Source: Streptantibioticus ferralitis (GTDB taxonomy: Bacteria; Actinomycetota; Actinomycetes; Streptomycetales; Streptomycetaceae). From it: DNA of 64,000 bases. Position numbers and translations under genes: made by a program. Of this stretch, positions 1 to 64,000 are shown piece by piece. The notes under the pieces were generated by a model, which had not been told where the DNA came from, searched no databases, and saw only the letters and a program-made list of their open reading frames with translations. The stretch spans positions 1-64,000 of the forward strand of contig NZ_JARHTQ010000019.1 in assembly GCF_029223525.1 (NCBI RefSeq). The letters are read 5' to 3'. Position 1 is the stretch's first letter; each line of letters starts with the position of its first letter.

Positions 1-63
1 GACGAACTCGTCCACCAGCTCGTCCTCGACCGGCTCGACAGCCGGGGTTTCCTTGTCTGCCAT
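1..63 (-). CDS. Unknown protein, N-terminal part only
   Basis: The first 21 codons of a leftward gene are visible, from an ATG at 63; the rest lies outside the window. The peptide begins MADKETPAVEP and is rich in Glu, Asp and Val, so it is an acidic and probably disordered N-terminus. There is no recognisable domain and no function can be assigned. It is kept because the ATG is open to the window edge and the next leftward gene ends about 50 bp away. Confidence 0.45.
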   Translation of the reverse strand, partial: MADKETPAVEPVEDELVDEFV

Positions 64-115
64 GTCCGTCCGTCCCGGCTGGTCAAGGCCCCAGAGCTGG
101 GCCTCGGCCAGCCTG

Positions 116-544
116 TCACATCACGGAGTTACACGATCTTTCAGACACGCTCTTCACCACCCGGTAGATGCAGGTGGTGTTCATGTTGATCTTGCGGACC
201 GGCTGCCCAGAGAGGTCGAGCACCTCGATGGTTACAGTCTGGGCGGCCACGTGACACCCGATCAGGTCGTCGATGATCTGCGACCGCTGCGACCCTCGCC
301 TGATCTCTGCCGTGTGCGGGGACAGGCCGGTGACCCCGTTGACCCACTCGACGAGGACTCCATCGACCTCCAGCCCGAATTGGTGGGCCCCCACCGGGGG
401 GTCGGACGGGTTGAGGGACGCGGTGTGCGAGGGGTTCGTCTCCGCCGATGCGCTGGTGCCGGTGGCCAGGAAAGTGACGAGGGCCAGCGGAACCGCTGTG
501 GCCATCGCCAGGACTCGGGTGCGACGGTGGGTAGATTGCCTCAC
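116..544 (-). CDS. Small secreted protein of unknown function
   Basis: A 142-residue protein with a clear Sec signal peptide: an Arg-rich N-terminus, a hydrophobic stretch (MATAVPLALVTFLATG) and a cleavage site after ASA near residue 34. The GTG at 544 is chosen because an AAAGGGA ribosome-binding site lies a few bases upstream; an in-frame ATG at 589 is less well placed. The mature part is about 108 residues with Cys at two positions, which could form a disulfide. I do not recognise the family. It is probably exported to the envelope or medium. Confidence 0.6.
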   Translation of the reverse strand: MRQSTHRRTRVLAMATAVPLALVTFLATGTSASAETNPSHTASLNPSDPPVGAHQFGLEVDGVLVEWVNGVTGLSPHTAEIRRGSQRSQIIDDLIGCHVAAQTVTIEVLDLSGQPVRKINMNTTCIYRVVKSVSERSCNSVM

Positions 545-692
545 GTCAGTTCCCTTTCGGGTTGGTGCGTTTGGGTTGATGGCGATCACCAGGGCACTTC
601 GCCGTCGCGGTCGGGGAGGGTGCCGGTCGGGCCGCCGGGGGCGGCCCAGGGTGAAGACGACTTTAGTCGGTGCCGTCGCTGACCGAAGGGAA

Positions 693-1241
693 TCAGCCGG
701 GGGCGACGACAGTGGTGACCAGGCCGGTCTTCAGGTCGTAGGAGTATCCGCCGATCTTGAAGTTGTAGCTGCTGAAAGCCAGTTCGGGGGCAGCGCGAAG
801 CAGTGCCACGTCGTGGCGCACGGTCTCGGCGGGGTCGAGGACCGCCATGACGGCCGCCGTCTGCTCGTCGTGGCCGCCGCGGGCCGCGTAGCCGTGGCGC
901 AGGTCCTCATCGGCGAACAGGCCGGACCCGCAGTCGGTGTGGTGGATGACCGCGACCTCGAACCAGTCGGCGTCAGGGGTCTTCTTCTCGTGCAGGTAGC
1001 AGATCCAGGCGAGGTCCTTGATGACCGAGGGGGTGACCCGGCCGCCGACGTTGCGCTCGACGATGGCCTCGCCGAGCGTGACGCCGAGCACGGCCGCGGG
1101 TTCGACTCGCGGGTCGATGCAGGTGATGAGGTAGAGCTGCTGGAATGGGACGAAGGGGATCGCGGGGACCTCGCTCTTGGCGTCGGAGGCGGCGAACTGT
1201 GCGTTGCGCTGCAGGTGGTCGGTGAAATTCGACGACGGCAT
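693..1241 (-). CDS. Beta-class carbonic anhydrase
   Basis: A 182-residue protein of about the usual size for a short beta-carbonic anhydrase, which interconverts CO2 and bicarbonate. The zinc-site pattern is visible: Cys41-x-Asp43-x-Arg45 in ITCIDPRV, and His101-x-x-Cys104 in HHTDCG. The Asp-Arg pair is the usual catalytic dyad. It lies 14 bp downstream of the alpha/beta hydrolase gene on the same strand, so the two are probably co-transcribed and controlled by the divergent TetR protein. The family call is firm; the physiological role is not evident. Confidence 0.85.
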   Translation of the reverse strand: MPSSNFTDHLQRNAQFAASDAKSEVPAIPFVPFQQLYLITCIDPRVEPAAVLGVTLGEAIVERNVGGRVTPSVIKDLAWICYLHEKKTPDADWFEVAVIHHTDCGSGLFADEDLRHGYAARGGHDEQTAAVMAVLDPAETVRHDVALLRAAPELAFSSYNFKIGGYSYDLKTGLVTTVVAPG

Positions 1242-1255
1242 GGTCAGGGCTCCGA

Positions 1256-2017
1256 TCAGCGGGAGGCGGTGTCGGTGGAGGGCGAGACCGCGCGCACGGC
1301 CTCAATGATCAGGTCGGTGGTCGCGCCGGGCTGTGAAACCGGAACGGCGTGCGAGGAGTCGACCTCGACGATGCGGGATCCGGCGCGGTCGGCCATGAAG
1401 CGCAGGATTTCCGGCGGGAGTGAGAAGTCGCGGGTAGAGACCAGAGCCCAGGTGGGGCGTGTGCGCCATGCGGGCTCACCCGGTAGCTGCTCGCCGAGCG
1501 CGGCGGGGTCGATGGGTCGTTGGCTGGCCGCCATGACCGCGGCGTGTGCGGCGTCGACGTCGGCGGCGTAGACCTCGGCGAAGCGCTCGGGCCGGAGCGT
1601 CAGATCCTGGCCGCCGAGCGGATTCGGCGCGATGAGCAGGTTCTCGGGTATCAGCATGCTGCCGGGGAATTTCGCGTTGAGCTCGCCGGCGCTCTCTGCG
1701 TCATCGGGTTGGAAGGCCGCGATGTAGACGAGCGCCGTGACGTCTGCGCCGGCGCCGACGGCGGGATGCGAGATGACCGCCCCGGCGTAGGAGTGGCCGA
1801 CCAGCACCACCGGCCCGGGGATCTGTTCGAGGATCCCGGCCAGGTAAGCGGCATCGCCCGCGAGGCTGCGCATCGGCAGAGCGGGCGCCAGCACCGGGTA
1901 GCCGCTCGCGTGCAGCCGGCGGATCACCTCGTGCCACACCGAGGCGTCCGTCAGCGCGCCATGGACGAGCACGATGACCGGGGCGGATGATGTAGACAGA
2001 ACGTTCGTTCTTCTCAT
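1256..2017 (-). CDS. Alpha/beta hydrolase
   Basis: A 253-residue single-domain alpha/beta hydrolase. It has the oxyanion-side LVHGALTDASVW segment, a nucleophile elbow GHSYAG with Ser76, and a late SSH motif for the catalytic His. Related proteins act as esterases or in degradation of small hydrophobic compounds; the substrate is unknown. It is the first gene of a two-gene unit with the carbonic anhydrase and diverges from a TetR regulator. A regulator half-palindrome lies inside its first codons, so the true start could be a little downstream of the ATG at 2017. Confidence 0.8.
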   Translation of the reverse strand: MRRTNVLSTSSAPVIVLVHGALTDASVWHEVIRRLHASGYPVLAPALPMRSLAGDAAYLAGILEQIPGPVVLVGHSYAGAVISHPAVGAGADVTALVYIAAFQPDDAESAGELNAKFPGSMLIPENLLIAPNPLGGQDLTLRPERFAEVYAADVDAAHAAVMAASQRPIDPAALGEQLPGEPAWRTRPTWALVSTRDFSLPPEILRFMADRAGSRIVEVDSSHAVPVSQPGATTDLIIEAVRAVSPSTDTASR

Positions 2018-2064
2018 GGTTCGACGGTACCCCGCCGCCCGGAAATGTCAACAGAACGTTCTGT
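1997..2064. promoter_or_regulatory. Two TetR-type operator sites in a divergent promoter
   Basis: ACAGAACGTTCTGT at 2051-2064 is a perfect 14-bp palindrome. A related site, ACAGAACGTTCGTTCT, lies at 1997-2012 and shares the half ACAGAACGTTC. Both sit between or at the starts of the divergent hydrolase and TetR genes, as expected for autoregulation plus control of the hydrolase. The left site overlaps the first codons of the hydrolase gene. Binding is inferred from symmetry and position only. Confidence 0.6.
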
Positions 2065-2079
2065 CTCTATGCTGAGAGT

Positions 2080-2709
2080 GTGGCTACGACCGTTTCGCCC
2101 CCCAGGGAGCGCCTGCTGTCCACCGCGCGACGGCTGTTCTACAGCGGGGGCATCCACGCCGTGCCGGTGGACCGCCTCGTCACTGAGGCCGGGGTGACCA
2201 GGGCGACCTTCTACCGGCACTTCCCCGCCAAGGAGGACCTCGTCGAGGCGTACCTGCGAGCCACCGACGCGGATCTGCGCGCGGCCGTCGCGGACGCACT
2301 GGACCAGGCAGACCCACAGCAGAGCGCCGCCGCACTCCTCGACCTGATCGGCCAGGTCACCTGCTCCGCCGGATTTCGCGGCTGCCACTTCATCAACGCC
2401 TCCGCCGAATACCCCGACCCGGCGGACCCGGTGCGGGTCGCGGTCGCCGAGCACCGTGCCTGGTTCCAGGACACCGTGACCCGGCTCGCCCGACAGGCCG
2501 GGCACCCGGACCCGGACCATGCCGGCCGAGTACTCGTGCTGCTGCACGACGGAGCGCTCTCGGCAGCGGAACTCGACGACCCACAGCAGGTCAGTGAAAC
2601 CGTGATCCGCGCGGGCCGCGAACTGCTCGGACTCAAACCCTCGACTCAGGCAGACTCAGGCAGACCAGAGCAGCGGGACACCACCCAAGCCGCCGAACTC
2701 CTTGCCTGA
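2080..2709 (+). CDS. TetR-family repressor
   Basis: A 209-residue regulator with the standard N-terminal TetR helix-turn-helix at about residues 10-56 (RERLLSTARRLFYSGGIHAV, then VTRATFYRHFPAKEDL). The C-terminal ligand-binding helices contain two Cys (TCSAGFRGCHF). It starts at GTG 2080. It diverges from the hydrolase/carbonic anhydrase pair and two matching palindromes lie between them, so it probably represses both its own gene and theirs. The inducer is unknown. The C-terminal tail (TQADSGRPEQRDTTQAAELL) looks unstructured. Confidence 0.85.
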   Translation: MATTVSPPRERLLSTARRLFYSGGIHAVPVDRLVTEAGVTRATFYRHFPAKEDLVEAYLRATDADLRAAVADALDQADPQQSAAALLDLIGQVTCSAGFRGCHFINASAEYPDPADPVRVAVAEHRAWFQDTVTRLARQAGHPDPDHAGRVLVLLHDGALSAAELDDPQQVSETVIRAGRELLGLKPSTQADSGRPEQRDTTQAAELLA

Positions 2710-2727
2710 CACCGCGCGGGTGCCGGG

Positions 2728-3066
2728 ATGAGACGGTTCACCGACCTGGCCGCCGACGACTCCACCACCGCCCTGATCATCAACGTCATCACCGCCGTAG
2801 GCCAGTTCCAACGCGACCTGCAGAACGAGCTGACCGCCGAGGGGATCGCCGCCGCCGAAGCCGAAGGCCGCTACCGAGGCCGGCACCCCGCCCTCACCGG
2901 AACCAAACTCCAAGAGGTCCGGGCGGCCTACCGCGACCAGGGCACCTCGATCGCAGCCCTCGCCCGCGAGCACGGAGTCAGCCGGGTCGCCGTCCGCACC
3001 GCACTCGCCGACCTCCTACCCGACCAGAAGATCCCCCACCAACAGCAGGCCGACCCCGCGCTGTGA
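2728..3066 (+). pseudogene. Truncated serine recombinase (resolvase/invertase) C-terminus
   Basis: The 112-residue product matches only the back half of a resolvase. It has the E-helix (ITAVGQFQRDLQNELTAEGI), the GRYRGRHPALT linker, and a C-terminal helix-turn-helix (SIAALAREHGVSRVAVRTAL). The N-terminal catalytic domain, with its Ser nucleophile and Arg residues, is absent, so it cannot catalyse recombination. It begins 18 bp after the TetR stop codon, which suggests the deletion or insertion that truncated it joined it directly to that locus. It is a relic of a mobile element. Confidence 0.75.
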
Positions 3067-3584
3067 GATCGAACGGAATCCGGCGTTAGCCCACTCCCTT
3101 GCACCCGGCCGACCCCGCCTTGCTGACCTGCGAGAACCCCGCTAACGCCGAATCTCCTTCCGATTCACTCTGAAACCCCGGCTCTCGTTCAGGTGTTCCT
3201 CGGCCGCCGGAGCTCGGCCGCGCCCGGCATCCGGGCCGGTGTACGGGCGGCGCCACACTGACCCGACCCAGTGTGAATATGCCTCAGGCGGGTGACGGCG
3301 GCAGTCTTTGGTGAGGTGGTCCCCTACGCGGAATGGTCCGGCCCGAGGCCGCAGCACACAGGGCCGCGGCCGGTCTGGTCGTTCGCGAGGTACTAAGGAC
3401 CGGAATCAGAATGAGGGTCCCGAGGCTCGGGAATGACATCGTGTCAGCTCGTGCTGATGCGGCCCGGAGGGGGTGGTTGCGGCCGAGACGCGTGGCGGAC
3501 GCAAGCCGTATGAGTTCGACGACAACATCCCTTGGCGGTCGTACGGTGCTGGCCGTCCAACCACGTCATGCGAGCTAGCCGCAG
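3067..3584. other. Gene-free stretch
   Basis: About 518 bp between the recombinase relic and the next TetR gene. Short open frames exist on both strands, but none has a convincing start, codon bias or recognisable sequence. It may hold further decayed mobile DNA; nothing specific can be supported. Confidence 0.5.
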
Positions 3585-4361
3585 TTATCGAGACCTCCGG
3601 TCGCTGCCATCGGCGGGTCGGTAGACCTCGGTGAGCCGTCCCAGCCATTCACGCAGCAGGCCGGCTTCGAAGACGCTGAAGCCTGCGTCGGTGACGGGGT
3701 CGGCGTCGCCGGCGGGGGTGACGATCCCGAGTAGTGACTGTGCGCGGTCGACGATGGGGGAACGGTCGCCGGCGCGGGATGTCGCTTGCTCCGTCACGGC
3801 GTCGAGCACGATGTCGCGCAGTGGTCGGATCAGCTGGGCGTGCCGCGCCTGTTCCGACTGGGCCAGCAGGAGCAGAACCGCGCCGGTCGTGGACGCCTCG
3901 ATGGCCACCGTGGCCGCCTCGACGGGCACACGGAGCAGGCCTTGCACGTTGGCGCGTTCGAGCATGCCGCGCAGGATGGCCCGGTTTTCCGCCGCCGCCG
4001 CGGGCCGGTGGCCCGGCCGCACGTTTCCGTACATCAGCATGTAGATGGCGGGGTTGGCCAACCCGAACTCGACGTGCACGTCCCAGCCTCGACGCAGGTC
4101 CTCGACCGGGTCCTCGCTGGGCTCGAAGGCGCGCTTTTCGGCGAGGTAGCTCTCGAAGCCGAAGCTGGCCACCGCGTCGAGCAGCCCGTCCTTGTCCGCG
4201 AAGAGCCGATACAGCGTCGGCGTCTGGACTCCGGCAGCCGCCGCGACGGCTCGGGTGGAGAGCCCGGACGGCCCGGCCTCTGCGAGCAGTTTCACCGCCT
4301 CGCTCAGGATGCGCTCGCGTTGATCGTCCGACCCACCGCCGCGTCGATCGTTGTCTGGCAT
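3585..4361 (-). CDS. TetR-family regulator
   Basis: A 258-residue protein whose N-terminal TetR helix-turn-helix runs from about residue 13 to 60 (RERILSEAVKLLAEAGPSGL, then GVQTPTLYRLFADKDGLLDA). The C-terminal domain includes FGLANPAIYMLMYGNVRPGH, typical of TetR proteins that sense small molecules. The ATG at 4361 is chosen because the protein then starts directly before the DNA-binding domain; a longer upstream frame has no TetR similarity. It diverges from an aldo/keto reductase and quinone-reductase-like gene pair, which it probably controls. Confidence 0.8.
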   Translation of the reverse strand: MPDNDRRGGGSDDQRERILSEAVKLLAEAGPSGLSTRAVAAAAGVQTPTLYRLFADKDGLLDAVASFGFESYLAEKRAFEPSEDPVEDLRRGWDVHVEFGLANPAIYMLMYGNVRPGHRPAAAAENRAILRGMLERANVQGLLRVPVEAATVAIEASTTGAVLLLLAQSEQARHAQLIRPLRDIVLDAVTEQATSRAGDRSPIVDRAQSLLGIVTPAGDADPVTDAGFSVFEAGLLREWLGRLTEVYRPADGSDRRSR

Positions 4362-4380
4362 GTGCCGATGATAGCCGATG

Positions 4381-4436
4381 GTTGTTGACGTTGACAATGA
4401 CACTGGTACGGTTCTAGCGTTGCCGATGTCAACAAC
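4381..4436. promoter_or_regulatory. Divergent promoter with inverted repeat
   Basis: GTTGTTGAC at 4381-4389 and its exact reverse complement GTCAACAAC at 4428-4436 flank the space between the TetR and aldo/keto reductase genes. A TTGACA hexamer at 4391-4396 could be a -35 element for the rightward gene. The arrangement suits TetR binding over both promoters, but a 38-bp gap between arms means they may be two half-sites rather than one operator. Confidence 0.45.
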
Positions 4437-4468
4437 GCGAGGAGTGGAAGTGGACTCGAGGAGCAGAA

Positions 4469-5476
4469 GTGGCTGACACCAGGCGGTTGAAGCAGGTCCA
4501 GCTCGGTGGTCGGGGTCTGACGGCGGGGGCGCAGGGCCTCGGCTGCATGGGGATGAGCGAGTTCTACGGCGATACCGACGAGTCGGCCGCTCGCGCGACA
4601 CTGGATGCGGCTCTTGAGCGGGGCGTGACGATGTTCGATACGGCCGACATGTACGGCCGCGGCGAGAACGAACGCTTCCTCGCCCCGTTCGTGCAGGCTC
4701 ACCGTGAGCAGGTCGCCATCGCCACGAAGTTCGGCAGCGTCCGCGGCGAGGACGGTTCGCTGTCCGTGAGTAACGACCCGCGCCATATCCGACAGGCGAT
4801 CGACGACAGCCTGTCCCGTCTCGGGCTTGAGGCGATCGACCTCTACTACATGCACCGCCGCGACCCGAGGGTGCCGCTGGCCGACTCCATCGGAGCGCTG
4901 GCCGAGCTGGTAACGCAGGGCAAAGTGCGCTACCTGGGCTTGAGCGAAGTCACCGGCGATGAGCTCCGCGAAGCCGACGCCATCCACCCGATCGCTGCCG
5001 TGCAGTCGGAGTGGTCGCTGTTCACTCGCGACATCGAGCGCACCTTGGTGCCGGCCGCCACCGAACTCGGCGTCGGCGTTGTGCCCTACTCGCCGCTCGG
5101 GCGCGGCTTCCTGACCGGCGCGATGCCCGCCCGACTGCAGGGCAACGACGTCCGCTCCGTGTTCCCCCGCTTCACCGGCGAGAACGCCCGCCGCAACGCC
5201 GAACTGCTCACACCGCTCGCCCGGATCGCCGACGCTCGCGGCGTGTCGATGGCACAGGTCGCCCTGGCCTGGCTGCACCGACAAGCCGTCGTGCAGAACC
5301 TGACAGTGGTGCCGATCCCCGGCACCCGCACGCCGGCGCGGCTTGCCGAGAACCTGGCCGCGCTCGAGATCACCCTCACCGACGACGAACTCGCACGCCT
5401 GGACCCGATCGCCGAGCAGGTTGCCGGCGACCGCTACCCGGACATGACCGAGACCGCAGGCTCACACGAATCCTAG
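4469..5476 (+). CDS. Aldo/keto reductase
   Basis: A 335-residue NADPH-dependent oxidoreductase of the AKR fold. The catalytic tetrad is visible: Asp57 and Tyr62 (FDTADMYG), Lys87 (ATKFG) and His129 (YYMHRRD). A late PGTRTPARLAEN segment matches the cofactor phosphate-binding region. Such enzymes reduce aldehydes and ketones; the substrate is unknown. It starts at GTG 4469 and is followed 29 bp later by a WrbA-like flavodoxin gene, which makes a two-gene redox operon under the divergent TetR gene. Confidence 0.85.
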   Translation: MADTRRLKQVQLGGRGLTAGAQGLGCMGMSEFYGDTDESAARATLDAALERGVTMFDTADMYGRGENERFLAPFVQAHREQVAIATKFGSVRGEDGSLSVSNDPRHIRQAIDDSLSRLGLEAIDLYYMHRRDPRVPLADSIGALAELVTQGKVRYLGLSEVTGDELREADAIHPIAAVQSEWSLFTRDIERTLVPAATELGVGVVPYSPLGRGFLTGAMPARLQGNDVRSVFPRFTGENARRNAELLTPLARIADARGVSMAQVALAWLHRQAVVQNLTVVPIPGTRTPARLAENLAALEITLTDDELARLDPIAEQVAGDRYPDMTETAGSHES

Positions 5477-5505
5477 GCCAGCCCTGCACCACGAAAGGAA
5501 CTGAC

Positions 5506-6090
5506 ATGCCATCCATTCAAGTCGCCATCGCCTACTACTCCGGTTACGGGCACACCCTCGAGATCGCCAAGGCCGTGCGCGACGGTATCGAGTCGGTACC
5601 CGAGGCCCGCGCCGACATGGTCGACGTGGCCGACATGACCGACGCGAAGTGGACGATCCTCGATGCCAGCGACGCGATCATCTTCGGGACACCGACCTAC
5701 ATGGGATCGGCATCCGGGGCGTTCCACGCATTCGCCGAAGCGACCTCGAAGCGCTGGATGACCCAGCAATGGCTGGACAAACTCGCGTCCGGGTTCACCA
5801 ACTCCGGATCGATGAGCGGCGACAAGCTGCACACGCTGCAGTACCTGGCCCTGCTCGCCGCACAGCACGGCATGCACTGGGTCAGCCTGGGCCTGATGCC
5901 CGGCTGGAACACCACCACCAGCAGCGAACACGACGACAACCGCCTCGGCTTCTACCTGGGCGCGGGCGCCCAGACCTGGAACGACCAAGGCCCGGACGCC
6001 GTCCACACCGCCGACCTGACCACGGCACGCCACCTCGGAGCCCGGGTCGCAACCCAGGCCCTGCGCTACCAACATCCTGTCGCGTCATAG
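5506..6090 (+). CDS. WrbA-like flavodoxin / NAD(P)H:quinone oxidoreductase
   Basis: A 194-residue flavodoxin-fold protein. The FMN phosphate-binding loop is near the N-terminus (AYYSGYGHTLEIAKAV) and a second FMN-binding segment follows (FGTPTYMGSASGAF). It lacks a clear GGG-rich WrbA signature but fits the broader flavin reductase family that performs two-electron quinone reduction. A GAAAGGA ribosome-binding site precedes the ATG. It is the second gene after the aldo/keto reductase, which suggests joint detoxification of quinones or carbonyls. Confidence 0.8.
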   Translation: MPSIQVAIAYYSGYGHTLEIAKAVRDGIESVPEARADMVDVADMTDAKWTILDASDAIIFGTPTYMGSASGAFHAFAEATSKRWMTQQWLDKLASGFTNSGSMSGDKLHTLQYLALLAAQHGMHWVSLGLMPGWNTTTSSEHDDNRLGFYLGAGAQTWNDQGPDAVHTADLTTARHLGARVATQALRYQHPVAS

Positions 6091-6510
6091 ACCCGCGAAC
6101 GGCTCGACAACGCCTGCCGCGCCCAGCGCCGGTCGGGACCGCGTCATGAGGTCCACCGCTCCTCGCCAGTACCTAAAATGAGCACTTGCAAAAGGCTGGT
6201 GAGTGGAGAGCTGAGTTCTGGCTCCGTTGGACGCCTTGAGTTCCAGTGGTGACTGCAACACCTGCTTTGAAGCATGTTGCGATGACCCAGTCGAGCCGGA
6301 AGACGTCAACCCGGAGCCAAAACTCACTGCAAGACGCCGCACCGGCCAACCGCTGGCTGGTCTACCCCACCGCCGACACACCCCCCCACCGCCGAAGGAA
6401 CCGCCCCCGCCCCCCACGTTTGGGCCAGCCCCGACCTCATCGACGACCACAACGCCCTGCGGATCACCATCACCAACCCCACCAGATGCCCGCGGATCGA
6501 CGCCTGGGAG

Positions 6511-6792
6511 GTGCCACTCACTCTTCCCCGGGAAGTCGGCGACCAGATCCAGGCGGCCTCCGATCCGCACGCGAGGAGTACCTGCCAGGCAGAAGCGACT
6601 CGTTCAGACGACCGTGGAGTGCACCTCACCATCACCCCGCAGGGCCAGCGCACCGCTTTGGAGGCTGGCGACGACATCACCTTCACCCTGCTGACCTCCA
6701 CCACACCCGAGCAGGTTGAGCCGGAGCAACTCTGGCCCGACGACATCCGCCTGAACGGCGAGGTCGCGGTGGCGTTCACGAACCTCTGGTGA
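6511..6792 (+). CDS. Hypothetical protein, possibly 5'-truncated
   Basis: A 93-residue frame from GTG 6511 with good codon bias and a plausible soluble sequence (LTITPQGQRTALEAGDDITF, ending in VAVAFTNLW). The same reading frame stays open upstream to about 6286 with a Pro/Thr-rich stretch (STPPPTHPP) and coding-like sequence (LIDDHNALRITITN), but no start codon is found there. The present gene may therefore be the end of a longer one that lost its beginning. The 420 bp from 6091 to 6510 hold nothing else I can support. Family unknown. Confidence 0.4.
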   Translation: MPLTLPREVGDQIQAASDPHARSTCQAEATRSDDRGVHLTITPQGQRTALEAGDDITFTLLTSTTPEQVEPEQLWPDDIRLNGEVAVAFTNLW

Positions 6793-6874
6793 TCGAGGCG
6801 TCCCTGTCCCGACCGCAGCAGGCACTGAGCTCTGCCGCGGTGGTCGGACGGCCGCGTGAAGGAGCCAGCCGCTG

Positions 6875-7219
6875 TTACTCGGTGTCGTCGGCGCGGAGGG
6901 TCAGGTCGAGGAGGCCGGGGAAGCGGGCGTCGAACTCCTCGCGGCGCAGCCGGTTGAGCCGTTTGGGGCCCTGGTCGCGCTGTTCGACCAGGCCGGCGTC
7001 GCGCAGGACCGAAAAGTGGTGGCTCTTTGCGGCCCGGCCGACCGGTACGTCGAAGTTGCTGCAGCTGAGCGCCCAGTCGGGGTGGCTGGCCAGGTCGCGG
7101 ATCAGCTGGATGCGCACGGGATCCGCGAGCGCGGACAGAGCGGTGAGAAGCGGGACGTCGTCGGGGTGCGTATGCACGGGCGCCGGACGGTGACTTGCGC
7201 CTTCAGTCTGGTCCGACAT
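6875..7219 (-). CDS. ArsR/SmtB-family repressor
   Basis: A 114-residue winged-helix protein of typical ArsR length. The domain runs from about residue 22 (LLTALSALADPVRIQLIRDL), through the recognition helix (GRAAKSHHFSVLRDAGLVEQ), to the wing (GPKRLNRLRREEF). No metal-binding Cys box of the classic type is seen, so it may sense a redox or organic signal. The ATG at 7219 is chosen because GGAGGA lies just upstream; an earlier in-frame start exists at 7255. It diverges from a quinone oxidoreductase gene and probably represses it. Confidence 0.8.
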   Translation of the reverse strand: MSDQTEGASHRPAPVHTHPDDVPLLTALSALADPVRIQLIRDLASHPDWALSCSNFDVPVGRAAKSHHFSVLRDAGLVEQRDQGPKRLNRLRREEFDARFPGLLDLTLRADDTE

Positions 7220-7311
7220 TCCGATGTCCTCCTCCGCGCAGTGTTCGATGACCATCTTACAGTGCTAGTGTTCGCTTCTGGTTGAACACTCGTGGAGGGG
7301 TGGTTTTGCGT

Positions 7312-8289
7312 ATGCGTGCGGTCGAGTTCCATGAGTACGGCGGTCCCGAGGTGCTGCGGGTCGTGCAGACCGCGGCCCCCGAGCCGGGCCCTGGCCAGGT
7401 GGCCATCGAGGCCGCCTGGGCGGGGGTGAACTTCGCGGACGTGAAGGCGCGTGCCGAGGGGTACCGGGTGGCGTCGCTGCCCTACCGTCCGGGCCTGGAG
7501 GTCTCCGGGCGCATCCGGGCGGTCGGGGAGGGCGTCGAGGGTCTGCGGGCGGGGCAGGAGGTCGCCGCGCTCGTCGACGGAGGCGGCTACGCCGAGGTCG
7601 TGCTCGCGGAGGCCGCGAGGGTCTTCCCGTTGCCCGATGGGCTGGACCTGCGGACCGCGGCCACGCTGCCGACCGTGCTGCCGACCGCGCACGCCCTGGT
7701 CCACGAGGTGGGGCGGCTGCGGGCCGGGGAGAGCGTGCTGGTGCACGGCGCGGCGGGAGGCATCGGCACGGCGGTCGGGCAGCTGGCCCGGGCAGCGGGC
7801 GCCGGTGCGGTGTACGGGGTGGCCTCCAGCGACGCCAAGGCCGACTACGCACTCAAGCACGGCTACGACGAGGTGTTCCGGCCCTCCACCTTCGAGACGG
7901 ACGTCCGCCGGGCGACCGGCGGCAGGGGCGTCGACCTGGTCCTGGACCCGGTGGGCGGCGACACGCTGCGCCGCGGCCTGGAGGCGCTGGCCGTCTTCGG
8001 GCGCCTGGTGTCCTTCGGCAACGCCAGCGGTGCCGAGCCCTGGCGGGCCGGGCAGGGCGAGCTGTACGCGCAGGGCCGCTCCGTCGGGGGCTTCTCCGTG
8101 CTCGCCCTCGCCCAGTCCGCACCCGACGCCCTGCGCGTGCTTACCGAACGCGCCCTACGCACCGTCTGCGACGGAGCGGTCGTCCTTCCCGTCACGGCCG
8201 AGTTCCCCCTGTCGGACGCGGCCGGCGCACACCAGCTCATCGGCGGACGCACGTCCACGGGCAAGCTGCTGCTGCGCATCTCCGACTGA
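7312..8289 (+). CDS. NADPH:quinone oxidoreductase (zinc-independent MDR family)
   Basis: A 325-residue medium-chain dehydrogenase/reductase of the quinone oxidoreductase type. The N-terminal GroES-like domain starts MRAVEFHEYGGPEV. The Rossmann loop is HGAAGGIGTAVGQLA, followed by the segment DLVLDPVGGDTL. Catalytic zinc ligands are missing, as usual for this subfamily. It reduces quinones or enones with NADPH. The ATG at 7312 matches the family start; an upstream TTG at 7282 and GTG at 7300 are also in frame. It diverges from an ArsR repressor, a common pairing. Confidence 0.85.
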   Translation: MRAVEFHEYGGPEVLRVVQTAAPEPGPGQVAIEAAWAGVNFADVKARAEGYRVASLPYRPGLEVSGRIRAVGEGVEGLRAGQEVAALVDGGGYAEVVLAEAARVFPLPDGLDLRTAATLPTVLPTAHALVHEVGRLRAGESVLVHGAAGGIGTAVGQLARAAGAGAVYGVASSDAKADYALKHGYDEVFRPSTFETDVRRATGGRGVDLVLDPVGGDTLRRGLEALAVFGRLVSFGNASGAEPWRAGQGELYAQGRSVGGFSVLALAQSAPDALRVLTERALRTVCDGAVVLPVTAEFPLSDAAGAHQLIGGRTSTGKLLLRISD

Positions 8290-8643
8290 CCGCAGGCTTC
8301 CCCACACGACGGGCCGGCAGGCGGGTCCATCCCACTGGTCGCCGTGGTGGAGTCGCCAGATGCTGCCGGTGGTCAGATGCTGCCGGTGGTCAGGTTCGGG
8401 TTGGCCGTAGCTCCATGATGGCGATCACCACTGACAGGCAACGCGCGGGTCGTGGCGCCCGTCCAGCGGCACCACGGCGCTAACGGCCTGGTTTGGAACG
8501 ACGGGCAATCCCTTGGAGGCATCAGCATCGGGGCAGATCCTGCGACCGCACAACGCAGCAGCGGCTCGCAAAGAGCATCCTCCCCTCAACGTGCCGATTC
8601 CTACCGGGAGATGGGCAACAGAGTCCCCCTGTTAGGAGCGCAG
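8290..8643. other. Gene-free stretch with a short tandem repeat
   Basis: About 350 bp without a supported gene. CAGATGCTGCCGGTGGT occurs twice in tandem at 8357-8373 and 8374-8390. An open frame runs into the following VOC gene from 8452, but that gene's own ATG and ribosome-binding site lie at 8644. Confidence 0.5.
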
Positions 8644-9072
8644 ATGTCATCGATCAAGCAGTTCCAAGTCACCTTTGACTGCGCAGAACCCGAGCGCGTC
8701 GCTCGCTTTTGGTGCGAGGTGTTGGAGTACGTCGTACCGCCGCCACCCGCGGGGTTCGCCACGTGGGACGATTTCGACCGCTCCCGGTCTCCTGAGGATC
8801 AGGGTTCATGGTTCGCATGCAGTGATCCCTCAGGGGTGGGCCCGCGCCTGTTCTTTCAGCGCGTTCCCGAAGGCAAGGTCGTCAAAAATCGGGTGCATCT
8901 TTGCGTGCGAGTCGGCTCCGGACTCGTGGGTGAAGAGCGCCTGGCCACGCTCGAAGCCGAGTGCGCACGGCTGATCCCGCTCGGCGCGGTACGCGTGCAA
9001 CTACTGTATGACGGCAACGATTCGTGCATCGTGATGCAGGACATCGAGGGCAACGAGTTCTGTCTCGACTGA
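8644..9072 (+). CDS. Glyoxalase/VOC-superfamily protein
   Basis: A 142-residue protein that resembles the glyoxalase-like VOC proteins common in actinobacteria: the start (IKQFQVTFDCAEPERVARFW), the middle (GVGPRLFFQRVPEGKVVKNRVHL) and the end (VMQDIEGNEFCLD) line up with their conserved parts. The VNRVHLD-type strand and the terminal DPEGNEF motif are characteristic. These proteins bind metals or small molecules and sometimes confer resistance; the ligand here is unknown. The ATG has TAGGAG about 8 bp upstream. Hairpins follow the stop codon. Confidence 0.75.
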   Translation: MSSIKQFQVTFDCAEPERVARFWCEVLEYVVPPPPAGFATWDDFDRSRSPEDQGSWFACSDPSGVGPRLFFQRVPEGKVVKNRVHLCVRVGSGLVGEERLATLEAECARLIPLGAVRVQLLYDGNDSCIVMQDIEGNEFCLD

Positions 9073-9105
9073 GCATCCTCCGAGCCGACGATGCAGATGA
9101 CCCCA

Positions 9106-9138
9106 GGACCGCTGGCCAGCCAAACAGGCGAGCGGTCC
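9106..9138 (+). terminator. Hairpin downstream of the VOC gene
   Basis: GGACCGCT at 9106-9113 pairs with AGCGGTCC at 9131-9138. It lies 34 bp after the VOC stop codon and has no U-tract. A near-identical hairpin follows the LysE gene at 25393-25426. A second hairpin at 9148-9200 has 13-bp perfect arms (GAAGCATCGGCGG with its complement) around a 27-base loop. Confidence 0.5.
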
Positions 9139-9416
9139 GCGGATCCAGAAGCATCGGCGGGTCCCTCCCCAGAGGAGACATCAAGCACCGCCGATGCTTC
9201 TCTGTCTCCCAAGCCCACACGGGCCAGATGGCGTCACATCACCCACCCGAGCGACAATCTCGCCGCACCTTGCAAGACACCGCCACCGGCCGACGACATC
9301 GCTTCTCTCCAGCGCGGGCCGCCAGCACCGCAAGCGCATTCGCGGAACGCGCAATCCGTTTGCCATCCGCGCACGACCGTTCCGCCGGTGCCGCGGCGGA
9401 GCCGAGACTCGTGCCC

Positions 9417-10463
9417 ATGAAGCTTCTCGTGATAGGTGGATCGGTGTTCGTCGGGCGGGCCTTCGCAGCGGAGGGGCTGCGCCGCGGCTGGGAGGTGACC
9501 GTCTTCAACCGGGGCCGGACCCAAGCCGATCCGCCCGGCGTCCGCGCCCTGCGCGGAGACCGGACGGACGAGGCGGATCTCGCCACGCTGGCCGCTGCCG
9601 GGCCCTACGACGCGGTCGTCGACGTCTGCGGGTACGTGCCTCGCGAGGTAGCGAAGTCGGCCGCCGCGCTGGCCGAGCACGCGGACGCCTACCTGTTCGT
9701 CTCCACCATCAACGTCTACCCCGGCTACCCCGCCCTGCCGACCGATGAGTCCTCCCCACGCCAGGGCGGCACCGCCGACGCCGGGCCAAAGGACGGCGAC
9801 TACGGCTGGCTCAAGGACGGTTGCGAGAAGGCGGTCCGGCAGGCCTTCCCCGGAAGGGTCGTGGTGCTCCAGCCAGGTCTGATCGTTGGGCCGCATGACC
9901 GCGCCCGGCGCACCACCGCCTGGCTGCGCCGCGCCGCGCGCGGCGGGCCGATGGCCGTCCCCGGTGCCCCGGACCGGCCGCTGCGGGTCATCGACGTGCG
10001 CGACCTCGCCGCCTTCGGCCTCGACCTGCTCACCAGCGCGCCGAAGGACGAGGTCGAGGACTACCTGGTGCCCGGCGCGCCGGACAACGGGAGCTGGGGC
10101 GACTACCTGGATGCCTGCGTCGCCGCCACCGCAGGCCGGGCCGAACTCGTCTACATCGATGACCAGCTCTTCGTCGATCACGAGGTCGAGCCGTGGACGG
10201 AGATTCCGCTCTGGTTGCAGCCGGGCCCGCAATCCGCGGCCGTCTGGACGGCTTCGTGCGCGAAGGCGCTGGCCGCCGGCCTGCGCTGTCGCCCGGTTGC
10301 GGACTCGATACGCGACACGGCCGCCTGGCTGTTCGCGCCCGGCGGTGAACAGGAGGCCTTCGAAGATTACAAGCACTTCGGTGGGTGGACGCCGTTCCTC
10401 TCGGCCGAGACAGAGCAGGCGATTCTCGCCGCCCACGCAACCGAGCAGCCTCAGACCGAGTGA
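9417..10463 (+). CDS. NAD-dependent epimerase/reductase-like protein
   Basis: A 348-residue extended short-chain dehydrogenase. The N-terminal Rossmann loop is GGSVFVGRAFA (residues about 7-17). The conserved VVDVCGY and the FVSTINVYPG strand with Ser and Tyr-like positions follow, and then PGLIVGPHDRARRT. It resembles the group of actinobacterial NAD-dependent epimerases or mRNA-binding-like reductases of about 340 residues. The substrate is not evident. ATG 9417 is used; a GTG 6 bp earlier is also in frame. The gene stands alone between two gene-poor stretches. Confidence 0.75.
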   Translation: MKLLVIGGSVFVGRAFAAEGLRRGWEVTVFNRGRTQADPPGVRALRGDRTDEADLATLAAAGPYDAVVDVCGYVPREVAKSAAALAEHADAYLFVSTINVYPGYPALPTDESSPRQGGTADAGPKDGDYGWLKDGCEKAVRQAFPGRVVVLQPGLIVGPHDRARRTTAWLRRAARGGPMAVPGAPDRPLRVIDVRDLAAFGLDLLTSAPKDEVEDYLVPGAPDNGSWGDYLDACVAATAGRAELVYIDDQLFVDHEVEPWTEIPLWLQPGPQSAAVWTASCAKALAAGLRCRPVADSIRDTAAWLFAPGGEQEAFEDYKHFGGWTPFLSAETEQAILAAHATEQPQTE

Positions 10464-10838
10464 GCGCCACTACGGCTGAGCTCGTTCGGGGCCCGCGGTG
10501 CCGCAGCGGGGGGCAGTGATCGAGACGCAAGCACCGCCAATGCTTCCCCACTGCCTCCAGCCCCGTGTGGCTGGATGACGCCACATCACCCACCCGAGCG
10601 ACCCCGCGACGATCAACGAAAACGTCGAAAGTCGAGTGACGTACCGTGCGCCCGTATCTGGTCATTCACCGGTGGGGCTCGGCTTGGCCCAACTCAGCCG
10701 TGGGCGGGGGCAGTACAGCACCTGCGGATGCTGGACGTGTCCCCGTCGTGCCGATCGATCCCACGGGTCATCGTCAGGCCATCCCTGTATCAGGCGTCAG
10801 GCACCTGTCCGGGTGTGCCTCTCCCTAGGATGATCACC
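10464..10838. other. Gene-free stretch; left edge of the duplicated block
   Basis: There is no supported gene here. From about 10636 (TGACGTACCGTGCGCCCG) rightwards the sequence matches 33356 onwards, so the upstream region of the PBP-like gene belongs to the duplication. The conservation of about 200 bp before the start codon suggests the promoter was copied with the gene. Confidence 0.6.
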
Positions 10839-12230
10839 ATGTCCTCGACAAACCGGTGCTCGGCCGCGCTCGCAACTCTTCTTGTGCTGGTTTCCGCTTC
10901 CTTGTCGGGTTGTTCGTCCGGCACGGATGCCCAGCACCCGTCCCGCCACGCCGACGAGGCGAAGCCACCGAAGGAGGGGCTCGGCAACATCATCGTTGCT
11001 GGCCGCTCGGCCACGGGATCGAAGGCGTCCGGGATCTCGAAGATCCCGTATCAGCGCACGTACACCGACGGGGCCCTTTACGCCCCCATAACCGGGTACC
11101 GGTCGATGGCGTTCGGGACATCGGCACTGGACTCGATATACGACGACGTACTGGGCGCAGGCCCTTCCCACCCGGGCCGTGCACCCAGCGACGTGGTGAC
11201 GACCATCGACCCGGCTGTGCAGCGAGCAGCCGCCGACGGGCTGCGTGGCCGCAAGGGCGCCGCGATTGCCCTGGATGCGCAGACCGGGCAGATCCGGGCC
11301 ATGGCGAGCGCTCCGTCGTACGACCCTTCGGTGTTCAGCGGGCTCTCGTCGGCCGACAATGACGCGTGGGTGCGGCTGACCAGCGACAAGGACATGCCGG
11401 TGTTGGACCGGGCGCTGAGGGACTCGGTGGCGCCGGGGTAAACGTTCCAGGTCGTGGTGGCGGCAGCGGCCCTGAACAAGGGGCTGTACAAGTCGGTGGA
11501 TGACCCGACCCATAGCCCCGACCCGTACACGCCGCCCGGCAGCACGTCCTCGCTGGCGGGCGATTTCACCCATTGCCAGAACGCGTCCATTCGCTCGGCT
11601 TTGCGGTATTCCTGCGAGAACGTCTTCGCGAGCATGGCCGTGGACATGGGCCAGGTCGATCTCGCGACGATGGCCGAGGCGTTCGGTTTCAACGACGACA
11701 AGCTGCTCACGCCCATACGCCCTGTGGCGAGCATCCATCCGCGAGGGGAGCTCAGCGCGGCCGGTCTGGCCGACTCGGGCAACGGCCTCCAGGGCGTGAC
11801 CGCCACGCCCTTGCAGATGGCGAGAGTCATGGCCGTCATCGACAACGGAGGAAAGCAGACCCAGCCGGAGTTGGTCGCCCAGATCATTCGTCCTGACGGG
11901 AGCGTGGAGAAGCCCAAGAGCGATGCCGCGGCCGACAAGCAAGTCCTTGAGCCGAGCATCGCCGCCCAGTTGCGATCCGCTCTGCAGGGCTCAGCCTCGC
12001 CCTTGATAGGAGGCGAGAGCGGGTGGGCGCCGCGCTCGGAGCTGGCCAACCGCGGTGACGCCACAGCGTGGTCCGTTTCCTTCACCCGTTCGGGAGACGG
12101 AAGGCCCATGGCAATTGCCGTGTTCGTCACCGTCCCCACAACGTCGACTGACCACTCCAGCGACGAAGCCGGGGCTGTGCACGTCGCACAAGAGATGAGT
12201 CGGGCCGCCACCAACCCCACGCACTCCTAA
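10839..12230 (+). pseudogene. PbpA-like lipoprotein, copy 1, interrupted by a stop codon
   Basis: It matches the intact copy at 33553-34944 in frame over its full length, but has TAA at 11439-11441 where copy 2 has GAA. The stop falls at codon 201, the exact position of the catalytic Ser in true PbpA. The start has the same AGGA and ATG arrangement and a lipobox (LSGC at residue 25). Downstream of the stop the frame remains open to 12230, so this is a single nonsense change and probably recent. The SxN and KTG positions are also degenerate here (SCE, and no KTG). Confidence 0.85.
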
Positions 12231-12309
12231 CGACGTCGTTTGCCGGACAACGAAGGGGAGTCAGCCGCTGGCTGGCTCCCCTTCGCGTGCTCGGTCCATC
12301 CCCTCTTGG

Positions 12310-13662
12310 TCAGGAACGCACCAAGGCCAGGACTTCGTCGCGCAGGATGTCGACGGCGGCCTGGGTGGGGGCTTCGACGTTGAGCCTCAGCAGCGGTTCG
12401 GTGTTGGAGGGCCGGAGGTTGAACCAGCGGCCGTCGCCGAGGTTGACCGTCAGCCCGTCGAGCCGGTCGGTCATCACGCTGTCGAGCTGCCGGTATGCCG
12501 CCTCGACTTCGTCCAGTTTGGATGGGACGTCGGCGACTTCGGAGTTGATCTCGCCTGAGGCGGCGTAGCGCGAATAGTCGGCGACCAGTTCGGACAGTGG
12601 CCGGTCTTGTTCGCCGAGGGCGGCGAGGACGTGGAGGGCGGTGAGCATGCCGGTGTCGGCGCGCCAGAAGTCGCGGAAGTAGTAGTGGCCGGAATGCTCG
12701 CCGCCGAAGACGGCGTCGTGTTCGGCCATCAGGGCCTTCATGAACGAGTGGCCGACACGTGAGCGGATGGGGGTTCCGCCGTGCTCGCGGATGATTTCCA
12801 CCGCAGCCTGCGACGTGATCACGTTGTGGACGATCGCCGATCCGGGGTCCTTGGCCAGTTCCCGGGCGGCGACCAGGCCGACGATCGCGGACGGGGAGAC
12901 GGCTTGGCCGCGTTCGTCGATGAAGAAGCAGCGGTCGGCGTCTCCGTCGAACGCCAGGCCGATGTCGGCGCCGACCTCGCGGACTTTGGCTTGGAGGTCG
13001 AGGAGGTTCTTCGGCTCCAGCGGGTTGGCCTCGTGGTTGGGGAAGGTGCCGTCCAGCTCGAAGTACAGGGGCACCAGGTCGATCGGTAGGCCGTCGAAGA
13101 CGGCGGGGACGGTGTGTCCGGCCATGCCGTTGCCCGCGTCCGCCACCACCTTCAGCCGGCGGATGCCCGACAGGTTCACCAGCGAGTTGAGGTGGGTGGC
13201 GTAGTCGGCCAGCAGGTCTTGGCGGGTGACGGTGCCCGGCTCGGTGGCGGGGGCGGGGATCTCGCCCGCTTCGAGCCAGGTGCGGATCTGGCCGAGGCCG
13301 GTGTCCTCGCCGATGGGGGCGGCCCCGGCCCGGCACAGCTTGATGCCGTTGTCCTTGGCCGGGTTGTGGCTGGCGGTGACCATCACCCCGGGAAGTCCCA
13401 GCTTGCCGGAGGCGAAGTACAGGTAGTCGGTCGACCCGAGTCCTGCGTCGATGACCTCGGCTCCGGCCCGGTTGGCCCCGGCCGCGAAGGCTGCGGCCAG
13501 GTCGGGGGAGGTTGAGCGCATGTCGCGGGCGATGACGATCCGGTCCGCTTCGGTGAGCCGGATGAACAGGGCACCGGCCTTCTCGGCGATGTCGGTGTTC
13601 ATCTGCGCGGGGACTTCACCGCGGATGTCGTACGCCTTGACCAGTCGGGAGTAGTCGGGCAT
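12310..13662 (-). CDS. Phosphomannomutase/phosphoglucomutase
   Basis: A complete 450-residue alpha-D-phosphohexomutase, the usual length for the bacterial enzyme that interconverts hexose 1- and 6-phosphates. The four signatures are present: the phosphoserine loop TASHNP (Ser98), the Mg-binding loop DGDADR (239-244), the sugar-binding loop GGEHSGH (320-326), and the phosphate-binding loop RPSNTEP near the C-terminus. It was probably the last gene of a kinase, radical SAM and mutase operon, but the upstream genes in this copy are damaged. The related copy at 35025-35640 keeps only the C-terminal half. Confidence 0.9.
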   Translation of the reverse strand: MPDYSRLVKAYDIRGEVPAQMNTDIAEKAGALFIRLTEADRIVIARDMRSTSPDLAAAFAAGANRAGAEVIDAGLGSTDYLYFASGKLGLPGVMVTASHNPAKDNGIKLCRAGAAPIGEDTGLGQIRTWLEAGEIPAPATEPGTVTRQDLLADYATHLNSLVNLSGIRRLKVVADAGNGMAGHTVPAVFDGLPIDLVPLYFELDGTFPNHEANPLEPKNLLDLQAKVREVGADIGLAFDGDADRCFFIDERGQAVSPSAIVGLVAARELAKDPGSAIVHNVITSQAAVEIIREHGGTPIRSRVGHSFMKALMAEHDAVFGGEHSGHYYFRDFWRADTGMLTALHVLAALGEQDRPLSELVADYSRYAASGEINSEVADVPSKLDEVEAAYRQLDSVMTDRLDGLTVNLGDGRWFNLRPSNTEPLLRLNVEAPTQAAVDILRDEVLALVRS

Positions 13663-13763
13663 GGGCCTTTCCTTCCAGAGTCGAGGGCTTGCTTCGGGTG
13701 AGGTTACTGACGGTGGCCGCCCGCTCACGGATGATCGGGGATGGTCGGACGGCCACGTCCGGG

Positions 13764-14654
13764 TCATGTGAGGGTGGTGCTGGATGCGGGTTCGGCCAGG
13801 AGGCCTTGCGGCTCGCAGGCGGGCAGGGCGACCGCGTGGGTCCGCCACGGCCTGAAGGACGGCTGTCAGGGCGTCGTCGGGAACCAGGGCGAACAGGCAG
13901 CCGCCGTGGCCGGAGCCGGACAGCTTGGCGCCGAACGCCCCAGCCTTCTGCGCCCGTTCAGCGCAGGTGTCGATCAGTTCGGTCGAGCAGTGAACCTTGT
14001 CGCGCAGCAAGTCGTGTCCCGCGGTGATCAGTCGGCCAAGCCACCGGTAGTCCACCGTGGTCGCGGTCAAGGTCGCGTGCACCGCGTCGACCAACTCGCT
14101 TGCACGGCGCGCGTAGAGGAGCATGTCGGGCTCCCGGGCGGCGAATCGGGACCGTTTGGAGGCCAATACCGCCGTGGTGGTGCGGCGCTGCATGGTGTCG
14201 ATGACCACGAGGGGGACGCCCAGAGTCGGGGTAATCCGCTCGATGGTGGGAACCTGACCTGCGTTGACCCGGTTGACGCCGCCGTGGGCACAGGCGAGGA
14301 AGTCCATCCAGCCTGCCCCGCTGCCGAGTTCACCGGCCTCGGCCTGCCGGGCCAGGCCGCAGATCCGAGCAACCTCGACGGGATCGCCCACCAGGCGGCT
14401 GAGGGCGGCGCTGGAGGACAGTCCGGCGGCCACCGGTAGTTCGGTGGAGGCGGTCAGGACCAGCCCGGCGATCTGCTCAGCCTGCTTCAGGCTGACGCGG
14501 GCGGCGGCCTGCATGTGGTCGAGGACGTGGCCGTCGTAGTGCCGTCCGGCGGCTTTGGCCACGGAGACCAGACGCGTGCGGAACAGGGGTGTTCCCGACG
14601 TCAAAGCCAGTTCGGTGGAGCCGACGGCCCGCCAGGCGGTCACCCGGGTTCGTA
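13764..14654 (-). pseudogene. GHMP-family sugar kinase, 5'-truncated and frameshifted
   Basis: This encodes the C-terminal three quarters of a galactokinase-like GHMP kinase, with motif 2 PVAAGLSSSAAL and motif 3 KLSGSGHGGCLFALV. The N-terminal PGRLCLAGE motif, seen in copy 2, is missing. At 14654/14655 the kinase reading frame runs straight into sequence of the XRE regulator on the other strand, so a deletion has removed both 5' ends and everything between. Near 13845 a frameshift moves the original C-terminus (ending AEPASSTTLT) into another frame. It is non-functional. Confidence 0.8.
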
Positions 14655-15438
14655 CCGGATCGCGCTCGCCCAGGCCCTGGGATCCGGCGGGCACACCGAG
14701 CAGGCGGCCAGAGCGGCTGCCGAGCTGTACAACACCGCAACCAGGTTCTGCATCAAGCTCGGCGAGGACGGCCTGGCAGCCGTCACCGCCGACCGGGCGC
14801 TGACCGCCGCGTTCAACGGAGCGGACGCGCTGACCGTGGCGGAGGCGCACCGCATGGTCTCCTCCGCCTGGCGCCGCCAGGGCCACTACGCCCGCGCGAC
14901 CGACGTCGCCGTCACCGCAGCCCAACACCTGGCTACCGACCGCACCTCGAACGAGACCGAGCGCCTGTCGGTGCAGGGGAACTTGTATGCCACGGCCGCC
15001 TACACCGCGGCCAAGCAAGGCGACCGGCACACCGCGCACCAGCTGATCGCCGAGGCACACGCCACTGCCGCGCGCCTGGGCCATGACGAGCTGCGGCGCG
15101 GCACCATCTTCGGGCCCAGCCAGGTCCTGTTGCACCAGATCTCGATCAGTCACCTGCTCGGCGACGCCGGTCAAGCCATCGAGCACGCCCGCCACGTCAA
15201 CGTCGCCGCCTTGCCCACCACCGAACGGCAAGCCCGTTACTGGATCGACGTCGCCCGCGCCTTCGACCAATGGGGCAAGCCAGAGCGCTGCTACCGCGCT
15301 CTGCTGGCGGCCGAACACGCAGCCCCACAGGAGGTCCGCCGCGGCTCAGTGCGCTCCATGACCGCCACCTTGATGCGGCACGACCACACCTTGCCGGGAA
15401 TGCGCGCCTTCGCCGCCCGCGTCGGTGCCCTCACCTAG
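14655..15438 (+). pseudogene. XRE/helical-repeat regulator, 5'-truncated
   Basis: This matches the last 261 or so residues of the intact regulator at 37879-39264, from RIALAQALG to the C-terminal RVGALT. The N-terminal XRE DNA-binding domain has been lost in the deletion that fused it to the kinase gene. The remaining part is the helical repeat region that usually senses a ligand or partner. No promoter or start codon of its own is evident. It is followed by a perfect palindrome that could end transcription. Confidence 0.8.
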
Positions 15439-15440
15439 TT

Positions 15441-15470
15441 TTGTCCCTCCGATCATGATCGGAGGGACAA
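15441..15470. terminator. Perfect palindrome between convergent genes
   Basis: A perfect 30-bp palindrome with 15-bp arms, starting TTGTCCCTCCGATCA. It lies 2 bp after the regulator remnant's stop codon and before the end of a convergent secreted-protein gene, so it may terminate both. It is absent from copy 2, so it came with the copy-1-specific segment. Confidence 0.6.
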
Positions 15471-15536
15471 ATGAGGAGTGCTGTGGCGGTGACGGTGCCA
15501 CAGCTGTGTACCCGCCGGTGCAGTGGCGGGCTGGTG

Positions 15537-16070
15537 CTACGGCAGGATCTCCAACTGAACGGCGCTGTGGGTGCCCTGGAGGCCGGAAGTGAGGCAGTCC
15601 GTGGGCAGTTGCTGGGGTAGCGAGGTCACGGTCCGGCGTACGAAGTGGCCTTCGCCATGCCCCTCGTTGACCCGGCCCGATTGCAGGACGACCAGGACGC
15701 CCGCGACGCGGGCGGTGGTGGCACCGTCGATGACGATCACCGACCGGCCGCCGTCCGCGTAGCGGACGGTTTCCGTGCCGCTCGCGCTGGACAGCGAGAC
15801 GCAGGACGCCGACGCCGCGACGGCGTCGAAGGAGCCTGTCGCCGGAACAGTGCGGCCTGGGGCGGTAGTGCAGGTATAGCGCACGTCCGCGTGGTTGCGG
15901 GTCTCCCGGGGCGTGAGGGTGAGCGGCGGGTCATAGCTGCTGTGCGCGTTGCCCGTGCAGGTGACGGCCTCGTATCGGCCCGTCCCGGCTTGGCCGGTCG
16001 GCGCCCAGACCAGCGACGAGGCCACCAGCGCCAGGGATCCCAGCGTCACCGTCGTACCGCGCCTGCTCAC
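15537..16070 (-). CDS. Secreted protein of unknown function
   Basis: About 177 residues with an N-terminal signal peptide (VSRRGTTVTLGSLALVASSL, cleavage near AGTG). The mature chain has several Cys that could form disulfides (VTCTG, YTCTT, ASCVS, TDCLT). The GTG at 16070 is chosen because GGAGGGG lies about 6 bp upstream; the GTG at 16073 is equally in frame. It occurs only in copy 1 of the duplication, in a segment that also carries the EF-hand gene. The family is not recognised; an envelope or extracellular location is inferred. Confidence 0.6.
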   Translation of the reverse strand: MSRRGTTVTLGSLALVASSLVWAPTGQAGTGRYEAVTCTGNAHSSYDPPLTLTPRETRNHADVRYTCTTAPGRTVPATGSFDAVAASASCVSLSSASGTETVRYADGGRSVIVIDGATTARVAGVLVVLQSGRVNEGHGEGHFVRRTVTSLPQQLPTDCLTSGLQGTHSAVQLEILP

Positions 16071-16298
16071 CACATGCCCCTCCAACAAGTCGTCTGCCTT
16101 TACGAGCACTTGACTACCCCGGCGTCGCATCGGCTGATCCGGCGCCTCGAAGTGCACCACCGGCGCACGCCCGCCCATCGCGCCGTCGCGCACGCCTGTC
16201 CTCCCGGCAGGACGCTTGGCATCCGGAACGTGCCGGGTAGGAAGCGCCGGACGAGTCCTCGTCGAATCGGAGCATGAACCGAGCAGGAGGAGATCCGA

Positions 16299-16814
16299 GT
16301 GAGCCGTATGACCGACGCAGCCGCCACCGCCGCGAGAGTGCGCGTGTTCGCCATGATGGACGCCGACGGGGACCAGGTCATCACGCGGCACGACTATCTC
16401 TCCCGCATCGACCGGACCGTCCTTGCCACCGGGCGCGCAGAGGACGACCCGCTCGTCGTCGCCGCCCGCACGGAAGGCTTCAAGGCCTGGGGTGCGATGG
16501 ACGCCAACAACGACGGGGTGCTGACCTTCGACGAGTACAACGCGTGGGTGGGCGCCGACAAGTTCGACAACGTCTGCCGGTTCGCGCTCGGCGCGCTCTT
16601 CGACCTCGCCGACGCCGACGGGGACGGCACCTTGGACAAAGCCGAGTTCACCACGCTGCGCACCGCACTGAACAACCCGCCAGGGAACGCCGCCGCCGCG
16701 TTCGACGCGCTGGATGCCGACGCCGACGGCCGGGTCGGCCGCGACGCGTACCTGGCGTCGATCCGCGCCTACATCGTCGGCGACAGCTCCCCGATGGGCG
16801 AGGTCCTGTACTAG
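16299..16814 (+). CDS. Calmodulin-like EF-hand calcium-binding protein
   Basis: A 171-residue soluble protein with four EF-hand loops. They are DADGDQVITRHD near residue 21, DANNDGVLTFDE near 68, DADGDGTLDKAE near 106, and DADADGRVGRDA near 139. The first three have good calcium ligands at positions 1, 3, 5 and 12; the fourth ends in Ala instead of Glu and may bind weakly. Similar four-EF-hand proteins act as calcium sensors or buffers in Streptomyces. An AGGAGGAGAT ribosome-binding site precedes GTG 16299. It is present only in copy 1. Confidence 0.85.
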   Translation: MSRMTDAAATAARVRVFAMMDADGDQVITRHDYLSRIDRTVLATGRAEDDPLVVAARTEGFKAWGAMDANNDGVLTFDEYNAWVGADKFDNVCRFALGALFDLADADGDGTLDKAEFTTLRTALNNPPGNAAAAFDALDADADGRVGRDAYLASIRAYIVGDSSPMGEVLY

Positions 16815-16857
16815 CCAGGCCGTGCCTCTTCAAGCGTGTGGCCCGTTGTTCGCACCA

Positions 16858-17120
16858 TGTTGAGCAGGGCGGAACTGGCAGACGACGAGTGGGCGGCGCT
16901 GAAGCGTTGCTGCCGGTGAGCAACAACCGGTGTAGCCGGTGGCGGGACCACGGGCAGGTGATCAGCGGGATCATCCACCGGATCAGTACCGGTTGCCAGT
17001 GGCGGGAGCTGCCCCGGCGCTTCGGGCCATGGAAGACGGTGCACAAGCGGCACCTGCTGTGGTCGGCTGACGGTACCTGGGAGAAGCTGCTCCAGCACGT
17101 CCAGGCCGTCGCATCGGATG
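16858..17120 (+). pseudogene. IS5-type transposase N-terminal remnant
   Basis: The start (MLSRAELADDEWAALKR) and the following segment (ISGIIHRISTGCQWRELPRR, then HKRHLLWSADGTWEKLLQHV) are typical of the N-terminal domain of IS5-group transposases. The two parts lie in different frames with a shift near 16905, and the catalytic DDE region is missing. This is therefore a dead fragment. It lies just after the EF-hand gene inside the copy-1-specific segment. Confidence 0.75.
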
Positions 17121-17259
17121 CGAAGTGCTTGCCTACGCCCCGCTCTGGGCAGCCGCCAGCGGCTGCCAGATCGTCCGCGTCGTTTGCCCGCCGCACGACG
17201 ACGCGGACGCTCTCCGCGGCCTACGGCGCTGGCTGGCAGGGAGAAGAAGTCCTTCCCCC

Positions 17260-17391
17260 TCGCTGTAGACGGTGCTCGATACCGGTACGGCTGACGAAGT
17301 AGTCCGGCTCCAGGCCATGCGAGATTGCCAGGTCCGCGTTGCTGATGATGCGCGAGCCGAGCGCGTAGGCCAGACCTGAGATCCCGATCAT
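17260..17391 (-). pseudogene. N-terminal fragment of a ketosynthase III (FabH-like) gene
   Basis: From ATG 17391 the frame reads MIGISGLAYALGSRIISNAD and continues to VSRTGIEHRLQR. This resembles the start of 3-oxoacyl-ACP synthase III proteins, which have a GxG(x)xLP-like opening, xSNxDL and RTGI(x)xR. A GGAGG ribosome-binding site lies about 8 bp upstream. After about 44 codons the similarity stops, so the catalytic Cys-His-Asn parts are gone. A short coding-like stretch on the opposite strand (about 17118-17268, ending GLRRWLAGR) is another unidentified fragment. Confidence 0.5.
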
Positions 17392-17680
17392 TGCGTGAAC
17401 CGCCTCCTTCGCTCTGACGCGCGCGGGTGTTGGGGCTCTGCGATCGCCCAGAACGCGTCGCTGCTACCACCGTAGGATCGATGCCAACAGGTGCGGAGCG
17501 GCCCGGCACGCCGACGTTGCCCTATCCCACGCGGTGCCGTAACTCAGGTGCCTTGTGCGCAGGCAGCGCCTGTGCCTGATGGCGTGGGCCCTCCCTCCCT
17601 ATGTGTATCCTGCCGTGCCGACGATGGTGTTCTCAGTGTCTTCCCTACGTTGTGACCAGGAAGGTTTGGGTGGCCTGTAT

Positions 17681-17702
17681 GCGGGATGGGATCCCATCCC
17701 GC
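17681..17702. promoter_or_regulatory. Perfect 22-bp palindrome upstream of the winged-helix gene, copy 1
   Basis: The palindrome is centred on GGATCC within the strongly conserved non-coding block 17518-17790, which matches 39292-39566 in copy 2. It lies about 95 bp before the start of the winged-helix protein gene, and a GGTTTC-GG-GAAACC hairpin follows directly. It may be an operator for that protein or an element of a 5' leader. Copy 2 keeps the central 14 bp perfectly. Confidence 0.4.
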
Positions 17703-17794
17703 TGGTTTCGGGAAACCCCCTCGTTCACTCGCCTAGGTGACGGTGTAGCCCATGATTAGGAAGATCCGCATCGGCGCCATTAGGGTCACGCACT

Positions 17795-18412
17795 GTGGCT
17801 TCGATGACTTCTTGGGCCGATGCCCTCCGTCGCCATTCACCCGACCAACTCCACATCGCGCTAAGGCAAGAGAAGGAGCAGGCAGAGGAAAAGGCGCGTG
17901 TGCTCGGCGAAATGCTCAGCACGCTGGACCTCATTGTCGGCAGCGACGAGCAGTGGCAGAACGTCAATCTCATCGGCCCTGCCTCCTCACCGGCGCAGAC
18001 TGCTGCCAGCCCACTTTTCAGCGACGCGGGCGCTGGCCGACAGGATGTGGCTGCTGGGGCCCAGGGTCTCGCCAACCGAGCTGACGTGGCATTCGGCGCC
18101 TGCAGCGACGCGGGTGCGGGCATCCCGCCGCAGCGGCCAGAGCCTGCCAAGGAGTCATTGGACAAGGCCACGCCGGTGACACGTCGGGCGCGGATCATCG
18201 CCTTGATGGTGGCTGCCCCGCAGCGTTGGTGGTCGGCCATCGATCTGTGCGCTGAAATCGGTGTGGACAGTCACCGCAAACTACGCGGCATCCTCAGCGA
18301 CATGGTCCGCTCCGGTCAGCTCATCAAGCACAAGGAACCCGGCCGCAAGAACGTCTACTACCGGCTGGCACCCGAATTCGCCCAGCAGCAGGAGGCGCCG
18401 GTGAGCGGGTAG
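17795..18412 (+). CDS. Coiled-coil/winged-helix protein, copy 1
   Basis: A 205-residue protein in two parts. Residues about 18-45 form a charged helix likely to be a coiled coil (ALRQEKEQAEEKARVLGEML). After a low-complexity Ala/Gly linker, residues about 128-195 look like a winged-helix DNA-binding domain (AIDLCAEIGVDSHRKLRGIL, then DMVRSGQLIKHKEPGRKNVY). It is probably a DNA-binding regulator or partition-like accessory protein; the family is not recognised. GTG 17795 is used, with ATG 17804 possible. A strong hairpin follows. The second copy is at 39570-40187. Confidence 0.6.
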   Translation: MASMTSWADALRRHSPDQLHIALRQEKEQAEEKARVLGEMLSTLDLIVGSDEQWQNVNLIGPASSPAQTAASPLFSDAGAGRQDVAAGAQGLANRADVAFGACSDAGAGIPPQRPEPAKESLDKATPVTRRARIIALMVAAPQRWWSAIDLCAEIGVDSHRKLRGILSDMVRSGQLIKHKEPGRKNVYYRLAPEFAQQQEAPVSG

Positions 18413-18425
18413 GCCCACAAAAGCA

Positions 18426-18456
18426 GGCACCTCCGGGATTCCCGCCCGGAGGTGCC
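18426..18456 (+). terminator. Intrinsic-type hairpin after the winged-helix gene, copy 1
   Basis: GGCACCTCCGGG at 18426-18437 pairs perfectly with CCCGGAGGTGCC at 18445-18456 over a 7-base loop. It lies 14 bp after the stop codon. The same hairpin occurs in copy 2 at 40200-40230. There is no long U-tract, as is common in high-GC actinobacteria. Confidence 0.75.
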
Positions 18457-18594
18457 CCAAAAGCGAGTTCACCAAGCTGCATCTTCCAAGCTGCATTTGC
18501 CGGGTCACGTCGCGTTGCGCGCGTAGCACCAGGTTCACCTCGTGCGCCGCGCCGTGTCACCCGAACGTGTGCCCTTTTCAAGGGCGTTGGGCGG

Positions 18595-18930
18595 TCATGG
18601 CGTTTGCTGTTGCTGTTCTTCCGCACTGCGGGCGCGCTCGCGGCGCGGCCACAAGTCCACTTTCAATGCCGCTTCCAGGCGCGCGATGGCGCCGAAGTCC
18701 GGCAGCGTGCGGCCTTTCAGCGTGCGCTCGATGGTGCGGCGGCTGACCCCACAGATCCGCTCTACGGCGAACGGGTTCAACCCTCGATCGAGGATGACGT
18801 CGCGCAGACGCCGGGTGAACGCCTGCGCGTAGACCGCGCTGACCGGGGCGTCACCGCGCAGCCGCCCATCGGGCCATTGCCCCTCGGCCAGGTAGCTGGC
18901 GGGGGCCTCGTCTCCATGGCTGCGCGGCAC
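18595..18930 (-). CDS. XRE-type helix-turn-helix regulator of the recombination module, copy 1
   Basis: About 111 residues with a central helix-turn-helix (FAVERICGVSRRTIERTLKG), followed by LPDFGAIARLEAALKVDLWP, the pattern of XRE/Cro-type repressors. The GTG at 18930 is used because it is conserved in both copies, whereas the upstream GTG at 18951 is not. The C-terminus is a Glu/Gln tail. It is divergent from the recombinase-like gene across a perfect inverted repeat, so it probably represses that gene and its own. It still looks intact here although its neighbours are frameshifted. Confidence 0.7.
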   Translation of the reverse strand: MPRSHGDEAPASYLAEGQWPDGRLRGDAPVSAVYAQAFTRRLRDVILDRGLNPFAVERICGVSRRTIERTLKGRTLPDFGAIARLEAALKVDLWPRRERARSAEEQQQQTP

Positions 18931-19011
18931 AACTCCACGGTAACCGCGCACGCCACGCCCCTCCCTTCCCCGAACCGGGTTTGTGACGCGAACAGCCTTC
19001 CGAACATCAAT

Positions 19012-19054
19012 CGAACATGGAAAATAGTGGACCTATAAGAACACTCCATGTTCG
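19012..19054. promoter_or_regulatory. Operator-like inverted repeat in the divergent promoter, copy 1
   Basis: CGAACATGGA at 19012-19021 and TCCATGTTCG at 19045-19054 are perfect 10-bp inverted arms. A further CGAACAT half lies at 19001-19007. Between the arms are AGTGG and TATAAG elements resembling promoter hexamers. The gap between the XRE gene and the recombinase-like gene is the expected place for an operator. Copy 2 has the same layout with one mismatch. Confidence 0.6.
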
Positions 19055-19066
19055 CGGGAGACGCTC

Positions 19067-20039
19067 GTGCCGCGTCCGCTCGTCATGGGCGGGGTGGTGG
19101 TGACCGACGTGCCCACCGCCATCGCCCTGTATGAACCCCGAGGCCTGCCCCTGGCCGCCTGGCTTCAGGTCGCACCCTTCGTCCGCGCCTCGGTGACCAC
19201 CTTCGAGCCCGCCGCGCCCTGGGCTGCCGTGCAGTACCTGTCGACCACCGCGCGGTTTTGTGTGTGGGCGATTGCCGAGTATCTGCCGTTGCAGACCGAG
19301 GAGTTGTTCACCCCCGACGTCGTGGAGCGTTTCACCGCGGCCGGTATGCCCACGCTGAAGGAGTCCTCGCGGCGCACACACCGCTCACGCCTGGCTGCGA
19401 TGGGCAGGAAGATCACTCGGCGCGCGCCATGGCCGCCGCAGCAGGCCGCGTTGTCCCGCAACCGTCTGGCGCCTCCCTACTCCGAAGAGGAAGTGGCCGC
19501 GTACTTCGAGGTCGCCGAAAAGCAGCCCACCGGCGCGCGTACCCGGGCCGCGTTCGGGCTGCTCGCCGGCGGACTCGGCGCAGGGCTCATGCCTGGCGAG
19601 CACCTGATCATCACCGGCTCGTCCGTCACTGCTGATCGAGACGGCGTCACCACACTCCACGTCGCTGGGAACAAACCGCGACCCATCCCGATACTGGCCG
19701 CTTACGCGCCGCTGGTACGCAGCCTCGCCGCACGCTTCCCTGACCAGCCCCTCATCGGCACGACCGGGCGAAAGAGCAAGAACCGCCTCAACCAGCTGGT
19801 GTACAGCATCGAAGTGCCCGCGCGCCTACCTTCGTTGACCGCCCCCCCGGCTGAGGACGACCTGGCTGGTCACCTTGCTCGCCGCGGGGATCCCGCTGCC
19901 GGAGCTGCTGACCGTCGCGGGCCTGGCCAGCACCGGCACCCTGGTGGATCTCCTCACGCACGTTCCCCGCCTGTCGGCACAGGACTCGGCCAGCCGGATC
20001 GCCGGTGCCCTCACCCGTGTGCCTGGGGCCGCCCGGTGA
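19067..20039 (+). pseudogene. Tyrosine-recombinase-like gene, copy 1, frameshifted
   Basis: This is the counterpart of 40869-41840. The frame is intact to SIEVPARLPSLTAP, then one extra C in the C-run near 19845 shifts the rest. Removing it restores RLRTTWLVTL and the normal C-terminus ending PGAAR, whose stop overlaps the transposase start (GTGA). As in copy 2, the Arg of box I is Met (GLMPGE) and the tyrosine position is Leu, so the ancestral protein already lacked the recombinase active site. The homopolymer slip makes this copy a pseudogene. Confidence 0.8.
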
Positions 20040-21765
20040 GCGACCCTGCCCGCATGGTGCCCCTGCACCGCACAGGCCTGCGCAAGCTCACCCTCGAACA
20101 AGCCGTCCGACGCGCCCAGTTGCTGGTCGACCGCTCCGGCCTGCTGCCCGCGGTCCAAGCCCACCTGCACGCCGAGACCGGTGCGCCACGGGAGTTCACC
20201 GCCCGCGCCTTGCTGGTGGGCCTGGTCACGCACGCGCTGCGCCTGGGCGAGATGCACCTGACGAAGGTGCTGTCCACCCTCGCCGACCTCTCCCCCTCCG
20301 CCCGCCACGACCTGGGCCTGTGCGAGGACACCGCTACCTACCGAATGCTCTGGCACGCCTTCACCCGCCTCAACCGGGCCCTGGAGAACGGCGCGCTGGC
20401 GATCACAACCACCACTGGGTCAACCGCTCCACCGGCGAGCTCCTGCCCTGCCCTGCCGACTGCCCCCACCAGCCCATCACCACCGCGGAGTTCGTCGGCC
20501 GTCTCCTCGATGCCTCCCTGCCCGACAGCCTGCAACCCACCGGCGTGCTGGCCATCGACTCCACTGACTTCGAGACCTGGGCACGGCGCCGCTCGTGGAA
20601 CCGCACCCCCGACGTGGACCCCGACCACCTGCCGGTCACAGACGACGAGACTCACGACGACAAGCGGCTGCCCAACGAGCCGAACTGGCCCCGGCTCGGT
20701 CATGACGAGCGCGCCCAGCACACCGTCGACTGGGACGCTAGGGAGGGTTACCGCTCGGGCACCAACGGGGGGCGCGGTCAGGTCTTTTGCGGGTTCGACC
20801 TCCACCTGGCCGTCAACGCCCGCACCACGAACGGCCCGGAAGTCCCTTTCGTCTTCACCGGCCTGCACCTGGCCCCGGCCGGATCGCACAAGGGTGAAGC
20901 CGGAATCGCCCTCATCGACCAGGTACGCGCCCGCCGCCCCGACCAGCCGATCACCGAGGTGCTGGCCGACCGCGGCTACTCCTACTGCACCCCCGCACGC
21001 TGGGCCCACCCCGTCCGTGCCCGCGGCCTCGAAGCGATCATCGACCTGCACCCCAAGCAGCGTGGACAGCACCCCGGCCCCATCCCCGGCACCGTCATCA
21101 TCGACGGCACCCTGTTCACCGACGCCCTACCCCCACCCCTGCGCCGCCTACCGGGCTTTCCCATCGGCATGGCCAAGGAGGACAAGGCTGCACTCCACCA
21201 GCGTTACGACCAGCGCGCCGCCTACGCCTTCACCCCACACAGCCGCCCCGACATCGACGGCTACCAGCGCTTCAAAGGCCCCGCCGTCGCCAAACGCGTC
21301 CGCTGCCCGAACTACCCCCCATCCCTGCGCCTGCCTCACGACCGCCCGACCACCCGCTGCGCCCGCGGGATGCCCTGCGCGTGCGGCAAGACGATCACCC
21401 TCGGCCCCCAGGACATGGCTTGGACCCGGCAGCGCACCATCTGGGGCACCACCGCATGGGCCGCCGACTACGGACGGCGCTCCGCCATCGAATCCGGCAA
21501 CGCCGAGATCAAGACCCACCGGCTCCACATCGACCGCGGCTTCACCCGCGTCATGGGCACCCTCAAGAACACCCTCCTGCTGGCCTTCGCCATCGCAGGC
21601 CTCAACGTGGTCCTCCTACGCGACTGGCACGCCAAACGCCACCGCCCCGACCCCTGGGCCACCCTCACCGGCGAACCCGAGGAGCCCCGTAAGACCCGGC
21701 GCACCCGGGCCAAGCGCCGCACCACCACCCTCGCCACCCTGACCACCGGCGAACCACCAGGCTGA
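20036..21765 (+). pseudogene. DDE transposase, copy 1, frameshifted
   Basis: It closely matches the intact 578-residue transposase at 41837-43573. Near 20404 four bases (CCGC in copy 2) are missing, which breaks the frame after LENGALAIT; the rest, including IDSTDFE, ADRGYSY and AIESGNAEIK, is in the next frame. Both halves keep good coding character, so the mutation is relatively recent. It overlaps the recombinase-like gene by GTGA, as in copy 2. Ribosomal frameshifting could in principle rescue it, but there is no slippery site at the deletion. Confidence 0.85.
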
Positions 21766-21954
21766 CCTACCCCAGCCCCCGCGATCACCACCCGAGCACA
21801 CAGCGCGGCCCCGCCCTGCCCGAAAACAGGCCATAGATCAAGAAAACGCCCCGCCACGGGCCGGACCGAACGCCTACTGGCAGGACAAACACGCGAAAAA
21901 CGCCACACCGGCCCGCCGCACACCCACCACAGCACCCGCGCCCAGACGCAACGA

Positions 21955-22026
21955 AGAACCCCTGGTCCGGATCTCTCCGAACCAGGGGTTCTGTCAATCT
22001 GCCTCGGGTAGTTACGTGAACTACCC
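21955..22026. repeat. Paired hairpins at the right end of copy 1
   Basis: AGAACCCCTGGT at 21955-21966 pairs with ACCAGGGGTTCT at 21981-21992. A second element, GGGTAGTT-ACGTG-AACTACCC, spans 22006-22026. The same pair occurs at 43763-43833 in copy 2, next to the tRNA-Leu gene. They mark the right limit of the duplicated block and could be a transposon end, an attachment site, or the tRNA's 3' flank copied with the block. Confidence 0.6.
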
Positions 22027-22252
22027 ATTGTGGGTTGTTCACATAACCCGCTGAGCTGGAACGACAGCGCCTCATGCGCACGGCTTGCACGGGCTAAGGG
22101 CTCTGCCGAGCACAATGATTTGTCCTTTTGGGGGCAGCTCTCCCCGTCTCGGCGACGGTCCAAATCTGACCCTTTGACGGCGTGTCAATCCTGACCCATT
22201 TGTGGATTTTCATCTGATTCTTGGCCTTGGTGATCAAGGTCAGGAGGGAAGG

Positions 22253-23512
22253 GTGATCCGCGTGGAAGACTGGGCAGAGATCCGCCGTCTGCACCGGGCG
22301 GAGCAGATGCCGATCCGTGCGATCGCACGGCATCTGGGCATCTCGAAGAACACGGTTAAGCGGGCCCTGGCGAGCGACCGGCCGCCGAAGTACCAGCGGT
22401 CGGCGAAGGGCTCGGCGGTGGACGCGGTGGAGGTGCAGATCCGCGAACTGCTGCGGGAGACACCGACGATGCCCGCGACGGTGATCGCCGAGCGGATCGG
22501 CTGGGAGAAGGGGATGACGATCCTCAAGGACCGCGTCCGTGAGCTTCGGCCCGCCTATCTCCCGGTCGATCCGGTCTCCCGCACGACCTATCGGCCCGGC
22601 GAGCTGGCCCAGTGCGACCTGTGGTTCCCGGAGGCACAGATCCCGCTGGGCTATGGGCAGACCGGCCGCCCGCCAGTGCTGGTGATGGTCTCGGGCTATT
22701 CGCGGATGATCGCCGCACGGATGCTGCCCTCCAGGAGGACCGGCGACCTGATCGATGGGCACTGGCGGTTGCTGTCGCAGTGGGATGCCGTTCCGCGGAT
22801 GCTGGTGTGGGACAACGAGGCCGGCATCGGCCGCGGACGGCTGACCAGCGAGTTCGCCGCGTTCGCGGGCCTGCTCGCCACCAAGATCTACCTCTGCCGC
22901 CCGAGGGATCCGGAAGCGAAGGGGCTGGTGGAGCGGGCGAACGGCTATCTGGAGACCTCGTTCCTGCCCGGTCGTCACTTCAGCGGCCCGGACGACTTCA
23001 ACACCCAGCTGGCCGGGTGGCTGAAGGTCGCCAACCGCCGCGTCCACCGCACCCTGGGCGCCCGCCCGGCTGACCGCTGGGAGGCCGATCGGGCCGGGAT
23101 GCTCACCCTGCCAGCGGTGGACCCGCCGACCTGGTGGCGGTTTGCGACCCGGCTGGGCCGGGACCACTACGTCCGCGTCGACACCTGCGACTACTCCGTC
23201 GACCCGGCGGCCATCGGCCACCTGGTCACCGTGCTGACCGACACCGACGAGGTCATCGTCTTGGCCACCGGCGGACAGATCGTCGCCCGGCATGCCCGCT
23301 GCTGGGCCCGCCACCAGACCCTCACCGACCCCGAACACGCCGAGACCGGTCAGATGATGCGGCACCAGGCCCGCCGTCACCCCACGGGTCAGATCCAGGC
23401 CGTCAGCTGCGGCGGCACCGGCCCGCTGGTCGAGGTCGAACAGCGCGAGCTGGGCACCTACGACCGGTTGTTCACCGTCATCGACGGCGGCGCCGACAAG
23501 GAGGCCATCTGA
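22253..23512 (+). CDS. istA: IS21-family transposase IstA
   Basis: A 419-residue transposase. It has an N-terminal helix-turn-helix (MPIRAIARHLGISKNTVKRA) and an rve/DDE integrase core. The first Asp is in LAQCDLWFPEA and the second in MLVWDNEAGIG; the Glu region is DPEAKGLVERANGYLE. The GTG at 22253 is used, with AGGAGGGA just upstream, giving the usual MIRVEDWAEIRRLHR start. Its stop TGA overlaps the istB ATG by one base, so the two are translationally coupled. Confidence 0.9.
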   Translation: MIRVEDWAEIRRLHRAEQMPIRAIARHLGISKNTVKRALASDRPPKYQRSAKGSAVDAVEVQIRELLRETPTMPATVIAERIGWEKGMTILKDRVRELRPAYLPVDPVSRTTYRPGELAQCDLWFPEAQIPLGYGQTGRPPVLVMVSGYSRMIAARMLPSRRTGDLIDGHWRLLSQWDAVPRMLVWDNEAGIGRGRLTSEFAAFAGLLATKIYLCRPRDPEAKGLVERANGYLETSFLPGRHFSGPDDFNTQLAGWLKVANRRVHRTLGARPADRWEADRAGMLTLPAVDPPTWWRFATRLGRDHYVRVDTCDYSVDPAAIGHLVTVLTDTDEVIVLATGGQIVARHARCWARHQTLTDPEHAETGQMMRHQARRHPTGQIQAVSCGGTGPLVEVEQRELGTYDRLFTVIDGGADKEAI

Positions 23513-24369
23513 TGCCATCAACCGCCACCGCCGACGGCGAGGCCGCCCTCGCCCAGCCCGTCGACGAAGCCCAGGTGTCGGCCGCGGGTCGCCGCACCAG
23601 CCAGCAGACCTCCTCCGATCTGGCCTTCCTGGCCCGGGCTTTGAAGGCTCCGGCCCTGCTGGAGGCCGCCGACCGGCTCGGCGAACGGGCCCGCAAGGAG
23701 TCCTGGACTCACGCCGAGTACCTCGTCGCCTGCCTCCAACGCGAGGTTTCCGCCCGCGAATCCCACGGCGGTGAAGCACGCGTACGCGCCGCCCGCTTCC
23801 CCTCGATCAAGACGCTCGAGGAACTCGACGTCACCCACCTGCGCGGCCTGACGCGCCAACAGCTCTCGCATCTGGGCACGATGGACTTCATCGCGGGCAA
23901 GGAAAACGTCGTATTCCTCGGCCCGCCCGGCACCGGCAAGACCCACCTGGCCATCGGGCTGGGGGTCCGGGCCTGCCAGGCCGGACATCGCGTCGCCTTC
24001 GCCACCGCCGCCGAGTGGGTCGACCGACTCGCCGCCGCCCACCAGGCCGGAAACCTCGCCGCCGAACTCACCCGCCTCGGCCGCTATCCCCTGATCGTGG
24101 TCGATGAAGTCGGCTACATCCCCTTCGAATCGGAGGCCGCCAACCTGTTCTTCCAACTGATCTCAAACCGCTACGAACACGCGTCCGTAATCGTCACCAG
24201 CAACAAACCCTTCGGACGCTGGGGAGAAGTCTTCGGCGACGAGACCGTGGCTGCCGCCATGATCGACCGCCTCGTCCACCACGCCGAAGTCCACTCCCTC
24301 AAAGGAGACTCCTACCGCATGCGCGGACGCGAACTCGGACGCGTCCCCACTGACACCGACACTGACTGA
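23512..24369 (+). CDS. istB: IS21-family helper ATPase IstB
   Basis: A 285-residue AAA+ ATPase that assists IstA in target selection. The Walker A is GPPGTGKTHLA and the Walker B is LIVVDEVGYIPF; the sensor region is VIVTSNKPFGRWGEVF. It ends close to the right inverted repeat. The N-terminal 35 residues before LAFLARALKAPA are less conserved and may be linker. The length is typical for the family. Confidence 0.9.
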   Translation: MPSTATADGEAALAQPVDEAQVSAAGRRTSQQTSSDLAFLARALKAPALLEAADRLGERARKESWTHAEYLVACLQREVSARESHGGEARVRAARFPSIKTLEELDVTHLRGLTRQQLSHLGTMDFIAGKENVVFLGPPGTGKTHLAIGLGVRACQAGHRVAFATAAEWVDRLAAAHQAGNLAAELTRLGRYPLIVVDEVGYIPFESEAANLFFQLISNRYEHASVIVTSNKPFGRWGEVFGDETVAAAMIDRLVHHAEVHSLKGDSYRMRGRELGRVPTDTDTD

Positions 24370-24625
24370 AACACCGCAAAGTGGGTCATTTCTCACCCGC
24401 CCAAAGCGGGTCACGATTCACCCGACGCCGACACCCCGCGGTGTCGCGATCGCCACCTTCTCCCCGTTCGCAGAGTGAGCCAACGAGCCCCAGCTCTGCG
24501 CGGCCATCGCCGACCGGATCGCCTTCCGCTGCACGCTCATCCAGTTAGGTGCTGATCGAACTTCTCAGATCCCTCCTTCGAAAATGAATTGCCGAAGCAG
24601 CCGCGCTGCCCAGAGGATCTGCGCT

Positions 24626-24730
24626 ATGACCACGATCACCGCCTTCCTGCCGCTGACCGCCACCGTCCGACCGGTGTGCGTCCAGCAGCAGCCTGGCCGA
24701 TCACGGAGGCCGATGCTCGTCTACGCGTGA
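24626..24730 (+). CDS. Small leader frame before the LysE-type gene
   Basis: A 34-codon frame starts at ATG 24626 (MTTITAFLPLTATVRPV) with AGAGGAT upstream. Its TGA overlaps the GTG of the exporter gene in the sequence GTGA, an arrangement that would couple translation. It might be a leader peptide, or the disrupted beginning of an older gene. There is no family resemblance, and it may not be a real gene. Confidence 0.3.
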   Translation: MTTITAFLPLTATVRPVCVQQQPGRSRRPMLVYA

Positions 24731-25359
24731 TCGCAGCCCTGGTCGCGGGGCTACTCGCCGGCTACGGCATTGCCATGCCGGTGGGAGCAGTCGCGACGTA
24801 TCTGGTGGTCCTGACCGCTCGGACCTCTTTGAAGATCGGCGTTTGTGCCGCATTGGGTGTCGCAACCGCGGATGGCCTCTACGCGCTGATCGCCGTGATC
24901 GGAGGCTCCACGCTGACCCGTGTCGTCGAGCCGATGATGCACCCCTTGCGAGGAGTCTCGGTCGTGGCGCTCATCGCGCTGGCGGCCCGCAGCGCTACAA
25001 CGGCGCTCATTCGGTACCGCAAGCCGCTGACGGCAACTCAGCCCGAAGAACGCCCCCTCGGCCCGGTGCGGGCCTATATGGGGCTATGGGGGGTCACGAT
25101 GATGAACCCCCTCACCTTGATCTACTTCGCGGCACTCGTGCTCGGCAGTCAGAGCCCAGCGGCGCCGAATCATCTGGAACAGGCCGTGTTCGTCCTGGCC
25201 GCCTTCGCAGCATCCGCCAGTTGGCAAGTACTTCTCGCCGGTGGCGGAGCATTGTTCGGCCGACTACTGACCAGCGGCCGAGGGAGGCTTGTCACCGCCG
25301 TCGCCTCCAGCGCCCTGATCACCGTGCTCGCTGTCCGCATGCTCTTCGCACAGCCCTGA
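24727..25359 (+). CDS. LysE/RhtB-type amino-acid exporter
   Basis: About 210 residues and five to six hydrophobic helices, with the LysE-family features: an N-terminal AMPVGAVATYL (the G-x-x-x-P-GP-like region) and the central NPLTLIYFAAL helix. Such proteins export amino acids or related solutes across the membrane. The start is uncertain: GTG 24727 gives a family-like N-terminus (VIAALVAGLLAGYGIAMPVG), but its ribosome-binding site is weak unless it is coupled to the upstream small frame. An Lrp regulator and an APC transporter lie nearby. Confidence 0.75.
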   Translation: MIAALVAGLLAGYGIAMPVGAVATYLVVLTARTSLKIGVCAALGVATADGLYALIAVIGGSTLTRVVEPMMHPLRGVSVVALIALAARSATTALIRYRKPLTATQPEERPLGPVRAYMGLWGVTMMNPLTLIYFAALVLGSQSPAAPNHLEQAVFVLAAFAASASWQVLLAGGGALFGRLLTSGRGRLVTAVASSALITVLAVRMLFAQP

Positions 25360-25392
25360 CGCGCATCGGCAATGTAAGAACAGATCACCCCA

Positions 25393-25426
25393 GGACCGTT
25401 GGCCAGCCAAACAGGGCCAGCGGTCC
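25393..25426 (+). terminator. Hairpin after the LysE-type gene
   Basis: GGACCGTTGGCC at 25393-25404 pairs with GGCCAGCGGTCC at 25415-25426 (one G-U pair), followed by GTTTCAT. It lies 33 bp beyond the stop codon. The sequence is almost the same as the hairpin after the VOC gene at 9106-9138, including the loop AGCCAAACAGG. Confidence 0.65.
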
Positions 25427-25602
25427 GTTTCATCTGATCGACCGCCAAGCGCAACCCAGCAGGTGTTTTCGACAAGATGAATGAGAGCCATTCGCGCCGT
25501 TGTGATTTCCTGGATCCGGGCTCCGTTCCTGCTGTCCGCATCGAGTTCCGGTTGTCGCTCGATCGAGCGGCAGCCGTCGGATACGACGGGGGCGGTGCGC
25601 AT

Positions 25603-26091
25603 CTATGCGTGGTCCCCGGGATGCGCGGTCACGCTCTGTTCGGTGATCACGCGGTCACTGACGCTCGTTGAGTACACGATCGTGGTGGTGATCGAGCCGA
25701 TCCGGGCGATACCGGCCGTCAGCTCTTCGAGATGTGCCATCGACCGGGCTGCGACCTTGGCGATGAAGCAGTCGCTGCCGGTCACGTGATGACACTCAAG
25801 GATCTCCGGGCGCTCGTCGAAAATCCGCGCGTAGTCACGGTAGTCGCCACCGGGGTATCGGATGTTGACGAACGCGAGGATGGGCAGGCCTAGCCGGTTC
25901 AAGTTGATCCGAGCACGGTAGCCCTCGATGACCCCCCGCTGCTCCAGGCGCCGGACGCGCTCGGCGACCGCGGGTGGCGTCAGCGCGACCCGGCGGCCCA
26001 GTTCACTGAAGCTCACCCGCGCGTCCTGCTGCAGCACGCGCAAGATGCTCCAGTCGGTCACATCCAGCTCGACTTTCAATTCGTTAGCCAT
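25603..26091 (-). CDS. Lrp/AsnC-family transcriptional regulator
   Basis: A 162-residue protein of standard Lrp length. The N-terminal helix-turn-helix spans residues about 12-60 (DWSILRVLQQDARVSFSELG, then LTPPAVAERVRRLEQRGVIE). The C-terminal RAM domain follows, with LAFVNIRYPGG and CHHVTGSDCFIAKVAARSM. It is divergent from the APC transporter gene at 26219 and close to the LysE-type exporter, so amino-acid-responsive control of export is likely. ATG 26091 is preferred over GTG 26094. Confidence 0.85.
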   Translation of the reverse strand: MANELKVELDVTDWSILRVLQQDARVSFSELGRRVALTPPAVAERVRRLEQRGVIEGYRARINLNRLGLPILAFVNIRYPGGDYRDYARIFDERPEILECHHVTGSDCFIAKVAARSMAHLEELTAGIARIGSITTTIVYSTSVSDRVITEQSVTAHPGDHA

Positions 26092-26218
26092 CACGGGAGC
26101 ATAGCTTCAACTTAGTTCCCGATAGAGGGAAGACGCTTAATAGCATCCCTGTATCCCGGCAGGAGACCCCCATACGCTGCGACGAGAAGTTGCAGATGTC
26201 GCAGCCCAGGAGGGGTGG

Positions 26219-27550
26219 ATGTCACGAGTTGACCAGGCCATACCGGCCGCCAAGGTGAGGCAGATCCCAGACCGGCCCGGAGGCTTGAACCTCGCGCAAG
26301 GCATCGCCTTGTATGTCGGAGCGGTGCTGGGCACCGGCGTGTTGGCGCTGCCCGGCATGGCCGCCAAGCAGGCCGGGCCGGCCTCGCTGCTGTCCTGGCT
26401 GGCTCTCGTCGTGATGTCGGTGCCGCTCGCTGCGACGTTCGCCGCGCTCGCCGCCCGCTACCCCGACTCGGGAGGAGTATCGACGTACGTGCGGCAGGCA
26501 TTCGGCGACCGCGCCGCAGCCGTGGTCGGCTGGTGGTTCTACCTGGGCGCGCCTGTGGGCATCCCCGCTCTGGCGTTCTTCGGCGCCTCCTATCTGGCCC
26601 GGGCCACGGGGGGCGGCTGGGGCGAGAGCGTCGCGTGTGCCGCACTGCTCCTCGCGATCGGTTTCCTCGCCAACGCCTTCGGCGTGCGGATCTCCGGACC
26701 TGTGCAACTCGCGCTGTCCGGCACCCTGGCGCTGCTGCTCGTTGTGGCGGTTGCCGTGGCGCTGCCGCACGCCCGGCTCTCCAACTTGCATCCGTTCGCT
26801 CCGCACGGCTGGGCAGCGGTTGGATCGGCGGGGGCCCTGCTGGTCTGGTCGTTCACCGGTTGGGAGACGGTCACCCACCTGTCCGCAGAATTCGCCCGGC
26901 CCGCCCGCGACCTGAAGCGGGCGACCGTCGGCGCGCTGGTCATCGTGGGCGTGCTGTATCTCAGCCTGGCCACGGTGACCGTGCTCGCCCTCGGCAGCAC
27001 AGCCGGGGCGAGCACGACCCCGTTGGCCTCGCTGCTTCAAACCGGGCTCGGCGGCTACGGCGCGGACGTAGCAAGTGTGGTCGCGGTGTTGATCACTCTC
27101 GGCACCATCAACGCCTACGTCGCCAGCACCGCAAAACTCGGTGCAGCCCTGGCCCGCGACGGCGCCTTGCCCCGCCGCCTCGCCTCCGGCGCGCAGCCAG
27201 GCGGAGTGCCCCGAGGCAGCCTGCTGACCGTGGCAGCGATCTCAAGCGGTGTCTTCATCGCCGCAGCAGTGACGCGGATGGACCTCCAGCCACTGGTTCT
27301 CAGCACGACGGCGTGCCTGGGGGCCGTCTACGCCATCGGCTCCGCGGCCGGCGTCCGGCTGCTGCGGCGAACGAGCCGGGCAGGTGTGGTGGCCGCTGCC
27401 TCGGCGTTCGGCATCGTGGTGCTGCTGCTTGCTCTCACCGGCTGGTATTTGTTCTGGCCCCTGATCCTCGCGGCGGCCGCCCTTACGGTGACTGGTGTTC
27501 GGTCAGGAGCCGGACGAGCCCCCGGTTCCGCAGCCGGGCATGCGGCCTGA
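26219..27550 (+). CDS. APC-superfamily amino-acid transporter
   Basis: A 443-residue membrane protein with about 12 hydrophobic segments. The first helix has the APC motif LYVGAVLGTGVLALPG. FTGWETVTHLSAEFARPARD is typical of the YjeH-like subgroup, which exports methionine and branched-chain amino acids. A strong AGGAGGG precedes the ATG. It is divergent from an Lrp gene, the usual regulator of such exporters. The direction of transport is inferred from this context, not proven. Confidence 0.8.
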   Translation: MSRVDQAIPAAKVRQIPDRPGGLNLAQGIALYVGAVLGTGVLALPGMAAKQAGPASLLSWLALVVMSVPLAATFAALAARYPDSGGVSTYVRQAFGDRAAAVVGWWFYLGAPVGIPALAFFGASYLARATGGGWGESVACAALLLAIGFLANAFGVRISGPVQLALSGTLALLLVVAVAVALPHARLSNLHPFAPHGWAAVGSAGALLVWSFTGWETVTHLSAEFARPARDLKRATVGALVIVGVLYLSLATVTVLALGSTAGASTTPLASLLQTGLGGYGADVASVVAVLITLGTINAYVASTAKLGAALARDGALPRRLASGAQPGGVPRGSLLTVAAISSGVFIAAAVTRMDLQPLVLSTTACLGAVYAIGSAAGVRLLRRTSRAGVVAAASAFGIVVLLLALTGWYLFWPLILAAAALTVTGVRSGAGRAPGSAAGHAA

Positions 27551-27597
27551 CGCACAAAAGCGGACACGCGGCCAATCGGCCTAGACCGACCGCCCCT

Positions 27598-27828
27598 TGC
27601 GAGCTCTCCCGGGCCACCGGGCAGCCCTGGTGCGAACGCTGCCAGCAACGCTGGGTGACCTGCAGCGGCTGCGGCACCGTCGCCCAGGCCCGCGGCGGCA
27701 CCTGGGAAGAGCCGTTGTGCGCGAAGTGCACCAACCCCCACCCGGACTTCTGGGGCCGCTGCCCCGTCTGCACCATTACCTGGCAGCTCAGCACCCGCCC
27801 CTGCCAGCGATGCGTCCTCGACCAGAGC
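27598..27828 (+). pseudogene. Zinc-ribbon fragment of a recombinase-like gene
   Basis: A stretch with many Cys pairs: CERCQQRW, CSGCGTVAQ, CAKCTNPHPDFWGRCPVC and CQRCVLDQ. It resembles the N-terminal zinc-ribbon region of a family of large tyrosine-recombinase-like proteins common in Streptomyces. There is no start codon and nothing follows CVLDQ in frame, so only this piece survives. Its right end overlaps the 3' end of the methyltransferase gene on the other strand. The family assignment is from memory of the motif pattern. Confidence 0.55.
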
Positions 27829-28480
27829 GGCGGGCCAGCAGGTGGGTGTCGAGGAAGCCCCGCTCGGACGCTGGGTCGTGGAGCAACCGAGCCACCGTGA
27901 CGAGTCCGGCCCCGGCAAGCAACTCGGCAAACTGGTCCGTCGGCCAGCTATAGGCAGGCGCCACCTTGTGGTCGAAGCGGACAGGCTCCGCCCCCTCGGT
28001 GCCGAAGAAGGACGCCAGGAGCAGGCCCCCTGGTGCCAGGACACGCACCTGCTCAGCGAGCAGTGCGGGCAATTCTTCAGGTGGGGTATGAATCATCGAG
28101 TAGTGGGCCAGCACTCCGCCGAGCGCGCCGTCCTCGACCGGCAGGGCCCCCATTCGTGCTTCGTCGAACCGCAGCGCCGGATGGGCCCGCCGGGCGTGGT
28201 CGACCATAGCCGGGGAGAGGTCGAGCCCGAAGGCGTCCAACCCCAAGTCGTGCAGCATGGCGGTCAAATGGCCGGGTCCGCACCCGACGTCCGCCGCCCG
28301 TAGGTTCCCCGTGCCACGCACGAGCTCGGCGAAGGTGCCGATCATGTTCCGCGCGAACGGCTGCGTCTCCAACCGATTAGCGAACATCGACGCATACAGT
28401 TCGACGACCCCGTCGTAGGCCGCCCTCGTCTCGTCCTGGTGTTTTAACACGGGGAGGAAGCTAACATCCGCGCCGTTCAC
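27788..28480 (-). CDS. Class I SAM-dependent methyltransferase
   Basis: About 230 residues. The SAM-binding motif I is AADVGCGPGHLTAMLHDLG, followed by GLDLSPAMVDHARRAHP (motif II acidic residue) and GALPVEDGALGGVLAHYSMI. This is the UbiE/ubiquinone-methyltransferase-like group; the substrate is unknown. The start is uncertain: GTG 28480 is used, while the frame extends to 28573 and another GTG lies inside. The last ten residues (RIAGRGGC) overlap the recombinase fragment, so the C-terminus may have been altered by a past rearrangement. Confidence 0.7.
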   Translation of the reverse strand: MNGADVSFLPVLKHQDETRAAYDGVVELYASMFANRLETQPFARNMIGTFAELVRGTGNLRAADVGCGPGHLTAMLHDLGLDAFGLDLSPAMVDHARRAHPALRFDEARMGALPVEDGALGGVLAHYSMIHTPPEELPALLAEQVRVLAPGGLLLASFFGTEGAEPVRFDHKVAPAYSWPTDQFAELLAGAGLVTVARLLHDPASERGFLDTHLLARRSGRGRIAGRGGC

Positions 28481-28806
28481 AGCAGTTCTCTGGCCCCACA
28501 CCGGCCCCTTCCCCGCAGGACTGATCGTCCTGTCACCTGACCACGCGACGCCCCAGTAGTTCGGAGAAGGCATGAGCCGAGCGTCTTGAGTGGTACTGGC
28601 GGGAGGGGGTTATTCCGACCGTGCACTATTCCCCGAGATCACTCGCCCCGACTGATGACATTGAGGATGGCGCCCGTGGTCCTCCCCTGGGTCGGACGGA
28701 CCCAGGGGAGGCGGATCGACGACCAGCCATCCCGCGGCGACCGCCGTTCTCCCGAACAGTCGCCGCAGGGTGGCCCGACAGCAGGGTCGGCCGGGCCTCT
28801 CTGCAG

Positions 28807-29211
28807 TCAGCGAGTGTCGGTGCGCTTTTCGAGGCGGGTGCCGTGGCGAAGGGTGATCGACATCAGGTCGCTGGGGGCGTCCAACTCCAGGCGGTGCCAG
28901 CGGCCGCGGGGGACGATCACGGCGGTGCCTGCGTGCAACCGCACCATGTCCTCGCCGCCGCCGGGCCTGGCGGGACGCAAGTAGAGGCGGACGCCGCCGG
29001 CCAGGCAGCACACCGCCTCCTCGGCCTCCGGGTGCATCTCCCATTGGTCAGCGTGGACGTCGGTGTCGGTCTCCACGTGGAACGTCGCGATCTGCCAGGC
29101 GCCGGAGTCGCTGCTCGTCATCCGCCGTTCGGCGACTCGGACGTCGCCGTCGGGTTGGATGTGCAGCGCCGAGGCGAACAGGTCGATGGATGAGATGGGT
29201 GTCGTCGTCAT
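28807..29211 (-). CDS. Cupin-domain protein
   Basis: A 134-residue single cupin. Motif 1 is represented by WEMHPEAEEAVCCLAGGVRL and motif 2 by GTAVIVPRGRWHRLEL, which offer His/Glu metal ligands. It may be a small metalloenzyme or a ligand-binding protein. Its ATG overlaps the stop codon of the MFS gene (ATGA), so it is translated with the exporter and is probably part of the same detoxification function. It ends about 330 bp before the methyltransferase gene. Confidence 0.8.
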   Translation of the reverse strand: MTTTPISSIDLFASALHIQPDGDVRVAERRMTSSDSGAWQIATFHVETDTDVHADQWEMHPEAEEAVCCLAGGVRLYLRPARPGGGEDMVRLHAGTAVIVPRGRWHRLELDAPSDLMSITLRHGTRLEKRTDTR

Positions 29212-30653
29212 GACGGCGTTCCTTCCAGTCGGTTCTCTGCGGGGGTGGCGGGTCGCGGGTCAGGTGCTTCGGCTCGGCGGCGGGGCAGAACGCCGATCGC
29301 CACGATGGCCGCGAGCACGAAGAGGGCGGCGGCGACGGCCAGTCCCAGGGCGTAGCCGTCGTTGAGCGCGGCGGGGTCGGTGGCCGTGCCGGTGTGGTGT
29401 GCGGCGATGGTGGCCAGGGCGGCCAGGCCGATGCAGCCGCCGAGTTGGCGGGAGCTGTTGAAGAGGCCGGAGGCCATGCCGGCCTCGCGCGCGGCCACGC
29501 CGGTGGTCGCGGCGGCGGCGACCGGGGCCAGGACAAGTCCGGTGCCGATGCTGGTCATCAGGGATGGGCCGAGCACGTCGGTGAGAAATCCGCCGTCGGG
29601 ACCGATGAAGGCGAACCAGGCCAGGCCCGCGGCGGCCAGCAGGGCGCCGGGTACCAGGGCAGCTCGGGGGGTGCGTGCCGTGGTGACGCGGGTCGCGATG
29701 ATGGTGCCCGCGACCAGGCCCGCGGAGAAGGGCAGGAACGCGGCGCCGGTCGCTGCGGCACCCATGCCCAGGACCTGCTGCAGGTACAGGGACACGAAGT
29801 AGAACGCCGTGAACTGCCCGGCCGCGGCCAGGAACACCAGTACGTTGGCGCCGGCCACCCAGCGGCTGCGCAGCAGGCCGAGGCGCAATAGCGGTGCGGG
29901 AGCCCTGGATTCGGCGAAGACGAAGGCGATCAGGAGCGCAGCCGCGGCGACGAGCATCGCCAACGTGGCCGGGGAGCCCCACCCTTGGGCGTCGGTGCGG
30001 ACCACGCCGAACACCAGCAGCCCGACTCCGCCGGTTGCCAGGACGGCGCCGAGCACGTCCAGCCTCTCGCGCCGGGCGGGGCGTGCTTCGGCGGGCACGC
30101 CTGCGAGAACCAGCGCGAGAGCCACCGCCACGATGGGCAGATTGATCAGCATCACCCAGCGCCAACCTGCGTACTCGGTCAACAGCCCACCCGCCAGCAC
30201 GCCCAGCGCTCCCCCCGCGGCGTTCACCGCGCTCCACACTCCGAGCGCCCGGACACGCCGAGGGCCCTCAGGGAAGGTGGTGGTGAGCATCCCCAGCGCG
30301 GCTGGGGCGGCCGCGGCAGCACCGAGCCCCTGACCGGCACGGGCGGCGATCAGTTGCCAAGGCGCTTGGGCCAGGCCGCCCGCGAGCGAGCACAGCCCGA
30401 AGACGGCCAGACCCAGCACGAACAGCCGACGGTGACCGTACAGGTCGCATGCGCGGCCCCCCAGTAGCAGGAGTCCGCCGAATGTGAGCGCGTAGACGTG
30501 CACGATCCACGACAGGTCGAGCGGCGCGAATCCCAACGCGGAGCGGATTGCGGGCAGTGCGACGTTGACCACCGACATATCCAGGGCGAAGACGAACTGG
30601 GCGACGGCCGCCGCCAGCACCAGGCGGGGTCGCCCCCGTGAGTTTCTATACAT
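29208..30653 (-). CDS. MFS drug-efflux transporter (DHA2/EmrB-like)
   Basis: A 481-residue transporter predicted to have 14 transmembrane helices. Helix 1 has the DHA2 signature region FALDMSVVNVALPAIRSALG; motif A is GGRACDLYGHRRLFVLG, and motif C is in WSAVNAAGGALGVLAGGLLT. It exports drugs or toxic metabolites using the proton gradient. It is co-transcribed with a cupin gene and divergent from a TetR gene. The initiating ATG lies inside a 20-bp palindrome likely bound by that repressor. Confidence 0.85.
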   Translation of the reverse strand: MYRNSRGRPRLVLAAAVAQFVFALDMSVVNVALPAIRSALGFAPLDLSWIVHVYALTFGGLLLLGGRACDLYGHRRLFVLGLAVFGLCSLAGGLAQAPWQLIAARAGQGLGAAAAAPAALGMLTTTFPEGPRRVRALGVWSAVNAAGGALGVLAGGLLTEYAGWRWVMLINLPIVAVALALVLAGVPAEARPARRERLDVLGAVLATGGVGLLVFGVVRTDAQGWGSPATLAMLVAAAALLIAFVFAESRAPAPLLRLGLLRSRWVAGANVLVFLAAAGQFTAFYFVSLYLQQVLGMGAAATGAAFLPFSAGLVAGTIIATRVTTARTPRAALVPGALLAAAGLAWFAFIGPDGGFLTDVLGPSLMTSIGTGLVLAPVAAAATTGVAAREAGMASGLFNSSRQLGGCIGLAALATIAAHHTGTATDPAALNDGYALGLAVAAALFVLAAIVAIGVLPRRRAEAPDPRPATPAENRLEGTPS

Positions 30654-30662
30654 GTAAAGAAA
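30643..30662. promoter_or_regulatory. TetR operator overlapping the MFS start codon
   Basis: TTTCTATACATGTAAAGAAA at 30643-30662 is an almost perfect palindrome (one mismatched base pair) centred on TACATGTA. It contains the MFS start codon (30653, minus strand) and lies 48 bp before the divergent TetR gene. Repression by occlusion of the start region is a reasonable inference. Confidence 0.6.
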
Positions 30663-30710
30663 GTAGCCTTAGGGGATCGCTGCTGTCGACACCCGGGGGA
30701 TGATGAGGGC

Positions 30711-31379
30711 ATGCCGCAACCGTCCGCACCGCGCAAAGCCCTCGGCCGACCTCCCCGTATCTCCCGTGAGGAGGTCATCGAGACGGCTCGCCGGATCGTG
30801 GATACGGAAGGCGTGGGCCGGCTGACCATGCGGCGGCTGGCCATGGAGATCGGCAGTACGGCGATGGCGCTCTACCACCACGTCCGCAACAAGGAAGAAC
30901 TACTCGTCCTGCTGCTGGACGACTACGCCGCGCGGACGCTGCAGCGGCCCGAACTGCCCGCCCAGCCGCGCGAGCGGATCGTCGTCGCCGCTGCCACGAT
31001 CCACGAGGCGCTCGCCGCCTGCCCCTGGATCGTGGAGGTGCTGACCGCCGACGACCTGATGTCCACATCCGCCCTGTGGTTTGTCGAGCAGATCGTCGAT
31101 GGCCTGGTCGAATGCGGCCTGCCTCCCGAGCGGGCCGTACACGGGTACCGCGCAATCTGGTACTACACCGCCGGAGAGATCGTGGTCCGGACAACAGCGG
31201 CCCGGCGGCGCACCGACGATGACCGTCCTACCTACCGGGAGCGAGCCTTCGCCGAACTCGACCCGAGCGAGCTACCCCGCTTGGCACAGGTCGCCGACCA
31301 CTGGGCGCCGCTGACCGCCGAGGACACCTACCTGGAGGGGCTCCGAGCCCTGGTGGACGGCCTCCTGACTCCCCGTTAA
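30711..31379 (+). CDS. TetR-family repressor with TetR-type C-terminal domain
   Basis: A 222-residue regulator with a basic N-terminal tail. The helix-turn-helix is at about residues 17-64 (REEVIETARRIVDTEGVGRL, then GSTAMALYHHVRNKEELLVL). The LYHHVRNKEELL pattern and the C-terminal domain (YRAIWYYTAGEIVV) belong to the group related to tetracycline repressors, which bind drugs. It diverges from the MFS efflux gene with a shared palindrome between them and is very likely the repressor of the efflux operon. Confidence 0.85.
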   Translation: MPQPSAPRKALGRPPRISREEVIETARRIVDTEGVGRLTMRRLAMEIGSTAMALYHHVRNKEELLVLLLDDYAARTLQRPELPAQPRERIVVAAATIHEALAACPWIVEVLTADDLMSTSALWFVEQIVDGLVECGLPPERAVHGYRAIWYYTAGEIVVRTTAARRRTDDDRPTYRERAFAELDPSELPRLAQVADHWAPLTAEDTYLEGLRALVDGLLTPR

Positions 31380-31457
31380 CCTGCTCATTCACTTCATACC
31401 TGCCCGAGCGCCAATACGATGCCAACGCCTCTGCCCGCAAGCCTCACGAAGCCGATC

Positions 31458-32320
31458 TCATGATCGCTGTGATCTGCGGCTGGTGAGGTCCTCGGCGCGG
31501 GCGGCGAGGCACTCGGCCCAGTCGCGTCTGGCGTAGGCGACCCAGCGGAGCGCGGTGTGGCGGTGCATCCCGGTCGCGTCCGGCGAGGATCGGGCTGGGG
31601 AGATCAGCAGCGAGAGCGGCCAGTGCCCCGTTGCGCGCGGTGCGAACCGGGATGCCGTGCCGGTTGAGTTTCTGGGTCATGCCGTGCGTCGAGATCTGCT
31701 TGCCCGGGACCATGCCCGGGAAGAGCCACTGAGGGCCTGGGTGGACTCGCGAGAGCTGCGGCCGCAGCTGGGGCTGTTCAGCAAGTTGCCGAAGTAGCTC
31801 GGCGAGCCGTGGAGGCAGCAGGACGGGGTGGCGGCCCAAGACTAGGTGAGCGTGCTTGTCACCGAACTTGAGGTGTTCATGCGTCAGGTGGCGAAGACGT
31901 TCGGTGGACAGGCCGAACAGCAGGGTGATCGCGCCGCTGGCGCGGACGTCCGTCGGCAGGGCGTCGTCGGTCAGGCAGCGTTGGAGGAGTCGCCAGCGAT
32001 CGTCGTCGTCGAGCAGGTCCTGGGGCTCCTGGCTTGGGATGGAGGGGACGGTCAGTTCTCGGGCGAGCTGGCGGCTGGTGGTCCATTTCAGGAAGTAGCG
32101 GATCAGGTAGCGCCGCTGGCTGGTGGCCCCGGCGATCCAGTCGTCGATGTGCTCCTGTGCGAGGTCGGCGAGGGCTAGGCCGCGCTGGTCCGTCCAGGCC
32201 AGGAAGTCCAGGGCGACGCTGACGCGGCGCCGCAGGTCACGGTCGGCGGAGGCAGGATGGCGGCGGGTGGCAGCCCGTTGGCCCCGATCCGCCGGGCATC
32301 GGCTGCGGGGCCCACAGGGC
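31458..32320 (-). pseudogene. Tyrosine-recombinase-like gene, C-terminal remnant
   Basis: Reading leftward, one frame gives a coding-like sequence: VSVALDFLAWTDQRGLALAD, then WIAGATSQRRYLIRYFLKWT, and RASGAITLLFGLSTERLRHL. It continues to WLFPGMVPGKQISTHGM and IPVRTARNGALAALAADLP. One extra G near 31598 shifts the remainder (MHRHTALRWVAYARRDWAEC) into another frame. The N-terminus is missing. This is the C-terminal part of the same recombinase-like family as the zinc-ribbon fragment at 27598, but on the opposite strand. Confidence 0.65.
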
Positions 32321-32429
32321 GTTCATGAGTGGGCGCGATCAGCAGCTTCCCAGGCTGCCGAAGAACATATCGTCCAGCAGGTCATCGTTTCCCGACGGGG
32401 TGGATCGCAGACCACTGCTCCGAACGAGG

Positions 32430-33215
32430 TCAGACCTTTCGCCAACCCGGAACCCACGCGCCATCCCGCACTGTGTAGTCGCCGAACAAGGCAGGGGCTT
32501 CTTCGACCATGAGTTCTGCGACCTTGCCGAAGAGAAGGCGGATCTCCTCCTCGGCTCCAGGGGCCGTCCGGTTCTCGATGACGTGCCGCAAAGTCCGCAC
32601 GTTAGCTGTCCACACCATCCCGGTCCCCACGCCCTCGGGGGCGAACCGGCGCATGAAGGAGGTCTTCTCCTTCTTCTCGGCGAACGGTACGCCTTCCTCG
32701 TCCAGGCCGAAGTGGTCAGCCATCCACAGCTGGAAGCCCTCCATCTGCTCCAACAGGGCCGTGGCACGCTTCATCAGCTCGGCGTCTTCCTGGGCCCACT
32801 GGGGGAACCAGAAGGGCAGGTCGTCCAGGCGCACGAAGCGCAGGGACTCCTGGGAGACCGCAGCGCCAGCACGGTGCCGGACGAGTTCATGGGTGGCGAC
32901 CCGGCTGACGTTGTGCAGGACGAAGGAGAAGCTCACGTGCTCCAGGACCGACCCGTGAGCACTAGCCAGGATGTTGCTGAGGTACTCCTCCTGGTCGGCG
33001 CGGATCCGCGTCACGTTCGGGTTCAGGCCCGGCTGCCAGGACCGGTAGCAGATGCGGCCGGCGAACTCCGCCAGGTTCTGTGCGTCGTCCAACTCGCCGC
33101 GGTCCCCTCGCTCCAGCCAGTTCTCGCCCCCGACCTCGGCGAGGTAGGCGGCAACCTCCTCGTAGTCCAACTGCGGGCGGGCGATGAGACGGACCTGGGG
33201 CTCGACACGGCGCAA
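32430..33215 (-). CDS. thyX: Flavin-dependent thymidylate synthase ThyX
   Basis: A 261-residue ThyX, which makes dTMP from dUMP using FAD and methylene-tetrahydrofolate. The signature motif is RHRAGAAVSQESLRF, close to the canonical RHRxxSxNxxSxRY type. LEHVSFSFVLHNVSRVATHE, just before it, and the late TANVRTLRHVIENRT region also fit. The TTG at 33215 is chosen because GGAGG lies 6 bp upstream; the longer upstream frame has no family similarity. It lies on the accessory segment between the two duplicated blocks, not in a folate operon. Confidence 0.9.
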   Translation of the reverse strand: MRRVEPQVRLIARPQLDYEEVAAYLAEVGGENWLERGDRGELDDAQNLAEFAGRICYRSWQPGLNPNVTRIRADQEEYLSNILASAHGSVLEHVSFSFVLHNVSRVATHELVRHRAGAAVSQESLRFVRLDDLPFWFPQWAQEDAELMKRATALLEQMEGFQLWMADHFGLDEEGVPFAEKKEKTSFMRRFAPEGVGTGMVWTANVRTLRHVIENRTAPGAEEEIRLLFGKVAELMVEEAPALFGDYTVRDGAWVPGWRKV

Positions 33216-33552
33216 CGCGATCCTCCGGAGTGGTTCGAGAGCGGACCCGCAGAGTCTGCCACGTTCCCCACTCCCGCCGACGCGGTAGAACTTCAGACCA
33301 CACGACTCCGGCGCGGTGATCGCGCACACGTCCTTTCGGCGTAGCCAAAGGCACTTGACGTACCGTGCGCCCGTATCCGGTCCTTCACCGGTGGGGCTCC
33401 GCTTGGCCCACCTCAGCGGTGCGCGGAGGCGGTACAGCTCCTGCGGGCGCTGGACGTTTCCCGTCGCGCAGATCGATCCCGCGAGTCATCGTCGGGGCCC
33501 CATCTCTGCATCAGGCACCTGTCCGTGTGCACCGCTCCCTAGGATGATCACC

Positions 33553-34944
33553 ATGTCCTCGACAAACCGGTGCTCGGCCGTCCTCGCAACTCTTCTTGTG
33601 CTGGTTTCCGCCCCCTTGTCGGGCTGCGCGTCCAGCAGCGGTGCTCAGCACCCGTCGCGCCAGGCCGACGAGACGAAGCCGCCGAAGGAAGGGCTCGGCA
33701 ACATCATCGTTGCCGGCCACCCTGTCACGGGATCGAAGGCGACCGGAATCTCGAAGATCCCGTATCAGCGTACGGATACCGACGGGGCGCTGTACGCGGC
33801 CGTTACCGGGTTCCGATCGATGGCGTTCGGGAGGTCGGGGCTGGAGGGGGTCTACGACGACATACTGGCCCCAGCCCCTGCCCACGCGGGCCACGGCCCC
33901 AGCGACGTGGTAACGACCATTGACCCGGCTGTGCAGAAAGCAGCCGCCGACGGGCTGCGGGGCCGCAAGGGCGCCGCGGTTGCCCTGGATGCGCAGAGCG
34001 GGCAGATCCGGGCCCTGGTGAGCGCTCCGTCGTACGACCCGTCCGTGTTTAGCGGGCTCTCGTCGGCTGACAATGACGCGTGGCTACGGCTGAACAACGA
34101 CAAGGACATGCCGCTGTTGGACCGGGCGCTGAGGGACACTGTGGAGCCGGGGGAAACGTTCCAGGTCGTGGTGGCGGCAGCGGCCCTGAACAAGGGGCTG
34201 TACAAGTCCGTGGACGACCCGACCCATAGCCCCGACCCGTACACGCCGCCCGGCAGAACGTCCCCGCTGGCGAGCGATTTCACCCATTGCCAGAACGCAT
34301 CCATTCGCTCGGCTTTGAAGTATTCGTGCGCCAACGTCTTCGCGAGTATGGCCGTCGACGTCGGCCAGGACGGTCTCGCGACGATGGCCGAGGCGTTCGG
34401 CTTCAACGACGACAAGCTGCTCACGCCCATACGCCCTGCGGCGAGCGTCTACCCGCGAGGGCAGCTCAGCGCGGCCAGTCTGGCTGACACAGGCAACGGC
34501 ATTGAAGGCGTGACCGCAACACCCTTGCAGATGGCCAGAGTCATGGCCGTACTCGACAACGGGGGAAAGCAGACCCAGCCGGAATTGGTTACCCAGATCA
34601 TTCATCCTGACGGGAGTGTCGAGAAGCCCAAGAGCGATACGGGCGCCGCCAAGCAGGTCCTTGAGCCGAACGTCGCCAACCAGCTGCGATCTGCTCTGCA
34701 GGGCTCAGCCTCGCCCCCGCTAGGTGGCGAGACTGGGTGGGCGCCGCGCTCGGGGCCGGCCAACCGCGGTGATGCCGCCGCGTGGTCCGTTTCCTTCACC
34801 CGCTCTGGGGACGGACGGCCCATGGCCATCGCGGTGGTCGTCACCGTGCCCGCAACGTCGACTGACCACTCCAGCGACGAAGCGGGGGCCGTGCACGTCG
34901 CCCAGGAGATGAGTCAGGCCGCCTCCAACTCCACGCATTCCTAA
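33553..34944 (+). CDS. PbpA-like lipoprotein lacking transpeptidase active-site motifs
   Basis: A 463-residue protein that aligns over most of its length with PbpA at 48803-50260. It starts with a lipoprotein signal (TLLVLVSAPLSGC, lipidated Cys25) instead of a transmembrane anchor. All three penicillin-binding motifs are changed: SxxK is Glu201-Thr-Phe-Gln204, SxN is Ser258-Cys-Ala260, and KTG is Glu393-Thr-Gly395. It therefore should not acylate with penicillin or cross-link peptidoglycan. The fold seems intact (conserved VVTTID, ATPLQMARVMAV), so a structural or regulatory role is possible. AGGA lies 8 bp before the ATG. Confidence 0.85.
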   Translation: MSSTNRCSAVLATLLVLVSAPLSGCASSSGAQHPSRQADETKPPKEGLGNIIVAGHPVTGSKATGISKIPYQRTDTDGALYAAVTGFRSMAFGRSGLEGVYDDILAPAPAHAGHGPSDVVTTIDPAVQKAAADGLRGRKGAAVALDAQSGQIRALVSAPSYDPSVFSGLSSADNDAWLRLNNDKDMPLLDRALRDTVEPGETFQVVVAAAALNKGLYKSVDDPTHSPDPYTPPGRTSPLASDFTHCQNASIRSALKYSCANVFASMAVDVGQDGLATMAEAFGFNDDKLLTPIRPAASVYPRGQLSAASLADTGNGIEGVTATPLQMARVMAVLDNGGKQTQPELVTQIIHPDGSVEKPKSDTGAAKQVLEPNVANQLRSALQGSASPPLGGETGWAPRSGPANRGDAAAWSVSFTRSGDGRPMAIAVVVTVPATSTDHSSDEAGAVHVAQEMSQAASNSTHS

Positions 34945-35024
34945 AGTCGTCGTTTCCCGGACAACGGAAGGGGAGCCAGCCGCTGGCTGGCTCCCCTTCG
35001 CGTGCTCGGTCCATCTCCTCGTGG

Positions 35025-35640
35025 TCAGGAACGGACCAAGGCCAGGACTTCGTCGCGCAGGTTGTCGACGGCGGCCTGGGTGGGGGCTTCGACGTTGAGC
35101 CTCAGCAGCGGTTCGGTGTTGGAAGGCCGGAGGTTGAACCAGCGGCCGTCGCCGAGGTTGACCGTCAGCCCGTCGAGCCGGTCGGTCGTCACGCCGTCGA
35201 ACTGCCGGTATGCCGCCTCGACTCCGTCCAGTTTGGATGGGACGTCGGCGACTTCGGAGTTGATCTCGCCGGAGGCGGCGTAGCGGGAGTAGTCGGCGAC
35301 CAGCTCGGACAGCGGCCGGTCCTGTTCGCCGAGAGCGGCCAGGACGTGCAGGGCGGTGAGCATGCCGGTGTCGGCACGCCAGAAGTCGCGGAAGTAGTAG
35401 TGGCCGGAGTGCTCTCCTCCGAAGACCGCCTCGTGCTCGGCCATCAGGGCCTTCATGAACGAATGGCCGACACGGGAGCGGATCGGGGTTCCGCCGTGCT
35501 CGCGGATGACTTCCACCGCGGCGGCGGAGGTGATGACGTTGTGCACGATGGCCGATCCGGGGTGTTTGGCCAGCTCGCGGGCGGCGACTAGGCCGACGAT
35601 CGCCGACGGGGAGACGGCTTGGCCCTTCTCGTCGATGAAG
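35025..35640 (-). pseudogene. Phosphomannomutase, C-terminal half only
   Basis: This matches residues about 247-450 of the complete mutase at 12310-13662, from FIDEKGQAVSPSAIVGL to the end. The phosphoserine loop and DGDADR metal loop are gone, so it is inactive. At 35640/35641 the sequence switches directly to the GHMP kinase gene; the GATGAAG/TGAGAG junction has little homology. The remaining coding sequence still has sugar-loop GGEHSGH and RPSNTEP. The deletion probably destroyed both genes at once. Confidence 0.85.
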
Positions 35641-36016
35641 TGAGAGCGGCGCTGGAGGACAGTCCGGCGGCCACCGGTAGTTCGGTGGAGGCGGTCAGCA
35701 CCAGCCCGGCGATCTGTTCGGCCTGCTTCAGGCTGACGCGGGCAGCGGCCTGCATGTGGTCCAAGACGTGCCCGTCGTAATGCCGTCCGGCGGCTTTGGC
35801 GACCGAGACCAGACGCGTGCGGAACAAGGGCGTTCCCGAGGTCAGGGCTAGGGCAGTGGAGCCCACAGCCCGCCATGCGGTCACCCGGGTTCGTAGCGGC
35901 ACAGCGGCGACCACGGAGGAGCCGCCAGTCATCCAGTCCAACGACTCCCCGGCCAAGCACAGGCGGCCGGGAACCGAGACGGTCACCGCCCGCCCGGCGA
36001 TGTCAGTGGTGGTCAT
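35641..36016 (-). pseudogene. GHMP-family sugar kinase, N-terminal part only
   Basis: The gene begins MTTTDIAGRAVTVSVPGRLC, with GHMP motif 1 (PGRLCLAGESLDWMTGG), and continues to motif 2 PVAAGLSSSAAL. It then breaks at the deletion into out-of-frame mutase sequence, with a stop at 35588. The ATG overlaps the radical SAM stop codon (ATGA), showing that the two were translationally coupled. Galactokinase, mevalonate kinase and heptose kinase families share these motifs; the sugar is unknown. Together with the copy-1 fragment, it defines the whole ancestral protein. Confidence 0.8.
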
Positions 36017-36930
36017 CGGCGGGTCTCCGGCAGGACCTGCGGGCAGGTGGCGCACCCCGGTGAGCGGGACCAGTCCGCCAGGGCGTGGCGCTCGCGCCAG
36101 TCGACCATGGTCGGGTGCATCCACAGCTCGGCCAAGGTGTGATCGGCGACGTTGCCGACCACGTACCGGTGGTGCTCGGTGACGTCGGGGACCACGTTGC
36201 AGCACATCTTCATCTGGCCGCGGAAGTCCACGCTGAGCGAGGTGTCGGTCATCTGGCACGGCGCGGTGCGCGTCGGGGCGGCCAGGGGGACAGCGGCGGT
36301 GCCGCCGCGGTCGTTGTAGGTGGCGATCGCCGGGCGGATGACCTCGACCTTCATCCCCCGCGCCGGGTCGATCCAGGTCGCGGCCAAGCCCTGGCGGACG
36401 CGGGTGAACTGCCAGTCCATGCCATCAAGGAGCTTGGTCTTGGTCAGCCAGCGCCGCAGCGCCTCGAAGGTGGGCAGGACGTTCGCTCGGTGGGGGTAGC
36501 GGGTGACGCGCAGGTACTTCACGCCCTCCTCACCCAGCCGTTCCACAGTGGTGCGGCTGAGCAGGTCGCCGTTGGTGTAGATCGCAGGGCTGGCCTCGGG
36601 GATGTCGCGGCGAACCTGGGCGATCTCGTCGAACAGGCGGGGGTTGGCCAGCGGCTCGTTGTAGTTGTGGAAGGCGAAGAACCCGGCGAACCCTGCGGTT
36701 GCGAGTTCTGCGGTGATCTTGGCGAACAGGTGCCAGTCCATCAGCTGCTGGGCACGGCGGGCGGTGGTGTGTTCGTTGGGGCACCACGAACAGGTGCGGT
36801 TGCAGTACCTAGACGTCTCGATGTCCACGTACCGAAGGCCCGCAAGGGGGCGTTCCTCGGTCGGGGCTGGGTGTGCGTGCGCGGCGACGAGTGGCAGTAA
36901 CGGTCGTTGGTGGTCGGCGGGTTCGGGCAC
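36013..36930 (-). CDS. Radical SAM/SPASM-domain protein
   Basis: A 305-residue protein with the radical SAM cluster motif CNRTCSWC (Cys43, Cys47, Cys50 approximately) followed by FHNYNEPL and AIYTNGDLL. A short SPASM-like C-terminal Cys set (CQM, CCN, CATC) could bind an auxiliary iron-sulfur cluster. It may modify a peptide or a sugar; family members include peptide maturases and sugar-modifying enzymes. GTG 36930 has GGAGGA upstream. Its stop overlaps the kinase start, so it belonged to a kinase and mutase operon. Confidence 0.85.
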   Translation of the reverse strand: MPEPADHQRPLLPLVAAHAHPAPTEERPLAGLRYVDIETSRYCNRTCSWCPNEHTTARRAQQLMDWHLFAKITAELATAGFAGFFAFHNYNEPLANPRLFDEIAQVRRDIPEASPAIYTNGDLLSRTTVERLGEEGVKYLRVTRYPHRANVLPTFEALRRWLTKTKLLDGMDWQFTRVRQGLAATWIDPARGMKVEVIRPAIATYNDRGGTAAVPLAAPTRTAPCQMTDTSLSVDFRGQMKMCCNVVPDVTEHHRYVVGNVADHTLAELWMHPTMVDWRERHALADWSRSPGCATCPQVLPETRR

Positions 36931-37056
36931 AGCTGTCCTCCATCAGGTGGGCAGGTGAAAACGGGCGGAAAGGGACCAGGTGGGTGCTTGGGCCTGCCCG
37001 GCCGGGAGAAGGCCGCCCATCCCGACCGGGCAGGGTTCTTCGGGGGCGCCGGGGCG

Positions 37057-37428
37057 TCAGCCGGGCTGCGGGCCGGGGCCCGGCCCGGCGCCGAACAGCA
37101 CCGTGGCGAGCGGGACGGTGCCGGTGGGGTCGGACAACACCCGCACAGCCGCCTCCAGCCGAGCTGGATCGAGGCGGTAGTGCCTGACCGCCGCGTCCGC
37201 CAGGGCCTGGGCCAAGCGGTGTTGGAGGAAGGCTTCGTAGCGGTGCTTGGCGACCGCGGCCACGAGGGCTTCCGGCGAGGCGAAGGCGGTGCGGCGCATG
37301 GTCTGGTCCGGACCCGTGCCATAGGTCATCCACACCACGACCTCACGGGTGCCTTCGCGGTACTCCACCTGGAACGGCAACTGCCGCGGGGTCGTCTCCG
37401 GTAAGGGTTCCTGGGGGCGCTCACTCAT
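37057..37428 (-). CDS. Small conserved-looking protein of unknown function (123 aa)
   Basis: A 123-residue soluble protein starting MSERPQEPLPETTPRQLPFQ, with a beta-rich core (VEYREGTREVVVWMTYG) and helices (HRYEAFLQHRLAQALADAAV), and a Pro/Gly-rich end. Its ATG lies within the end of the preceding gene (8-bp overlap), so the two are coupled. It is part of the leftward operon that continues into radical SAM and kinase genes. I do not recognise the family. No Cys-rich or precursor-peptide features are seen. Confidence 0.6.
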   Translation of the reverse strand: MSERPQEPLPETTPRQLPFQVEYREGTREVVVWMTYGTGPDQTMRRTAFASPEALVAAVAKHRYEAFLQHRLAQALADAAVRHYRLDPARLEAAVRVLSDPTGTVPLATVLFGAGPGPGPQPG

Positions 37429-37678
37429 CGTCTGCAGCGCAGGCCTTCGCTCGCTTGCTGATGAGCTGCTCGAACTGGATGGCGTACAGCTCGACTTGAG
37501 CCGGGGTGAGCACGAGAACCGAGGATGTGGTGCGGCCGTCGGTGTGGTGCAGTTCGATGTCGAGGGCGGCCTGCTGCGCGCGGTGGTCGTAGGCCGCGTC
37601 CCGCTTGGCCGGGGTCGCGTGGGTGACCGAGGCGGCCTGTGTGTCGGGTGCGGAGGTGGCGTGGTCTGGCTCATGCAT
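37421..37678 (-). CDS. Small protein of unknown function (85 aa)
   Basis: An 85-residue protein from ATG 37678 (MHEPDHATSAPDTQAASVTH). A disordered N-terminal third is followed by a basic and then beta/alpha region (ALDIELHHTDGRTTSSVLVL, TPAQVELYAIQFEQLISK). It is the first gene of the leftward operon and divergent from the XRE regulator. It could be a binding partner or a peptide substrate for the radical SAM protein, but nothing in the sequence proves this. It is absent from copy 1 through deletion. Confidence 0.55.
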   Translation of the reverse strand: MHEPDHATSAPDTQAASVTHATPAKRDAAYDHRAQQAALDIELHHTDGRTTSSVLVLTPAQVELYAIQFEQLISKRAKACAADDE

Positions 37679-37797
37679 CGTTCTCACCCCTTGGTGACAG
37701 TGATGGCGGCCCGGCCGTCTGCCGGGCCGCCCACGGCCGACAGGACACCGCAACCGGCACCGGGCTGGGAGGGACGGCAGGCGAGCGCGTAACCGGT

Positions 37798-37823
37798 TTG
37801 CACACGGCGTAAATGGCGTGCAA
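37798..37823. promoter_or_regulatory. Inverted repeat in the divergent XRE/operon promoter region
   Basis: TTGCAC at 37798-37803 and GTGCAA at 37818-37823 form an inverted pair within the 200-bp gap between the small-protein operon and the XRE regulator. A nearby GTTG/CAAC-rich stretch continues to about 37860. This is a plausible binding site for the regulator. The arms are short, so the support is modest. Confidence 0.35.
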
Positions 37824-37878
37824 CGCCTCGCGTTGATGGGTGGTTTGGCGCAACAATGCGGCGCGGAGGTGACCCGCC

Positions 37879-39264
37879 GTGGACGGCACCCATCCGATCT
37901 GGCACTCAACCCCGATGCACGACGCCCTGGCGCGCCACGATGTGGGGGCGGTGGTCCGGTTGGCTCGCCGCGCGGCAGACGTCACCCTCGCCGACCTCGG
38001 CCAGGCCGTCGGCTACACCGCCGCCTCCCTGTCCCGCATGGAACGCGGCAAGCAGCCCATGCGGGACGTGGTGCTGCTCCAGCGGATCGCGGAAGTCCTG
38101 GAGATTCCGCCCCACTTGCTCGGGCTCGCGCCCCGACACGAGCAGCAGCCTCCCGCCGCAGCTGCACGGCCGCTGGGGGCCACTAGGGTGGTGCTGGAGC
38201 CGATGGGCGAGGAGGGTGAGGACCCGGTGCGACGCCGCAATCTGCTGGCCTCCGTGGCTGGGGCCGTCACCAGCGCGGTCTTCGGGCCCAGCCCGACCGG
38301 CTCCGCCCGCACCCTCGGGCCTCCCAGCCTGGCGGGGCTGGAAGACCTCCTGCTGTACCGGCGGCAACCCATCGTGCGCGGCCCGGACCCGACGCCCACC
38401 ACGGTCGGCGCGGCGGTGGAGGAAGCCCGGCGTGATTTCAGCGCCTGCCGCTACGAGACCCTCGCCCGCGCCCTCCCCGGCCGGATCGCGCTCGCCCAGG
38501 CCCTGGGCACCGACGGGCACACCGAGCGGGCGGCCACCGCGGTCGCCGAGCTGTACAACACCGCAACCAGGCTGTGCATCAAGCTCGGTGAAGACGGCCT
38601 GGCAGCCGTCACCGCCGACCGGGCGCTGACCGCCGCGTTCAACGGAGCGGACGCGCTGACCGTGGCGGAGGCCCACCGCATGGTCTCCTCCGCCTGGCGC
38701 CGCCAGGGCCACTACGCCCGCGCCACCGACGTCGCCGTCACCGCAGCCCAACACCTGGCCACCGACCGCACCTCGGACGAGACAGAACGCCTGTCGGTGC
38801 AGGGGAACTTGTACGCCACAGCCGCCTACACCGCCGCCAAGCAAGGCGACCGGCACACCGCGCACCAGCTGATCGCCGAGGCCCACGCCACCGCCGCACG
38901 CCTTGGCCATGACGAGTTGGCGCGTGGAAGCGTCTTTGGGCCCAGCCAGGTCCTGCTGCACCAGATCTCGATCAGTCACCTGCTCGGTGACGCGGGCCAA
39001 GCCATCGAACACGCCCGCCACGTCAACGTCGCCGCTTTGCCCACCACCGAACGCCAGGCCCGGTACTGGATCGACGTCGCCCGTGCTTTTGACCAATGGG
39101 GCAAGCCAGAGCGCTGCTACCGCGCCCTGCTGGCTGCCGAGCACGCCGCACCCCAGGAAGTGCGCCGCAGCTCGGTGCGGACCATGACCGCCAACCTGAT
39201 GCGGCACGACCACATCCTTCCCGGGGTGCGGTCGTTCGCCGCCCGTGTCGGCGCCCTCACCTAG
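37879..39264 (+). CDS. XRE-family regulator with helical-repeat sensor region
   Basis: A 461-residue regulator. The N-terminal XRE helix-turn-helix spans residues about 24-78 (VVRLARRAADVTLADLGQAV, then YTAASLSRMERGKQPMRDVV). A linker contains the twin-Arg-like PVRRRNLLASVAGA, common in Streptomyces regulators of this type. The remaining 270 residues are tetratricopeptide-like helices (ERAATAVAELYNTATRLCIK; MVSSAWRRQGHYARATDVAV). Such proteins resemble peptide-responsive regulators. GTG 37879 has GGAGG upstream. It diverges from the small-protein/radical SAM operon and probably controls it. Copy 1 retains only the sensor part. Confidence 0.85.
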   Translation: MDGTHPIWHSTPMHDALARHDVGAVVRLARRAADVTLADLGQAVGYTAASLSRMERGKQPMRDVVLLQRIAEVLEIPPHLLGLAPRHEQQPPAAAARPLGATRVVLEPMGEEGEDPVRRRNLLASVAGAVTSAVFGPSPTGSARTLGPPSLAGLEDLLLYRRQPIVRGPDPTPTTVGAAVEEARRDFSACRYETLARALPGRIALAQALGTDGHTERAATAVAELYNTATRLCIKLGEDGLAAVTADRALTAAFNGADALTVAEAHRMVSSAWRRQGHYARATDVAVTAAQHLATDRTSDETERLSVQGNLYATAAYTAAKQGDRHTAHQLIAEAHATAARLGHDELARGSVFGPSQVLLHQISISHLLGDAGQAIEHARHVNVAALPTTERQARYWIDVARAFDQWGKPERCYRALLAAEHAAPQEVRRSSVRTMTANLMRHDHILPGVRSFAARVGALT

Positions 39265-39455
39265 TACAGGGCTTCGCCCATCCGGGAGTTTCCCTATCCC
39301 ACCGGGTGCGGTAGCTCAGGTGCCCTGTGCGCAGGAAGCACCTGTGCCTGATGGCGTGCAGCCTTTCCCTCCCTGTGTCTGTCCTGCCGTGCCAAAGACG
39401 GTGTTCTCAGTGTCTTCCCTACGGTTGTGACCAGGAGGGTTTGGGTGGCGTGTAT

Positions 39456-39477
39456 GTGGGATGGGATCCCATCTCGC
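39456..39477. promoter_or_regulatory. Palindrome upstream of the winged-helix gene, copy 2
   Basis: This is the counterpart of the perfect palindrome at 17681-17702. Here the central GATGGGATCCCATC is exact and the outer bases are mismatched. It lies in the 275-bp non-coding block 39292-39566, conserved between copies, about 93 bp upstream of the winged-helix gene. No protein frame of quality is seen in the block. Confidence 0.4.
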
Positions 39478-39569
39478 TGGTTTCGGGAAACCCCCTCGTT
39501 CACTCGCCTAGGTGACGGTGTGGCCCATGATTAGGAAGATCCGCATCGGCGCCATTAGGGTCACGCACT

Positions 39570-40187
39570 GTGGCCTCGATGACTTCTTGGGCCGATGCCC
39601 TCCGTCGCCATACACCCGACCAACTCCGCATCGCACTACGGCAAGAGAAGGAGCAGGCCGAGGAAAAGGCGCGTGTGCTCGGCGAAATGCTCAGCACGCT
39701 GGACCTCATTGTCGGCAGCGACGAGCAGTGGCAGAACGTCAATCTCATGGGCCCTGCCTCCTCACCGACGCAGACCGCCGCCAGCCCACTTTTCAGTGAC
39801 GCGGCCGCCGGCCCGCAGGATGTGGCTGCTGGTGCGCAGGGGCTCGCCAACCGAGCTGACATGGCATTCGATGCCTTCAGCGACGCGGGCGCTGGCATCC
39901 CGCCGCAGCGGCCAGCGCCTGCCAAGGAGACATCCGACAAGGCCACACCGAAGACGCGTCGGGAATGGATCATCGCCTTGATGCTGGCTGCGCCGCAGCG
40001 CTGGTGGTCGGCCCTCGACCTGTGCGTCGAGATCGGTGTAGACGGTCACCGCAAACTGCGCGGCATCCTCAGCGACATGGTGCGCCAAGGCCAGCTCATC
40101 AAGCACAAGGAGCCCGGCCGTAAGCACGTCTTCTACCGACTGGCACCCGAATTCGCCCGGCAGCAGGAGGCACCCGTGAGCGGATAG
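39570..40187 (+). CDS. Coiled-coil/winged-helix protein, copy 2
   Basis: A 205-residue paralogue of the protein at 17795-18412, with the same layout: an N-terminal charged helix (ALRQEKEQAEEKARVLGEML), an Ala/Gly-rich middle with several substitutions, and a C-terminal winged-helix (ALDLCVEIGVDGHRKLRGIL). Both copies remain in frame although neighbouring genes have decayed, suggesting selection. The function is unknown; it may regulate the module or its own gene through the upstream palindrome. A hairpin terminator follows 12 bp after the stop. Confidence 0.6.
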   Translation: MASMTSWADALRRHTPDQLRIALRQEKEQAEEKARVLGEMLSTLDLIVGSDEQWQNVNLMGPASSPTQTAASPLFSDAAAGPQDVAAGAQGLANRADMAFDAFSDAGAGIPPQRPAPAKETSDKATPKTRREWIIALMLAAPQRWWSALDLCVEIGVDGHRKLRGILSDMVRQGQLIKHKEPGRKHVFYRLAPEFARQQEAPVSG

Positions 40188-40199
40188 CCCACAAAAGCA

Positions 40200-40230
40200 G
40201 GCACCTCCGGGATTGCCGCCCGGAGGTGCC
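40200..40230 (+). terminator. Intrinsic-type hairpin after the winged-helix gene, copy 2
   Basis: GGCACCTCCGGG pairs with CCCGGAGGTGCC over a 7-base loop, identical in its arms to the hairpin at 18426-18456. The conserved arms and the single loop difference support a functional stem. Confidence 0.75.
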
Positions 40231-40395
40231 CCTCAAACGAGGCCACCAGAAGGTGCCTCAAAAACGAGTTCACCGATCTGCACCTTGCGAGCTGCATTTC
40301 ACGGGTCACGTCGCGTTGCGAGCGTAGCACCAGGTTCATTCCGCGCACCGTGCCGTGTCACCCGAACGTGTGCCCTTTTCAAGGGCGTTGGGCGG

Positions 40396-40731
40396 TCATG
40401 GCGTTTGTTGCTGCTGTTCTTCCGCGTTGCGCGCGTGCTCGCGGCGCGGCCACAAGTCCACTTTCAACGCCGCTTCCAGGCGCGCGATGGCGCCGAAGTC
40501 CGGCAGCGTGCGCCCCTTCAGCGTGCGCTCGATCGTGCGGCGACTGACCCCACAGGTCCGCTCGATCGCGAACGGGTTCAACCCTCGCTCGCCGATGACG
40601 GCGCGCAGCTGGCGGGTGAACGCCTGCGCGTAGACCGCGCTGACCGGGGCGTCATCGCGCAGCCGCCCGTCCGGCCATTGCCCCTCGGCCAGGTAACTGG
40701 CGGGGGCGTCGTCTCCATGGCTGCGCGGCAC
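40396..40731 (-). CDS. XRE-type helix-turn-helix regulator of the recombination module, copy 2
   Basis: A 111-residue paralogue of 18595-18930. The helix-turn-helix (FAIERTCGVSRRTIERTLKG) and LPDFGAIARLEAALKVDLWP are kept. GTG 40731 is the start shared by both copies; a much longer upstream frame runs over the operator and the divergent gene and is not credible. It diverges from the recombinase-like/transposase pair and likely represses them. The Glu/Gln C-terminal tail is conserved. Confidence 0.7.
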   Translation of the reverse strand: MPRSHGDDAPASYLAEGQWPDGRLRDDAPVSAVYAQAFTRQLRAVIGERGLNPFAIERTCGVSRRTIERTLKGRTLPDFGAIARLEAALKVDLWPRREHARNAEEQQQQTP

Positions 40732-40812
40732 AACCCCACGGTAACCGCGGCAGGAGCACGCATCCCTTGCCTCGTCCGGGATTGTGACGCGAACAGCCTT
40801 CCGAACATCAAT

Positions 40813-40856
40813 CGAACATGGAAAAATAGTGGACCTATAAGACCACTCCGTGTTCG
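40813..40856. promoter_or_regulatory. Operator-like inverted repeat in the divergent promoter, copy 2
   Basis: CGAACATGGA at 40813-40822 pairs with TCCGTGTTCG at 40847-40856 with one mismatch. AGTGG and CCACT lie as inner inverted arms around CTATAAG. The layout is the same as at 19012-19054, where the arms are perfect. Confidence 0.6.
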
Positions 40857-40868
40857 GGGGAGACGCTC

Positions 40869-41840
40869 GTGCCGCGTCCGCTCGTCCTGGGGGGGGTGGT
40901 GGTGACCGACGTGCCCACCGCCATCGCCCTGTATGAACCCCGAAGGCTGCCCCTGGCCGCCTGGCTTCAGGTCGCATCCTTCGCCCGCGCCTCGGTAACC
41001 GCCTTCGAGCCCGCATCACCCTGGGCCGCCGTGCAGTACCTGTCCACCACCGCCCAGTTCAGCGTGTGGGCGCTTGCCGAGTATCTGCCCTTGCAGGCCG
41101 AGGAGTTGTTCACCCCCGACGTCGTCGAGCGCTTCACCGCGGTCGGCATGCCCACGCTGCAAGAGTCCTCGCGGCGCACACACCGCTCACGCCTGGCCAC
41201 GATGGGCAGGAAGATCACCCGGCGCGCGCCATGGCCGCCGCAGCAGGCCGCACTGCCCCGCAACCGCCTGGCCCCTCCCTACTCCGAGGAGGAAGTGGCC
41301 GCGTACTTCGAGGTCGCCGAGCAACAACCCACCGGCGCGCGGACCCGAGCCGCCTTCGGGCTGCTCGCCGGCGGGCTCGGCGCAGGGCTCATGCCGGGCG
41401 AGCACCTGATCATCACCGGCTCGTCCGTCACCCGCAATGTGGACGACGTCACCGTCCTCAACATCGCCGGTACCAGGGCGCGGCCTATCCCGATATTGGC
41501 TGCCTACGCGCCGTTGGTGCGCACCTTGGCCGCCCGCTTCCCCGACGAGCCGCTCATCGGCACGACCGGACGAAAGAGTAAGAACCGTCTCAACCAGTTG
41601 GTCAGCCGGATCGAAGTGCCCGCACGGCTTCCCGCCCTGACCGCACCCCGCCTGCGCACCACCTGGCTGGTGACCTTGATGACCGCGGGGATACCACTGC
41701 CGGAACTACTGGCCGTCGCCGGTTTGGCCAGCACCGGCACCCTGGTCGATCTTCTGCCGCACGTTCCCCGCCTCTCCGCACAGGACGCCGCCCAGCGGAT
41801 CGCCGATGCCCTCGCCCATGCGCCTGGGGCCGCCCGGTGA
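40869..41840 (+). CDS. Degenerate tyrosine-recombinase-like protein
   Basis: A 323-residue protein with a recombinase-like core. The segment FGLLAGGLGAGLMPGEHLII matches box I, but the catalytic Arg is Met175. The box II segment RLRTTWLVTLMTAGIPLPEL matches the HxxR helix with Arg263 kept and His replaced by Pro260. The GH position is Gly285-Leu286 and the nucleophilic Tyr is Leu296 (TLVDLLPHV). It therefore cannot cut DNA by the usual mechanism, but may bind it. GTGA overlap with the transposase gene indicates coupled translation, suggesting an accessory DNA-binding role in transposition. Confidence 0.75.
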   Translation: MPRPLVLGGVVVTDVPTAIALYEPRRLPLAAWLQVASFARASVTAFEPASPWAAVQYLSTTAQFSVWALAEYLPLQAEELFTPDVVERFTAVGMPTLQESSRRTHRSRLATMGRKITRRAPWPPQQAALPRNRLAPPYSEEEVAAYFEVAEQQPTGARTRAAFGLLAGGLGAGLMPGEHLIITGSSVTRNVDDVTVLNIAGTRARPIPILAAYAPLVRTLAARFPDEPLIGTTGRKSKNRLNQLVSRIEVPARLPALTAPRLRTTWLVTLMTAGIPLPELLAVAGLASTGTLVDLLPHVPRLSAQDAAQRIADALAHAPGAAR

Positions 41841-43573
41841 GCGACCCTGCCCGCTTGGTGCCCCTGCACCGCACAGGCCTGCGCAAGCTCACCCTCGAAC
41901 AAGCCGTCCGCCGCGCCCAGTTGCTGGTCGACCGCTCCGGCCTCCTGCCCGCGGTCCAAGCGCACCTTCATGCCGAGACCGGTGCGCCACGGGAATTCAC
42001 CGCCCGCGCCCTCCTCGTAGGGCTGGCCACACACGCACTACGCCTAGGCGAGATGCACCTGACGAAAGTGCTGTCCACCCTCGCCGACCTTTCCCCCTCC
42101 GCCCGTCACGACCTAGGACTGAGCGAGGAAGCCGCCACCTACCGGATGCTCTGGCACGCCTTCACCGGCCTCAACCGCGCCCTGGAAACCGGCTCCTTGG
42201 CGATCCCGCACAACCACCACTGGGTCAACCGCGCCACCGGTGAGCTGTTGCCCTGCCCGGCGCACTGCCCCCACCAGCCCATCACCACAGGAGAGTTCGT
42301 CGGCCGTCTCCTCGATGCCTCCGTGCCCGACAGCCTGCAACTCACCGGAGTACTGGCCATCGACTCCACGGACTTCGAAACCTGGGCCAGGCGCCGCTCG
42401 TGGAACCGTGCCCCCGACGTGGACCCCGACCACCTGCCCGTCCAAGACGACGAGACCCACGACGACAAGCGGCTCCCTAACGAGCCCACCTGGCCCCGAA
42501 TCGGCCACGACGGGCGTGCCCAGCACACCGTCGACTGGGACGCCCGCGAGGGCTACCGCTCAGGCACCAACGGAGGGCGCGGTCAGGTCTTTTGCGGCTT
42601 CGACCTCCACCTGGCCGTCAACGCCCGCACCACCACCGGCCCCGAAGTCCCCTTCGTCTTCACCGGCCTGCACCTGGCCCCGGCCGGATCCCACAAGGGC
42701 GAAGCCGGAATCGCCCTCATTGACCAGGTCCGCGCCCGCCGCCCCGACCAGCCGCCGATCACTGAGGTCCTAGCCGACCGCGGCTACTCCTACTGCACCC
42801 CCGCACGCTGGGCCCACCCCGTCCGCGCCCGAGGCATCGAAGCGACCATCGACCTGCACCCCAACCAGCGCGGACAGCACCCCGGCCCCATCCCCGGCAC
42901 CGTCATCATCGACGGCACCCTGTTCACCGACGCCCTACCCCCACCCCTGCGGCGCCTACCGGGCTTTCCCATCGGCATGGCCAAGGAGGACAAGGCTGCA
43001 CTCCACCAGCGTTACGACCAGCGCGCCGCCTACGCCTTCACCCCACACAGCCGCCCCGACATCGACGGCTACCAGCGCTTCAAAGGCCCCGCCGTCGCCA
43101 AACGCGTCCGCTGCCCGAACTACCCCCCATCCCTGCGCCTGCCTCACGACCGCCCGACCACCCGCTGCGCCCGCGGGATGCCCTGCGCGTGCGGCAAGAC
43201 GATCACCCTCGGCCCCCAGGACATGGCCTGGACCCGGCAGCGCACCGTGTGGGGCACCAGCGCATGGGCCGCCGACTACGGACGGCGCTCCGCCGTCGAA
43301 TCCGGCAACGCCGAGATCAAGACCCACCGACTCCACATCGACCGCGGATTCACCCGCGTCATGGGCACCCTCAAGAACACCCTCCTGCTGGCCTTCGCCA
43401 TCGCAGGCCTCAATGTGGTGCTGCTTCGTGACTGGCACGCCAAGCGCCAGCGCCCCGACCCCTGGGCCACCCTGACCGGCGAGCCTGAGCAGCCCCGTAA
43501 GACCCGGCGGACCGGGACCAAGCGCCGGACCACCACTCTCGCCACCCTGACCGCGGGCGAGCCCCCAGGCTGA
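41837..43573 (+). CDS. DDE transposase, intact
   Basis: A 578-residue transposase. Likely catalytic residues are Asp176 (GVLAIDSTDFE), Asp314 (VLADRGYSY) and Glu488 (SAVESGNAEIKTHR), in the order and spacing of DDE transposases of the IS4/IS1182-like type. Between Asp314 and Glu488 is a Cys-rich insert (CPNYPP, CARGMPCACGK), possibly a zinc site. The C-terminus is basic. It starts at GTG 41837, overlapping the recombinase-like gene. Copy 1 is frameshifted. I do not recognise the exact IS family. Confidence 0.8.
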   Translation: MSDPARLVPLHRTGLRKLTLEQAVRRAQLLVDRSGLLPAVQAHLHAETGAPREFTARALLVGLATHALRLGEMHLTKVLSTLADLSPSARHDLGLSEEAATYRMLWHAFTGLNRALETGSLAIPHNHHWVNRATGELLPCPAHCPHQPITTGEFVGRLLDASVPDSLQLTGVLAIDSTDFETWARRRSWNRAPDVDPDHLPVQDDETHDDKRLPNEPTWPRIGHDGRAQHTVDWDAREGYRSGTNGGRGQVFCGFDLHLAVNARTTTGPEVPFVFTGLHLAPAGSHKGEAGIALIDQVRARRPDQPPITEVLADRGYSYCTPARWAHPVRARGIEATIDLHPNQRGQHPGPIPGTVIIDGTLFTDALPPPLRRLPGFPIGMAKEDKAALHQRYDQRAAYAFTPHSRPDIDGYQRFKGPAVAKRVRCPNYPPSLRLPHDRPTTRCARGMPCACGKTITLGPQDMAWTRQRTVWGTSAWAADYGRRSAVESGNAEIKTHRLHIDRGFTRVMGTLKNTLLLAFAIAGLNVVLLRDWHAKRQRPDPWATLTGEPEQPRKTRRTGTKRRTTTLATLTAGEPPG

Positions 43574-43762
43574 CCTACCCCAGCCCCCGCGATCACCACC
43601 CGAGCACGCAGCGCGGCCCCGCCCTGCCCGGAATCAGGCCAGAGATCAAGAAAACGTCCCGCCACGGGCTGGGTCGAACGCCTACCGACAGGACAAACGT
43701 GCGAAAATCGTCACAACGGGCCGCCATGCGCCCCTCGCGGTACCCGCACCCAGACACAACGA

Positions 43763-43833
43763 AGAACCCCTGGTCCGGATCTCTCCGAACCAGGGGTTCT
43801 GTCAATCTGCCGTGGGTAGTTACGTGAACTACC
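43763..43833. repeat. Paired hairpins at the right end of copy 2, beside tRNA-Leu
   Basis: AGAACCCCTGGT at 43763-43774 pairs with ACCAGGGGTTCT at 43789-43800, and GGTAGTT-ACGTG-AACTACC lies at 43815-43833. The second is five bases beyond the tRNA 3' end (leftward), so it could terminate tRNA transcription. The same pair closes copy 1 at 21955-22026, where no tRNA follows. Confidence 0.6.
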
Positions 43834-43838
43834 TATTG

Positions 43839-43922
43839 TGCGCGAGGGGGGAGTTGAACCCCCACGCCCTTGCGGGCACTGGAACCTGAATCCAGCGCGT
43901 CTGCCTATTCCGCCACCCGCGC
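43839..43922 (-). tRNA. tRNA-Leu (anticodon CAG)
   Basis: An 84-base class II tRNA on the minus strand. The acceptor stem GCGCGGG pairs with CTCGCGC plus discriminator A; the anticodon stem-loop is CTGGA-TTCAGGT-TCCAG, with CAG as anticodon. The variable arm is TGCCCGCAAGGGCG, and the T-arm is GGGGG-TTCAACT-CCCCC. CCA is not encoded, as is common in Streptomyces. The duplicated block ends exactly at its 3' end, a usual landing site for integrative DNA. Confidence 0.95.
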
Positions 43923-44332
43923 ATGGGTGTTGTCGTTGGATTCTGCCACACTCTCCGGGGGGCCCGATCCGGTGGACCGGCGCTTCCGGCGCTTGTGGGA
44001 GCGCCTTCCGACATCCAGAACATTAGCACGTGCCGGAGGGTGGGTTCACATCCGTTTCGAAGCCCCCGGGAGGAGGGAACCCTCGGTACTTGCGGGACAC
44101 TGGCCGGGGGCCCATCTACCATCCCTGTGGAGACATCGGCACTGCAGTGCGACAACCGGACGGAGAGCTTCGAGCGCCCCACCAGGGTCGGGGAACTCTG
44201 TGAGGGTCGACACTGTTGTAGTCGACAGCCAAGGGGAACCACCCGTTTCCCCGAGGCGTGGATACGATCAGTAAGCAGTACGACAACGCAGACACGTCAA
44301 CGTACGAGAACGTCTAGGAGGGAGGTGCCCCG
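43923..44332. other. Non-coding region upstream of fhaA
   Basis: There is no supported gene in these 410 bp. It should contain the promoters of the tRNA-Leu gene (leftward) and of the FHA/PknB operon (rightward). GGAGGGAGG lies just before the fhaA GTG. A short Gly/Arg-rich frame on either strand has no family resemblance. Confidence 0.6.
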
Positions 44333-45193
44333 GTGGGAGTACTGAAGCGCTTTGAACAGCGCCTCGAAGGGCTCGTCAACGGCACCTTCGCCAAGGTGTT
44401 CAAGTCCGAGGTCCAGCCAGTCGAGATCGCGGGCGCGCTCCAGCGGGAGTGCGACAACAACGCGACCATCTGGAACCGCGAGCGCACGGTCGTCCCCAAC
44501 GACTTCATCGTGGAGCTGAGCACTTCGGACTACGAGCGGCTCAGCCCGTACGCGACGCAGCTCGGCGAGGAGCTCTCCGGCATGGTCCGGGACTACGCCA
44601 AGCAGCAGCGCTACACCTTCATGGGACCGATCAAGGTCCACTTGGAGAAGGCCGACGACCTCGACACCGGCCTGTACCGGGTGCGTAGCCGCACCCTCGC
44701 CTCCAGCGAGTCCCAGCCACTCGCCGCCGACGCCCGAGGGCACGTCGGCGGACCGACGCAGGGCGGGCCGGCCCCGCAGCGCGCGGGCGGGTACGGCTTT
44801 CCGCCGCCGCAGCCCGCCGGTGCGCCGCCGATGCCGTCGAGTCCGCCCGGCCCCGGGCGGCCCGGCCAGGCACCGGTCACCCGGCTGCCCGGCACCGGCG
44901 ACCCCTCGGCGAACACCCGCCGCTGGATCGAGGTCAACGGCAACCGCCACCAGATCTCCCGGCCGACCCTGGTGCTCGGCCGCAGCACGGAAGCGGACGT
45001 GCGGATCGACGACCCCGGCGTGTCGCGCCGGCACTGCGAGATCCGGGTCGGAACGCCGTCCGTGATCCAGGATCTGGGGTCGACCAACGGAATCGTGGTG
45101 GACGGGCAGCACACCCAACGCGCTACGCTCCGCGACGGCTCACGCATCGTCGTGGGCAGCACCACCATCGTGTACCGGCAAGCCGAAGGGTGA
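44333..45193 (+). CDS. fhaA: FhaA, DUF3662/FHA-domain protein
   Basis: A 286-residue protein. The N-terminal DUF3662 domain covers residues about 1-120 (MGVLKRFEQRLEGLVNGTFA). A Pro/Gln-rich linker follows, and a C-terminal FHA phosphothreonine-binding domain (about 205-280) has LVLGRSTEADVRIDDPGVSR, RRHCEI and DLGSTNGIVV. It is a partner and substrate of PknB-type kinases in control of cell-wall synthesis. GGAGGG precedes GTG 44333. It is the first gene of a tightly spaced operon ending with pknB. Confidence 0.9.
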   Translation: MGVLKRFEQRLEGLVNGTFAKVFKSEVQPVEIAGALQRECDNNATIWNRERTVVPNDFIVELSTSDYERLSPYATQLGEELSGMVRDYAKQQRYTFMGPIKVHLEKADDLDTGLYRVRSRTLASSESQPLAADARGHVGGPTQGGPAPQRAGGYGFPPPQPAGAPPMPSSPPGPGRPGQAPVTRLPGTGDPSANTRRWIEVNGNRHQISRPTLVLGRSTEADVRIDDPGVSRRHCEIRVGTPSVIQDLGSTNGIVVDGQHTQRATLRDGSRIVVGSTTIVYRQAEG

Positions 45194-45203
45194 AGCGGGG
45201 AGA

Positions 45204-45719
45204 ATGTCAGAGCTGACCCTGACGGTCATGCGGTTGGGTTTTCTCGCCGTGCTGTGGCTGTTCGTCATCGTCGCCGTACAGGTCATCCGTAGTGATCTGT
45301 TCGGCACCAAGGTCACCCAACGCGGCACCCGCCGCGCGGCGGCAGCCGCGGAGCAGCGGCCGCCGCAGCAGCGCCAGCAGCAGCCGCAGGCCCAGCAGGG
45401 CCGGAACAACCGCCAGCGGCGCGGCGCGCCGACCAAGCTGGTGGTCTCCGAGGGTTCGCTGACGGGTACGACCGTCGCACTGCAGGGCCAGACGATCACC
45501 CTCGGCCGGGCGCATGACTCGACGATCGTGCTCGACGACGACTACGCGTCCTCTCGGCATGCCAGGATCTATCCGGACCGCGACGGTCAGTGGATCGTCG
45601 AGGACCTCGGATCCACCAACGGCACCTATCTGGACCGCACGCGGCTCACCACACCGACGCCGGTTCCGCTCGGTGCCCCGATCCGCATCGGCAAGACCGT
45701 CATCGAGCTGCGGAAGTAG
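45204..45719 (+). CDS. fhaB: FhaB, membrane-anchored FHA protein
   Basis: A 171-residue protein with one N-terminal transmembrane helix (VMRLGFLAVLWLFVIVAVQV), a Gln/Arg-rich linker (QQRQQQPQAQQGRNN), and a C-terminal FHA domain. The FHA domain has TITLGRAHDSTIVLDDDYAS, SRHARIYP and DLGSTNGTYLDRTRL. It is equivalent to mycobacterial FhaB/FipA, which links kinase signalling to septal wall synthesis. It starts 11 bp after fhaA and is co-transcribed with it. Confidence 0.9.
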   Translation: MSELTLTVMRLGFLAVLWLFVIVAVQVIRSDLFGTKVTQRGTRRAAAAAEQRPPQQRQQQPQAQQGRNNRQRRGAPTKLVVSEGSLTGTTVALQGQTITLGRAHDSTIVLDDDYASSRHARIYPDRDGQWIVEDLGSTNGTYLDRTRLTTPTPVPLGAPIRIGKTVIELRK

Positions 45720-45791
45720 TCGCGCAATGGGCGAGCGAATGAGGCAGGGTGGCCTCGGCAGGCTCATCAACGGAGGGTGGGGACGTTGCGG

Positions 45792-47387
45792 ATGTACCCC
45801 GAGCCGACCGGCGAGGTGCGCATGAGTCTGTCCCTGCGCTTCGCCGCCGGATCCCACAAGGGCATGATCCGGGAGGGCAACGAGGACTCCGGCTACGCCG
45901 GTCCGCGGCTGCTCGCCATCGCCGACGGCATGGGTGGCCAGGCGGCCGGTGAGGTCGCCAGCTCCGAGGTGATCTCCACCCTCGTCACACTCGACGACGA
46001 CATTCCCGGCTCCGACATCCTCACCTCGCTCGGCACCGCCGTGCAGCGCGCCAACGACCAGCTGCGGGTGATGGTCGAGGAGGACCCGCAGCTCGAGGGC
46101 ATGGGCTGCACGCTGACCGCGATGCTGTGGACCGGCCAGCGGCTCGGTCTGGTGCACGTCGGCGACTCGCGCGGCTATCTGCTGCGCGACGGTGTGCTGA
46201 CCCAGATCACCCAGGACCACACCTGGGTGCAGCGGCTCGTCGACGAGGGCCGGATCACCGAGGAGGAGGCCGGTACGCACCCGCAGCGCTCGCTGCTGAT
46301 GCGGGCGCTGGACGGCCGCGGCCAGGTGGAGCCGGATCTGTCGATCCGCGAGGTGCGGGCGGGTGACCGTTATCTCATCTGCTCCGACGGCCTGTCCGGG
46401 GTGGTCAGCCACCAGACGCTCGAAGAGACGCTCGCCAGCTACCAGGGCCCGTACGAGACCGTGCAGGAGCTGATCCAGCTCGCACTGCGCGGCGGCGGCC
46501 CGGACAACATCACCTGCATCGTGGCGGACGTCCTCGACGTCGAGGACGGCGACACCCTCGCCGGTCAGTTCAACGAGAGCCCGGTGGTCGTCGGCGCGGT
46601 CGCCGAGAACCAGCACGTGCTGCACGACCCCAGCCATCTGCAGACCCCGGCCGGCCGCGCCGCCGAGCTCGGCCGCTCCGTACCGCAGCAGTCGCCCGCC
46701 CCCGAGGGCGCGTTCGGCCCGCCGGACAGCGGCGACCCGGTGGCGGCGCCGCCGATGGGCAGCTTCGGCCCGTACGACGAGACCGCGGCCGAAGGACACG
46801 CCAAGCCCAAGCGCAAGCGCAAGTGGCTCAAGCGCTCGGCGATCACGATCGTGGTGCTGGGACTGATCGGCGGCGGGCTCTACGAGGGCTATCAGTGGAC
46901 CCAGAGCCAGTACTACGTGGGCGCCAACGGCGACCACGTAGCTGTCTACCAGGGCATCAGCCAGAACCTGCTGGGGATGAACCTGTCCAAGGTCCACCAG
47001 GACTATCCGCAGGTCGAACTCAAGTACCTGCCGAGCTACCAGCGCACCCAGGTCCAGGGCACGATCACGGAGGGCAACCTGGACCAGGCCACCCAGAAGG
47101 CGGGCGACCTGCAGAAGCAGGCCACGATCTGCAAGGCGGTCGCCGACGCCAAGTCCAGGCCGGCCAGCGGCGCCTCCGGCAACACGGCGGGCAAGCCCGG
47201 CGACACCAACGTCAAGGGCGGCGCGCCCAGCGGCAGCCCCAACCCCAGCCCCAGCCACTCGGCCGATCTCCCCCACACCACGACGAAGACGTCGCAGACC
47301 ACCACCCAGTCCGCTCCGTCGCCCGGCCCCACGCTCTCCGTCGATGAGCAGAACCAGGCCAAGCAGTGCGACAGCGGCTCGCAATAG
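45792..47387 (+). CDS. pstP: PstP, PP2C-type Ser/Thr phosphatase
   Basis: A protein of about 531 residues. The PP2C domain covers residues about 10-245, with metal-site motifs REGNEDSGYAG, IADGMGGQAAGEVAS, HVGDSRGYLL, and GGGPDNITCIVAD near its end. A transmembrane helix (SAITIVVLGLIGGGLYEGYQ) follows a Lys/Arg cluster, and then comes an extracellular Ser/Pro/Thr-rich tail. It reverses PknB phosphorylation. ATG 45792 matches the MYPEPTGEV start; GTG 45777 or TTG 45786 nearer the GGAGGG are alternatives. The gene lies in the middle of the fha-pknB operon. Confidence 0.9.
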   Translation: MYPEPTGEVRMSLSLRFAAGSHKGMIREGNEDSGYAGPRLLAIADGMGGQAAGEVASSEVISTLVTLDDDIPGSDILTSLGTAVQRANDQLRVMVEEDPQLEGMGCTLTAMLWTGQRLGLVHVGDSRGYLLRDGVLTQITQDHTWVQRLVDEGRITEEEAGTHPQRSLLMRALDGRGQVEPDLSIREVRAGDRYLICSDGLSGVVSHQTLEETLASYQGPYETVQELIQLALRGGGPDNITCIVADVLDVEDGDTLAGQFNESPVVVGAVAENQHVLHDPSHLQTPAGRAAELGRSVPQQSPAPEGAFGPPDSGDPVAAPPMGSFGPYDETAAEGHAKPKRKRKWLKRSAITIVVLGLIGGGLYEGYQWTQSQYYVGANGDHVAVYQGISQNLLGMNLSKVHQDYPQVELKYLPSYQRTQVQGTITEGNLDQATQKAGDLQKQATICKAVADAKSRPASGASGNTAGKPGDTNVKGGAPSGSPNPSPSHSADLPHTTTKTSQTTTQSAPSPGPTLSVDEQNQAKQCDSGSQ

Positions 47388-47405
47388 CAGGAGGGCGGCC
47401 TGCAA

Positions 47406-48806
47406 GTGAGCACTGTCACCAACACCACCACGATCTCGTCGATCGGGGCACCGAACCGTCGCAACACCGAGCTGGTGCTGCTGCTGTTCGCCGTGCTGGT
47501 CCCGGTCCTCGCGTACGCCAACGTCGGCCTGGCCAAGGACGGTTCGGTACCGGGCGGGCTGCTCGGCTACGGGCTGGGGCTCGGTCTGCTGGCCGGGGTG
47601 GCGCATCTGATGGTGCGTAGGTTCGCGCCGTACGCGGACCCGCTGATGCTGCCGATCGCGACCCTGCTCAACGGTCTGGGCCTGGTCTTCATCTACCGGC
47701 TCGACCTGGAGCCGGCGGTCACCACCAGGGGACTCGGCGGCCCCAAGGCCCCCGGCCAGCTGCTGTGGTCCGCCCTCGCGGTCGCGGTCTTCATCGGCAT
47801 CCTGGTGCTGCTCAAGGACCACCGGATCCTGCAGCGCTACACCTACATCTCGGGCGCGGTGGCGCTGGTGCTGCTGATCGCCCCGGTGTTCTTCCCGGCG
47901 ATCAACGGCTCCAAGCTGTGGATCGTCATCCCCGGGCTCGGCTCGATCCAGCCAGGAGAGTTCGCCAAGATCATCCTGGCCGTCTTCTTCGCCGGTTACC
48001 TGATGGTGAAGCGGGACGCGCTGGCCCTCGCCAGCCGCCGCTTCCTGGGCCTGTACTGGCCGCGCGGGCGGGACCTCGGCCCGATCCTGGCGATCTGGGC
48101 GCTGAGCATGATGATCCTGGTCCTCGAGGACGACCTGGGCTCCACGCTGCTGTACTTCGGCCTGTTCGTGGTGATGCTGTACGTCGCCACCGAGCGCACC
48201 AGCTGGGTGGTCTTCGGGCTGCTGCTGGCCTCCGGCGGTGCCACGGCGGTCGGCATGACCTCGGGGCACGTCAAGGTCCGCATCCAGAACTGGCTCGACC
48301 CGTTCGCGGGCATCGCCCAGCACGGTGCGACCGAGGCCGCGCAGGTGCTGTGGTCCTTCGGCTCCGGCGGGGTGCTGGGCTCCGGACTCGGCCAGGGGTT
48401 CTCCCGGCTGATCGGCGGCATCGGCGTCAAGAGCGACTACATCCTCGCCACCGTCGGCGAGGAGCTGGGCCTCGCCGGTCTGATGGCGGTGCTGCTGTTG
48501 TACGGTCTGCTTATCGAGCGCGGAGTGCGCACCGCCCTGGCCGCCCGTGATCCGTTCGGCAAGCTGCTGGCGATCGGGCTGTCCAGCGCCATGGCCCTCC
48601 AGGTGTTCGTGGTCGCGGGCGGGGTCACCGGCCTCATCCCGCTGACCGGTATGACCATGCCGTTCCTGGCACAGGGCGGTTCGTCCGTGGTCGCCAACTG
48701 GGCGCTGGTCGCGATCCTGCTGCGGATCAGCGACACCGCTCGCCGCCCGGCGCCCGCTCCCGCCTCGTCCCCCGACGCCGAGCCGACCCAGGTGGTCCGA
48801 CTGTGA
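47406..48806 (+). CDS. rodA: RodA/FtsW-family peptidoglycan glycosyltransferase (SEDS protein)
   Basis: A 466-residue protein with about 12 transmembrane segments. The SEDS features are visible: GSIQPGEFAKIILAVFFAGY, LVLEDDLGSTLLYFGLFVVM, and near the C-terminus LIPLTGMTMPFLAQGGSSVV. It polymerises lipid II and works with the class B penicillin-binding protein encoded directly downstream. Its TGA overlaps the pbpA GTG (GTGA). The linked pair suggests a dedicated elongation or septal synthase; the choice between RodA and FtsW naming follows gene order. Confidence 0.9.
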   Translation: MSTVTNTTTISSIGAPNRRNTELVLLLFAVLVPVLAYANVGLAKDGSVPGGLLGYGLGLGLLAGVAHLMVRRFAPYADPLMLPIATLLNGLGLVFIYRLDLEPAVTTRGLGGPKAPGQLLWSALAVAVFIGILVLLKDHRILQRYTYISGAVALVLLIAPVFFPAINGSKLWIVIPGLGSIQPGEFAKIILAVFFAGYLMVKRDALALASRRFLGLYWPRGRDLGPILAIWALSMMILVLEDDLGSTLLYFGLFVVMLYVATERTSWVVFGLLLASGGATAVGMTSGHVKVRIQNWLDPFAGIAQHGATEAAQVLWSFGSGGVLGSGLGQGFSRLIGGIGVKSDYILATVGEELGLAGLMAVLLLYGLLIERGVRTALAARDPFGKLLAIGLSSAMALQVFVVAGGVTGLIPLTGMTMPFLAQGGSSVVANWALVAILLRISDTARRPAPAPASSPDAEPTQVVRL

Positions 48807-50260
48807 ACAAGCCCCTGCGTAGGGTCGCCATCTTCTGCGGCCTGCTCGTCTTCGCCCTGCTGCTCCGGGACAACTGGGTCCAGTTCGTGCAGGCAGACTC
48901 GCTCAAGAACAACCCGCACAACCGCCGCGTGATGATGGAGGAGTACGCGCAGCCGCGCGGCGACATCATCGTGGACGGCAAGCCGGTCACCGGCTCCACC
49001 ACGGTCAGCGGCAGCGACTTCAAGTACAAGCGCACCTACACCGCGGGCCCGATGTGGGCACCGGTCACCGGCTTCGCCTCGCAGGCGTTCGGCTCCAACT
49101 CGCTGGAGAACATCGAGGACAAGATCCTCACCGGTCAGGACGACCGGCTGTTCTTCAACCGCACGATCGACATGATCACCGGCAAGAAGCAGCAGGGCGG
49201 CGATGTCGTCACCACGCTGAACGCCAAGGCGCAGGCCGCGGCCTTCAACGGGCTGGGCAGCAAGAAGGGCGCGGTCGCCGCGATCGACCCGCAGACCGGC
49301 AAGATCCTGGCGCTGGTCAGCACGCCGTCCTACGACCCGAGCACCATCGCCGGAATGTCCAAGCAGGACACGGCGAACTGGACGAACCTCAAGCCCAACG
49401 ACCCGGACAGCGTCATGATCGACAAGGCGCTGCGGCAGACCTACCCGCCGGGCTCCACCTTCAAGGTCGTCACGGCCGCGGCGGCGCTGGAGAACAACCT
49501 GTACTCCAACGTCGACCAGCCGACCAACTCCCCGCTGCCGTACACCCTGCCGAACACCACCACCGAGCTGAAGAACGAGGGGAACATCCCCTGCCAGAAC
49601 GCCACGCTGCGGGCGGCGCTGCAGTACTCCTGCAACACGGTCTTCGGCAAGATCGGCGCGGACCTCGGCAAGGACAAGATGCTGGCGCAGGCGAAGAAGT
49701 TCGGCTTCGACCAGACCATCGACACCCCGGTACGGGCCGTGGCGAGCAACTTCCCGACCTCGATGGACAAGCCGCAGACCGCACTGTCGTCCATCGGCCA
49801 GTTCGACACCGCCGCGACCCCGCTGCAGATGGCGATGGTCGCCGCCGCGGTGGCCAACGACGGCAAGCTGATGCAGCCGTACATGGTCGACCAGCTGCGC
49901 GCGCCGAACCTGAACGTGATCGAGCAGACCCAGCCCAAGGAGTTCAGCCAGGCGATGTCGCCGGCGACCGCGCAGAAGCTCCAGCAGATGATGGAGACCG
50001 TGGTCCAGGACGGCACCGGAACCATGGCGAAGATCGACGGCGTCACGGTGGGCGGTAAGACCGGTACCGCGCAGCACGGCCTGAACAACAGCGCGCTGCC
50101 GTACGCGTGGTTCATCTCCTACGCCAAGACCGCGCAGGGGTCGCCGGTCGCGGTCGCCGCGGTGGTCGAGGACGGCAACGCCAACCGCGACGACATCTCC
50201 GGTGGCGGTCTGGCCGCGCCGATCGCCAAGAGTGTGATGGAGGCCGTCCTGAACAAGTGA
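48803..50260 (+). CDS. pbpA: PbpA, class B penicillin-binding protein (transpeptidase)
   Basis: A 485-residue membrane-anchored transpeptidase. An N-terminal helix (IFCGLLVFALLL) is followed by a short pedestal and the penicillin-binding domain. The active-site motifs are complete: Ser218-Thr-Phe-Lys221 (SxxK), Ser276-Cys-Asn278 (SxN) and Lys419-Thr-Gly421 (KTG). It cross-links peptidoglycan made by RodA. It is the functional reference for the degenerate lipoprotein copies at 10839 and 33553. It is followed by pknB after about 160 bp. Confidence 0.95.
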   Translation: MNKPLRRVAIFCGLLVFALLLRDNWVQFVQADSLKNNPHNRRVMMEEYAQPRGDIIVDGKPVTGSTTVSGSDFKYKRTYTAGPMWAPVTGFASQAFGSNSLENIEDKILTGQDDRLFFNRTIDMITGKKQQGGDVVTTLNAKAQAAAFNGLGSKKGAVAAIDPQTGKILALVSTPSYDPSTIAGMSKQDTANWTNLKPNDPDSVMIDKALRQTYPPGSTFKVVTAAAALENNLYSNVDQPTNSPLPYTLPNTTTELKNEGNIPCQNATLRAALQYSCNTVFGKIGADLGKDKMLAQAKKFGFDQTIDTPVRAVASNFPTSMDKPQTALSSIGQFDTAATPLQMAMVAAAVANDGKLMQPYMVDQLRAPNLNVIEQTQPKEFSQAMSPATAQKLQQMMETVVQDGTGTMAKIDGVTVGGKTGTAQHGLNNSALPYAWFISYAKTAQGSPVAVAAVVEDGNANRDDISGGGLAAPIAKSVMEAVLNK

Positions 50261-50422
50261 CTCCGGTCACGTCCAGCCGCCGGGTGAGCTGCGTTTCCGC
50301 ACGTCGCGGTACCAGTCGTGTATCGGCTTGCGGTCAGGGCAGGGATCGCCACGGCGTGGCCGGTACGGTATGCCCGAGCAGCAAGCAGCCAAAAGCCGAC
50401 AGCAGGGAGAGGCTGGAAGACT

Positions 50423-52414
50423 ATGGATGAGCCGCGTCGCCTCGGCGGCCGGTACGAGCTGGGCTCGGTGCTCGGCCGCGGTGGTATGGCCGAGGTGTAC
50501 CTCGCCCATGACACCCGGCTCGGCCGCACCGTCGCTGTGAAGACGCTGCGGGCGGACCTCGCCCGTGACCCGTCGTTCCAGGCCCGGTTCCGCCGGGAGG
50601 CCCAGTCGGCCGCCTCGCTCAACCATCCCGCGATCGTCGCGGTGTACGACACCGGCGAGGACTACGTCGACGGCGTCTCGATCCCGTACATCGTCATGGA
50701 GTACGTGGACGGCTCGACGCTGCGTGAGCTGCTGCACAGCGGCCGCAAGCTGCTGCCGGAGCGGTCGCTGGAGATGACCGTCGGGATCCTGCAGGCGCTG
50801 GAGTACTCGCACCGCAACGGGATCGTGCACCGGGACATCAAGCCGGCGAACGTCATGCTGACGCGCACCGGCCAGGTCAAGGTGATGGACTTCGGCATCG
50901 CCCGGGCCATGGGCGACTCCGGCATGACCATGACCCAGACCGCGGCGGTCATCGGCACCGCGCAGTACCTGTCGCCCGAGCAGGCCAAGGGCGAGACGGT
51001 CGACGCGCGCTCCGACCTGTACTCCACCGGCTGCCTGCTCTACGAGCTGCTCACCGTCCGACCGCCGTTCGTGGGCGACTCCCCGGTGGCCGTCGCGTAC
51101 CAGCACGTACGCGAGGATCCACAGCCGCCGAGCGCGTTCGACCCCGAGGTCACGCCCGAGATGGACGCCATCGTCCTCAAGGCGCTGACCAAGGACCCCG
51201 ACTACCGCTACCAGAGCGCCGACGAGATGCGGGCCGACATCGAGGCCTACCTCGACGGCCAGCCGGTCGCCGCCACCGCCGCGATGGGTGCGGCCGGTTA
51301 CGGCTACGGCAACAGCTCCTACAGCGACGGCGCTCCGACCACCGCGCTGCCCCCGCAGGACGGTGGCCCCAAGACGTCGATGATGCCGCCGCTGAGCGAC
51401 GACGGCGGCTACGGCAGCGGATACGACGACCGCCCGGGTCGGCGCCGCCAGAAGAAGAGCCGCACCTCCACGGTGCTGCTGGTCCTGGCGGGCATCCTGG
51501 TGCTGATCGGCGCGATCTTCATCGGCAAGTCGCTGTTCTCCGGGAACACCAATTCGGGCAGCATCTCCGCGCCCGATCTGCGCGGCCAGTCGCTGCAGGA
51601 CGCCCAGACCTCCGCCAGCAATGTCGGGCTGAAGGTGGTCAAGGGCGGCGAGGACTACTGCCCCAAGTACGACAAGGGGCAGGTGTGCACCCAGAATCCG
51701 GCGGCGGGCGCATCGGTCACCAAGGACCAGACGATCACCGTGGTGCTCTCCAAGGGCGCCCAGCCGATCGACGTACCGGACGAGACCGGTAAGTCCTTCA
51801 ACGACGCCCAGCAGGACCTGCAGAGCAAGGGCTTCACCAACGTCCAGGAGAAGCAGGACGACGGCACCTCGGGCAAGACCCCGAACACGGTCCTCGACCA
51901 GAACCCGCCTGGTGGCTCCAAGGCCGACAAGGGTGCCGCGATCACCCTGACCGTCGCCAAGGCGCCGACCACGGTCAACGTGCCGGACGTCTCCAACAAG
52001 CAGTTGGCCGACGCCCAGGCGCAGTTGCAGCAGCTCGGCTTCAAGGTGCAGACGAAGAACCAGGACTCGCCGCAGCCGCCGAACACGGTCATCAGCCAGA
52101 GCCCTGGCCCCGGCAACCAGGCCCCGATCGGCTCGGTCGTCACCTTGACCATCGCCCAGGCACCGGCCCAGGAGACGCTGCCCGGCGACATCGTGGGCAA
52201 GAAGCTGAAGGACGTGCAGTCGGAGCTGTCCGGGTTGAACCTCCAGCTCTCGGTCTCCGGTCCGGCTGACGAGAAGGCCGTCGTGGTGGGCAGCAACCCG
52301 GCCCCGGGCAGCCCGGTCAAGCAGGGCGACCCGGTCACCCTGCAGACCATGGACGCCCCGGGCGGCGGCAACGGCGGCAACGGCGGCGGCTTGTTCGGCG
52401 GCACGTTCGGCTAG
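50423..52414 (+). CDS. pknB: PknB, PASTA-domain Ser/Thr protein kinase
   Basis: A 663-residue kinase. The catalytic domain covers residues about 11-275: Gly-rich loop LGRGGMAEVY, Lys40, HRD (136-138) and DFG (156-158), and an activation segment with TQTAAVIGTAQYLSPEQ. A Lys/Arg-flanked transmembrane helix near residue 360 precedes four PASTA repeats, separated by PDxxGKxxxDAQ-type starts, that bind muropeptides or lipid II. It controls cell-wall synthesis and division. ATG 50423 follows AGGGAGAGGCTGGAAG. A strong terminator hairpin follows. Confidence 0.95.
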   Translation: MDEPRRLGGRYELGSVLGRGGMAEVYLAHDTRLGRTVAVKTLRADLARDPSFQARFRREAQSAASLNHPAIVAVYDTGEDYVDGVSIPYIVMEYVDGSTLRELLHSGRKLLPERSLEMTVGILQALEYSHRNGIVHRDIKPANVMLTRTGQVKVMDFGIARAMGDSGMTMTQTAAVIGTAQYLSPEQAKGETVDARSDLYSTGCLLYELLTVRPPFVGDSPVAVAYQHVREDPQPPSAFDPEVTPEMDAIVLKALTKDPDYRYQSADEMRADIEAYLDGQPVAATAAMGAAGYGYGNSSYSDGAPTTALPPQDGGPKTSMMPPLSDDGGYGSGYDDRPGRRRQKKSRTSTVLLVLAGILVLIGAIFIGKSLFSGNTNSGSISAPDLRGQSLQDAQTSASNVGLKVVKGGEDYCPKYDKGQVCTQNPAAGASVTKDQTITVVLSKGAQPIDVPDETGKSFNDAQQDLQSKGFTNVQEKQDDGTSGKTPNTVLDQNPPGGSKADKGAAITLTVAKAPTTVNVPDVSNKQLADAQAQLQQLGFKVQTKNQDSPQPPNTVISQSPGPGNQAPIGSVVTLTIAQAPAQETLPGDIVGKKLKDVQSELSGLNLQLSVSGPADEKAVVVGSNPAPGSPVKQGDPVTLQTMDAPGGGNGGNGGGLFGGTFG

Positions 52415-52431
52415 TCGACCGCACACTCAAC

Positions 52432-52472
52432 GGCCAGGGGCCGCGGACGTTGATCGTCCGCGGCCCCTGGCC
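52432..52472. terminator. Strong hairpin between convergent pknB and sortase genes
   Basis: The arms are 18 bp, perfectly complementary and G/C-rich (GGCCAGGGGCCGCGGACG and its complement), around a 5-base loop. It lies 17 bp after the pknB stop and about 50 bp before the end of the convergent sortase gene, so it can terminate both transcripts. Confidence 0.85.
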
Positions 52473-52520
52473 TGTTGGAGCCCTGTCGAGGGTCGGCCCC
52501 GTCGAGCGCCTTACCGGCGG

Positions 52521-53282
52521 TCAGCGCAGCTCCGTCGGAGGGGTGCGCTTGGCGTCGACCTTCTCGGTGCGGACCAGCTCGCCCCACACGACGTAGCGGT
52601 ACTCGGAGGTGAAGACCGGGGTGCAGGTCGTCAGGGTGATGTAGCGGCCGGGCTTGGTCCTGCCGGATTCCTTGGGGATCTGGTCGATGACGTGCACGTT
52701 GTACTTCGAGGTCTGGTCGAGGATGTCGTAGACCTTGTAGACGTACCAGGTGTCCCTGGTCTCGAAGACGATCGGCCCGCCGTCCTTGATCTTGTCGATG
52801 TTGTGGAACTTGGCGCCGTGGCCGTCGCGGTGCGCGGCCGTGGTGAAGTTGCCGGTCTTGTCCCACGGCATCGCGGACTTGACCGGATCGGTGTAGTAGC
52901 CCGCCACGCCCTCGTTGAGCACGTCGACCGAGGTCCCCTTCGTGACCAGCACCTCGAAGTTCCTACCCATCGCCGGGACATGGAGGAAGCCGATGCCGTC
53001 AGCGGTGTCGAGCTTGCCGGGCGGCCCGCCGTCGGCCTGCTGCGCCCAGTGCTGACGGACCTTGTCGCCTTCCTGCTGCGCCTGGCGGTCGGCTATGACG
53101 TTCGTCCACCACAGCGAGTAGACGACGAAGAGCCCGAGGACGAGTCCTGCGGTGATCAGCAGTTCGCCGATGAAGCTGACCGTGGCGGCGATCCGGCCGC
53201 GCCCGTTCCGGCCCCGCTCGCGCCGGCGCCGGTGGGTCGCGGGCGCGACCTCGGTGTCGTTGTCGTGCTCGGTGGTCGCCAC
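52521..53282 (-). CDS. srtE: Class E sortase (first of three)
   Basis: A 253-residue sortase. A basic cytoplasmic tail is followed by a transmembrane helix (FIGELLITAGLVLGLFVVYS) and an extracellular sortase domain. The catalytic residues are His151 (TAAHRD), Cys220 (TLTTCTP) and Arg229 (EYRYVVWGEL). Class E enzymes anchor LAXTG-type proteins such as chaplins to peptidoglycan. It is convergent with pknB and preceded by another sortase gene on the same strand. The TLTTC and WWTN motifs are typical of the class. Confidence 0.9.
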   Translation of the reverse strand: MATTEHDNDTEVAPATHRRRRERGRNGRGRIAATVSFIGELLITAGLVLGLFVVYSLWWTNVIADRQAQQEGDKVRQHWAQQADGGPPGKLDTADGIGFLHVPAMGRNFEVLVTKGTSVDVLNEGVAGYYTDPVKSAMPWDKTGNFTTAAHRDGHGAKFHNIDKIKDGGPIVFETRDTWYVYKVYDILDQTSKYNVHVIDQIPKESGRTKPGRYITLTTCTPVFTSEYRYVVWGELVRTEKVDAKRTPPTELR

Positions 53283-53320
53283 CGGTCACCCCGTTCTGTG
53301 TACGAGTAGCTGAACCGCAC

Positions 53321-54979
53321 TCATCCGCCGAGCAGTGCGTCCGGTTTGCCTTGGCCGCGTGGCCGGACGTCGACCATCTTGCCCCACACGATCATGCGGT
53401 ACGTGCTGGTGAACTCGGGTGTGCAGGTGGTGAGCGTGATGTAGCGGCCGGGCCTGGTGAAGCCGGAGCCGACCGGAATCGGCTGGATCACCCCGACGTT
53501 GGAGGGCGAGGTCTGCGGAAGGAAGCTGGTGATCTCGTACGTGTAGTACGTGCTCGCCGTCTCCACCACGACCTTGTCACCGGGGACCAGCCTGTTGATG
53601 TAGCGGAACGGCTCGCCATGGGTGTTGCGGTGCCCGGCGAGGGCGAAGTTGCCGGTCTTGGCCCAGGGCATCGCGGTCTCCTGGGCACCGGAGTAGTGGC
53701 CGACCATGCCCTTGTCGAGGATGGCGTGCTTGTCGATGCCCTCGGCGATCGGGGCCTTCACGTCGAGTTTCGGGAGGTAGATGATCGCGAAGCCCTGGCC
53801 GGGTGAGAAGGCGCCGGGATTGCGGTCGTCGGTGGAGCTGTGCTTGCTGTCCCACTGGTGCTGCAGGCTGTTGGCGGCGCTGGAGGAGGCCTCGTGTGCC
53901 AGCACGTTGGTCCACCACAGCTGGTATGCCACGAACAGCAGCATCAGCACGCCGAGGGTGATGAAGACTTCGCCGAGGACACGGCTGGCGATCACGCCCG
54001 GGCTGTCCTTGGCGGCTCGGGCCGCGCGTCTGGCCTCCAGCCGGGACGTGGGCGGTCTGGCGACCTCCGCGTCGGTTCCGGAAGCCGGTGCGGGTCCGGT
54101 GGCGCGTCGGGCGCCGCCGCGTTTGGCGGCCTTGCGCCTGGCCGCCCGGCCGCCCGGCGTGGACGGCAACTCCCGTTCGGGGGGCGGCGGTTCGGCGGCG
54201 TTCCCGGCCCGCGCGGCACGGCGGCGGGCGGCCCGGCCGCCGGGCGCGGGTTCCGGTTCGGTGCGCTCCACTACGGGCAGCGGCGCCGTCGTCTCGACGC
54301 GCCCGGCACGCCTGCGGGCGACCCGGCCGGCGGGGGCGGGCTCCGGCTCCACGATCGGAAGCCGCGCGGTGGCGTCGGTCACCGGCAACGTGGCGGTCTG
54401 CACGGCGTCGGAACTGTCGGCCGCCTGCCAGGAGGCCGCCGCGGCGGGACCCGGTGCGGCGGGCGCGGCCGCGGCTCGGGCCGAGGCGCGGCCGTGGGCC
54501 GCAGGCGCTGCGTGACCCGCAGCCGACCCCGGAGCCGAGACGCGGGCCGACGGGTAGCCGGAAGCCCCCGCCGACGCGTGACCGGAAGCCGCGGCCGGGC
54601 CAGGCCCGGCGTACGGGGACACGCCCGGGCCGGGGGCGCCCGTATCCCCGGCGGGCGGCGTGGCCGCCGCCGTCGAGCGGAACCACGGCGAGGAGCCGCC
54701 GCCGGGTATCGGAAGCGGATCCGTCAACGGATCCGCGAGTTGCTCGACCGCGGCCTCGAACTCGCCGGTGTCCTCGAAACGGGCGCCGTGAGCCGTGGGC
54801 TCTCCGTTGAGGGTGGTGGTGGGTGACGGGAATTGGGCGCCGTGAGCCGTGGGCTCTCCGTTGAGGGTGGTGGTGGGTGACGGGAATTGGGCGCCGTGAG
54901 CCGTGGGCTCTCCGTTGAGGGTGGTGGTGGGTGACGGGCGGGAGGGTCCCGCCGCGTTCTCAGGCCGTAGCGTCGTCAC
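53321..54979 (-). CDS. srtE: Class E sortase with long repetitive N-terminal extension
   Basis: A 552-residue protein. Residues 1 to about 325 form a cytoplasmic Pro/Ala/Arg-rich region that begins with three near-perfect 18-residue repeats (TAHGAQFPSPTTTLNGEP unit). One transmembrane helix (about 337-358) and the sortase domain follow, with His450, Cys519 (TLTTCTPEF) and Arg528. It is more than twice the usual length because of the extension. The GTG overlaps the trpG stop codon (GTGA). The extension could mediate protein contacts; its role is unknown. Confidence 0.85.
   Translation of the reverse strand: MTTLRPENAAGPSRPSPTTTLNGEPTAHGAQFPSPTTTLNGEPTAHGAQFPSPTTTLNGEPTAHGARFEDTGEFEAAVEQLADPLTDPLPIPGGGSSPWFRSTAAATPPAGDTGAPGPGVSPYAGPGPAAASGHASAGASGYPSARVSAPGSAAGHAAPAAHGRASARAAAAPAAPGPAAAASWQAADSSDAVQTATLPVTDATARLPIVEPEPAPAGRVARRRAGRVETTAPLPVVERTEPEPAPGGRAARRRAARAGNAAEPPPPERELPSTPGGRAARRKAAKRGGARRATGPAPASGTDAEVARPPTSRLEARRAARAAKDSPGVIASRVLGEVFITLGVLMLLFVAYQLWWTNVLAHEASSSAANSLQHQWDSKHSSTDDRNPGAFSPGQGFAIIYLPKLDVKAPIAEGIDKHAILDKGMVGHYSGAQETAMPWAKTGNFALAGHRNTHGEPFRYINRLVPGDKVVVETASTYYTYEITSFLPQTSPSNVGVIQPIPVGSGFTRPGRYITLTTCTPEFTSTYRMIVWGKMVDVRPRGQGKPDALLGG
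54781..54942. repeat. 54-bp tandem repeat in the sortase gene
   Basis: Three almost identical copies start at 54781, 54835 and 54889. The 54-bp period keeps the reading frame and encodes 18-residue repeats. Copy number could vary between strains. The unit is rich in CCGTTGAGGGTGGTGGTGGG on the plus strand. Confidence 0.9.
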
Positions 54980-55614
54980 GCCCCGCCCTTGCCGACCACC
55001 GGCGCGAGTCCTGCCGACCGCGCGACGGCGCCCTTGTCGCCGCAGACGTCGAGCCAGTTGGCGAGCATGCGGTGGCCCCACTCGGTCAGCACCGACTCGG
55101 GGTGGAACTGCACGCCCTCGACCGGCAGTTCACGGTGCCGCAGCCCCATGATGACGCCGGTCTCCGTCCACGCGGTGACCTCCAACTCGGTCGGGACGGT
55201 GTCCCGTTCCACCGCGAGCGAGTGGTAGCGGGTCGCGGTGTACGGGGATGGCAGCCCCGTGAAGACGCCCCGGCCCTCATGCGTCACCAGTGAGGTCTTG
55301 CCGTGCAGCAACTCGGGGGCGCGGTCCACCACACCCCCGTACGCCACCGCGATCGACTGCAGCCCGAGGCAGACGCCGAACACCGGCACACCGGTCACCG
55401 CGCAGTGCCGCACCATGTCGACGCAGATCCCGGCCTGCTCCGGCGCGCCGGGACCGGGCGAGAGCAGCACCCCGTCGAAGCCGTCCTGCGCATGCGCCGT
55501 GGTGATCTCGTCGTTGCGTACCACCTCGCACTCGGCGCCGAGTTGGTACAGGTACTGGACGAGGTTGAAGACGAAGCTGTCGTAGTTGTCGACGACCAGA
55601 ATCCGTGCGTTCAT
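54976..55614 (-). CDS. trpG: Glutamine amidotransferase (anthranilate/aminodeoxychorismate synthase component II)
   Basis: A 212-residue class I glutamine amidotransferase. The catalytic Cys82 lies in GVCLGLQSIAVAYGG, and His171-Pro-Glu173 in VQFHPESVLT completes the triad. It starts MNARILVVDNYDSFVFNLVQ, typical of TrpG/PabA. It supplies ammonia to chorismate-using enzymes for tryptophan or folate synthesis. It is embedded in the sortase cluster without a component I gene in the window, as in other Streptomyces. TGATG and GTGA overlaps couple it to both neighbours. Confidence 0.9.
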   Translation of the reverse strand: MNARILVVDNYDSFVFNLVQYLYQLGAECEVVRNDEITTAHAQDGFDGVLLSPGPGAPEQAGICVDMVRHCAVTGVPVFGVCLGLQSIAVAYGGVVDRAPELLHGKTSLVTHEGRGVFTGLPSPYTATRYHSLAVERDTVPTELEVTAWTETGVIMGLRHRELPVEGVQFHPESVLTEWGHRMLANWLDVCGDKGAVARSAGLAPVVGKGGA

Positions 55615-55787
55615 CAGCCCGCGTTGCCTCCACCATTCACCGTCACGTCGTTGAACGGCAGCAGCGGCTCCGCCCAGGGGAACACCCACTGGAACAGGAC
55701 GAAGACGATCGCCAGGGCGAGCACGAGTGAGATGAGCGCCCTCACCCACGCGTTGCCCGGCAGATGCCGCCAGATCCAGCCGTACAT
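55614..55787 (-). CDS. Small membrane protein, 57 residues
   Basis: The frame begins MYGWIWRHLPGNAWVRALIS, followed by one hydrophobic helix (LVLALAIVFVLFQWVFPWAE) and a short tail ending NGGGNAG. AAGGAAGG precedes the ATG at 55787, and its TGA shares a base with the trpG ATG, which is strong evidence that it is a real gene. One transmembrane segment is predicted with a basic N-terminus inside. It sits between two sortase/trpG units, so a role in envelope assembly is possible; no function is known to me. Confidence 0.75.
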   Translation of the reverse strand: MYGWIWRHLPGNAWVRALISLVLALAIVFVLFQWVFPWAEPLLPFNDVTVNGGGNAG

Positions 55788-55855
55788 TCGGTGCCTTCCT
55801 TTTTATTCAGGCCGCTTCCGCACCAGAGTAAGGGGAGAGGGGTGGGTGTTGCGGG

Positions 55856-56548
55856 TCAGCTGAGCAAAGCTCTCGGCATCCCTTGTTCAACGGGCTGGGT
55901 GGAGTCCAGATGGCCCCAGGCGACCAACCGGTGGCTGTGCCCCCACGGCGGGTCGCACGTGGTCAGGGTCAGATAGCGGCCGGGGGCGGTGTAAGGGGTC
56001 GCGGACCTGTCCAGCGGGGCGGGCAGCGGGTTGATGACGCCGATGTCGTCCGGCAGCGTGAGGTACGGCGGTTTGTCGATCACGTAGGTGTACCAGGTGA
56101 CACCGTCGGTGAGGACGACCTTGTCGCCCGGTCCCAGTGTGGGGAAGTCCTCGAACGGGTCACCGTAGGTGCGGCGGTGTCCCGCCACCGCGAAGTTGCC
56201 CTGTGCGCCGAGGTGCGCGGTGCCCGCGTAGTGGCCGAGGCCGTGCTGCAGGTCGTCGGTGCTGGTGCCCTCCAGCACCGGCTTGTGCCAGTCGGCGCCG
56301 AGCCGGCGAACGTACATGATCGCGAACGGCTGCCCGTCGTGGTACGCGGCGGGGGCCGGGGTGGCGGCGGAGCTGACCGGGGTCCTCGCCCACCGGTCCT
56401 GCAGCGTACCGACCTCGTCGTCCATCGCGTGGTTCGCGCGGACACCGGTCCAGAAGAGGAGGTAGACCACCAGCAGGACGATCAACGCCCCCGCTGTGAC
56501 GCACAGTTCGCTGATGGTGCGTACGATCCCGCGTACGGTCAGCGTCAC
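55856..56548 (-). CDS. Class E sortase (third of three)
   Basis: A 230-residue sortase with a short N-terminus and a membrane helix (LCVTAGALIVLLVVYLLFWT). The sortase domain has His124 (VAGHRRT), Cys198 (TLTTCDPPWG) and Arg207 (HSHRLVAWGHL). The segment around Cys differs from the other two (DPPWGHSHR instead of TP.FTS.YR), so substrate choice may differ. GGAGGGG lies about 6 bp before GTG 56548. It follows the DUF881 gene on the same strand. Confidence 0.85.
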   Translation of the reverse strand: MTLTVRGIVRTISELCVTAGALIVLLVVYLLFWTGVRANHAMDDEVGTLQDRWARTPVSSAATPAPAAYHDGQPFAIMYVRRLGADWHKPVLEGTSTDDLQHGLGHYAGTAHLGAQGNFAVAGHRRTYGDPFEDFPTLGPGDKVVLTDGVTWYTYVIDKPPYLTLPDDIGVINPLPAPLDRSATPYTAPGRYLTLTTCDPPWGHSHRLVAWGHLDSTQPVEQGMPRALLS

Positions 56549-56576
56549 GCGGATCCCCTCCAGCCACTGCCGGGTG

Positions 56577-57341
56577 CTATCCCATGGGCTGTGCGTAGTG
56601 GAGATTCACTGTGCCCGAGTACCCGGGAAGAGTCACCTGGTTGTGCGCCTCGACTTTCCAGCCGAGCCCGTACGCGGTCACGTACTGCCGGTAGTTGGTG
56701 ATCGACGGGTCCTGGTCGAGTGCGGTGCGCAGCGCGTTCTGGTCGCCCACGGCGGTGATCGTGTACGGCGGCGAGTAGACGCGGCCCTGGAGGAGCAGGG
56801 TGTTGCCCACGCAGCGGACCGCGCTGGTGGAGATCAGCCGCTGGTCCATCACCTGGATGCCCTGGGCGCCGCCCCGCCACAGGGCGTTGACCACGGCCTG
56901 GAGGTCCTGTTGGTGGATGACCAGGTCGTTGGGCTGGGGTTCGGGGACGCCGGGGACTCGGGCGGTGGCGTTGGGGGGTGCGTCGTTGAGCGTGACCGTG
57001 ATGCTGTTGCCGATCAGCGGCTTGGTGCCGGCGGTGCGCGCCAGGGCGTCGGTCCTGCTCTGGTCGGCGGCGCTCTGGCCGCTTTCACGGTGGGCGCGGG
57101 AGTCGACCTCGCCGCGTAGCCCGGAGAGCTGCTGTTCCAGCTCCGCGTTCTGGTGGCTCTTGCTGCGGATCAGGTCGGAGGTACGCAGTAGAGAATCGTC
57201 ACTGCGGATGTTGCCGCCGTGCGCGGTGTCGAAGCTGGTCCAGAACAGCACACCGGCGAGCGCGAAGACGGCGGCCGAGAGTACCTTCGGCAGTGCGGGG
57301 CGTCGGGCGGGGCGTGCCGGAGCACCAGCGGAATCGCTCAT
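56577..57341 (-). CDS. DUF881-family membrane protein
   Basis: A 254-residue protein with one N-terminal transmembrane helix ([20 protein letters not shown]) and a coiled segment ([20 protein letters not shown]). The extracellular DUF881 domain has [32 protein letters not shown] and [19 protein letters not shown]881 proteins are common next to division genes such as crgA in actinobacteria; the function is unproven, and a role in wall or septum assembly is inferred. It diverges from crgA with about 140 bp between. Confidence 0.85.
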
Positions 57342-57478
57342 GGGACCCTTATCTCCTTCGCACCCGCGGAAGCACTACGCTAACGGACGCCCGGGAGCGG
57401 CACAGCACGCTCCCGGCCAGGCGAATCACACCACATCCGCCCTGCGTGTCCCGCAGCGCATCGACAGGAGAGCCCCTC

Positions 57479-57733
57479 GTGCCGAAGTCACGGATCCGCA
57501 AGAAGGCCGACTTCACTCCGCCGCCGGAGAAGACCGCCACGTTCAAGCTGAAGTCGGGCCGCCCCTGGGTCGCCCCGCTGATGCTGGCGCTGTTCCTGAT
57601 CGGTCTGGCATGGATCGTGGTCTTCTACGTGACCACCGGGAACCTGCCGATCGAGGCCTGGGGCAACTGGAACATCGTGGTGGGCTTCGGCTTCATCGCG
57701 GCGGGGTTCGTCGTCTCGACCCAGTGGAAGTAG
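57479..57733 (+). CDS. crgA: CrgA, septation inhibitor/division membrane protein
   Basis: An 84-residue protein with a basic N-terminus ([20 protein letters not shown]) and two transmembrane helices ([35 protein letters not shown]). This is the known layout of CrgA, which in Streptomyces coordinates FtsZ ring formation during sporulation and in mycobacteria recruits division proteins. GTG 57479 follows AGGAGAG. Position and size match the family closely. Confidence 0.95.
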
Positions 57734-57842
57734 CGGTTCCGTCGCAGGCCCCCGCGCGGGGCCTCCGGACGAGGGTGTGACCAGGGCCGCCACGCGCGGG
57801 CGGGCGGCCCTGGTCAACCTCTCACCCCAGCCGTCCACAGAG

Positions 57843-58052
57843 TTATCCACAGGCGCATCCACAGTGGGGAAAAGGTCGGAAGATCTGTGGATAACCTCTC
57901 GCCGGTTGACACCGGTGTGACCAGCGATCCGCCACACCGGTCGTCCCCGACCGGCCCGGCTTGCCGCGATCTTGCTGGTGAAACGTATATGCGGGCAGGT
58001 CGCGAGGGTGCCGCCCACAGGATGCACAGGGCCTTGCACACTCTGTGGATAA
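57843..58052. promoter_or_regulatory. Cluster of DnaA boxes between crgA and the rhomboid gene
   Basis: TTATCCACA, the consensus DnaA box, occurs exactly three times: at 57843-57851 on the plus strand, and at 57886-57894 and 58044-58052 on the minus strand. Weaker relatives lie at 57855-57863 (GCATCCACA) and around 57834. No gene covers the region. Such clusters outside oriC can titrate DnaA or control neighbouring promoters. Confidence 0.7.
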
Positions 58053-58071
58053 GTGCGATGAACGCCCGTGC

Positions 58072-58926
58072 TCAGCCGTTGATCCGCATCACGCCCGCGG
58101 CCACCGCGCCGATGATCACCAGGCCCATCGCGGCGCAGGTTCCCCACTGCACCAGGGCCCGCCGCTCGCGCGGGGCGTGCACCATTCCGTAGGCGATGAC
58201 CGTGCCCGTCACCAGGCCGCCGACATGTGCCCGCCAGTCGATGGTCTGCGACTGGGCGAAGGTGAAGAGCAGGTTCAGCACGATGATCGCGACGATCGGC
58301 CGCAGATCGTAGTTGAGCCGCCGCATCAGGACGAACGTGGCGCCGAGCAGACCGAAGATCGCCCCGGACGCACCCAGCGACTCCGAACCGGCCCCGGCGA
58401 CCAGGAACGACAGGGCGCTGCCGCCCAGCCCGGACAGCAGATACAACGTCAGGTAGCGGGCCCTGCCGAGGGCGACCTCAAGGCCGGGGCCGATCCACCA
58501 CAGCGACAGCATGTTGAAGCCGATGTGGATGAGCTGCTGGTGCAGGAAGATCGCGGTCAGCAGCCGGTAGTACTGGCCTTCGGCGACACCGATCGTGGCG
58601 TGGAACGGGGGCGGCGGCCAGGCGCCGACCAGGGCCAGGTCGGCGACCAGCTTGCTGCCCTGCGCCTGCACCGCGAGGAAGACCGCGATGTTGATCCCGA
58701 TCAGGATCGTGGTGATCAGGCGCGGGTTGGCGACCATGGTGCCACCCGCGACGGTGCGCGGTCGCGGCGACGACTGGTGGCTTTCGCTTATGCACTCCGG
58801 GCACTGGAACCCGACCGAAGCACTGACCATGCACTCCGGGCAGATCGGACGCTCGCAGCGGGTGCAGCGCACGCCCGTCTCGCGGTCGGGATGCCGGTAG
58901 CAGCAGACCGCCTGGTCCATGGTCAT
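58072..58926 (-). CDS. Rhomboid-family intramembrane protease with zinc-finger N-terminus
   Basis: A 284-residue membrane protein. The first 50 residues carry a zinc-binding B-box-like pattern (CCYRHPDRETGVRC, CTRCERPICPEC, CPEC). Six or more membrane helices follow. The rhomboid dyad is present: Ser187 in GASGAIFG and His234 in DWRAHVGGL, with HIGFNMLSLWWIGP in the second helix region. It cleaves membrane-protein substrates. ATG 58926 or the second ATG two codons later may be used. The gene is monocistronic and convergent with the DnaA-box region. Confidence 0.85.
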   Translation of the reverse strand: MTMDQAVCCYRHPDRETGVRCTRCERPICPECMVSASVGFQCPECISESHQSSPRPRTVAGGTMVANPRLITTILIGINIAVFLAVQAQGSKLVADLALVGAWPPPPFHATIGVAEGQYYRLLTAIFLHQQLIHIGFNMLSLWWIGPGLEVALGRARYLTLYLLSGLGGSALSFLVAGAGSESLGASGAIFGLLGATFVLMRRLNYDLRPIVAIIVLNLLFTFAQSQTIDWRAHVGGLVTGTVIAYGMVHAPRERRALVQWGTCAAMGLVIIGAVAAGVMRING

Positions 58927-59084
58927 CTTCTTCCCTCTACCGACGTAGGTTCCCTCTGCCGGCGCACGCCACGCCTGAGTGCGCTACCTCGCCGCACTTC
59001 GCGCCCCGCCTGTCCATACGAATGAGTCCATACGAATGAATACGGACGGGCGAGGCGTCGGAGTTCCCGGAGACCGGGGTGGGC

Positions 59085-59618
59085 TCAGCCCTTGCGCGAC
59101 TCCACGACGACGCTCTCGATGACCACGTCGTTGACCGGGCGGTCGGTGCGCGGGTTGGTCTGGATGGCGGCGATGGCGTCGACGACCTTCTTGCTCGCGT
59201 CGTCGGCGACCTCGCCGAAGATGGTGTGCTTGCCGGTCAGCCACGCGGTCGGGGCCACCGTGATGAAGAACTGCGAGCCGTTGGTGCCCGGGCCGGCGTT
59301 GGCCATGGCCAGCAGGTACGGCTTGTTGAAGGCGAGGTCGGGGTGGAACTCGTCGGCGAACTTGTAGCCGGGGCCGCCGGTGCCGTTGCCGAGCGGGTCA
59401 CCACCCTGGAGCATGAAGCCGGAGATGACGCGGTGGAAGACCGTGCCGTCGTAGAGGCGGTCCGTGGTCTTCGCGCCGGTCGTCGGGTTGACCCACTCGC
59501 GCTCACCCTTGGCAAGCTCCACGAAGTTCTTCACGGTCTTGGGAGCGTGGTCCGGCAGCAGCCGGACGTCGATGTCTCCCTGATTGGTCTTGAGGGTGGC
59601 GTAGAGCTGCTCGGCCAC
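59085..59618 (-). CDS. ppiA: Cyclophilin-type peptidyl-prolyl isomerase
   Basis: A 177-residue cyclophilin. Key segments are FHRVISGFMLQGGDP (active-site Arg, Phe, Met, Gln), ANAGPGTNGSQFFIT, and LTGKHTIFGEV. It catalyses proline isomerisation during folding and lacks a signal peptide, so it is cytoplasmic. GTG 59618 (VAEQLYATLKTNQGDIDVRL) is chosen because AAGG lies upstream and the family start matches; the longer upstream frame is not coding. It lies between the rhomboid gene and a divergent DUF5324-like gene. Confidence 0.9.
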   Translation of the reverse strand: MAEQLYATLKTNQGDIDVRLLPDHAPKTVKNFVELAKGEREWVNPTTGAKTTDRLYDGTVFHRVISGFMLQGGDPLGNGTGGPGYKFADEFHPDLAFNKPYLLAMANAGPGTNGSQFFITVAPTAWLTGKHTIFGEVADDASKKVVDAIAAIQTNPRTDRPVNDVVIESVVVESRKG

Positions 59619-59813
59619 GACGTACCTTCCATAGACTTCACTGACAACCATGAATCCTCGCACGGGTGGACTTGCGGCGAGTAGCCCGACCGCACGACGG
59701 GCCGGTTGTGCCCCGGATGACTGAACGCACATGCCATCCGGCCCGCGAGCGGGCATGATCTCTATTTGGGTGGAAAGGCGAAATACCGACCGCCACCGAG
59801 AAGGAGGTTTCTC

Positions 59814-60563
59814 GTGACCCGCAAGGAAAGCGTGCGCCACGCAGCCGCGGCGACCAAGGAAGGCGTGCTGCACGCGGCGGAGGTGGTGGCACCGTACGCA
59901 GGCACGGCCAAGGACACCGCTGTGCACTACGCGGACGAGGCGCGCCGGAAGCTGGCGCCGAAGGTGTCGTCCGCCGCGAACTCGGCCGCGATCCAGGCCC
60001 GCGCCCAATACGGCGCCCATCTGCAACCCCGCATCGCCCAGGCGATGGACGCCGTACCGCCAGGTGTCAGCGCGACGGCCACCGAGGCCACCAAGCGCGC
60101 CCGCAGGACCGCCCGGCAGGCCGCCGACTACGCGGTCCCGCGCGTGGGCCAGGCCGCCCAGGCGGCCCGTGCCGCGGCGGAGCCGGTGCGCGAGGAGGCC
60201 GCCACACGCGCCGCCGCGGCGTTCGCCGCGCTGCGCGCCGGGGTTTCGGCGGCCGACATCGAGCAGTTGGCCAGGCGGCGGGACCGCCGGTGCCGGGTCG
60301 GCCGGTTCGCCAAGCGCGCGGCGGTGCTTGGGGTGCTGGTGGGCGGCTCGGTCGCGGCGGTGCGCTGGTGGCGTCGGCAGACCAGCCCGGACTGGCTGGT
60401 CGAGCCGCCTTCCGCGACCGAGGTCGCGGACACCACGGAACAGCGCACGACGCTGCACGCCGTGGACGGCTCGGGCGACGCCCTCGACCCCGAGGTCCGG
60501 GCCAAGCAGGCCGAGGCGGAGGCCGCCGAACGGGAGAAGAAGAACCGCGGCCACCACGGCTGA
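59814..60563 (+). CDS. DUF5324-like membrane-associated protein
   Basis: A 249-residue, Ala-rich, mostly helical protein beginning MTRKESVRHAAAATKEGVLH. Long amphipathic helices with repeated AA..A patterns make up the first 140 residues. A single transmembrane helix (FAKRAAVLGVLVGGSVAAVR) is near residue 175, and the C-terminus is acidic then basic. AGGAGG precedes GTG 59814. It is next to ppiA in many Streptomyces, and the family is unstudied; a membrane-associated structural role is a guess. A perfect hairpin follows. Confidence 0.75.
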   Translation: MTRKESVRHAAAATKEGVLHAAEVVAPYAGTAKDTAVHYADEARRKLAPKVSSAANSAAIQARAQYGAHLQPRIAQAMDAVPPGVSATATEATKRARRTARQAADYAVPRVGQAAQAARAAAEPVREEAATRAAAAFAALRAGVSAADIEQLARRRDRRCRVGRFAKRAAVLGVLVGGSVAAVRWWRRQTSPDWLVEPPSATEVADTTEQRTTLHAVDGSGDALDPEVRAKQAEAEAAEREKKNRGHHG

Positions 60564-60573
60564 CCGGATGCCG

Positions 60574-60598
60574 GGCGGGAGACGGCACGTCTCCCGCC
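60574..60598 (+). terminator. Hairpin after the DUF5324-like gene
   Basis: GGCGGGAGACG at 60574-60584 pairs perfectly with CGTCTCCCGCC at 60588-60598 around a 3-base loop. It lies 11 bp after the stop codon. Confidence 0.8.
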
Positions 60599-60615
60599 AC
60601 TCGTACCCCGGCGGC

Positions 60616-60712
60616 CTAGGTGTTCTGCGCCATGACCGCCGGGGCGCCGCGCAGCGCCAGCAGCGCGACCACGCTGCCCACGGCCAGCAGCACCGCGCCG
60701 ACCGGGTGTTGA
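60616..60712 (-). pseudogene. C-terminal fragment of a membrane transporter
   Basis: The frame reads HPVGAVLLAVGSVVALLALR, then GAPAVMAQNT and a stop at 60616. A final hydrophobic helix with an LLALRG end is typical of the last helix of MFS transporters. Nothing upstream in frame continues the protein, so only the tail remains. It lies next to the AfsR-like pseudogene, as expected if a deletion removed the genes between. Confidence 0.4.
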
Positions 60713-60719
60713 TGTGAAC

Positions 60720-61815
60720 GCCCGTCATACAGGCGTGCCGCGACGTGGCGATCAGCGCACCGGCTCCGGCAGCCCCGCCGCGTACGCGGTCAGCACGGAC
60801 ACCACGCCGCACGGCAGGATCCTGCGCGCTGTGGGCGGCGGGCATCAGTCCGGGCTCCCGCACCCCGAGCGCGGCCGGCAGCGTCTGCGGCACCTCGGCA
60901 CCGTCGCTGACCCCGGAAAGGCCGACGAAGCACGCCTCGCCCGGGTGCCGTCCGGCCGTCTCCACCGACAGCCGGGTCTTGCCCGCTCCGCCGGGCCCGA
61001 TCAGCGTGACCAGGCGCGCGGTGGCCAACCGCTTCTCGATGGCACCGAGTTCGTCAATGCGGCCGACGAAGCTGCCCAGTTGGGCAGGGAGTGAGTGACG
61101 GACGGGCGGCTCGCAGGCCCCGCCGAGCTCCGGATCCGCCCTCAGCACCGCCAGACGCGCACCAGCCGACTCCGGCCCCGGGTCGGCGCCGAGCGGCTCG
61201 GCCAGCAGCCGTCGCCTCCTCGTAGGCGGCCGGCGCCTCGGCGCCCTGCCCACTGCCGTACAACGCGCGCATCAACTGGGCGCGCAGCCGCTCCCGCAGG
61301 GGTGTTCCGCCACCAGATCGCGTAGCTCGGGGACCAGGTCCCGGTGGGCGCCAAGCGCGAGCTCGGCGGCGATACGGTCCTCCACGGCCGCCAGCCGCAG
61401 TTCCCGAAGCCGGGTGATCTGCGCCGCGGCGAACGGCGCCGCACCGACGTCCGCCAGCGCGGGCCCCCGCCCAGCGCGAGCGCGTCGCGCAGCAGCCCGG
61501 CCGCCCGGACGGCGTCACCCGAGTCGAGGGCGGCGCGACCGTACCCGGCAAGACGCTCGAACCGGTGCACATCCACCTGGTCCGGGTCGACGGCCCACCG
61601 GTATCCGGCCAGATGATGCTCGATGGGCTCGTCGAGCGCGGAGCGCAGCCGGGACATCTGCGACTGCACCGCGTTGGCGGCGCCCGCCGGGGGATCCTCG
61701 CCGTGGAGTCCGTCGACCAACCGCTGAGCGGGCACGATGCGTCCGGCGTGCGGCAACGGCAACGCGAACAGCGCCCGCCGCCCGCCCACCAAACGCCGCC
61801 GCCCCACCATCGGCG
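60720..61815 (-). pseudogene. AfsR/SARP-type regulator, broken by several frameshifts
   Basis: Read leftward, the parts are in order but in different frames. First comes an OmpR-type helix-turn-helix region (IVPAQRLVDGLHGEDPPAGA, NAVQSQMSRLRSAL), and then a BTAD domain (VDPDQVDVHRFERLAGYGRA; LRERLRAQLMRALYGSGQGA). An NB-ARC start follows, with FVGRIDELGAIEKRL and Walker A GPGGAGKTRLSVET. The frames change at about 61480 and 61180, and the C-terminal part is absent. The intact protein would have been a regulator of secondary metabolism. Confidence 0.75.
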
Positions 61816-62520
61816 CTCAGCGCTCGCGTCTCCCCCGGAATCCCGAATCGCCCAGGCCCGATCGTCCCTTGATCGCGCTGACGACTCCACGATCCGGCGG
61901 TCACTGGAGAGGTGGGACGGCACGAAAGCCGGGCAAAACACATCAGCCGGGCCGCCTGTCTGGCGTCCCGACTGATCACAAGGGTGGAGCCCAGGGGAGT
62001 CGAACCCGAAACCGTTACCCTTCTGAGCTGCGGTTTTGCCGGACAGCGGGGCAAACACCCCCGTTTCCACCCTCCTCGATCCCCCTCGACTCCCCTCGAT
62101 CCGGGTGGCGTGCGCACACGTGCGCACGCATTGCGAAAGCACATTTCGCAAACTCGCGAACGCTCCCCGAACAGCGTCGTTACCCGAAGCGGCCGGTCTA
62201 GCTGCGACGGGCTCGCAGCGCCAAGAGGTGTCCACAGGGCGATGTGAATGGGGACGCCCCCGACCCTGGTGATCTGCGGCGTGCGGCCAGGGGCTGAGGC
62301 CGCCGAAGGGACACACCTCGGCGCCCCGCGGGGCCCGGCCGGTGGTGCGGGTACGCGGCCGCGACCGGGGGGCGGGTCAACATCGCCCGGGCGGTCTGCT
62401 ACCGGTCGGGGCACCGCCGACCCGGTCCGTATCGCCGTTGTCCGCTGGAAGACCGAAGAGCACTTACGAACCGCGACGAACGATGGCGACGCCGCGGGCA
62501 CAGCCCGTCACCGTGCTCGG
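61816..62520. other. Gene-free stretch with a tRNA-like fragment
   Basis: About 700 bp without a supported gene. The only recognisable element is a tRNA-like 3' fragment near 61984-62010. Several open frames exist but have poor coding character. Direct AfsR-like similarity ends at its left edge. Confidence 0.5.
61984..62010 (-). other. tRNA- or tmRNA-like 3' end fragment
   Basis: On the minus strand the sequence GGTTCGACTCCCCTGGGCTCCA is followed by CC. This is the shape of a T-arm plus acceptor end of a tRNA or tmRNA. The T-stem is imperfect and no matching 5' acceptor half is present nearby, so it is not a working tRNA. Such a fragment may be an attachment site left by an integrative element. 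Confidence 0.4.
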
Positions 62521-63105
62521 TCACATGCCTTTCAAGATCATGAGTTCGCCCTTGCCGATCGGGACGAGGGAGCTGAGGCAGCCGTCCGAGGCCGCTACCA
62601 GCCGGTTGAAGTCTTCCAACTGATGTGCGTGGGAGACGGCGTTGTCGACCACGATCAGGCAGCCGTCCGCGAGGATCCGCTGCAACGAGGGCCACCATGT
62701 CGCGTACTGGGCACGGTCACTGTCCAAAAAGACGAAGTCGTACTCGCCGACATCGCGCGACTCGATGAATCCACCGGCCTCGCCCGAGATCTGCTGAATG
62801 CGGGAATGGAGCCCGGAGCGCTGAAAGTTCTGCTCAGCCATCGCGATCTTGTGAGGCGCCTGCTCGACGGTCGTGACCGACCCGTCCGCGCCTACGGCAT
62901 CGGCGAGCCACAACGTCGAGTAGCCGTTCGACGTCCCGATCTCCAGCACGTTCTTGCACTTGCCGGCCCTGACGACCAACGCGAGGAACGTGCCGGTGTC
63001 GTGCGTGATGTTCAGCATCTTCCGGGTGCGGTCATCGGTCGCCGCATCGTTGCTTTCGCCGAATTCCTCCAACTCGCGCAACAGCCCGATCAGACCTGGT
63101 TCCAC
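62521..63105 (-). CDS. SAM-dependent O-methyltransferase
   Basis: A 194-residue class I methyltransferase similar to bacterial catechol/caffeoyl-CoA-type O-methyltransferases. Motif I is VLEIGTSNGYSTLWLADAVG; GSVTTVEQAPHKIAMAEQNF and YDFVFLDSDRAQY provide the SAM-binding and metal-binding acidic residues. The GTG at 63105 is used, with AAGGGA about 7 bp upstream; the longer frame overlaps the next gene. It is downstream of a TauE/SafE permease by about 30 bp and is probably in one operon. Confidence 0.8.
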   Translation of the reverse strand: MEPGLIGLLRELEEFGESNDAATDDRTRKMLNITHDTGTFLALVVRAGKCKNVLEIGTSNGYSTLWLADAVGADGSVTTVEQAPHKIAMAEQNFQRSGLHSRIQQISGEAGGFIESRDVGEYDFVFLDSDRAQYATWWPSLQRILADGCLIVVDNAVSHAHQLEDFNRLVAASDGCLSSLVPIGKGELMILKGM

Positions 63106-63134
63106 AGTGCTTCCCTTGCTCGCCTCATAGCGCC

Positions 63135-63908
63135 TCACGAGTGGGTCAGGCTTTGAATCGCAATGTACAGCCCAAGGCATAACAGAGCGACACAGAGCAC
63201 TATGCGAAATTTCTCCTCCGAGATCCCCCGGCGGATCCGGTTTCCGATCGACATCCCGACAAGCGCCGGGATCAAGGAGACAGCCGACATGACAAGGAGA
63301 TTCACGCTGAGCAGGTCTTGCGTCCGCAGCGACCACGCAAGACCCGTGGTCGAGAGCGTGAAGAGGATCCCCATGCCCTGAACGAGTTCATCGCGCAGGA
63401 ACCCCAGGGATTGCAGGTAGAAGACCCCAGGTACGGCTGACGAGCCGGTCATTCCGGTGAGGAAGCCATTGGTGGCTCCGAAGAGCACACCAATGGGATG
63501 GTTCCACCACTTGTCTCCGATGTTCACCCGCAGCCTGAACAGTCCGAGCGCCCCATACACTGCGAGCCCCATGCCGAGCAGGGACGACATCACGTCTGCC
63601 CGGAAATAGCCCAGTGTGAACGCGCCCGACGCGGTGAACACCGTGGCGGCCAGCAAAAACGGCCACGTAATTGCAATGACTTTCCTGGCGTGACCGCCAC
63701 GGACGGCCTGCAGGACGTTGGTCAGGAACGTCGGAATCAGAATCAGCACCTTTGCAGGCTGGATTCCGATCGTCGCGGTGAGAACACCGAGGACGACAGG
63801 CGGCAGACCGAGGCCCGTCAATCCCTTGATCACCCCGCCCAGGAAGAACGTCAGAACGATCAACGTGATGCCGACTGCGTCGAACGAGACGGGGTGAGTG
63901 CCGGTCAT
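63135..63908 (-). CDS. TauE/SafE-family (TSUP) anion permease
   Basis: A 257-residue membrane protein with about eight helices and the TSUP pattern. The first helix region is FFLGGVIKGLTGLGLPPVVL, and the repeat at the middle is GATNGFLTGMTGSSAVPGVF. Family members export sulfite, sulfoacetate or similar anions. The ATG at 63908 overlaps the stop codon of the upstream gene (ATGA), so they are co-translated. The link with a methyltransferase and upstream gene suggests a metabolite pathway, unknown here. Confidence 0.8.
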   Translation of the reverse strand: MTGTHPVSFDAVGITLIVLTFFLGGVIKGLTGLGLPPVVLGVLTATIGIQPAKVLILIPTFLTNVLQAVRGGHARKVIAITWPFLLAATVFTASGAFTLGYFRADVMSSLLGMGLAVYGALGLFRLRVNIGDKWWNHPIGVLFGATNGFLTGMTGSSAVPGVFYLQSLGFLRDELVQGMGILFTLSTTGLAWSLRTQDLLSVNLLVMSAVSLIPALVGMSIGNRIRRGISEEKFRIVLCVALLCLGLYIAIQSLTHS

Positions 63909-64000
63909 CGCTGGCCGGCGGCCTGTGGGTGCCCTGCCTCGATCCCGCGGGACGCGAAGCACCGCAGTGCCTCCACGACGTCGGCCTGCTCTTCCGGGGT
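63905..64000 (-). CDS. C-terminal end of a gene running off the window
   Basis: The last 31 residues of a leftward protein: TPEEQADVVEALRCFASRGI and then EAGHPQAAGQR before a stop that overlaps the TSUP permease ATG. The PEEQADVVEAL ending resembles the C-terminal helix of several aminotransferase families, but this is too short to identify. The overlap shows it is the upstream partner of the permease gene. Confidence 0.5.
   Translation of the reverse strand, partial: TPEEQADVVEALRCFASRGIEAGHPQAAGQR

Follow-up and report, generated by a model that had tools for sequence, protein, structure and literature searches.

Two related blocks in the window

The window, that is the whole stretch of 64 000 nt analyzed here, was compared with itself by BLAST. 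The block at 10637–22032 (copy 1) and the block at 33356–43840 (copy 2) share gene order and sequence, as the original prediction had stated, and are 89–91% identical. The agreement is far above chance and falls into four collinear blocks: 10637–12925 and 33356–35640 (89.2% identity), 14400–14658 and 35641–35899 (90.7%), 14655–15439 and 38481–39265 (91.3%), and 17516–22032 and 39288–43840 (89.9%). The losses and the 2.1-kb gain that had been predicted were recovered as well: positions 12926–14399 of copy 1 (1474 bp), with the mutase/kinase junction, have no counterpart in copy 2; positions 35900–38480 of copy 2 (~2.58 kb), which hold the 5' parts of the kinase and the HTH regulator and also span the whole radical-SAM gene, are unmatched in copy 1; and 2076 bp of copy 1 (15440–17515) stand opposite 22 bp in copy 2. 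The recombination genes, here named P2 and P3, are likewise open in copy 2 and frameshifted in copy 1, where, by comparison with copy 2, P2 has gained 1 nt (near 19842) and P3 has lost 4 nt (near 20403). Decay is lopsided rather than strictly opposite, and copy 1 is the worse affected. Its penicillin-binding-protein gene (10575–12230, + strand) is broken too, by length differences of 1 and 4 nt and an in-frame stop; that of copy 2 (33316–34944, +; PbpA-like, PF00905) keeps an open frame, and its product lacks the catalytic Ser and Lys of SxxK and the Lys of KTG.

Copy 1 forms the right half (10637–22026, delimited by self-BLAST and by a right terminal inverted repeat at 22011–22025, − strand) of what we call element 1. 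Downstream of the penicillin-binding-protein gene it carries phosphomannomutase and GHMP kinase genes (12310–14655, −) with the kinase 5' end cut, a remnant of the HTH regulator (14656–15438), and the segment exclusive to this element (15440–17515), which starts on the left with a perfect 32-bp palindrome and contains an EF-hand gene at 16299–16814. These are followed by P4 (17795–18412, +), which is open, and by the frameshifted P2 (19067–20036, +) and P3 (20036–21765, +). A search of positions 1–10636 that allowed up to two mismatches gave no match to a left end, which may lie beyond the contig start.

In copy 2, which belongs to element 2, the 5' part of the kinase is joined to the 3' part of the mutase by an internal deletion (35025–35960, −), followed by a radical SAM/SPASM protein gene found in this element only (36013–36930, −) and a complete HTH/TPR-like regulator (37879–39264, +). 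Then come P4 (39570–40187, +; 205 aa), which has no Pfam family and is conserved in three other Streptomycetaceae genomes; P5 (40396–40728, −), a small HTH protein divergent from P2 (PF13560, E = 2e-6) that is kept in relatives; P2 (40869–41840, +; 323 aa); and P3 (41837–43573, +; 578 aa), which overlaps P2 by 4 nt. The conserved stretch between P4 and P2, considered as a possible RNA, encodes P5, and we dropped the RNA. The left half of element 2 (22048–33355) contains, by Pfam, an IS21-like transposase, LysE, Lrp, an amino-acid permease, a methyltransferase, a cupin, MFS, TetR and ThyX; it has no match longer than 47 bp to positions 1–10636.

Element 2 is a whole transposon at a tRNA gene

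Element 2 spans 21 802 bp (22033–43834). It is bounded by the terminal inverted repeats GGTTGTTCACATAAC (22033–22047, +) and GGTAGTTCACGTAAC (43819–43833, −) and flanked on each side by ATTGTG (22027–22032 and 43835–43840), a direct repeat of at most 6 bp in the window, the length of which was calibrated at other insertions. The last 3 bases of the right repeat are the 3' end of a tRNA-Leu(CAG) gene (43838–43922, −; ARAGORN, Rfam RF00005), which begins at the end of copy 2, points its 3' end toward the element and was the sole match in an Rfam scan of 39000–44200. A long hairpin just within the right end (43763–43800) is terminator-like and may function in this way. By eye, similar hairpins were seen at the right ends of relatives.

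The left end of element 2 lies directly against the right end of element 1, so that positions 22011–22047 read right end of element 1, 6-bp repeat, left end of element 2. Both congeners searched lack the island (empty site in two of two), and the right flank of the window is syntenic with them. At the otherwise empty site of one congener, G001, an element-like hairpin was noticed. The other chromosomal flank is found on contig C45 of the same genome, next to a third P3 remnant that over 328 bp is 97% identical to copy 1 and 89% to copy 2. Each block thus makes up the right half of its own transposon, and both transposons, members of the same family, inserted successively at the 3' end of this one tRNA-Leu(CAG) gene. 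An assembly artefact that fused separate loci into a chimera is hardly credible: the genome is a draft of 110 contigs and this contig begins in a repeated stretch, but for most of their length the copies differ by ~10%, the junction is structurally complete from end to end, and the syntenic right flank speaks for a correct assembly.

The 11-kb block had been taken for a single cassette. What other genera share of it is limited to P4-P5-P2-P3 and the right end, which does not bear out one functional unit; the remainder of the block is cargo, and the penicillin-binding-protein, mutase, kinase and radical-SAM genes are passengers. When we searched 297 genomes (E ≤ 1e-60) and inspected 18-kb stretches, the radical SAM-kinase-mutase trio was found nearly full length on contig C110 of the same genome and in five other genomes, with no P2, P3 or tRNA beside it in the stretches fetched; the trio is therefore ordinary chromosomal DNA picked up as cargo. 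PADLOC, run on 10 proteins, gave HTH and methyltransferase matches only, and a defence cargo was rejected on this ground.

P3 is a predicted Tn5-fold transposase and P2 a predicted inactive recombinase

P3 matches PF01609 (E = 1.1e-7), and its structure model (pLDDT 73) aligns to Tn5 (1mus_A) with Z 15.1 and an rmsd of 5.4 over 310 residues, while the next families stay below Z 9; Foldseek gave no match at E ≤ 0.001, the best being piggyBac at 1.6e-3. The IS4 signature YREK (Y481, R484, E488, K495) is present in 17 of 17 P3 proteins of alignment A2, as are the catalytic D314 and E488; D176 is found in 16, the exception being a decayed frame (L106). In alignment A5 (nine members, eight untruncated) Y, R and E occur in all eight and K in six. 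As modelled, P3 is a DDE transposase of the Tn5 fold. PHROGs and NCBIfam gave no match to P2, P3 or P4 at E ≤ 0.1. P3 relatives were absent from one pattern-based scan of viral contigs and from a tblastn search of phage records, and a phage origin was rejected for that reason.

The model of P2 (pLDDT 85, pTM 0.54) had 40 Foldseek matches in the PDB at E ≤ 0.001, the best being Cre (5.9e-6), with whole-chain, query-normalised TM scores of only 0.31–0.40 among the 50 matches listed. Cre, XerA and XerH were matched with Z up to 13, the recombinases over both domains, and several alignments of the catalytic domain had an rmsd of 3–4 across 140–167 residues; against the Xer profile, E was 2.7e-4 with alignment A4 and 0.09 with A1. 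Judged from the model, P2 is a tyrosine recombinase fold with core-binding and catalytic domains. Pfam found no zinc finger in it. In the sequence alignment, however, Arg-I, His-II (HxxR) and His/Trp-III occur in 0 of 28 distinct P2 proteins and Arg-II in all 28; a Tyr lies near the expected position in some members only. With three of the four catalytic positions scored (Arg-I, His-II, Arg-II and His/Trp-III) missing throughout, P2 is, on its residues, not an active tyrosine recombinase.

This bears on whether the islands are ordinary tRNA-integrating elements (AICE/ICE or prophage) in which P3 is a passenger insertion sequence. The tRNA 3' end is the classic target of tyrosine integrases, and P2 has their fold. 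The window elements share tRNA 3' end integration with actinomycete elements of the pSAM2 type, which have an active tyrosine integrase and Rep and Tra genes and leave a long duplication of the tRNA end. Against this stand the missing catalytic positions of P2 and the 20 frames of element 2, among which Pfam (E ≤ 0.001) found no family of replication, conjugation or active integrase. Moreover, self-BLAST of the window gave no further match to the tRNA 3' end, which led us to reject an island with a long tRNA repeat, the repeats are 6 bp long and vary with the target, and the spacing between P3 and the right end is similar among the loci seen. We consider a tyrosine-integrase island highly improbable.

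P2 overlaps or abuts P3, and all clades sampled have it beside their intact P3 genes; a P2 match next to P3 was missing only where P3 is partial or decayed (L105, L106, L107, L119, L128), and L178 and L180 have P2 but no P3 end. On the P2 tree the kind of target changes 10 times, compared with a mean of 15.3 in shuffled data (0 of 200 shuffles as low), a clustering that is inflated by close relatives; since P2 and P3 are co-inherited, the tree is silent on which protein sets the target. By analogy with TnsF, P2 probably selects the target, a role suggested by the dead recombinase fold, the operon with P3 and the clustering of targets. It is also conceivable, though we think it less likely, that P2 is a repressor or an accessory end-binding protein and that P3 alone or a host factor picks tRNA 3' ends. 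The palindromes at the element ends could be bound by such a fold, and among the structure matches of P2 is MrpR (MrpR/YopR of phage SPbeta), described as a tyrosine-recombinase fold that has lost catalysis, binds DNA and acts as a prophage repressor (PMC10516654), whereas P2 is a transposon protein. A repressor role fits poorly with the separate divergent HTH gene P5 in the window's subfamily and with the constant pairing of P2 and intact P3, and TnsF, the closest functional counterpart, selects targets.

Most elements of the family lie at tRNA 3' ends

P2 is too weakly conserved for its profile to serve in a scan of the genome collection, and the scan relied on a profile of P3. From the matches in 297 genomes belonging to one family, together with one scan of genome contigs, we obtained 44 P3 ends. 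Among 35 non-redundant ends, 27 have a tRNA gene 63–277 bp beyond P3 with its 3' end toward the element; here L116–L118 were dropped as repeats of L060, L062 and L063, and L128 was outside the stretches scanned. As a check, we fetched 12 further stretches, from seven P2-bearing genomes left out before and from second copies. One end (L185, the same as L113) was dropped, L178–L180 had no P3 end, and a tRNA stood beside 8 of the 9 ends obtained. In total, 35 of the 44 loci examined have a tRNA 3' end facing the element, although the 44 are not independent, as they include Kocuria L123 and L125, the identical L115 and L182 and the near-identical L101 and L181. The targets are tRNA-Leu (CAG and GAG), tRNA-Ala (CGC and TGC) and tRNA-Lys (CTT and TTT). 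Assuming about 70 tRNA genes per genome, a tRNA at such a distance, side and strand is expected by chance at ~0.1% of sites. Two further genomes have the module of the window at tRNA-Leu(CAG), and another one has it after groEL. P3 lies just within the right end, the end turned toward the target, and its distance from that end is similar across the loci seen.

The nine ends without an adjoining tRNA comprise one after groEL, one within another element, copy 1 of the window abutting element 2, L182 on a side contig of G192, and L097, L105, L113 and L119 at other or decayed places; a second P3 end in L105, which runs off the fetched stretch, is counted among them. Outside the 44, neither of two plasmid copies (L170, L171) lies at a tRNA, and P2 and P3 homologues on two plasmid records carry only hypothetical-protein annotation.

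The family is marked by the overlapping or abutting pair of P2 and P3, and direct repeats of 6 bp flank those clean insertions that were read. The repeat is exactly 6 bp (CGTCAC) where one element splits the P3 gene of another (L101). One genome holds two 100% identical copies of 5514 bp (L115, L182) with the different repeats TTACCG and ACCCAA, which indicates recent movement. The repeat is at most 6 bp in G093 and of ambiguous length on contig C39 of the window's genome, where a 5.2-kb element carries P2-P3 and two further open frames; a matching 6-bp repeat is absent at the G099 element at tRNA-Ala, and none was seen at L181.

Probable independent arrivals rather than duplication in place

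The original prediction left open an old duplication or two independent arrivals, and named as the mark of separate acquisition that each block be closer to blocks in different genera than to the other. We found the reverse in the genomes searched: the copies are closest to each other, the single nearer match of copy 1 being the C45 remnant within the same genome. Their P3 proteins share ~95% of amino acids over residues 125–578 and 83–85% before residue 125, compared with 57–71% between the window and blocks in other genera. The cross-genus comparison therefore does not separate the copies, and separate arrival rests on other evidence, namely the precise junction, the unrelated left halves, a dS between copies that mostly exceeds that between congeners, and the empty site in both congeners. 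Together, these favour independent arrivals over duplication in place.

An old tandem duplication within the genome, with different losses in each copy and one left half replaced, would account for the close relationship of the copies (the C45 remnant apart), their common cargo order and the low dS of the 3' parts of P3 (0.13). Still, we regard it as unlikely: the left halves have no common DNA beyond one 47-bp match, for which reason duplication in place was rejected as the best account, and neither the clean succession of right end, 6-bp repeat and left end nor the third fragment on C45 is expected from it, nor are two empty congeners when dS between copies is mostly the higher. For successive insertion, the low dS of the P3 3' parts in copies that are nearest relatives points to possible exchange between them. 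That only some parts are under selection was not supported; dN/dS between the copies is 0.10–0.32 for the six genes compared, from which it follows that most divergence preceded the damage.

Relation to known systems and proposed mechanism

By description and fold, P2 resembles TnsF of the Tn6022-like Tn7 elements, a protein of DDE transposons with an inactivated tyrosine-recombinase fold; TnsF was shown to select the fixed chromosomal site comM, and target-site duplications are formed (PMC10293859). In the same account (PMC10293859), Tn6022 uses TnsA/B/C and TniQ and one fixed site, and TnsF combines zinc fingers at its N terminus with a partial catalytic domain, while the family described here has a single Tn5-fold transposase, mainly tRNA targets and a P2 with both domains and no Pfam zinc finger. 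Pfam found no TnsB, TnsC or TniQ in the 20 frames of element 2; its sole rve/Mu_C protein (22202–23512) reads as IS21-like. In the Tsy transposon a TnsF relative picks the site, as we propose for P2, but Tsy needs active tyrosine recombinases, and the passages on it name no DDE transposase among its genes (PMC10293859).

P3 has the DDE triad, the complete Y-(2)-R-(3)-E-(6)-K signature and the Tn5 fold of the IS4/Tn5 group, and cut-and-paste transposition would be expected of it (PMC2266710). However, the IS4 subgroups with YREK are given there as having duplications of 7–13 bp (about 10 bp), longer than the 6 bp of P3 elements, and the passages on them mention no partner protein, elements of 5–24 kb or tRNA homing (PMC2266710), all of which are seen in the P3 family. 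Large transposases and duplications of 5–6 bp are shared with IS1634, which the same account (PMC2266710) marks as having an absent or incomplete YREK, the Arg usually lost, in contrast to the P3 proteins of A2.

In the mechanism that we propose, P2 would bind the target, usually the 3' end of a tRNA gene, and bring the P3 transpososome there, and P3 would cut and paste the element between its short inverted ends. The hairpin within the right end may restore transcription termination for the tRNA, and P5 may repress the operon. As the tRNA 3' end survives insertion intact, the site would remain available, and elements arriving later would stack there and displace their predecessor away from the tRNA; this earlier element would then decay, which would explain why copy 1 is the worse damaged. 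We give this reading as a whole, stacked tRNA-homing transposons that P3 pastes and P2 targets, with the rest as cargo, a probability of roughly three in four.

A literature search found no pair of a DDE transposase and a tyrosine-recombinase-like protein at tRNA genes, a weak negative since subscription papers mostly and bioRxiv preprints wholly fell outside it. The best-known cases of site-specific cut-and-paste transposition guided by a dedicated protein selector are the Tn7 relatives, which depend on several proteins, and Tn5-type enzymes are among the best understood DDE transposases. We lean slightly toward regarding the elements as an undescribed actinobacterial transposon family that homes to tRNA 3' ends by means of just two proteins, an IS4-type transposase of the Tn5 fold and, as selector, a tyrosine recombinase that is catalytically dead, and without AAA+ ATPase, TniQ or guide RNA. 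A dead tyrosine recombinase would then have been recruited for transposon targeting a second time, independently, in a family with large passenger loads, repeated stacking and large plasmids as an alternative location. Should P2 be the selector, a two-protein system would do the job of Tn7 with an enzyme of the Tn5 type, and both the recruitment of the transposase by the selector and a swap of tRNA targets through P2 would become directly testable. The reading would also offer a mechanism for those actinobacterial tRNA-associated islands that have no active integrase.

Two related elements are stacked at a tRNA-Leu gene

We aligned the two copies of the 11-kb cassette (copy 1, 10637-22032; copy 2, 33356-43840) and found four collinear pieces with 89-91% identity. 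The alignment bears out the original prediction that copy 1 has lost the 5' parts of the kinase and the regulator and gained a 2.1-kb segment, that copy 2 has lost the mutase/kinase junction, and that the recombination genes are open in copy 2 and frameshifted in copy 1. The penicillin-binding protein (PBP) gene of copy 1 is likewise broken. The 2.1-kb segment holds an EF-hand gene, and a perfect 32-bp palindrome (15440-15471) lies at its left edge.

Copy 2 terminates at the 3' end of the tRNA-Leu(CAG) gene (43838-43922, minus strand), while copy 1 terminates in the same sequence and is directly followed by the inverted end motif at 22033. On the tRNA strand, the tRNA leads through CACAAT into the right end of element 2 (GGTAGTTCACGTAAC, one base in); after 21.8 kb come the left end (inverted GGTTGTTCACATAAC), a second CACAAT and the right end of element 1. 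Because of this order of ends and repeats we assign 22033-43834 to element 2, of which copy 2 is the right half, as copy 1 is of element 1. The left half of element 2 (to 33355) has no match to 1-10636 except one 47-bp stretch; these otherwise unrelated halves share it with 91% identity (9094-9139 and 25381-25427).

An old duplication and two independent arrivals had both been proposed. The synonymous divergence (dS) between the copies is 0.24-0.35 for the PBP, the mutase, the regulator, P4 (a 205-aa protein), P2 (a tyrosine-recombinase-fold protein) and most of P3 (a Tn5-fold DDE transposase), and falls to 0.13 over the final 270 codons of P3. Across all compared genes, dN/dS is 0.10-0.32. 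For six flanking genes, dS between this genome and its congeners is 0.15-0.24. The copies therefore diverged under selection, mostly before the congener split, and were damaged afterwards. The observed pattern is correct and reflects two stacked insertions; insertions of two separately evolved relatives fit best.

The right flank is common to the congeners G001 and G002 (91-93% identity). In both, the island is absent at the tRNA site: beyond the tRNA come a terminator-like hairpin and then another gene, and neither genome contains matches to P2 or P3. In the genome studied here this gene lies on another contig, C45, from about 2577. C45 opens with the terminal part of a third P3 gene, whose identity over 328 bp is 97% with copy 1 and 89% with copy 2. 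The island thus measures 46 kb or more and holds two elements plus the remains of a third, this size being a lower bound given the gap between the two contigs; the contig break may be due to the first 152 bases of the window, which are repeated on two other contigs. The G001 hairpin (near 10486-10566 of stretch L129) is nearly identical to the element right end; it is a solo end left behind, or else the element's terminator derives from it.

A DDE transposase paired with a catalytically dead recombinase

P3 is a DDE_Tnp_1 protein with the complete IS4 YREK motif in all 17 aligned members. Its model (pLDDT 73) aligned with Tn5 transposase over 310 residues (Z 15; other families below 9), and a Foldseek search with it gave no match at E <= 0.001. 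For P2, Pfam Phage_integrase reached E 0.012 with the window's protein, and 4 of 20 members matched in Pfam at E <= 1. The P2 model (pLDDT 85) matches Cre, XerA and XerH; whole-chain TM-scores are low (0.31-0.40, by query length), probably because the two domains are placed differently, and the catalytic domain alone gave an rmsd of 3-4 in several alignments. A profile of 11 P2 proteins matched an archaeal Xer (E 2.7e-4; E 0.09 with a 20-row profile). Among the 28 distinct P2 proteins checked, every one keeps the second catalytic Arg, and none has the first catalytic Arg, the HxxR His or the His/Trp of the third motif.

Of 297 genomes of Streptomycetaceae, the host's family, 26 had a match to P2 and 15 a match to P3. 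A collection scan gave 13 loci, which belong to Streptomyces, Streptacidiphilus, Serinicoccus, Cellulomonas, Brevibacterium, Kocuria, Aeromicrobium and Tessaracoccus. Four plasmid records matched by tblastn, of which two were examined. The linear Streptomyces clavuligerus plasmid pSCL3 carries the P2-P3 pair; its P4-P5-P2-P3 module (P5 being a small HTH protein; near 10000 of L170) has its right end at a non-tRNA site, and the proteins are annotated as hypothetical or transcriptional regulator. A Rhodococcus opacus plasmid has two adjacent P2-like genes upstream of P3 (L171, 3996-5815), possibly heterodimeric partners. At most loci P2 and P3 abut or overlap by 1-4 nt, by our assignment of start codons. 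In an alignment of the region between P5 and P2 (upstream of 40869 in the window), a palindrome resembling TGGTCTTATAAGACCA is conserved and is likely an operator.

Insertion sites and movement

We counted 44 non-redundant P3 ends. At 35 of them a tRNA gene lies 63-277 bp beyond P3, with its 3' end toward the element; the initial set contributed 27 such cases out of 35, and a second set, retrieved later to check the result, 8 out of 9. The targets are tRNA-Leu (CAG, GAG), tRNA-Ala (CGC, TGC) and tRNA-Lys (CTT, TTT). Of the ends lacking a tRNA, one is directly 3' of a chaperonin (groEL) gene, one lies within the P3 gene of another element and several are at other or decayed places. At the loci viewed, right ends begin no more than a few bases from the tRNA and usually show, by eye, two separated copies of the motif along with a long hairpin.

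The clearest duplication case is G192, with two 100% identical copies of 5,514 bp, of which one sits at tRNA-Ala(CGC) with ACCCAA on either side, the other on a 306-kb contig with TTACCG on either side. Their identity indicates recent movement and their fixed boundaries confirm both element ends; bases adjoining the tRNA copy look like an older element's right end. In the groEL element the matching ends are separated by about 24 kb and the repeat, CCGGAT, is 6 bp at most; the empty site of this element is present in G131. The element within a P3 gene, an Ala-subtype element inside a Leu-CAG element (L101, 10220-18563), has the 6-bp repeat CGTCAC, and the interrupted gene shows a 6-base alignment gap against intact P3 genes at the insertion point. 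The genome that carries it, G099, has a second, 99.8% identical copy at tRNA-Ala(CGC) (L181), around which no matching 6-bp repeat was seen. The repeat sequence varies by target, as for a DDE transposase. The window's own genome also has a 5.2-kb element at tRNA-Ala(CGC) with P2, P3 and two further open frames, of which one partially matches the APH family; the element adjoins the right-end remnant of an older element, so stacking occurred at two tRNA genes of this genome.

Contig C110 carries a paralogue of the radical SAM-kinase-mutase trio, as do five other genomes, without the transposon module. Cargo genes of the groEL element include those for transporters, metallo-beta-lactamase/rhodanese, aminotransferase, glycosyltransferase and an EPSP-synthase-like protein. 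The damaged metabolic genes of the window are therefore passengers. The PBP gene of element 2 (33316-34944) has an uninterrupted frame, and its dN/dS relative to copy 1 is 0.32. Aligned with the chromosomal PbpA (48803-50260), the protein carries Glu at the position of the catalytic Ser and has neither the Lys of SxxK nor that of KTG, which marks it as a predicted pseudo-enzyme; it lies near the chromosomal rodA-pbpA-pknB genes.

A proposed targeting role for P2

We infer that the dead tyrosine recombinase retains a DNA-binding clamp fit for dyad sites. TnsF of Tn6022 is such a protein and is described as the selector of comM (PMC10293859). P2 would play the same role, with tRNA 3' ends as the selected target in place of comM, and would bring P3 to the site. 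The operon with P3, the lost catalysis and the clustering of target kinds on the P2 tree (10 changes against a shuffled mean of 15.3, none of 200 shufflings as low; 27 rows) lend this indirect support; since P2 and P3 are inherited together, the clustering does not separate their roles. The IS4-like catalysis with a 6-bp duplication matches no row of Table 1 in PMC2266710. Joined as they are to a dead recombinase and tRNA homing, these features make the elements a new transposon variant.
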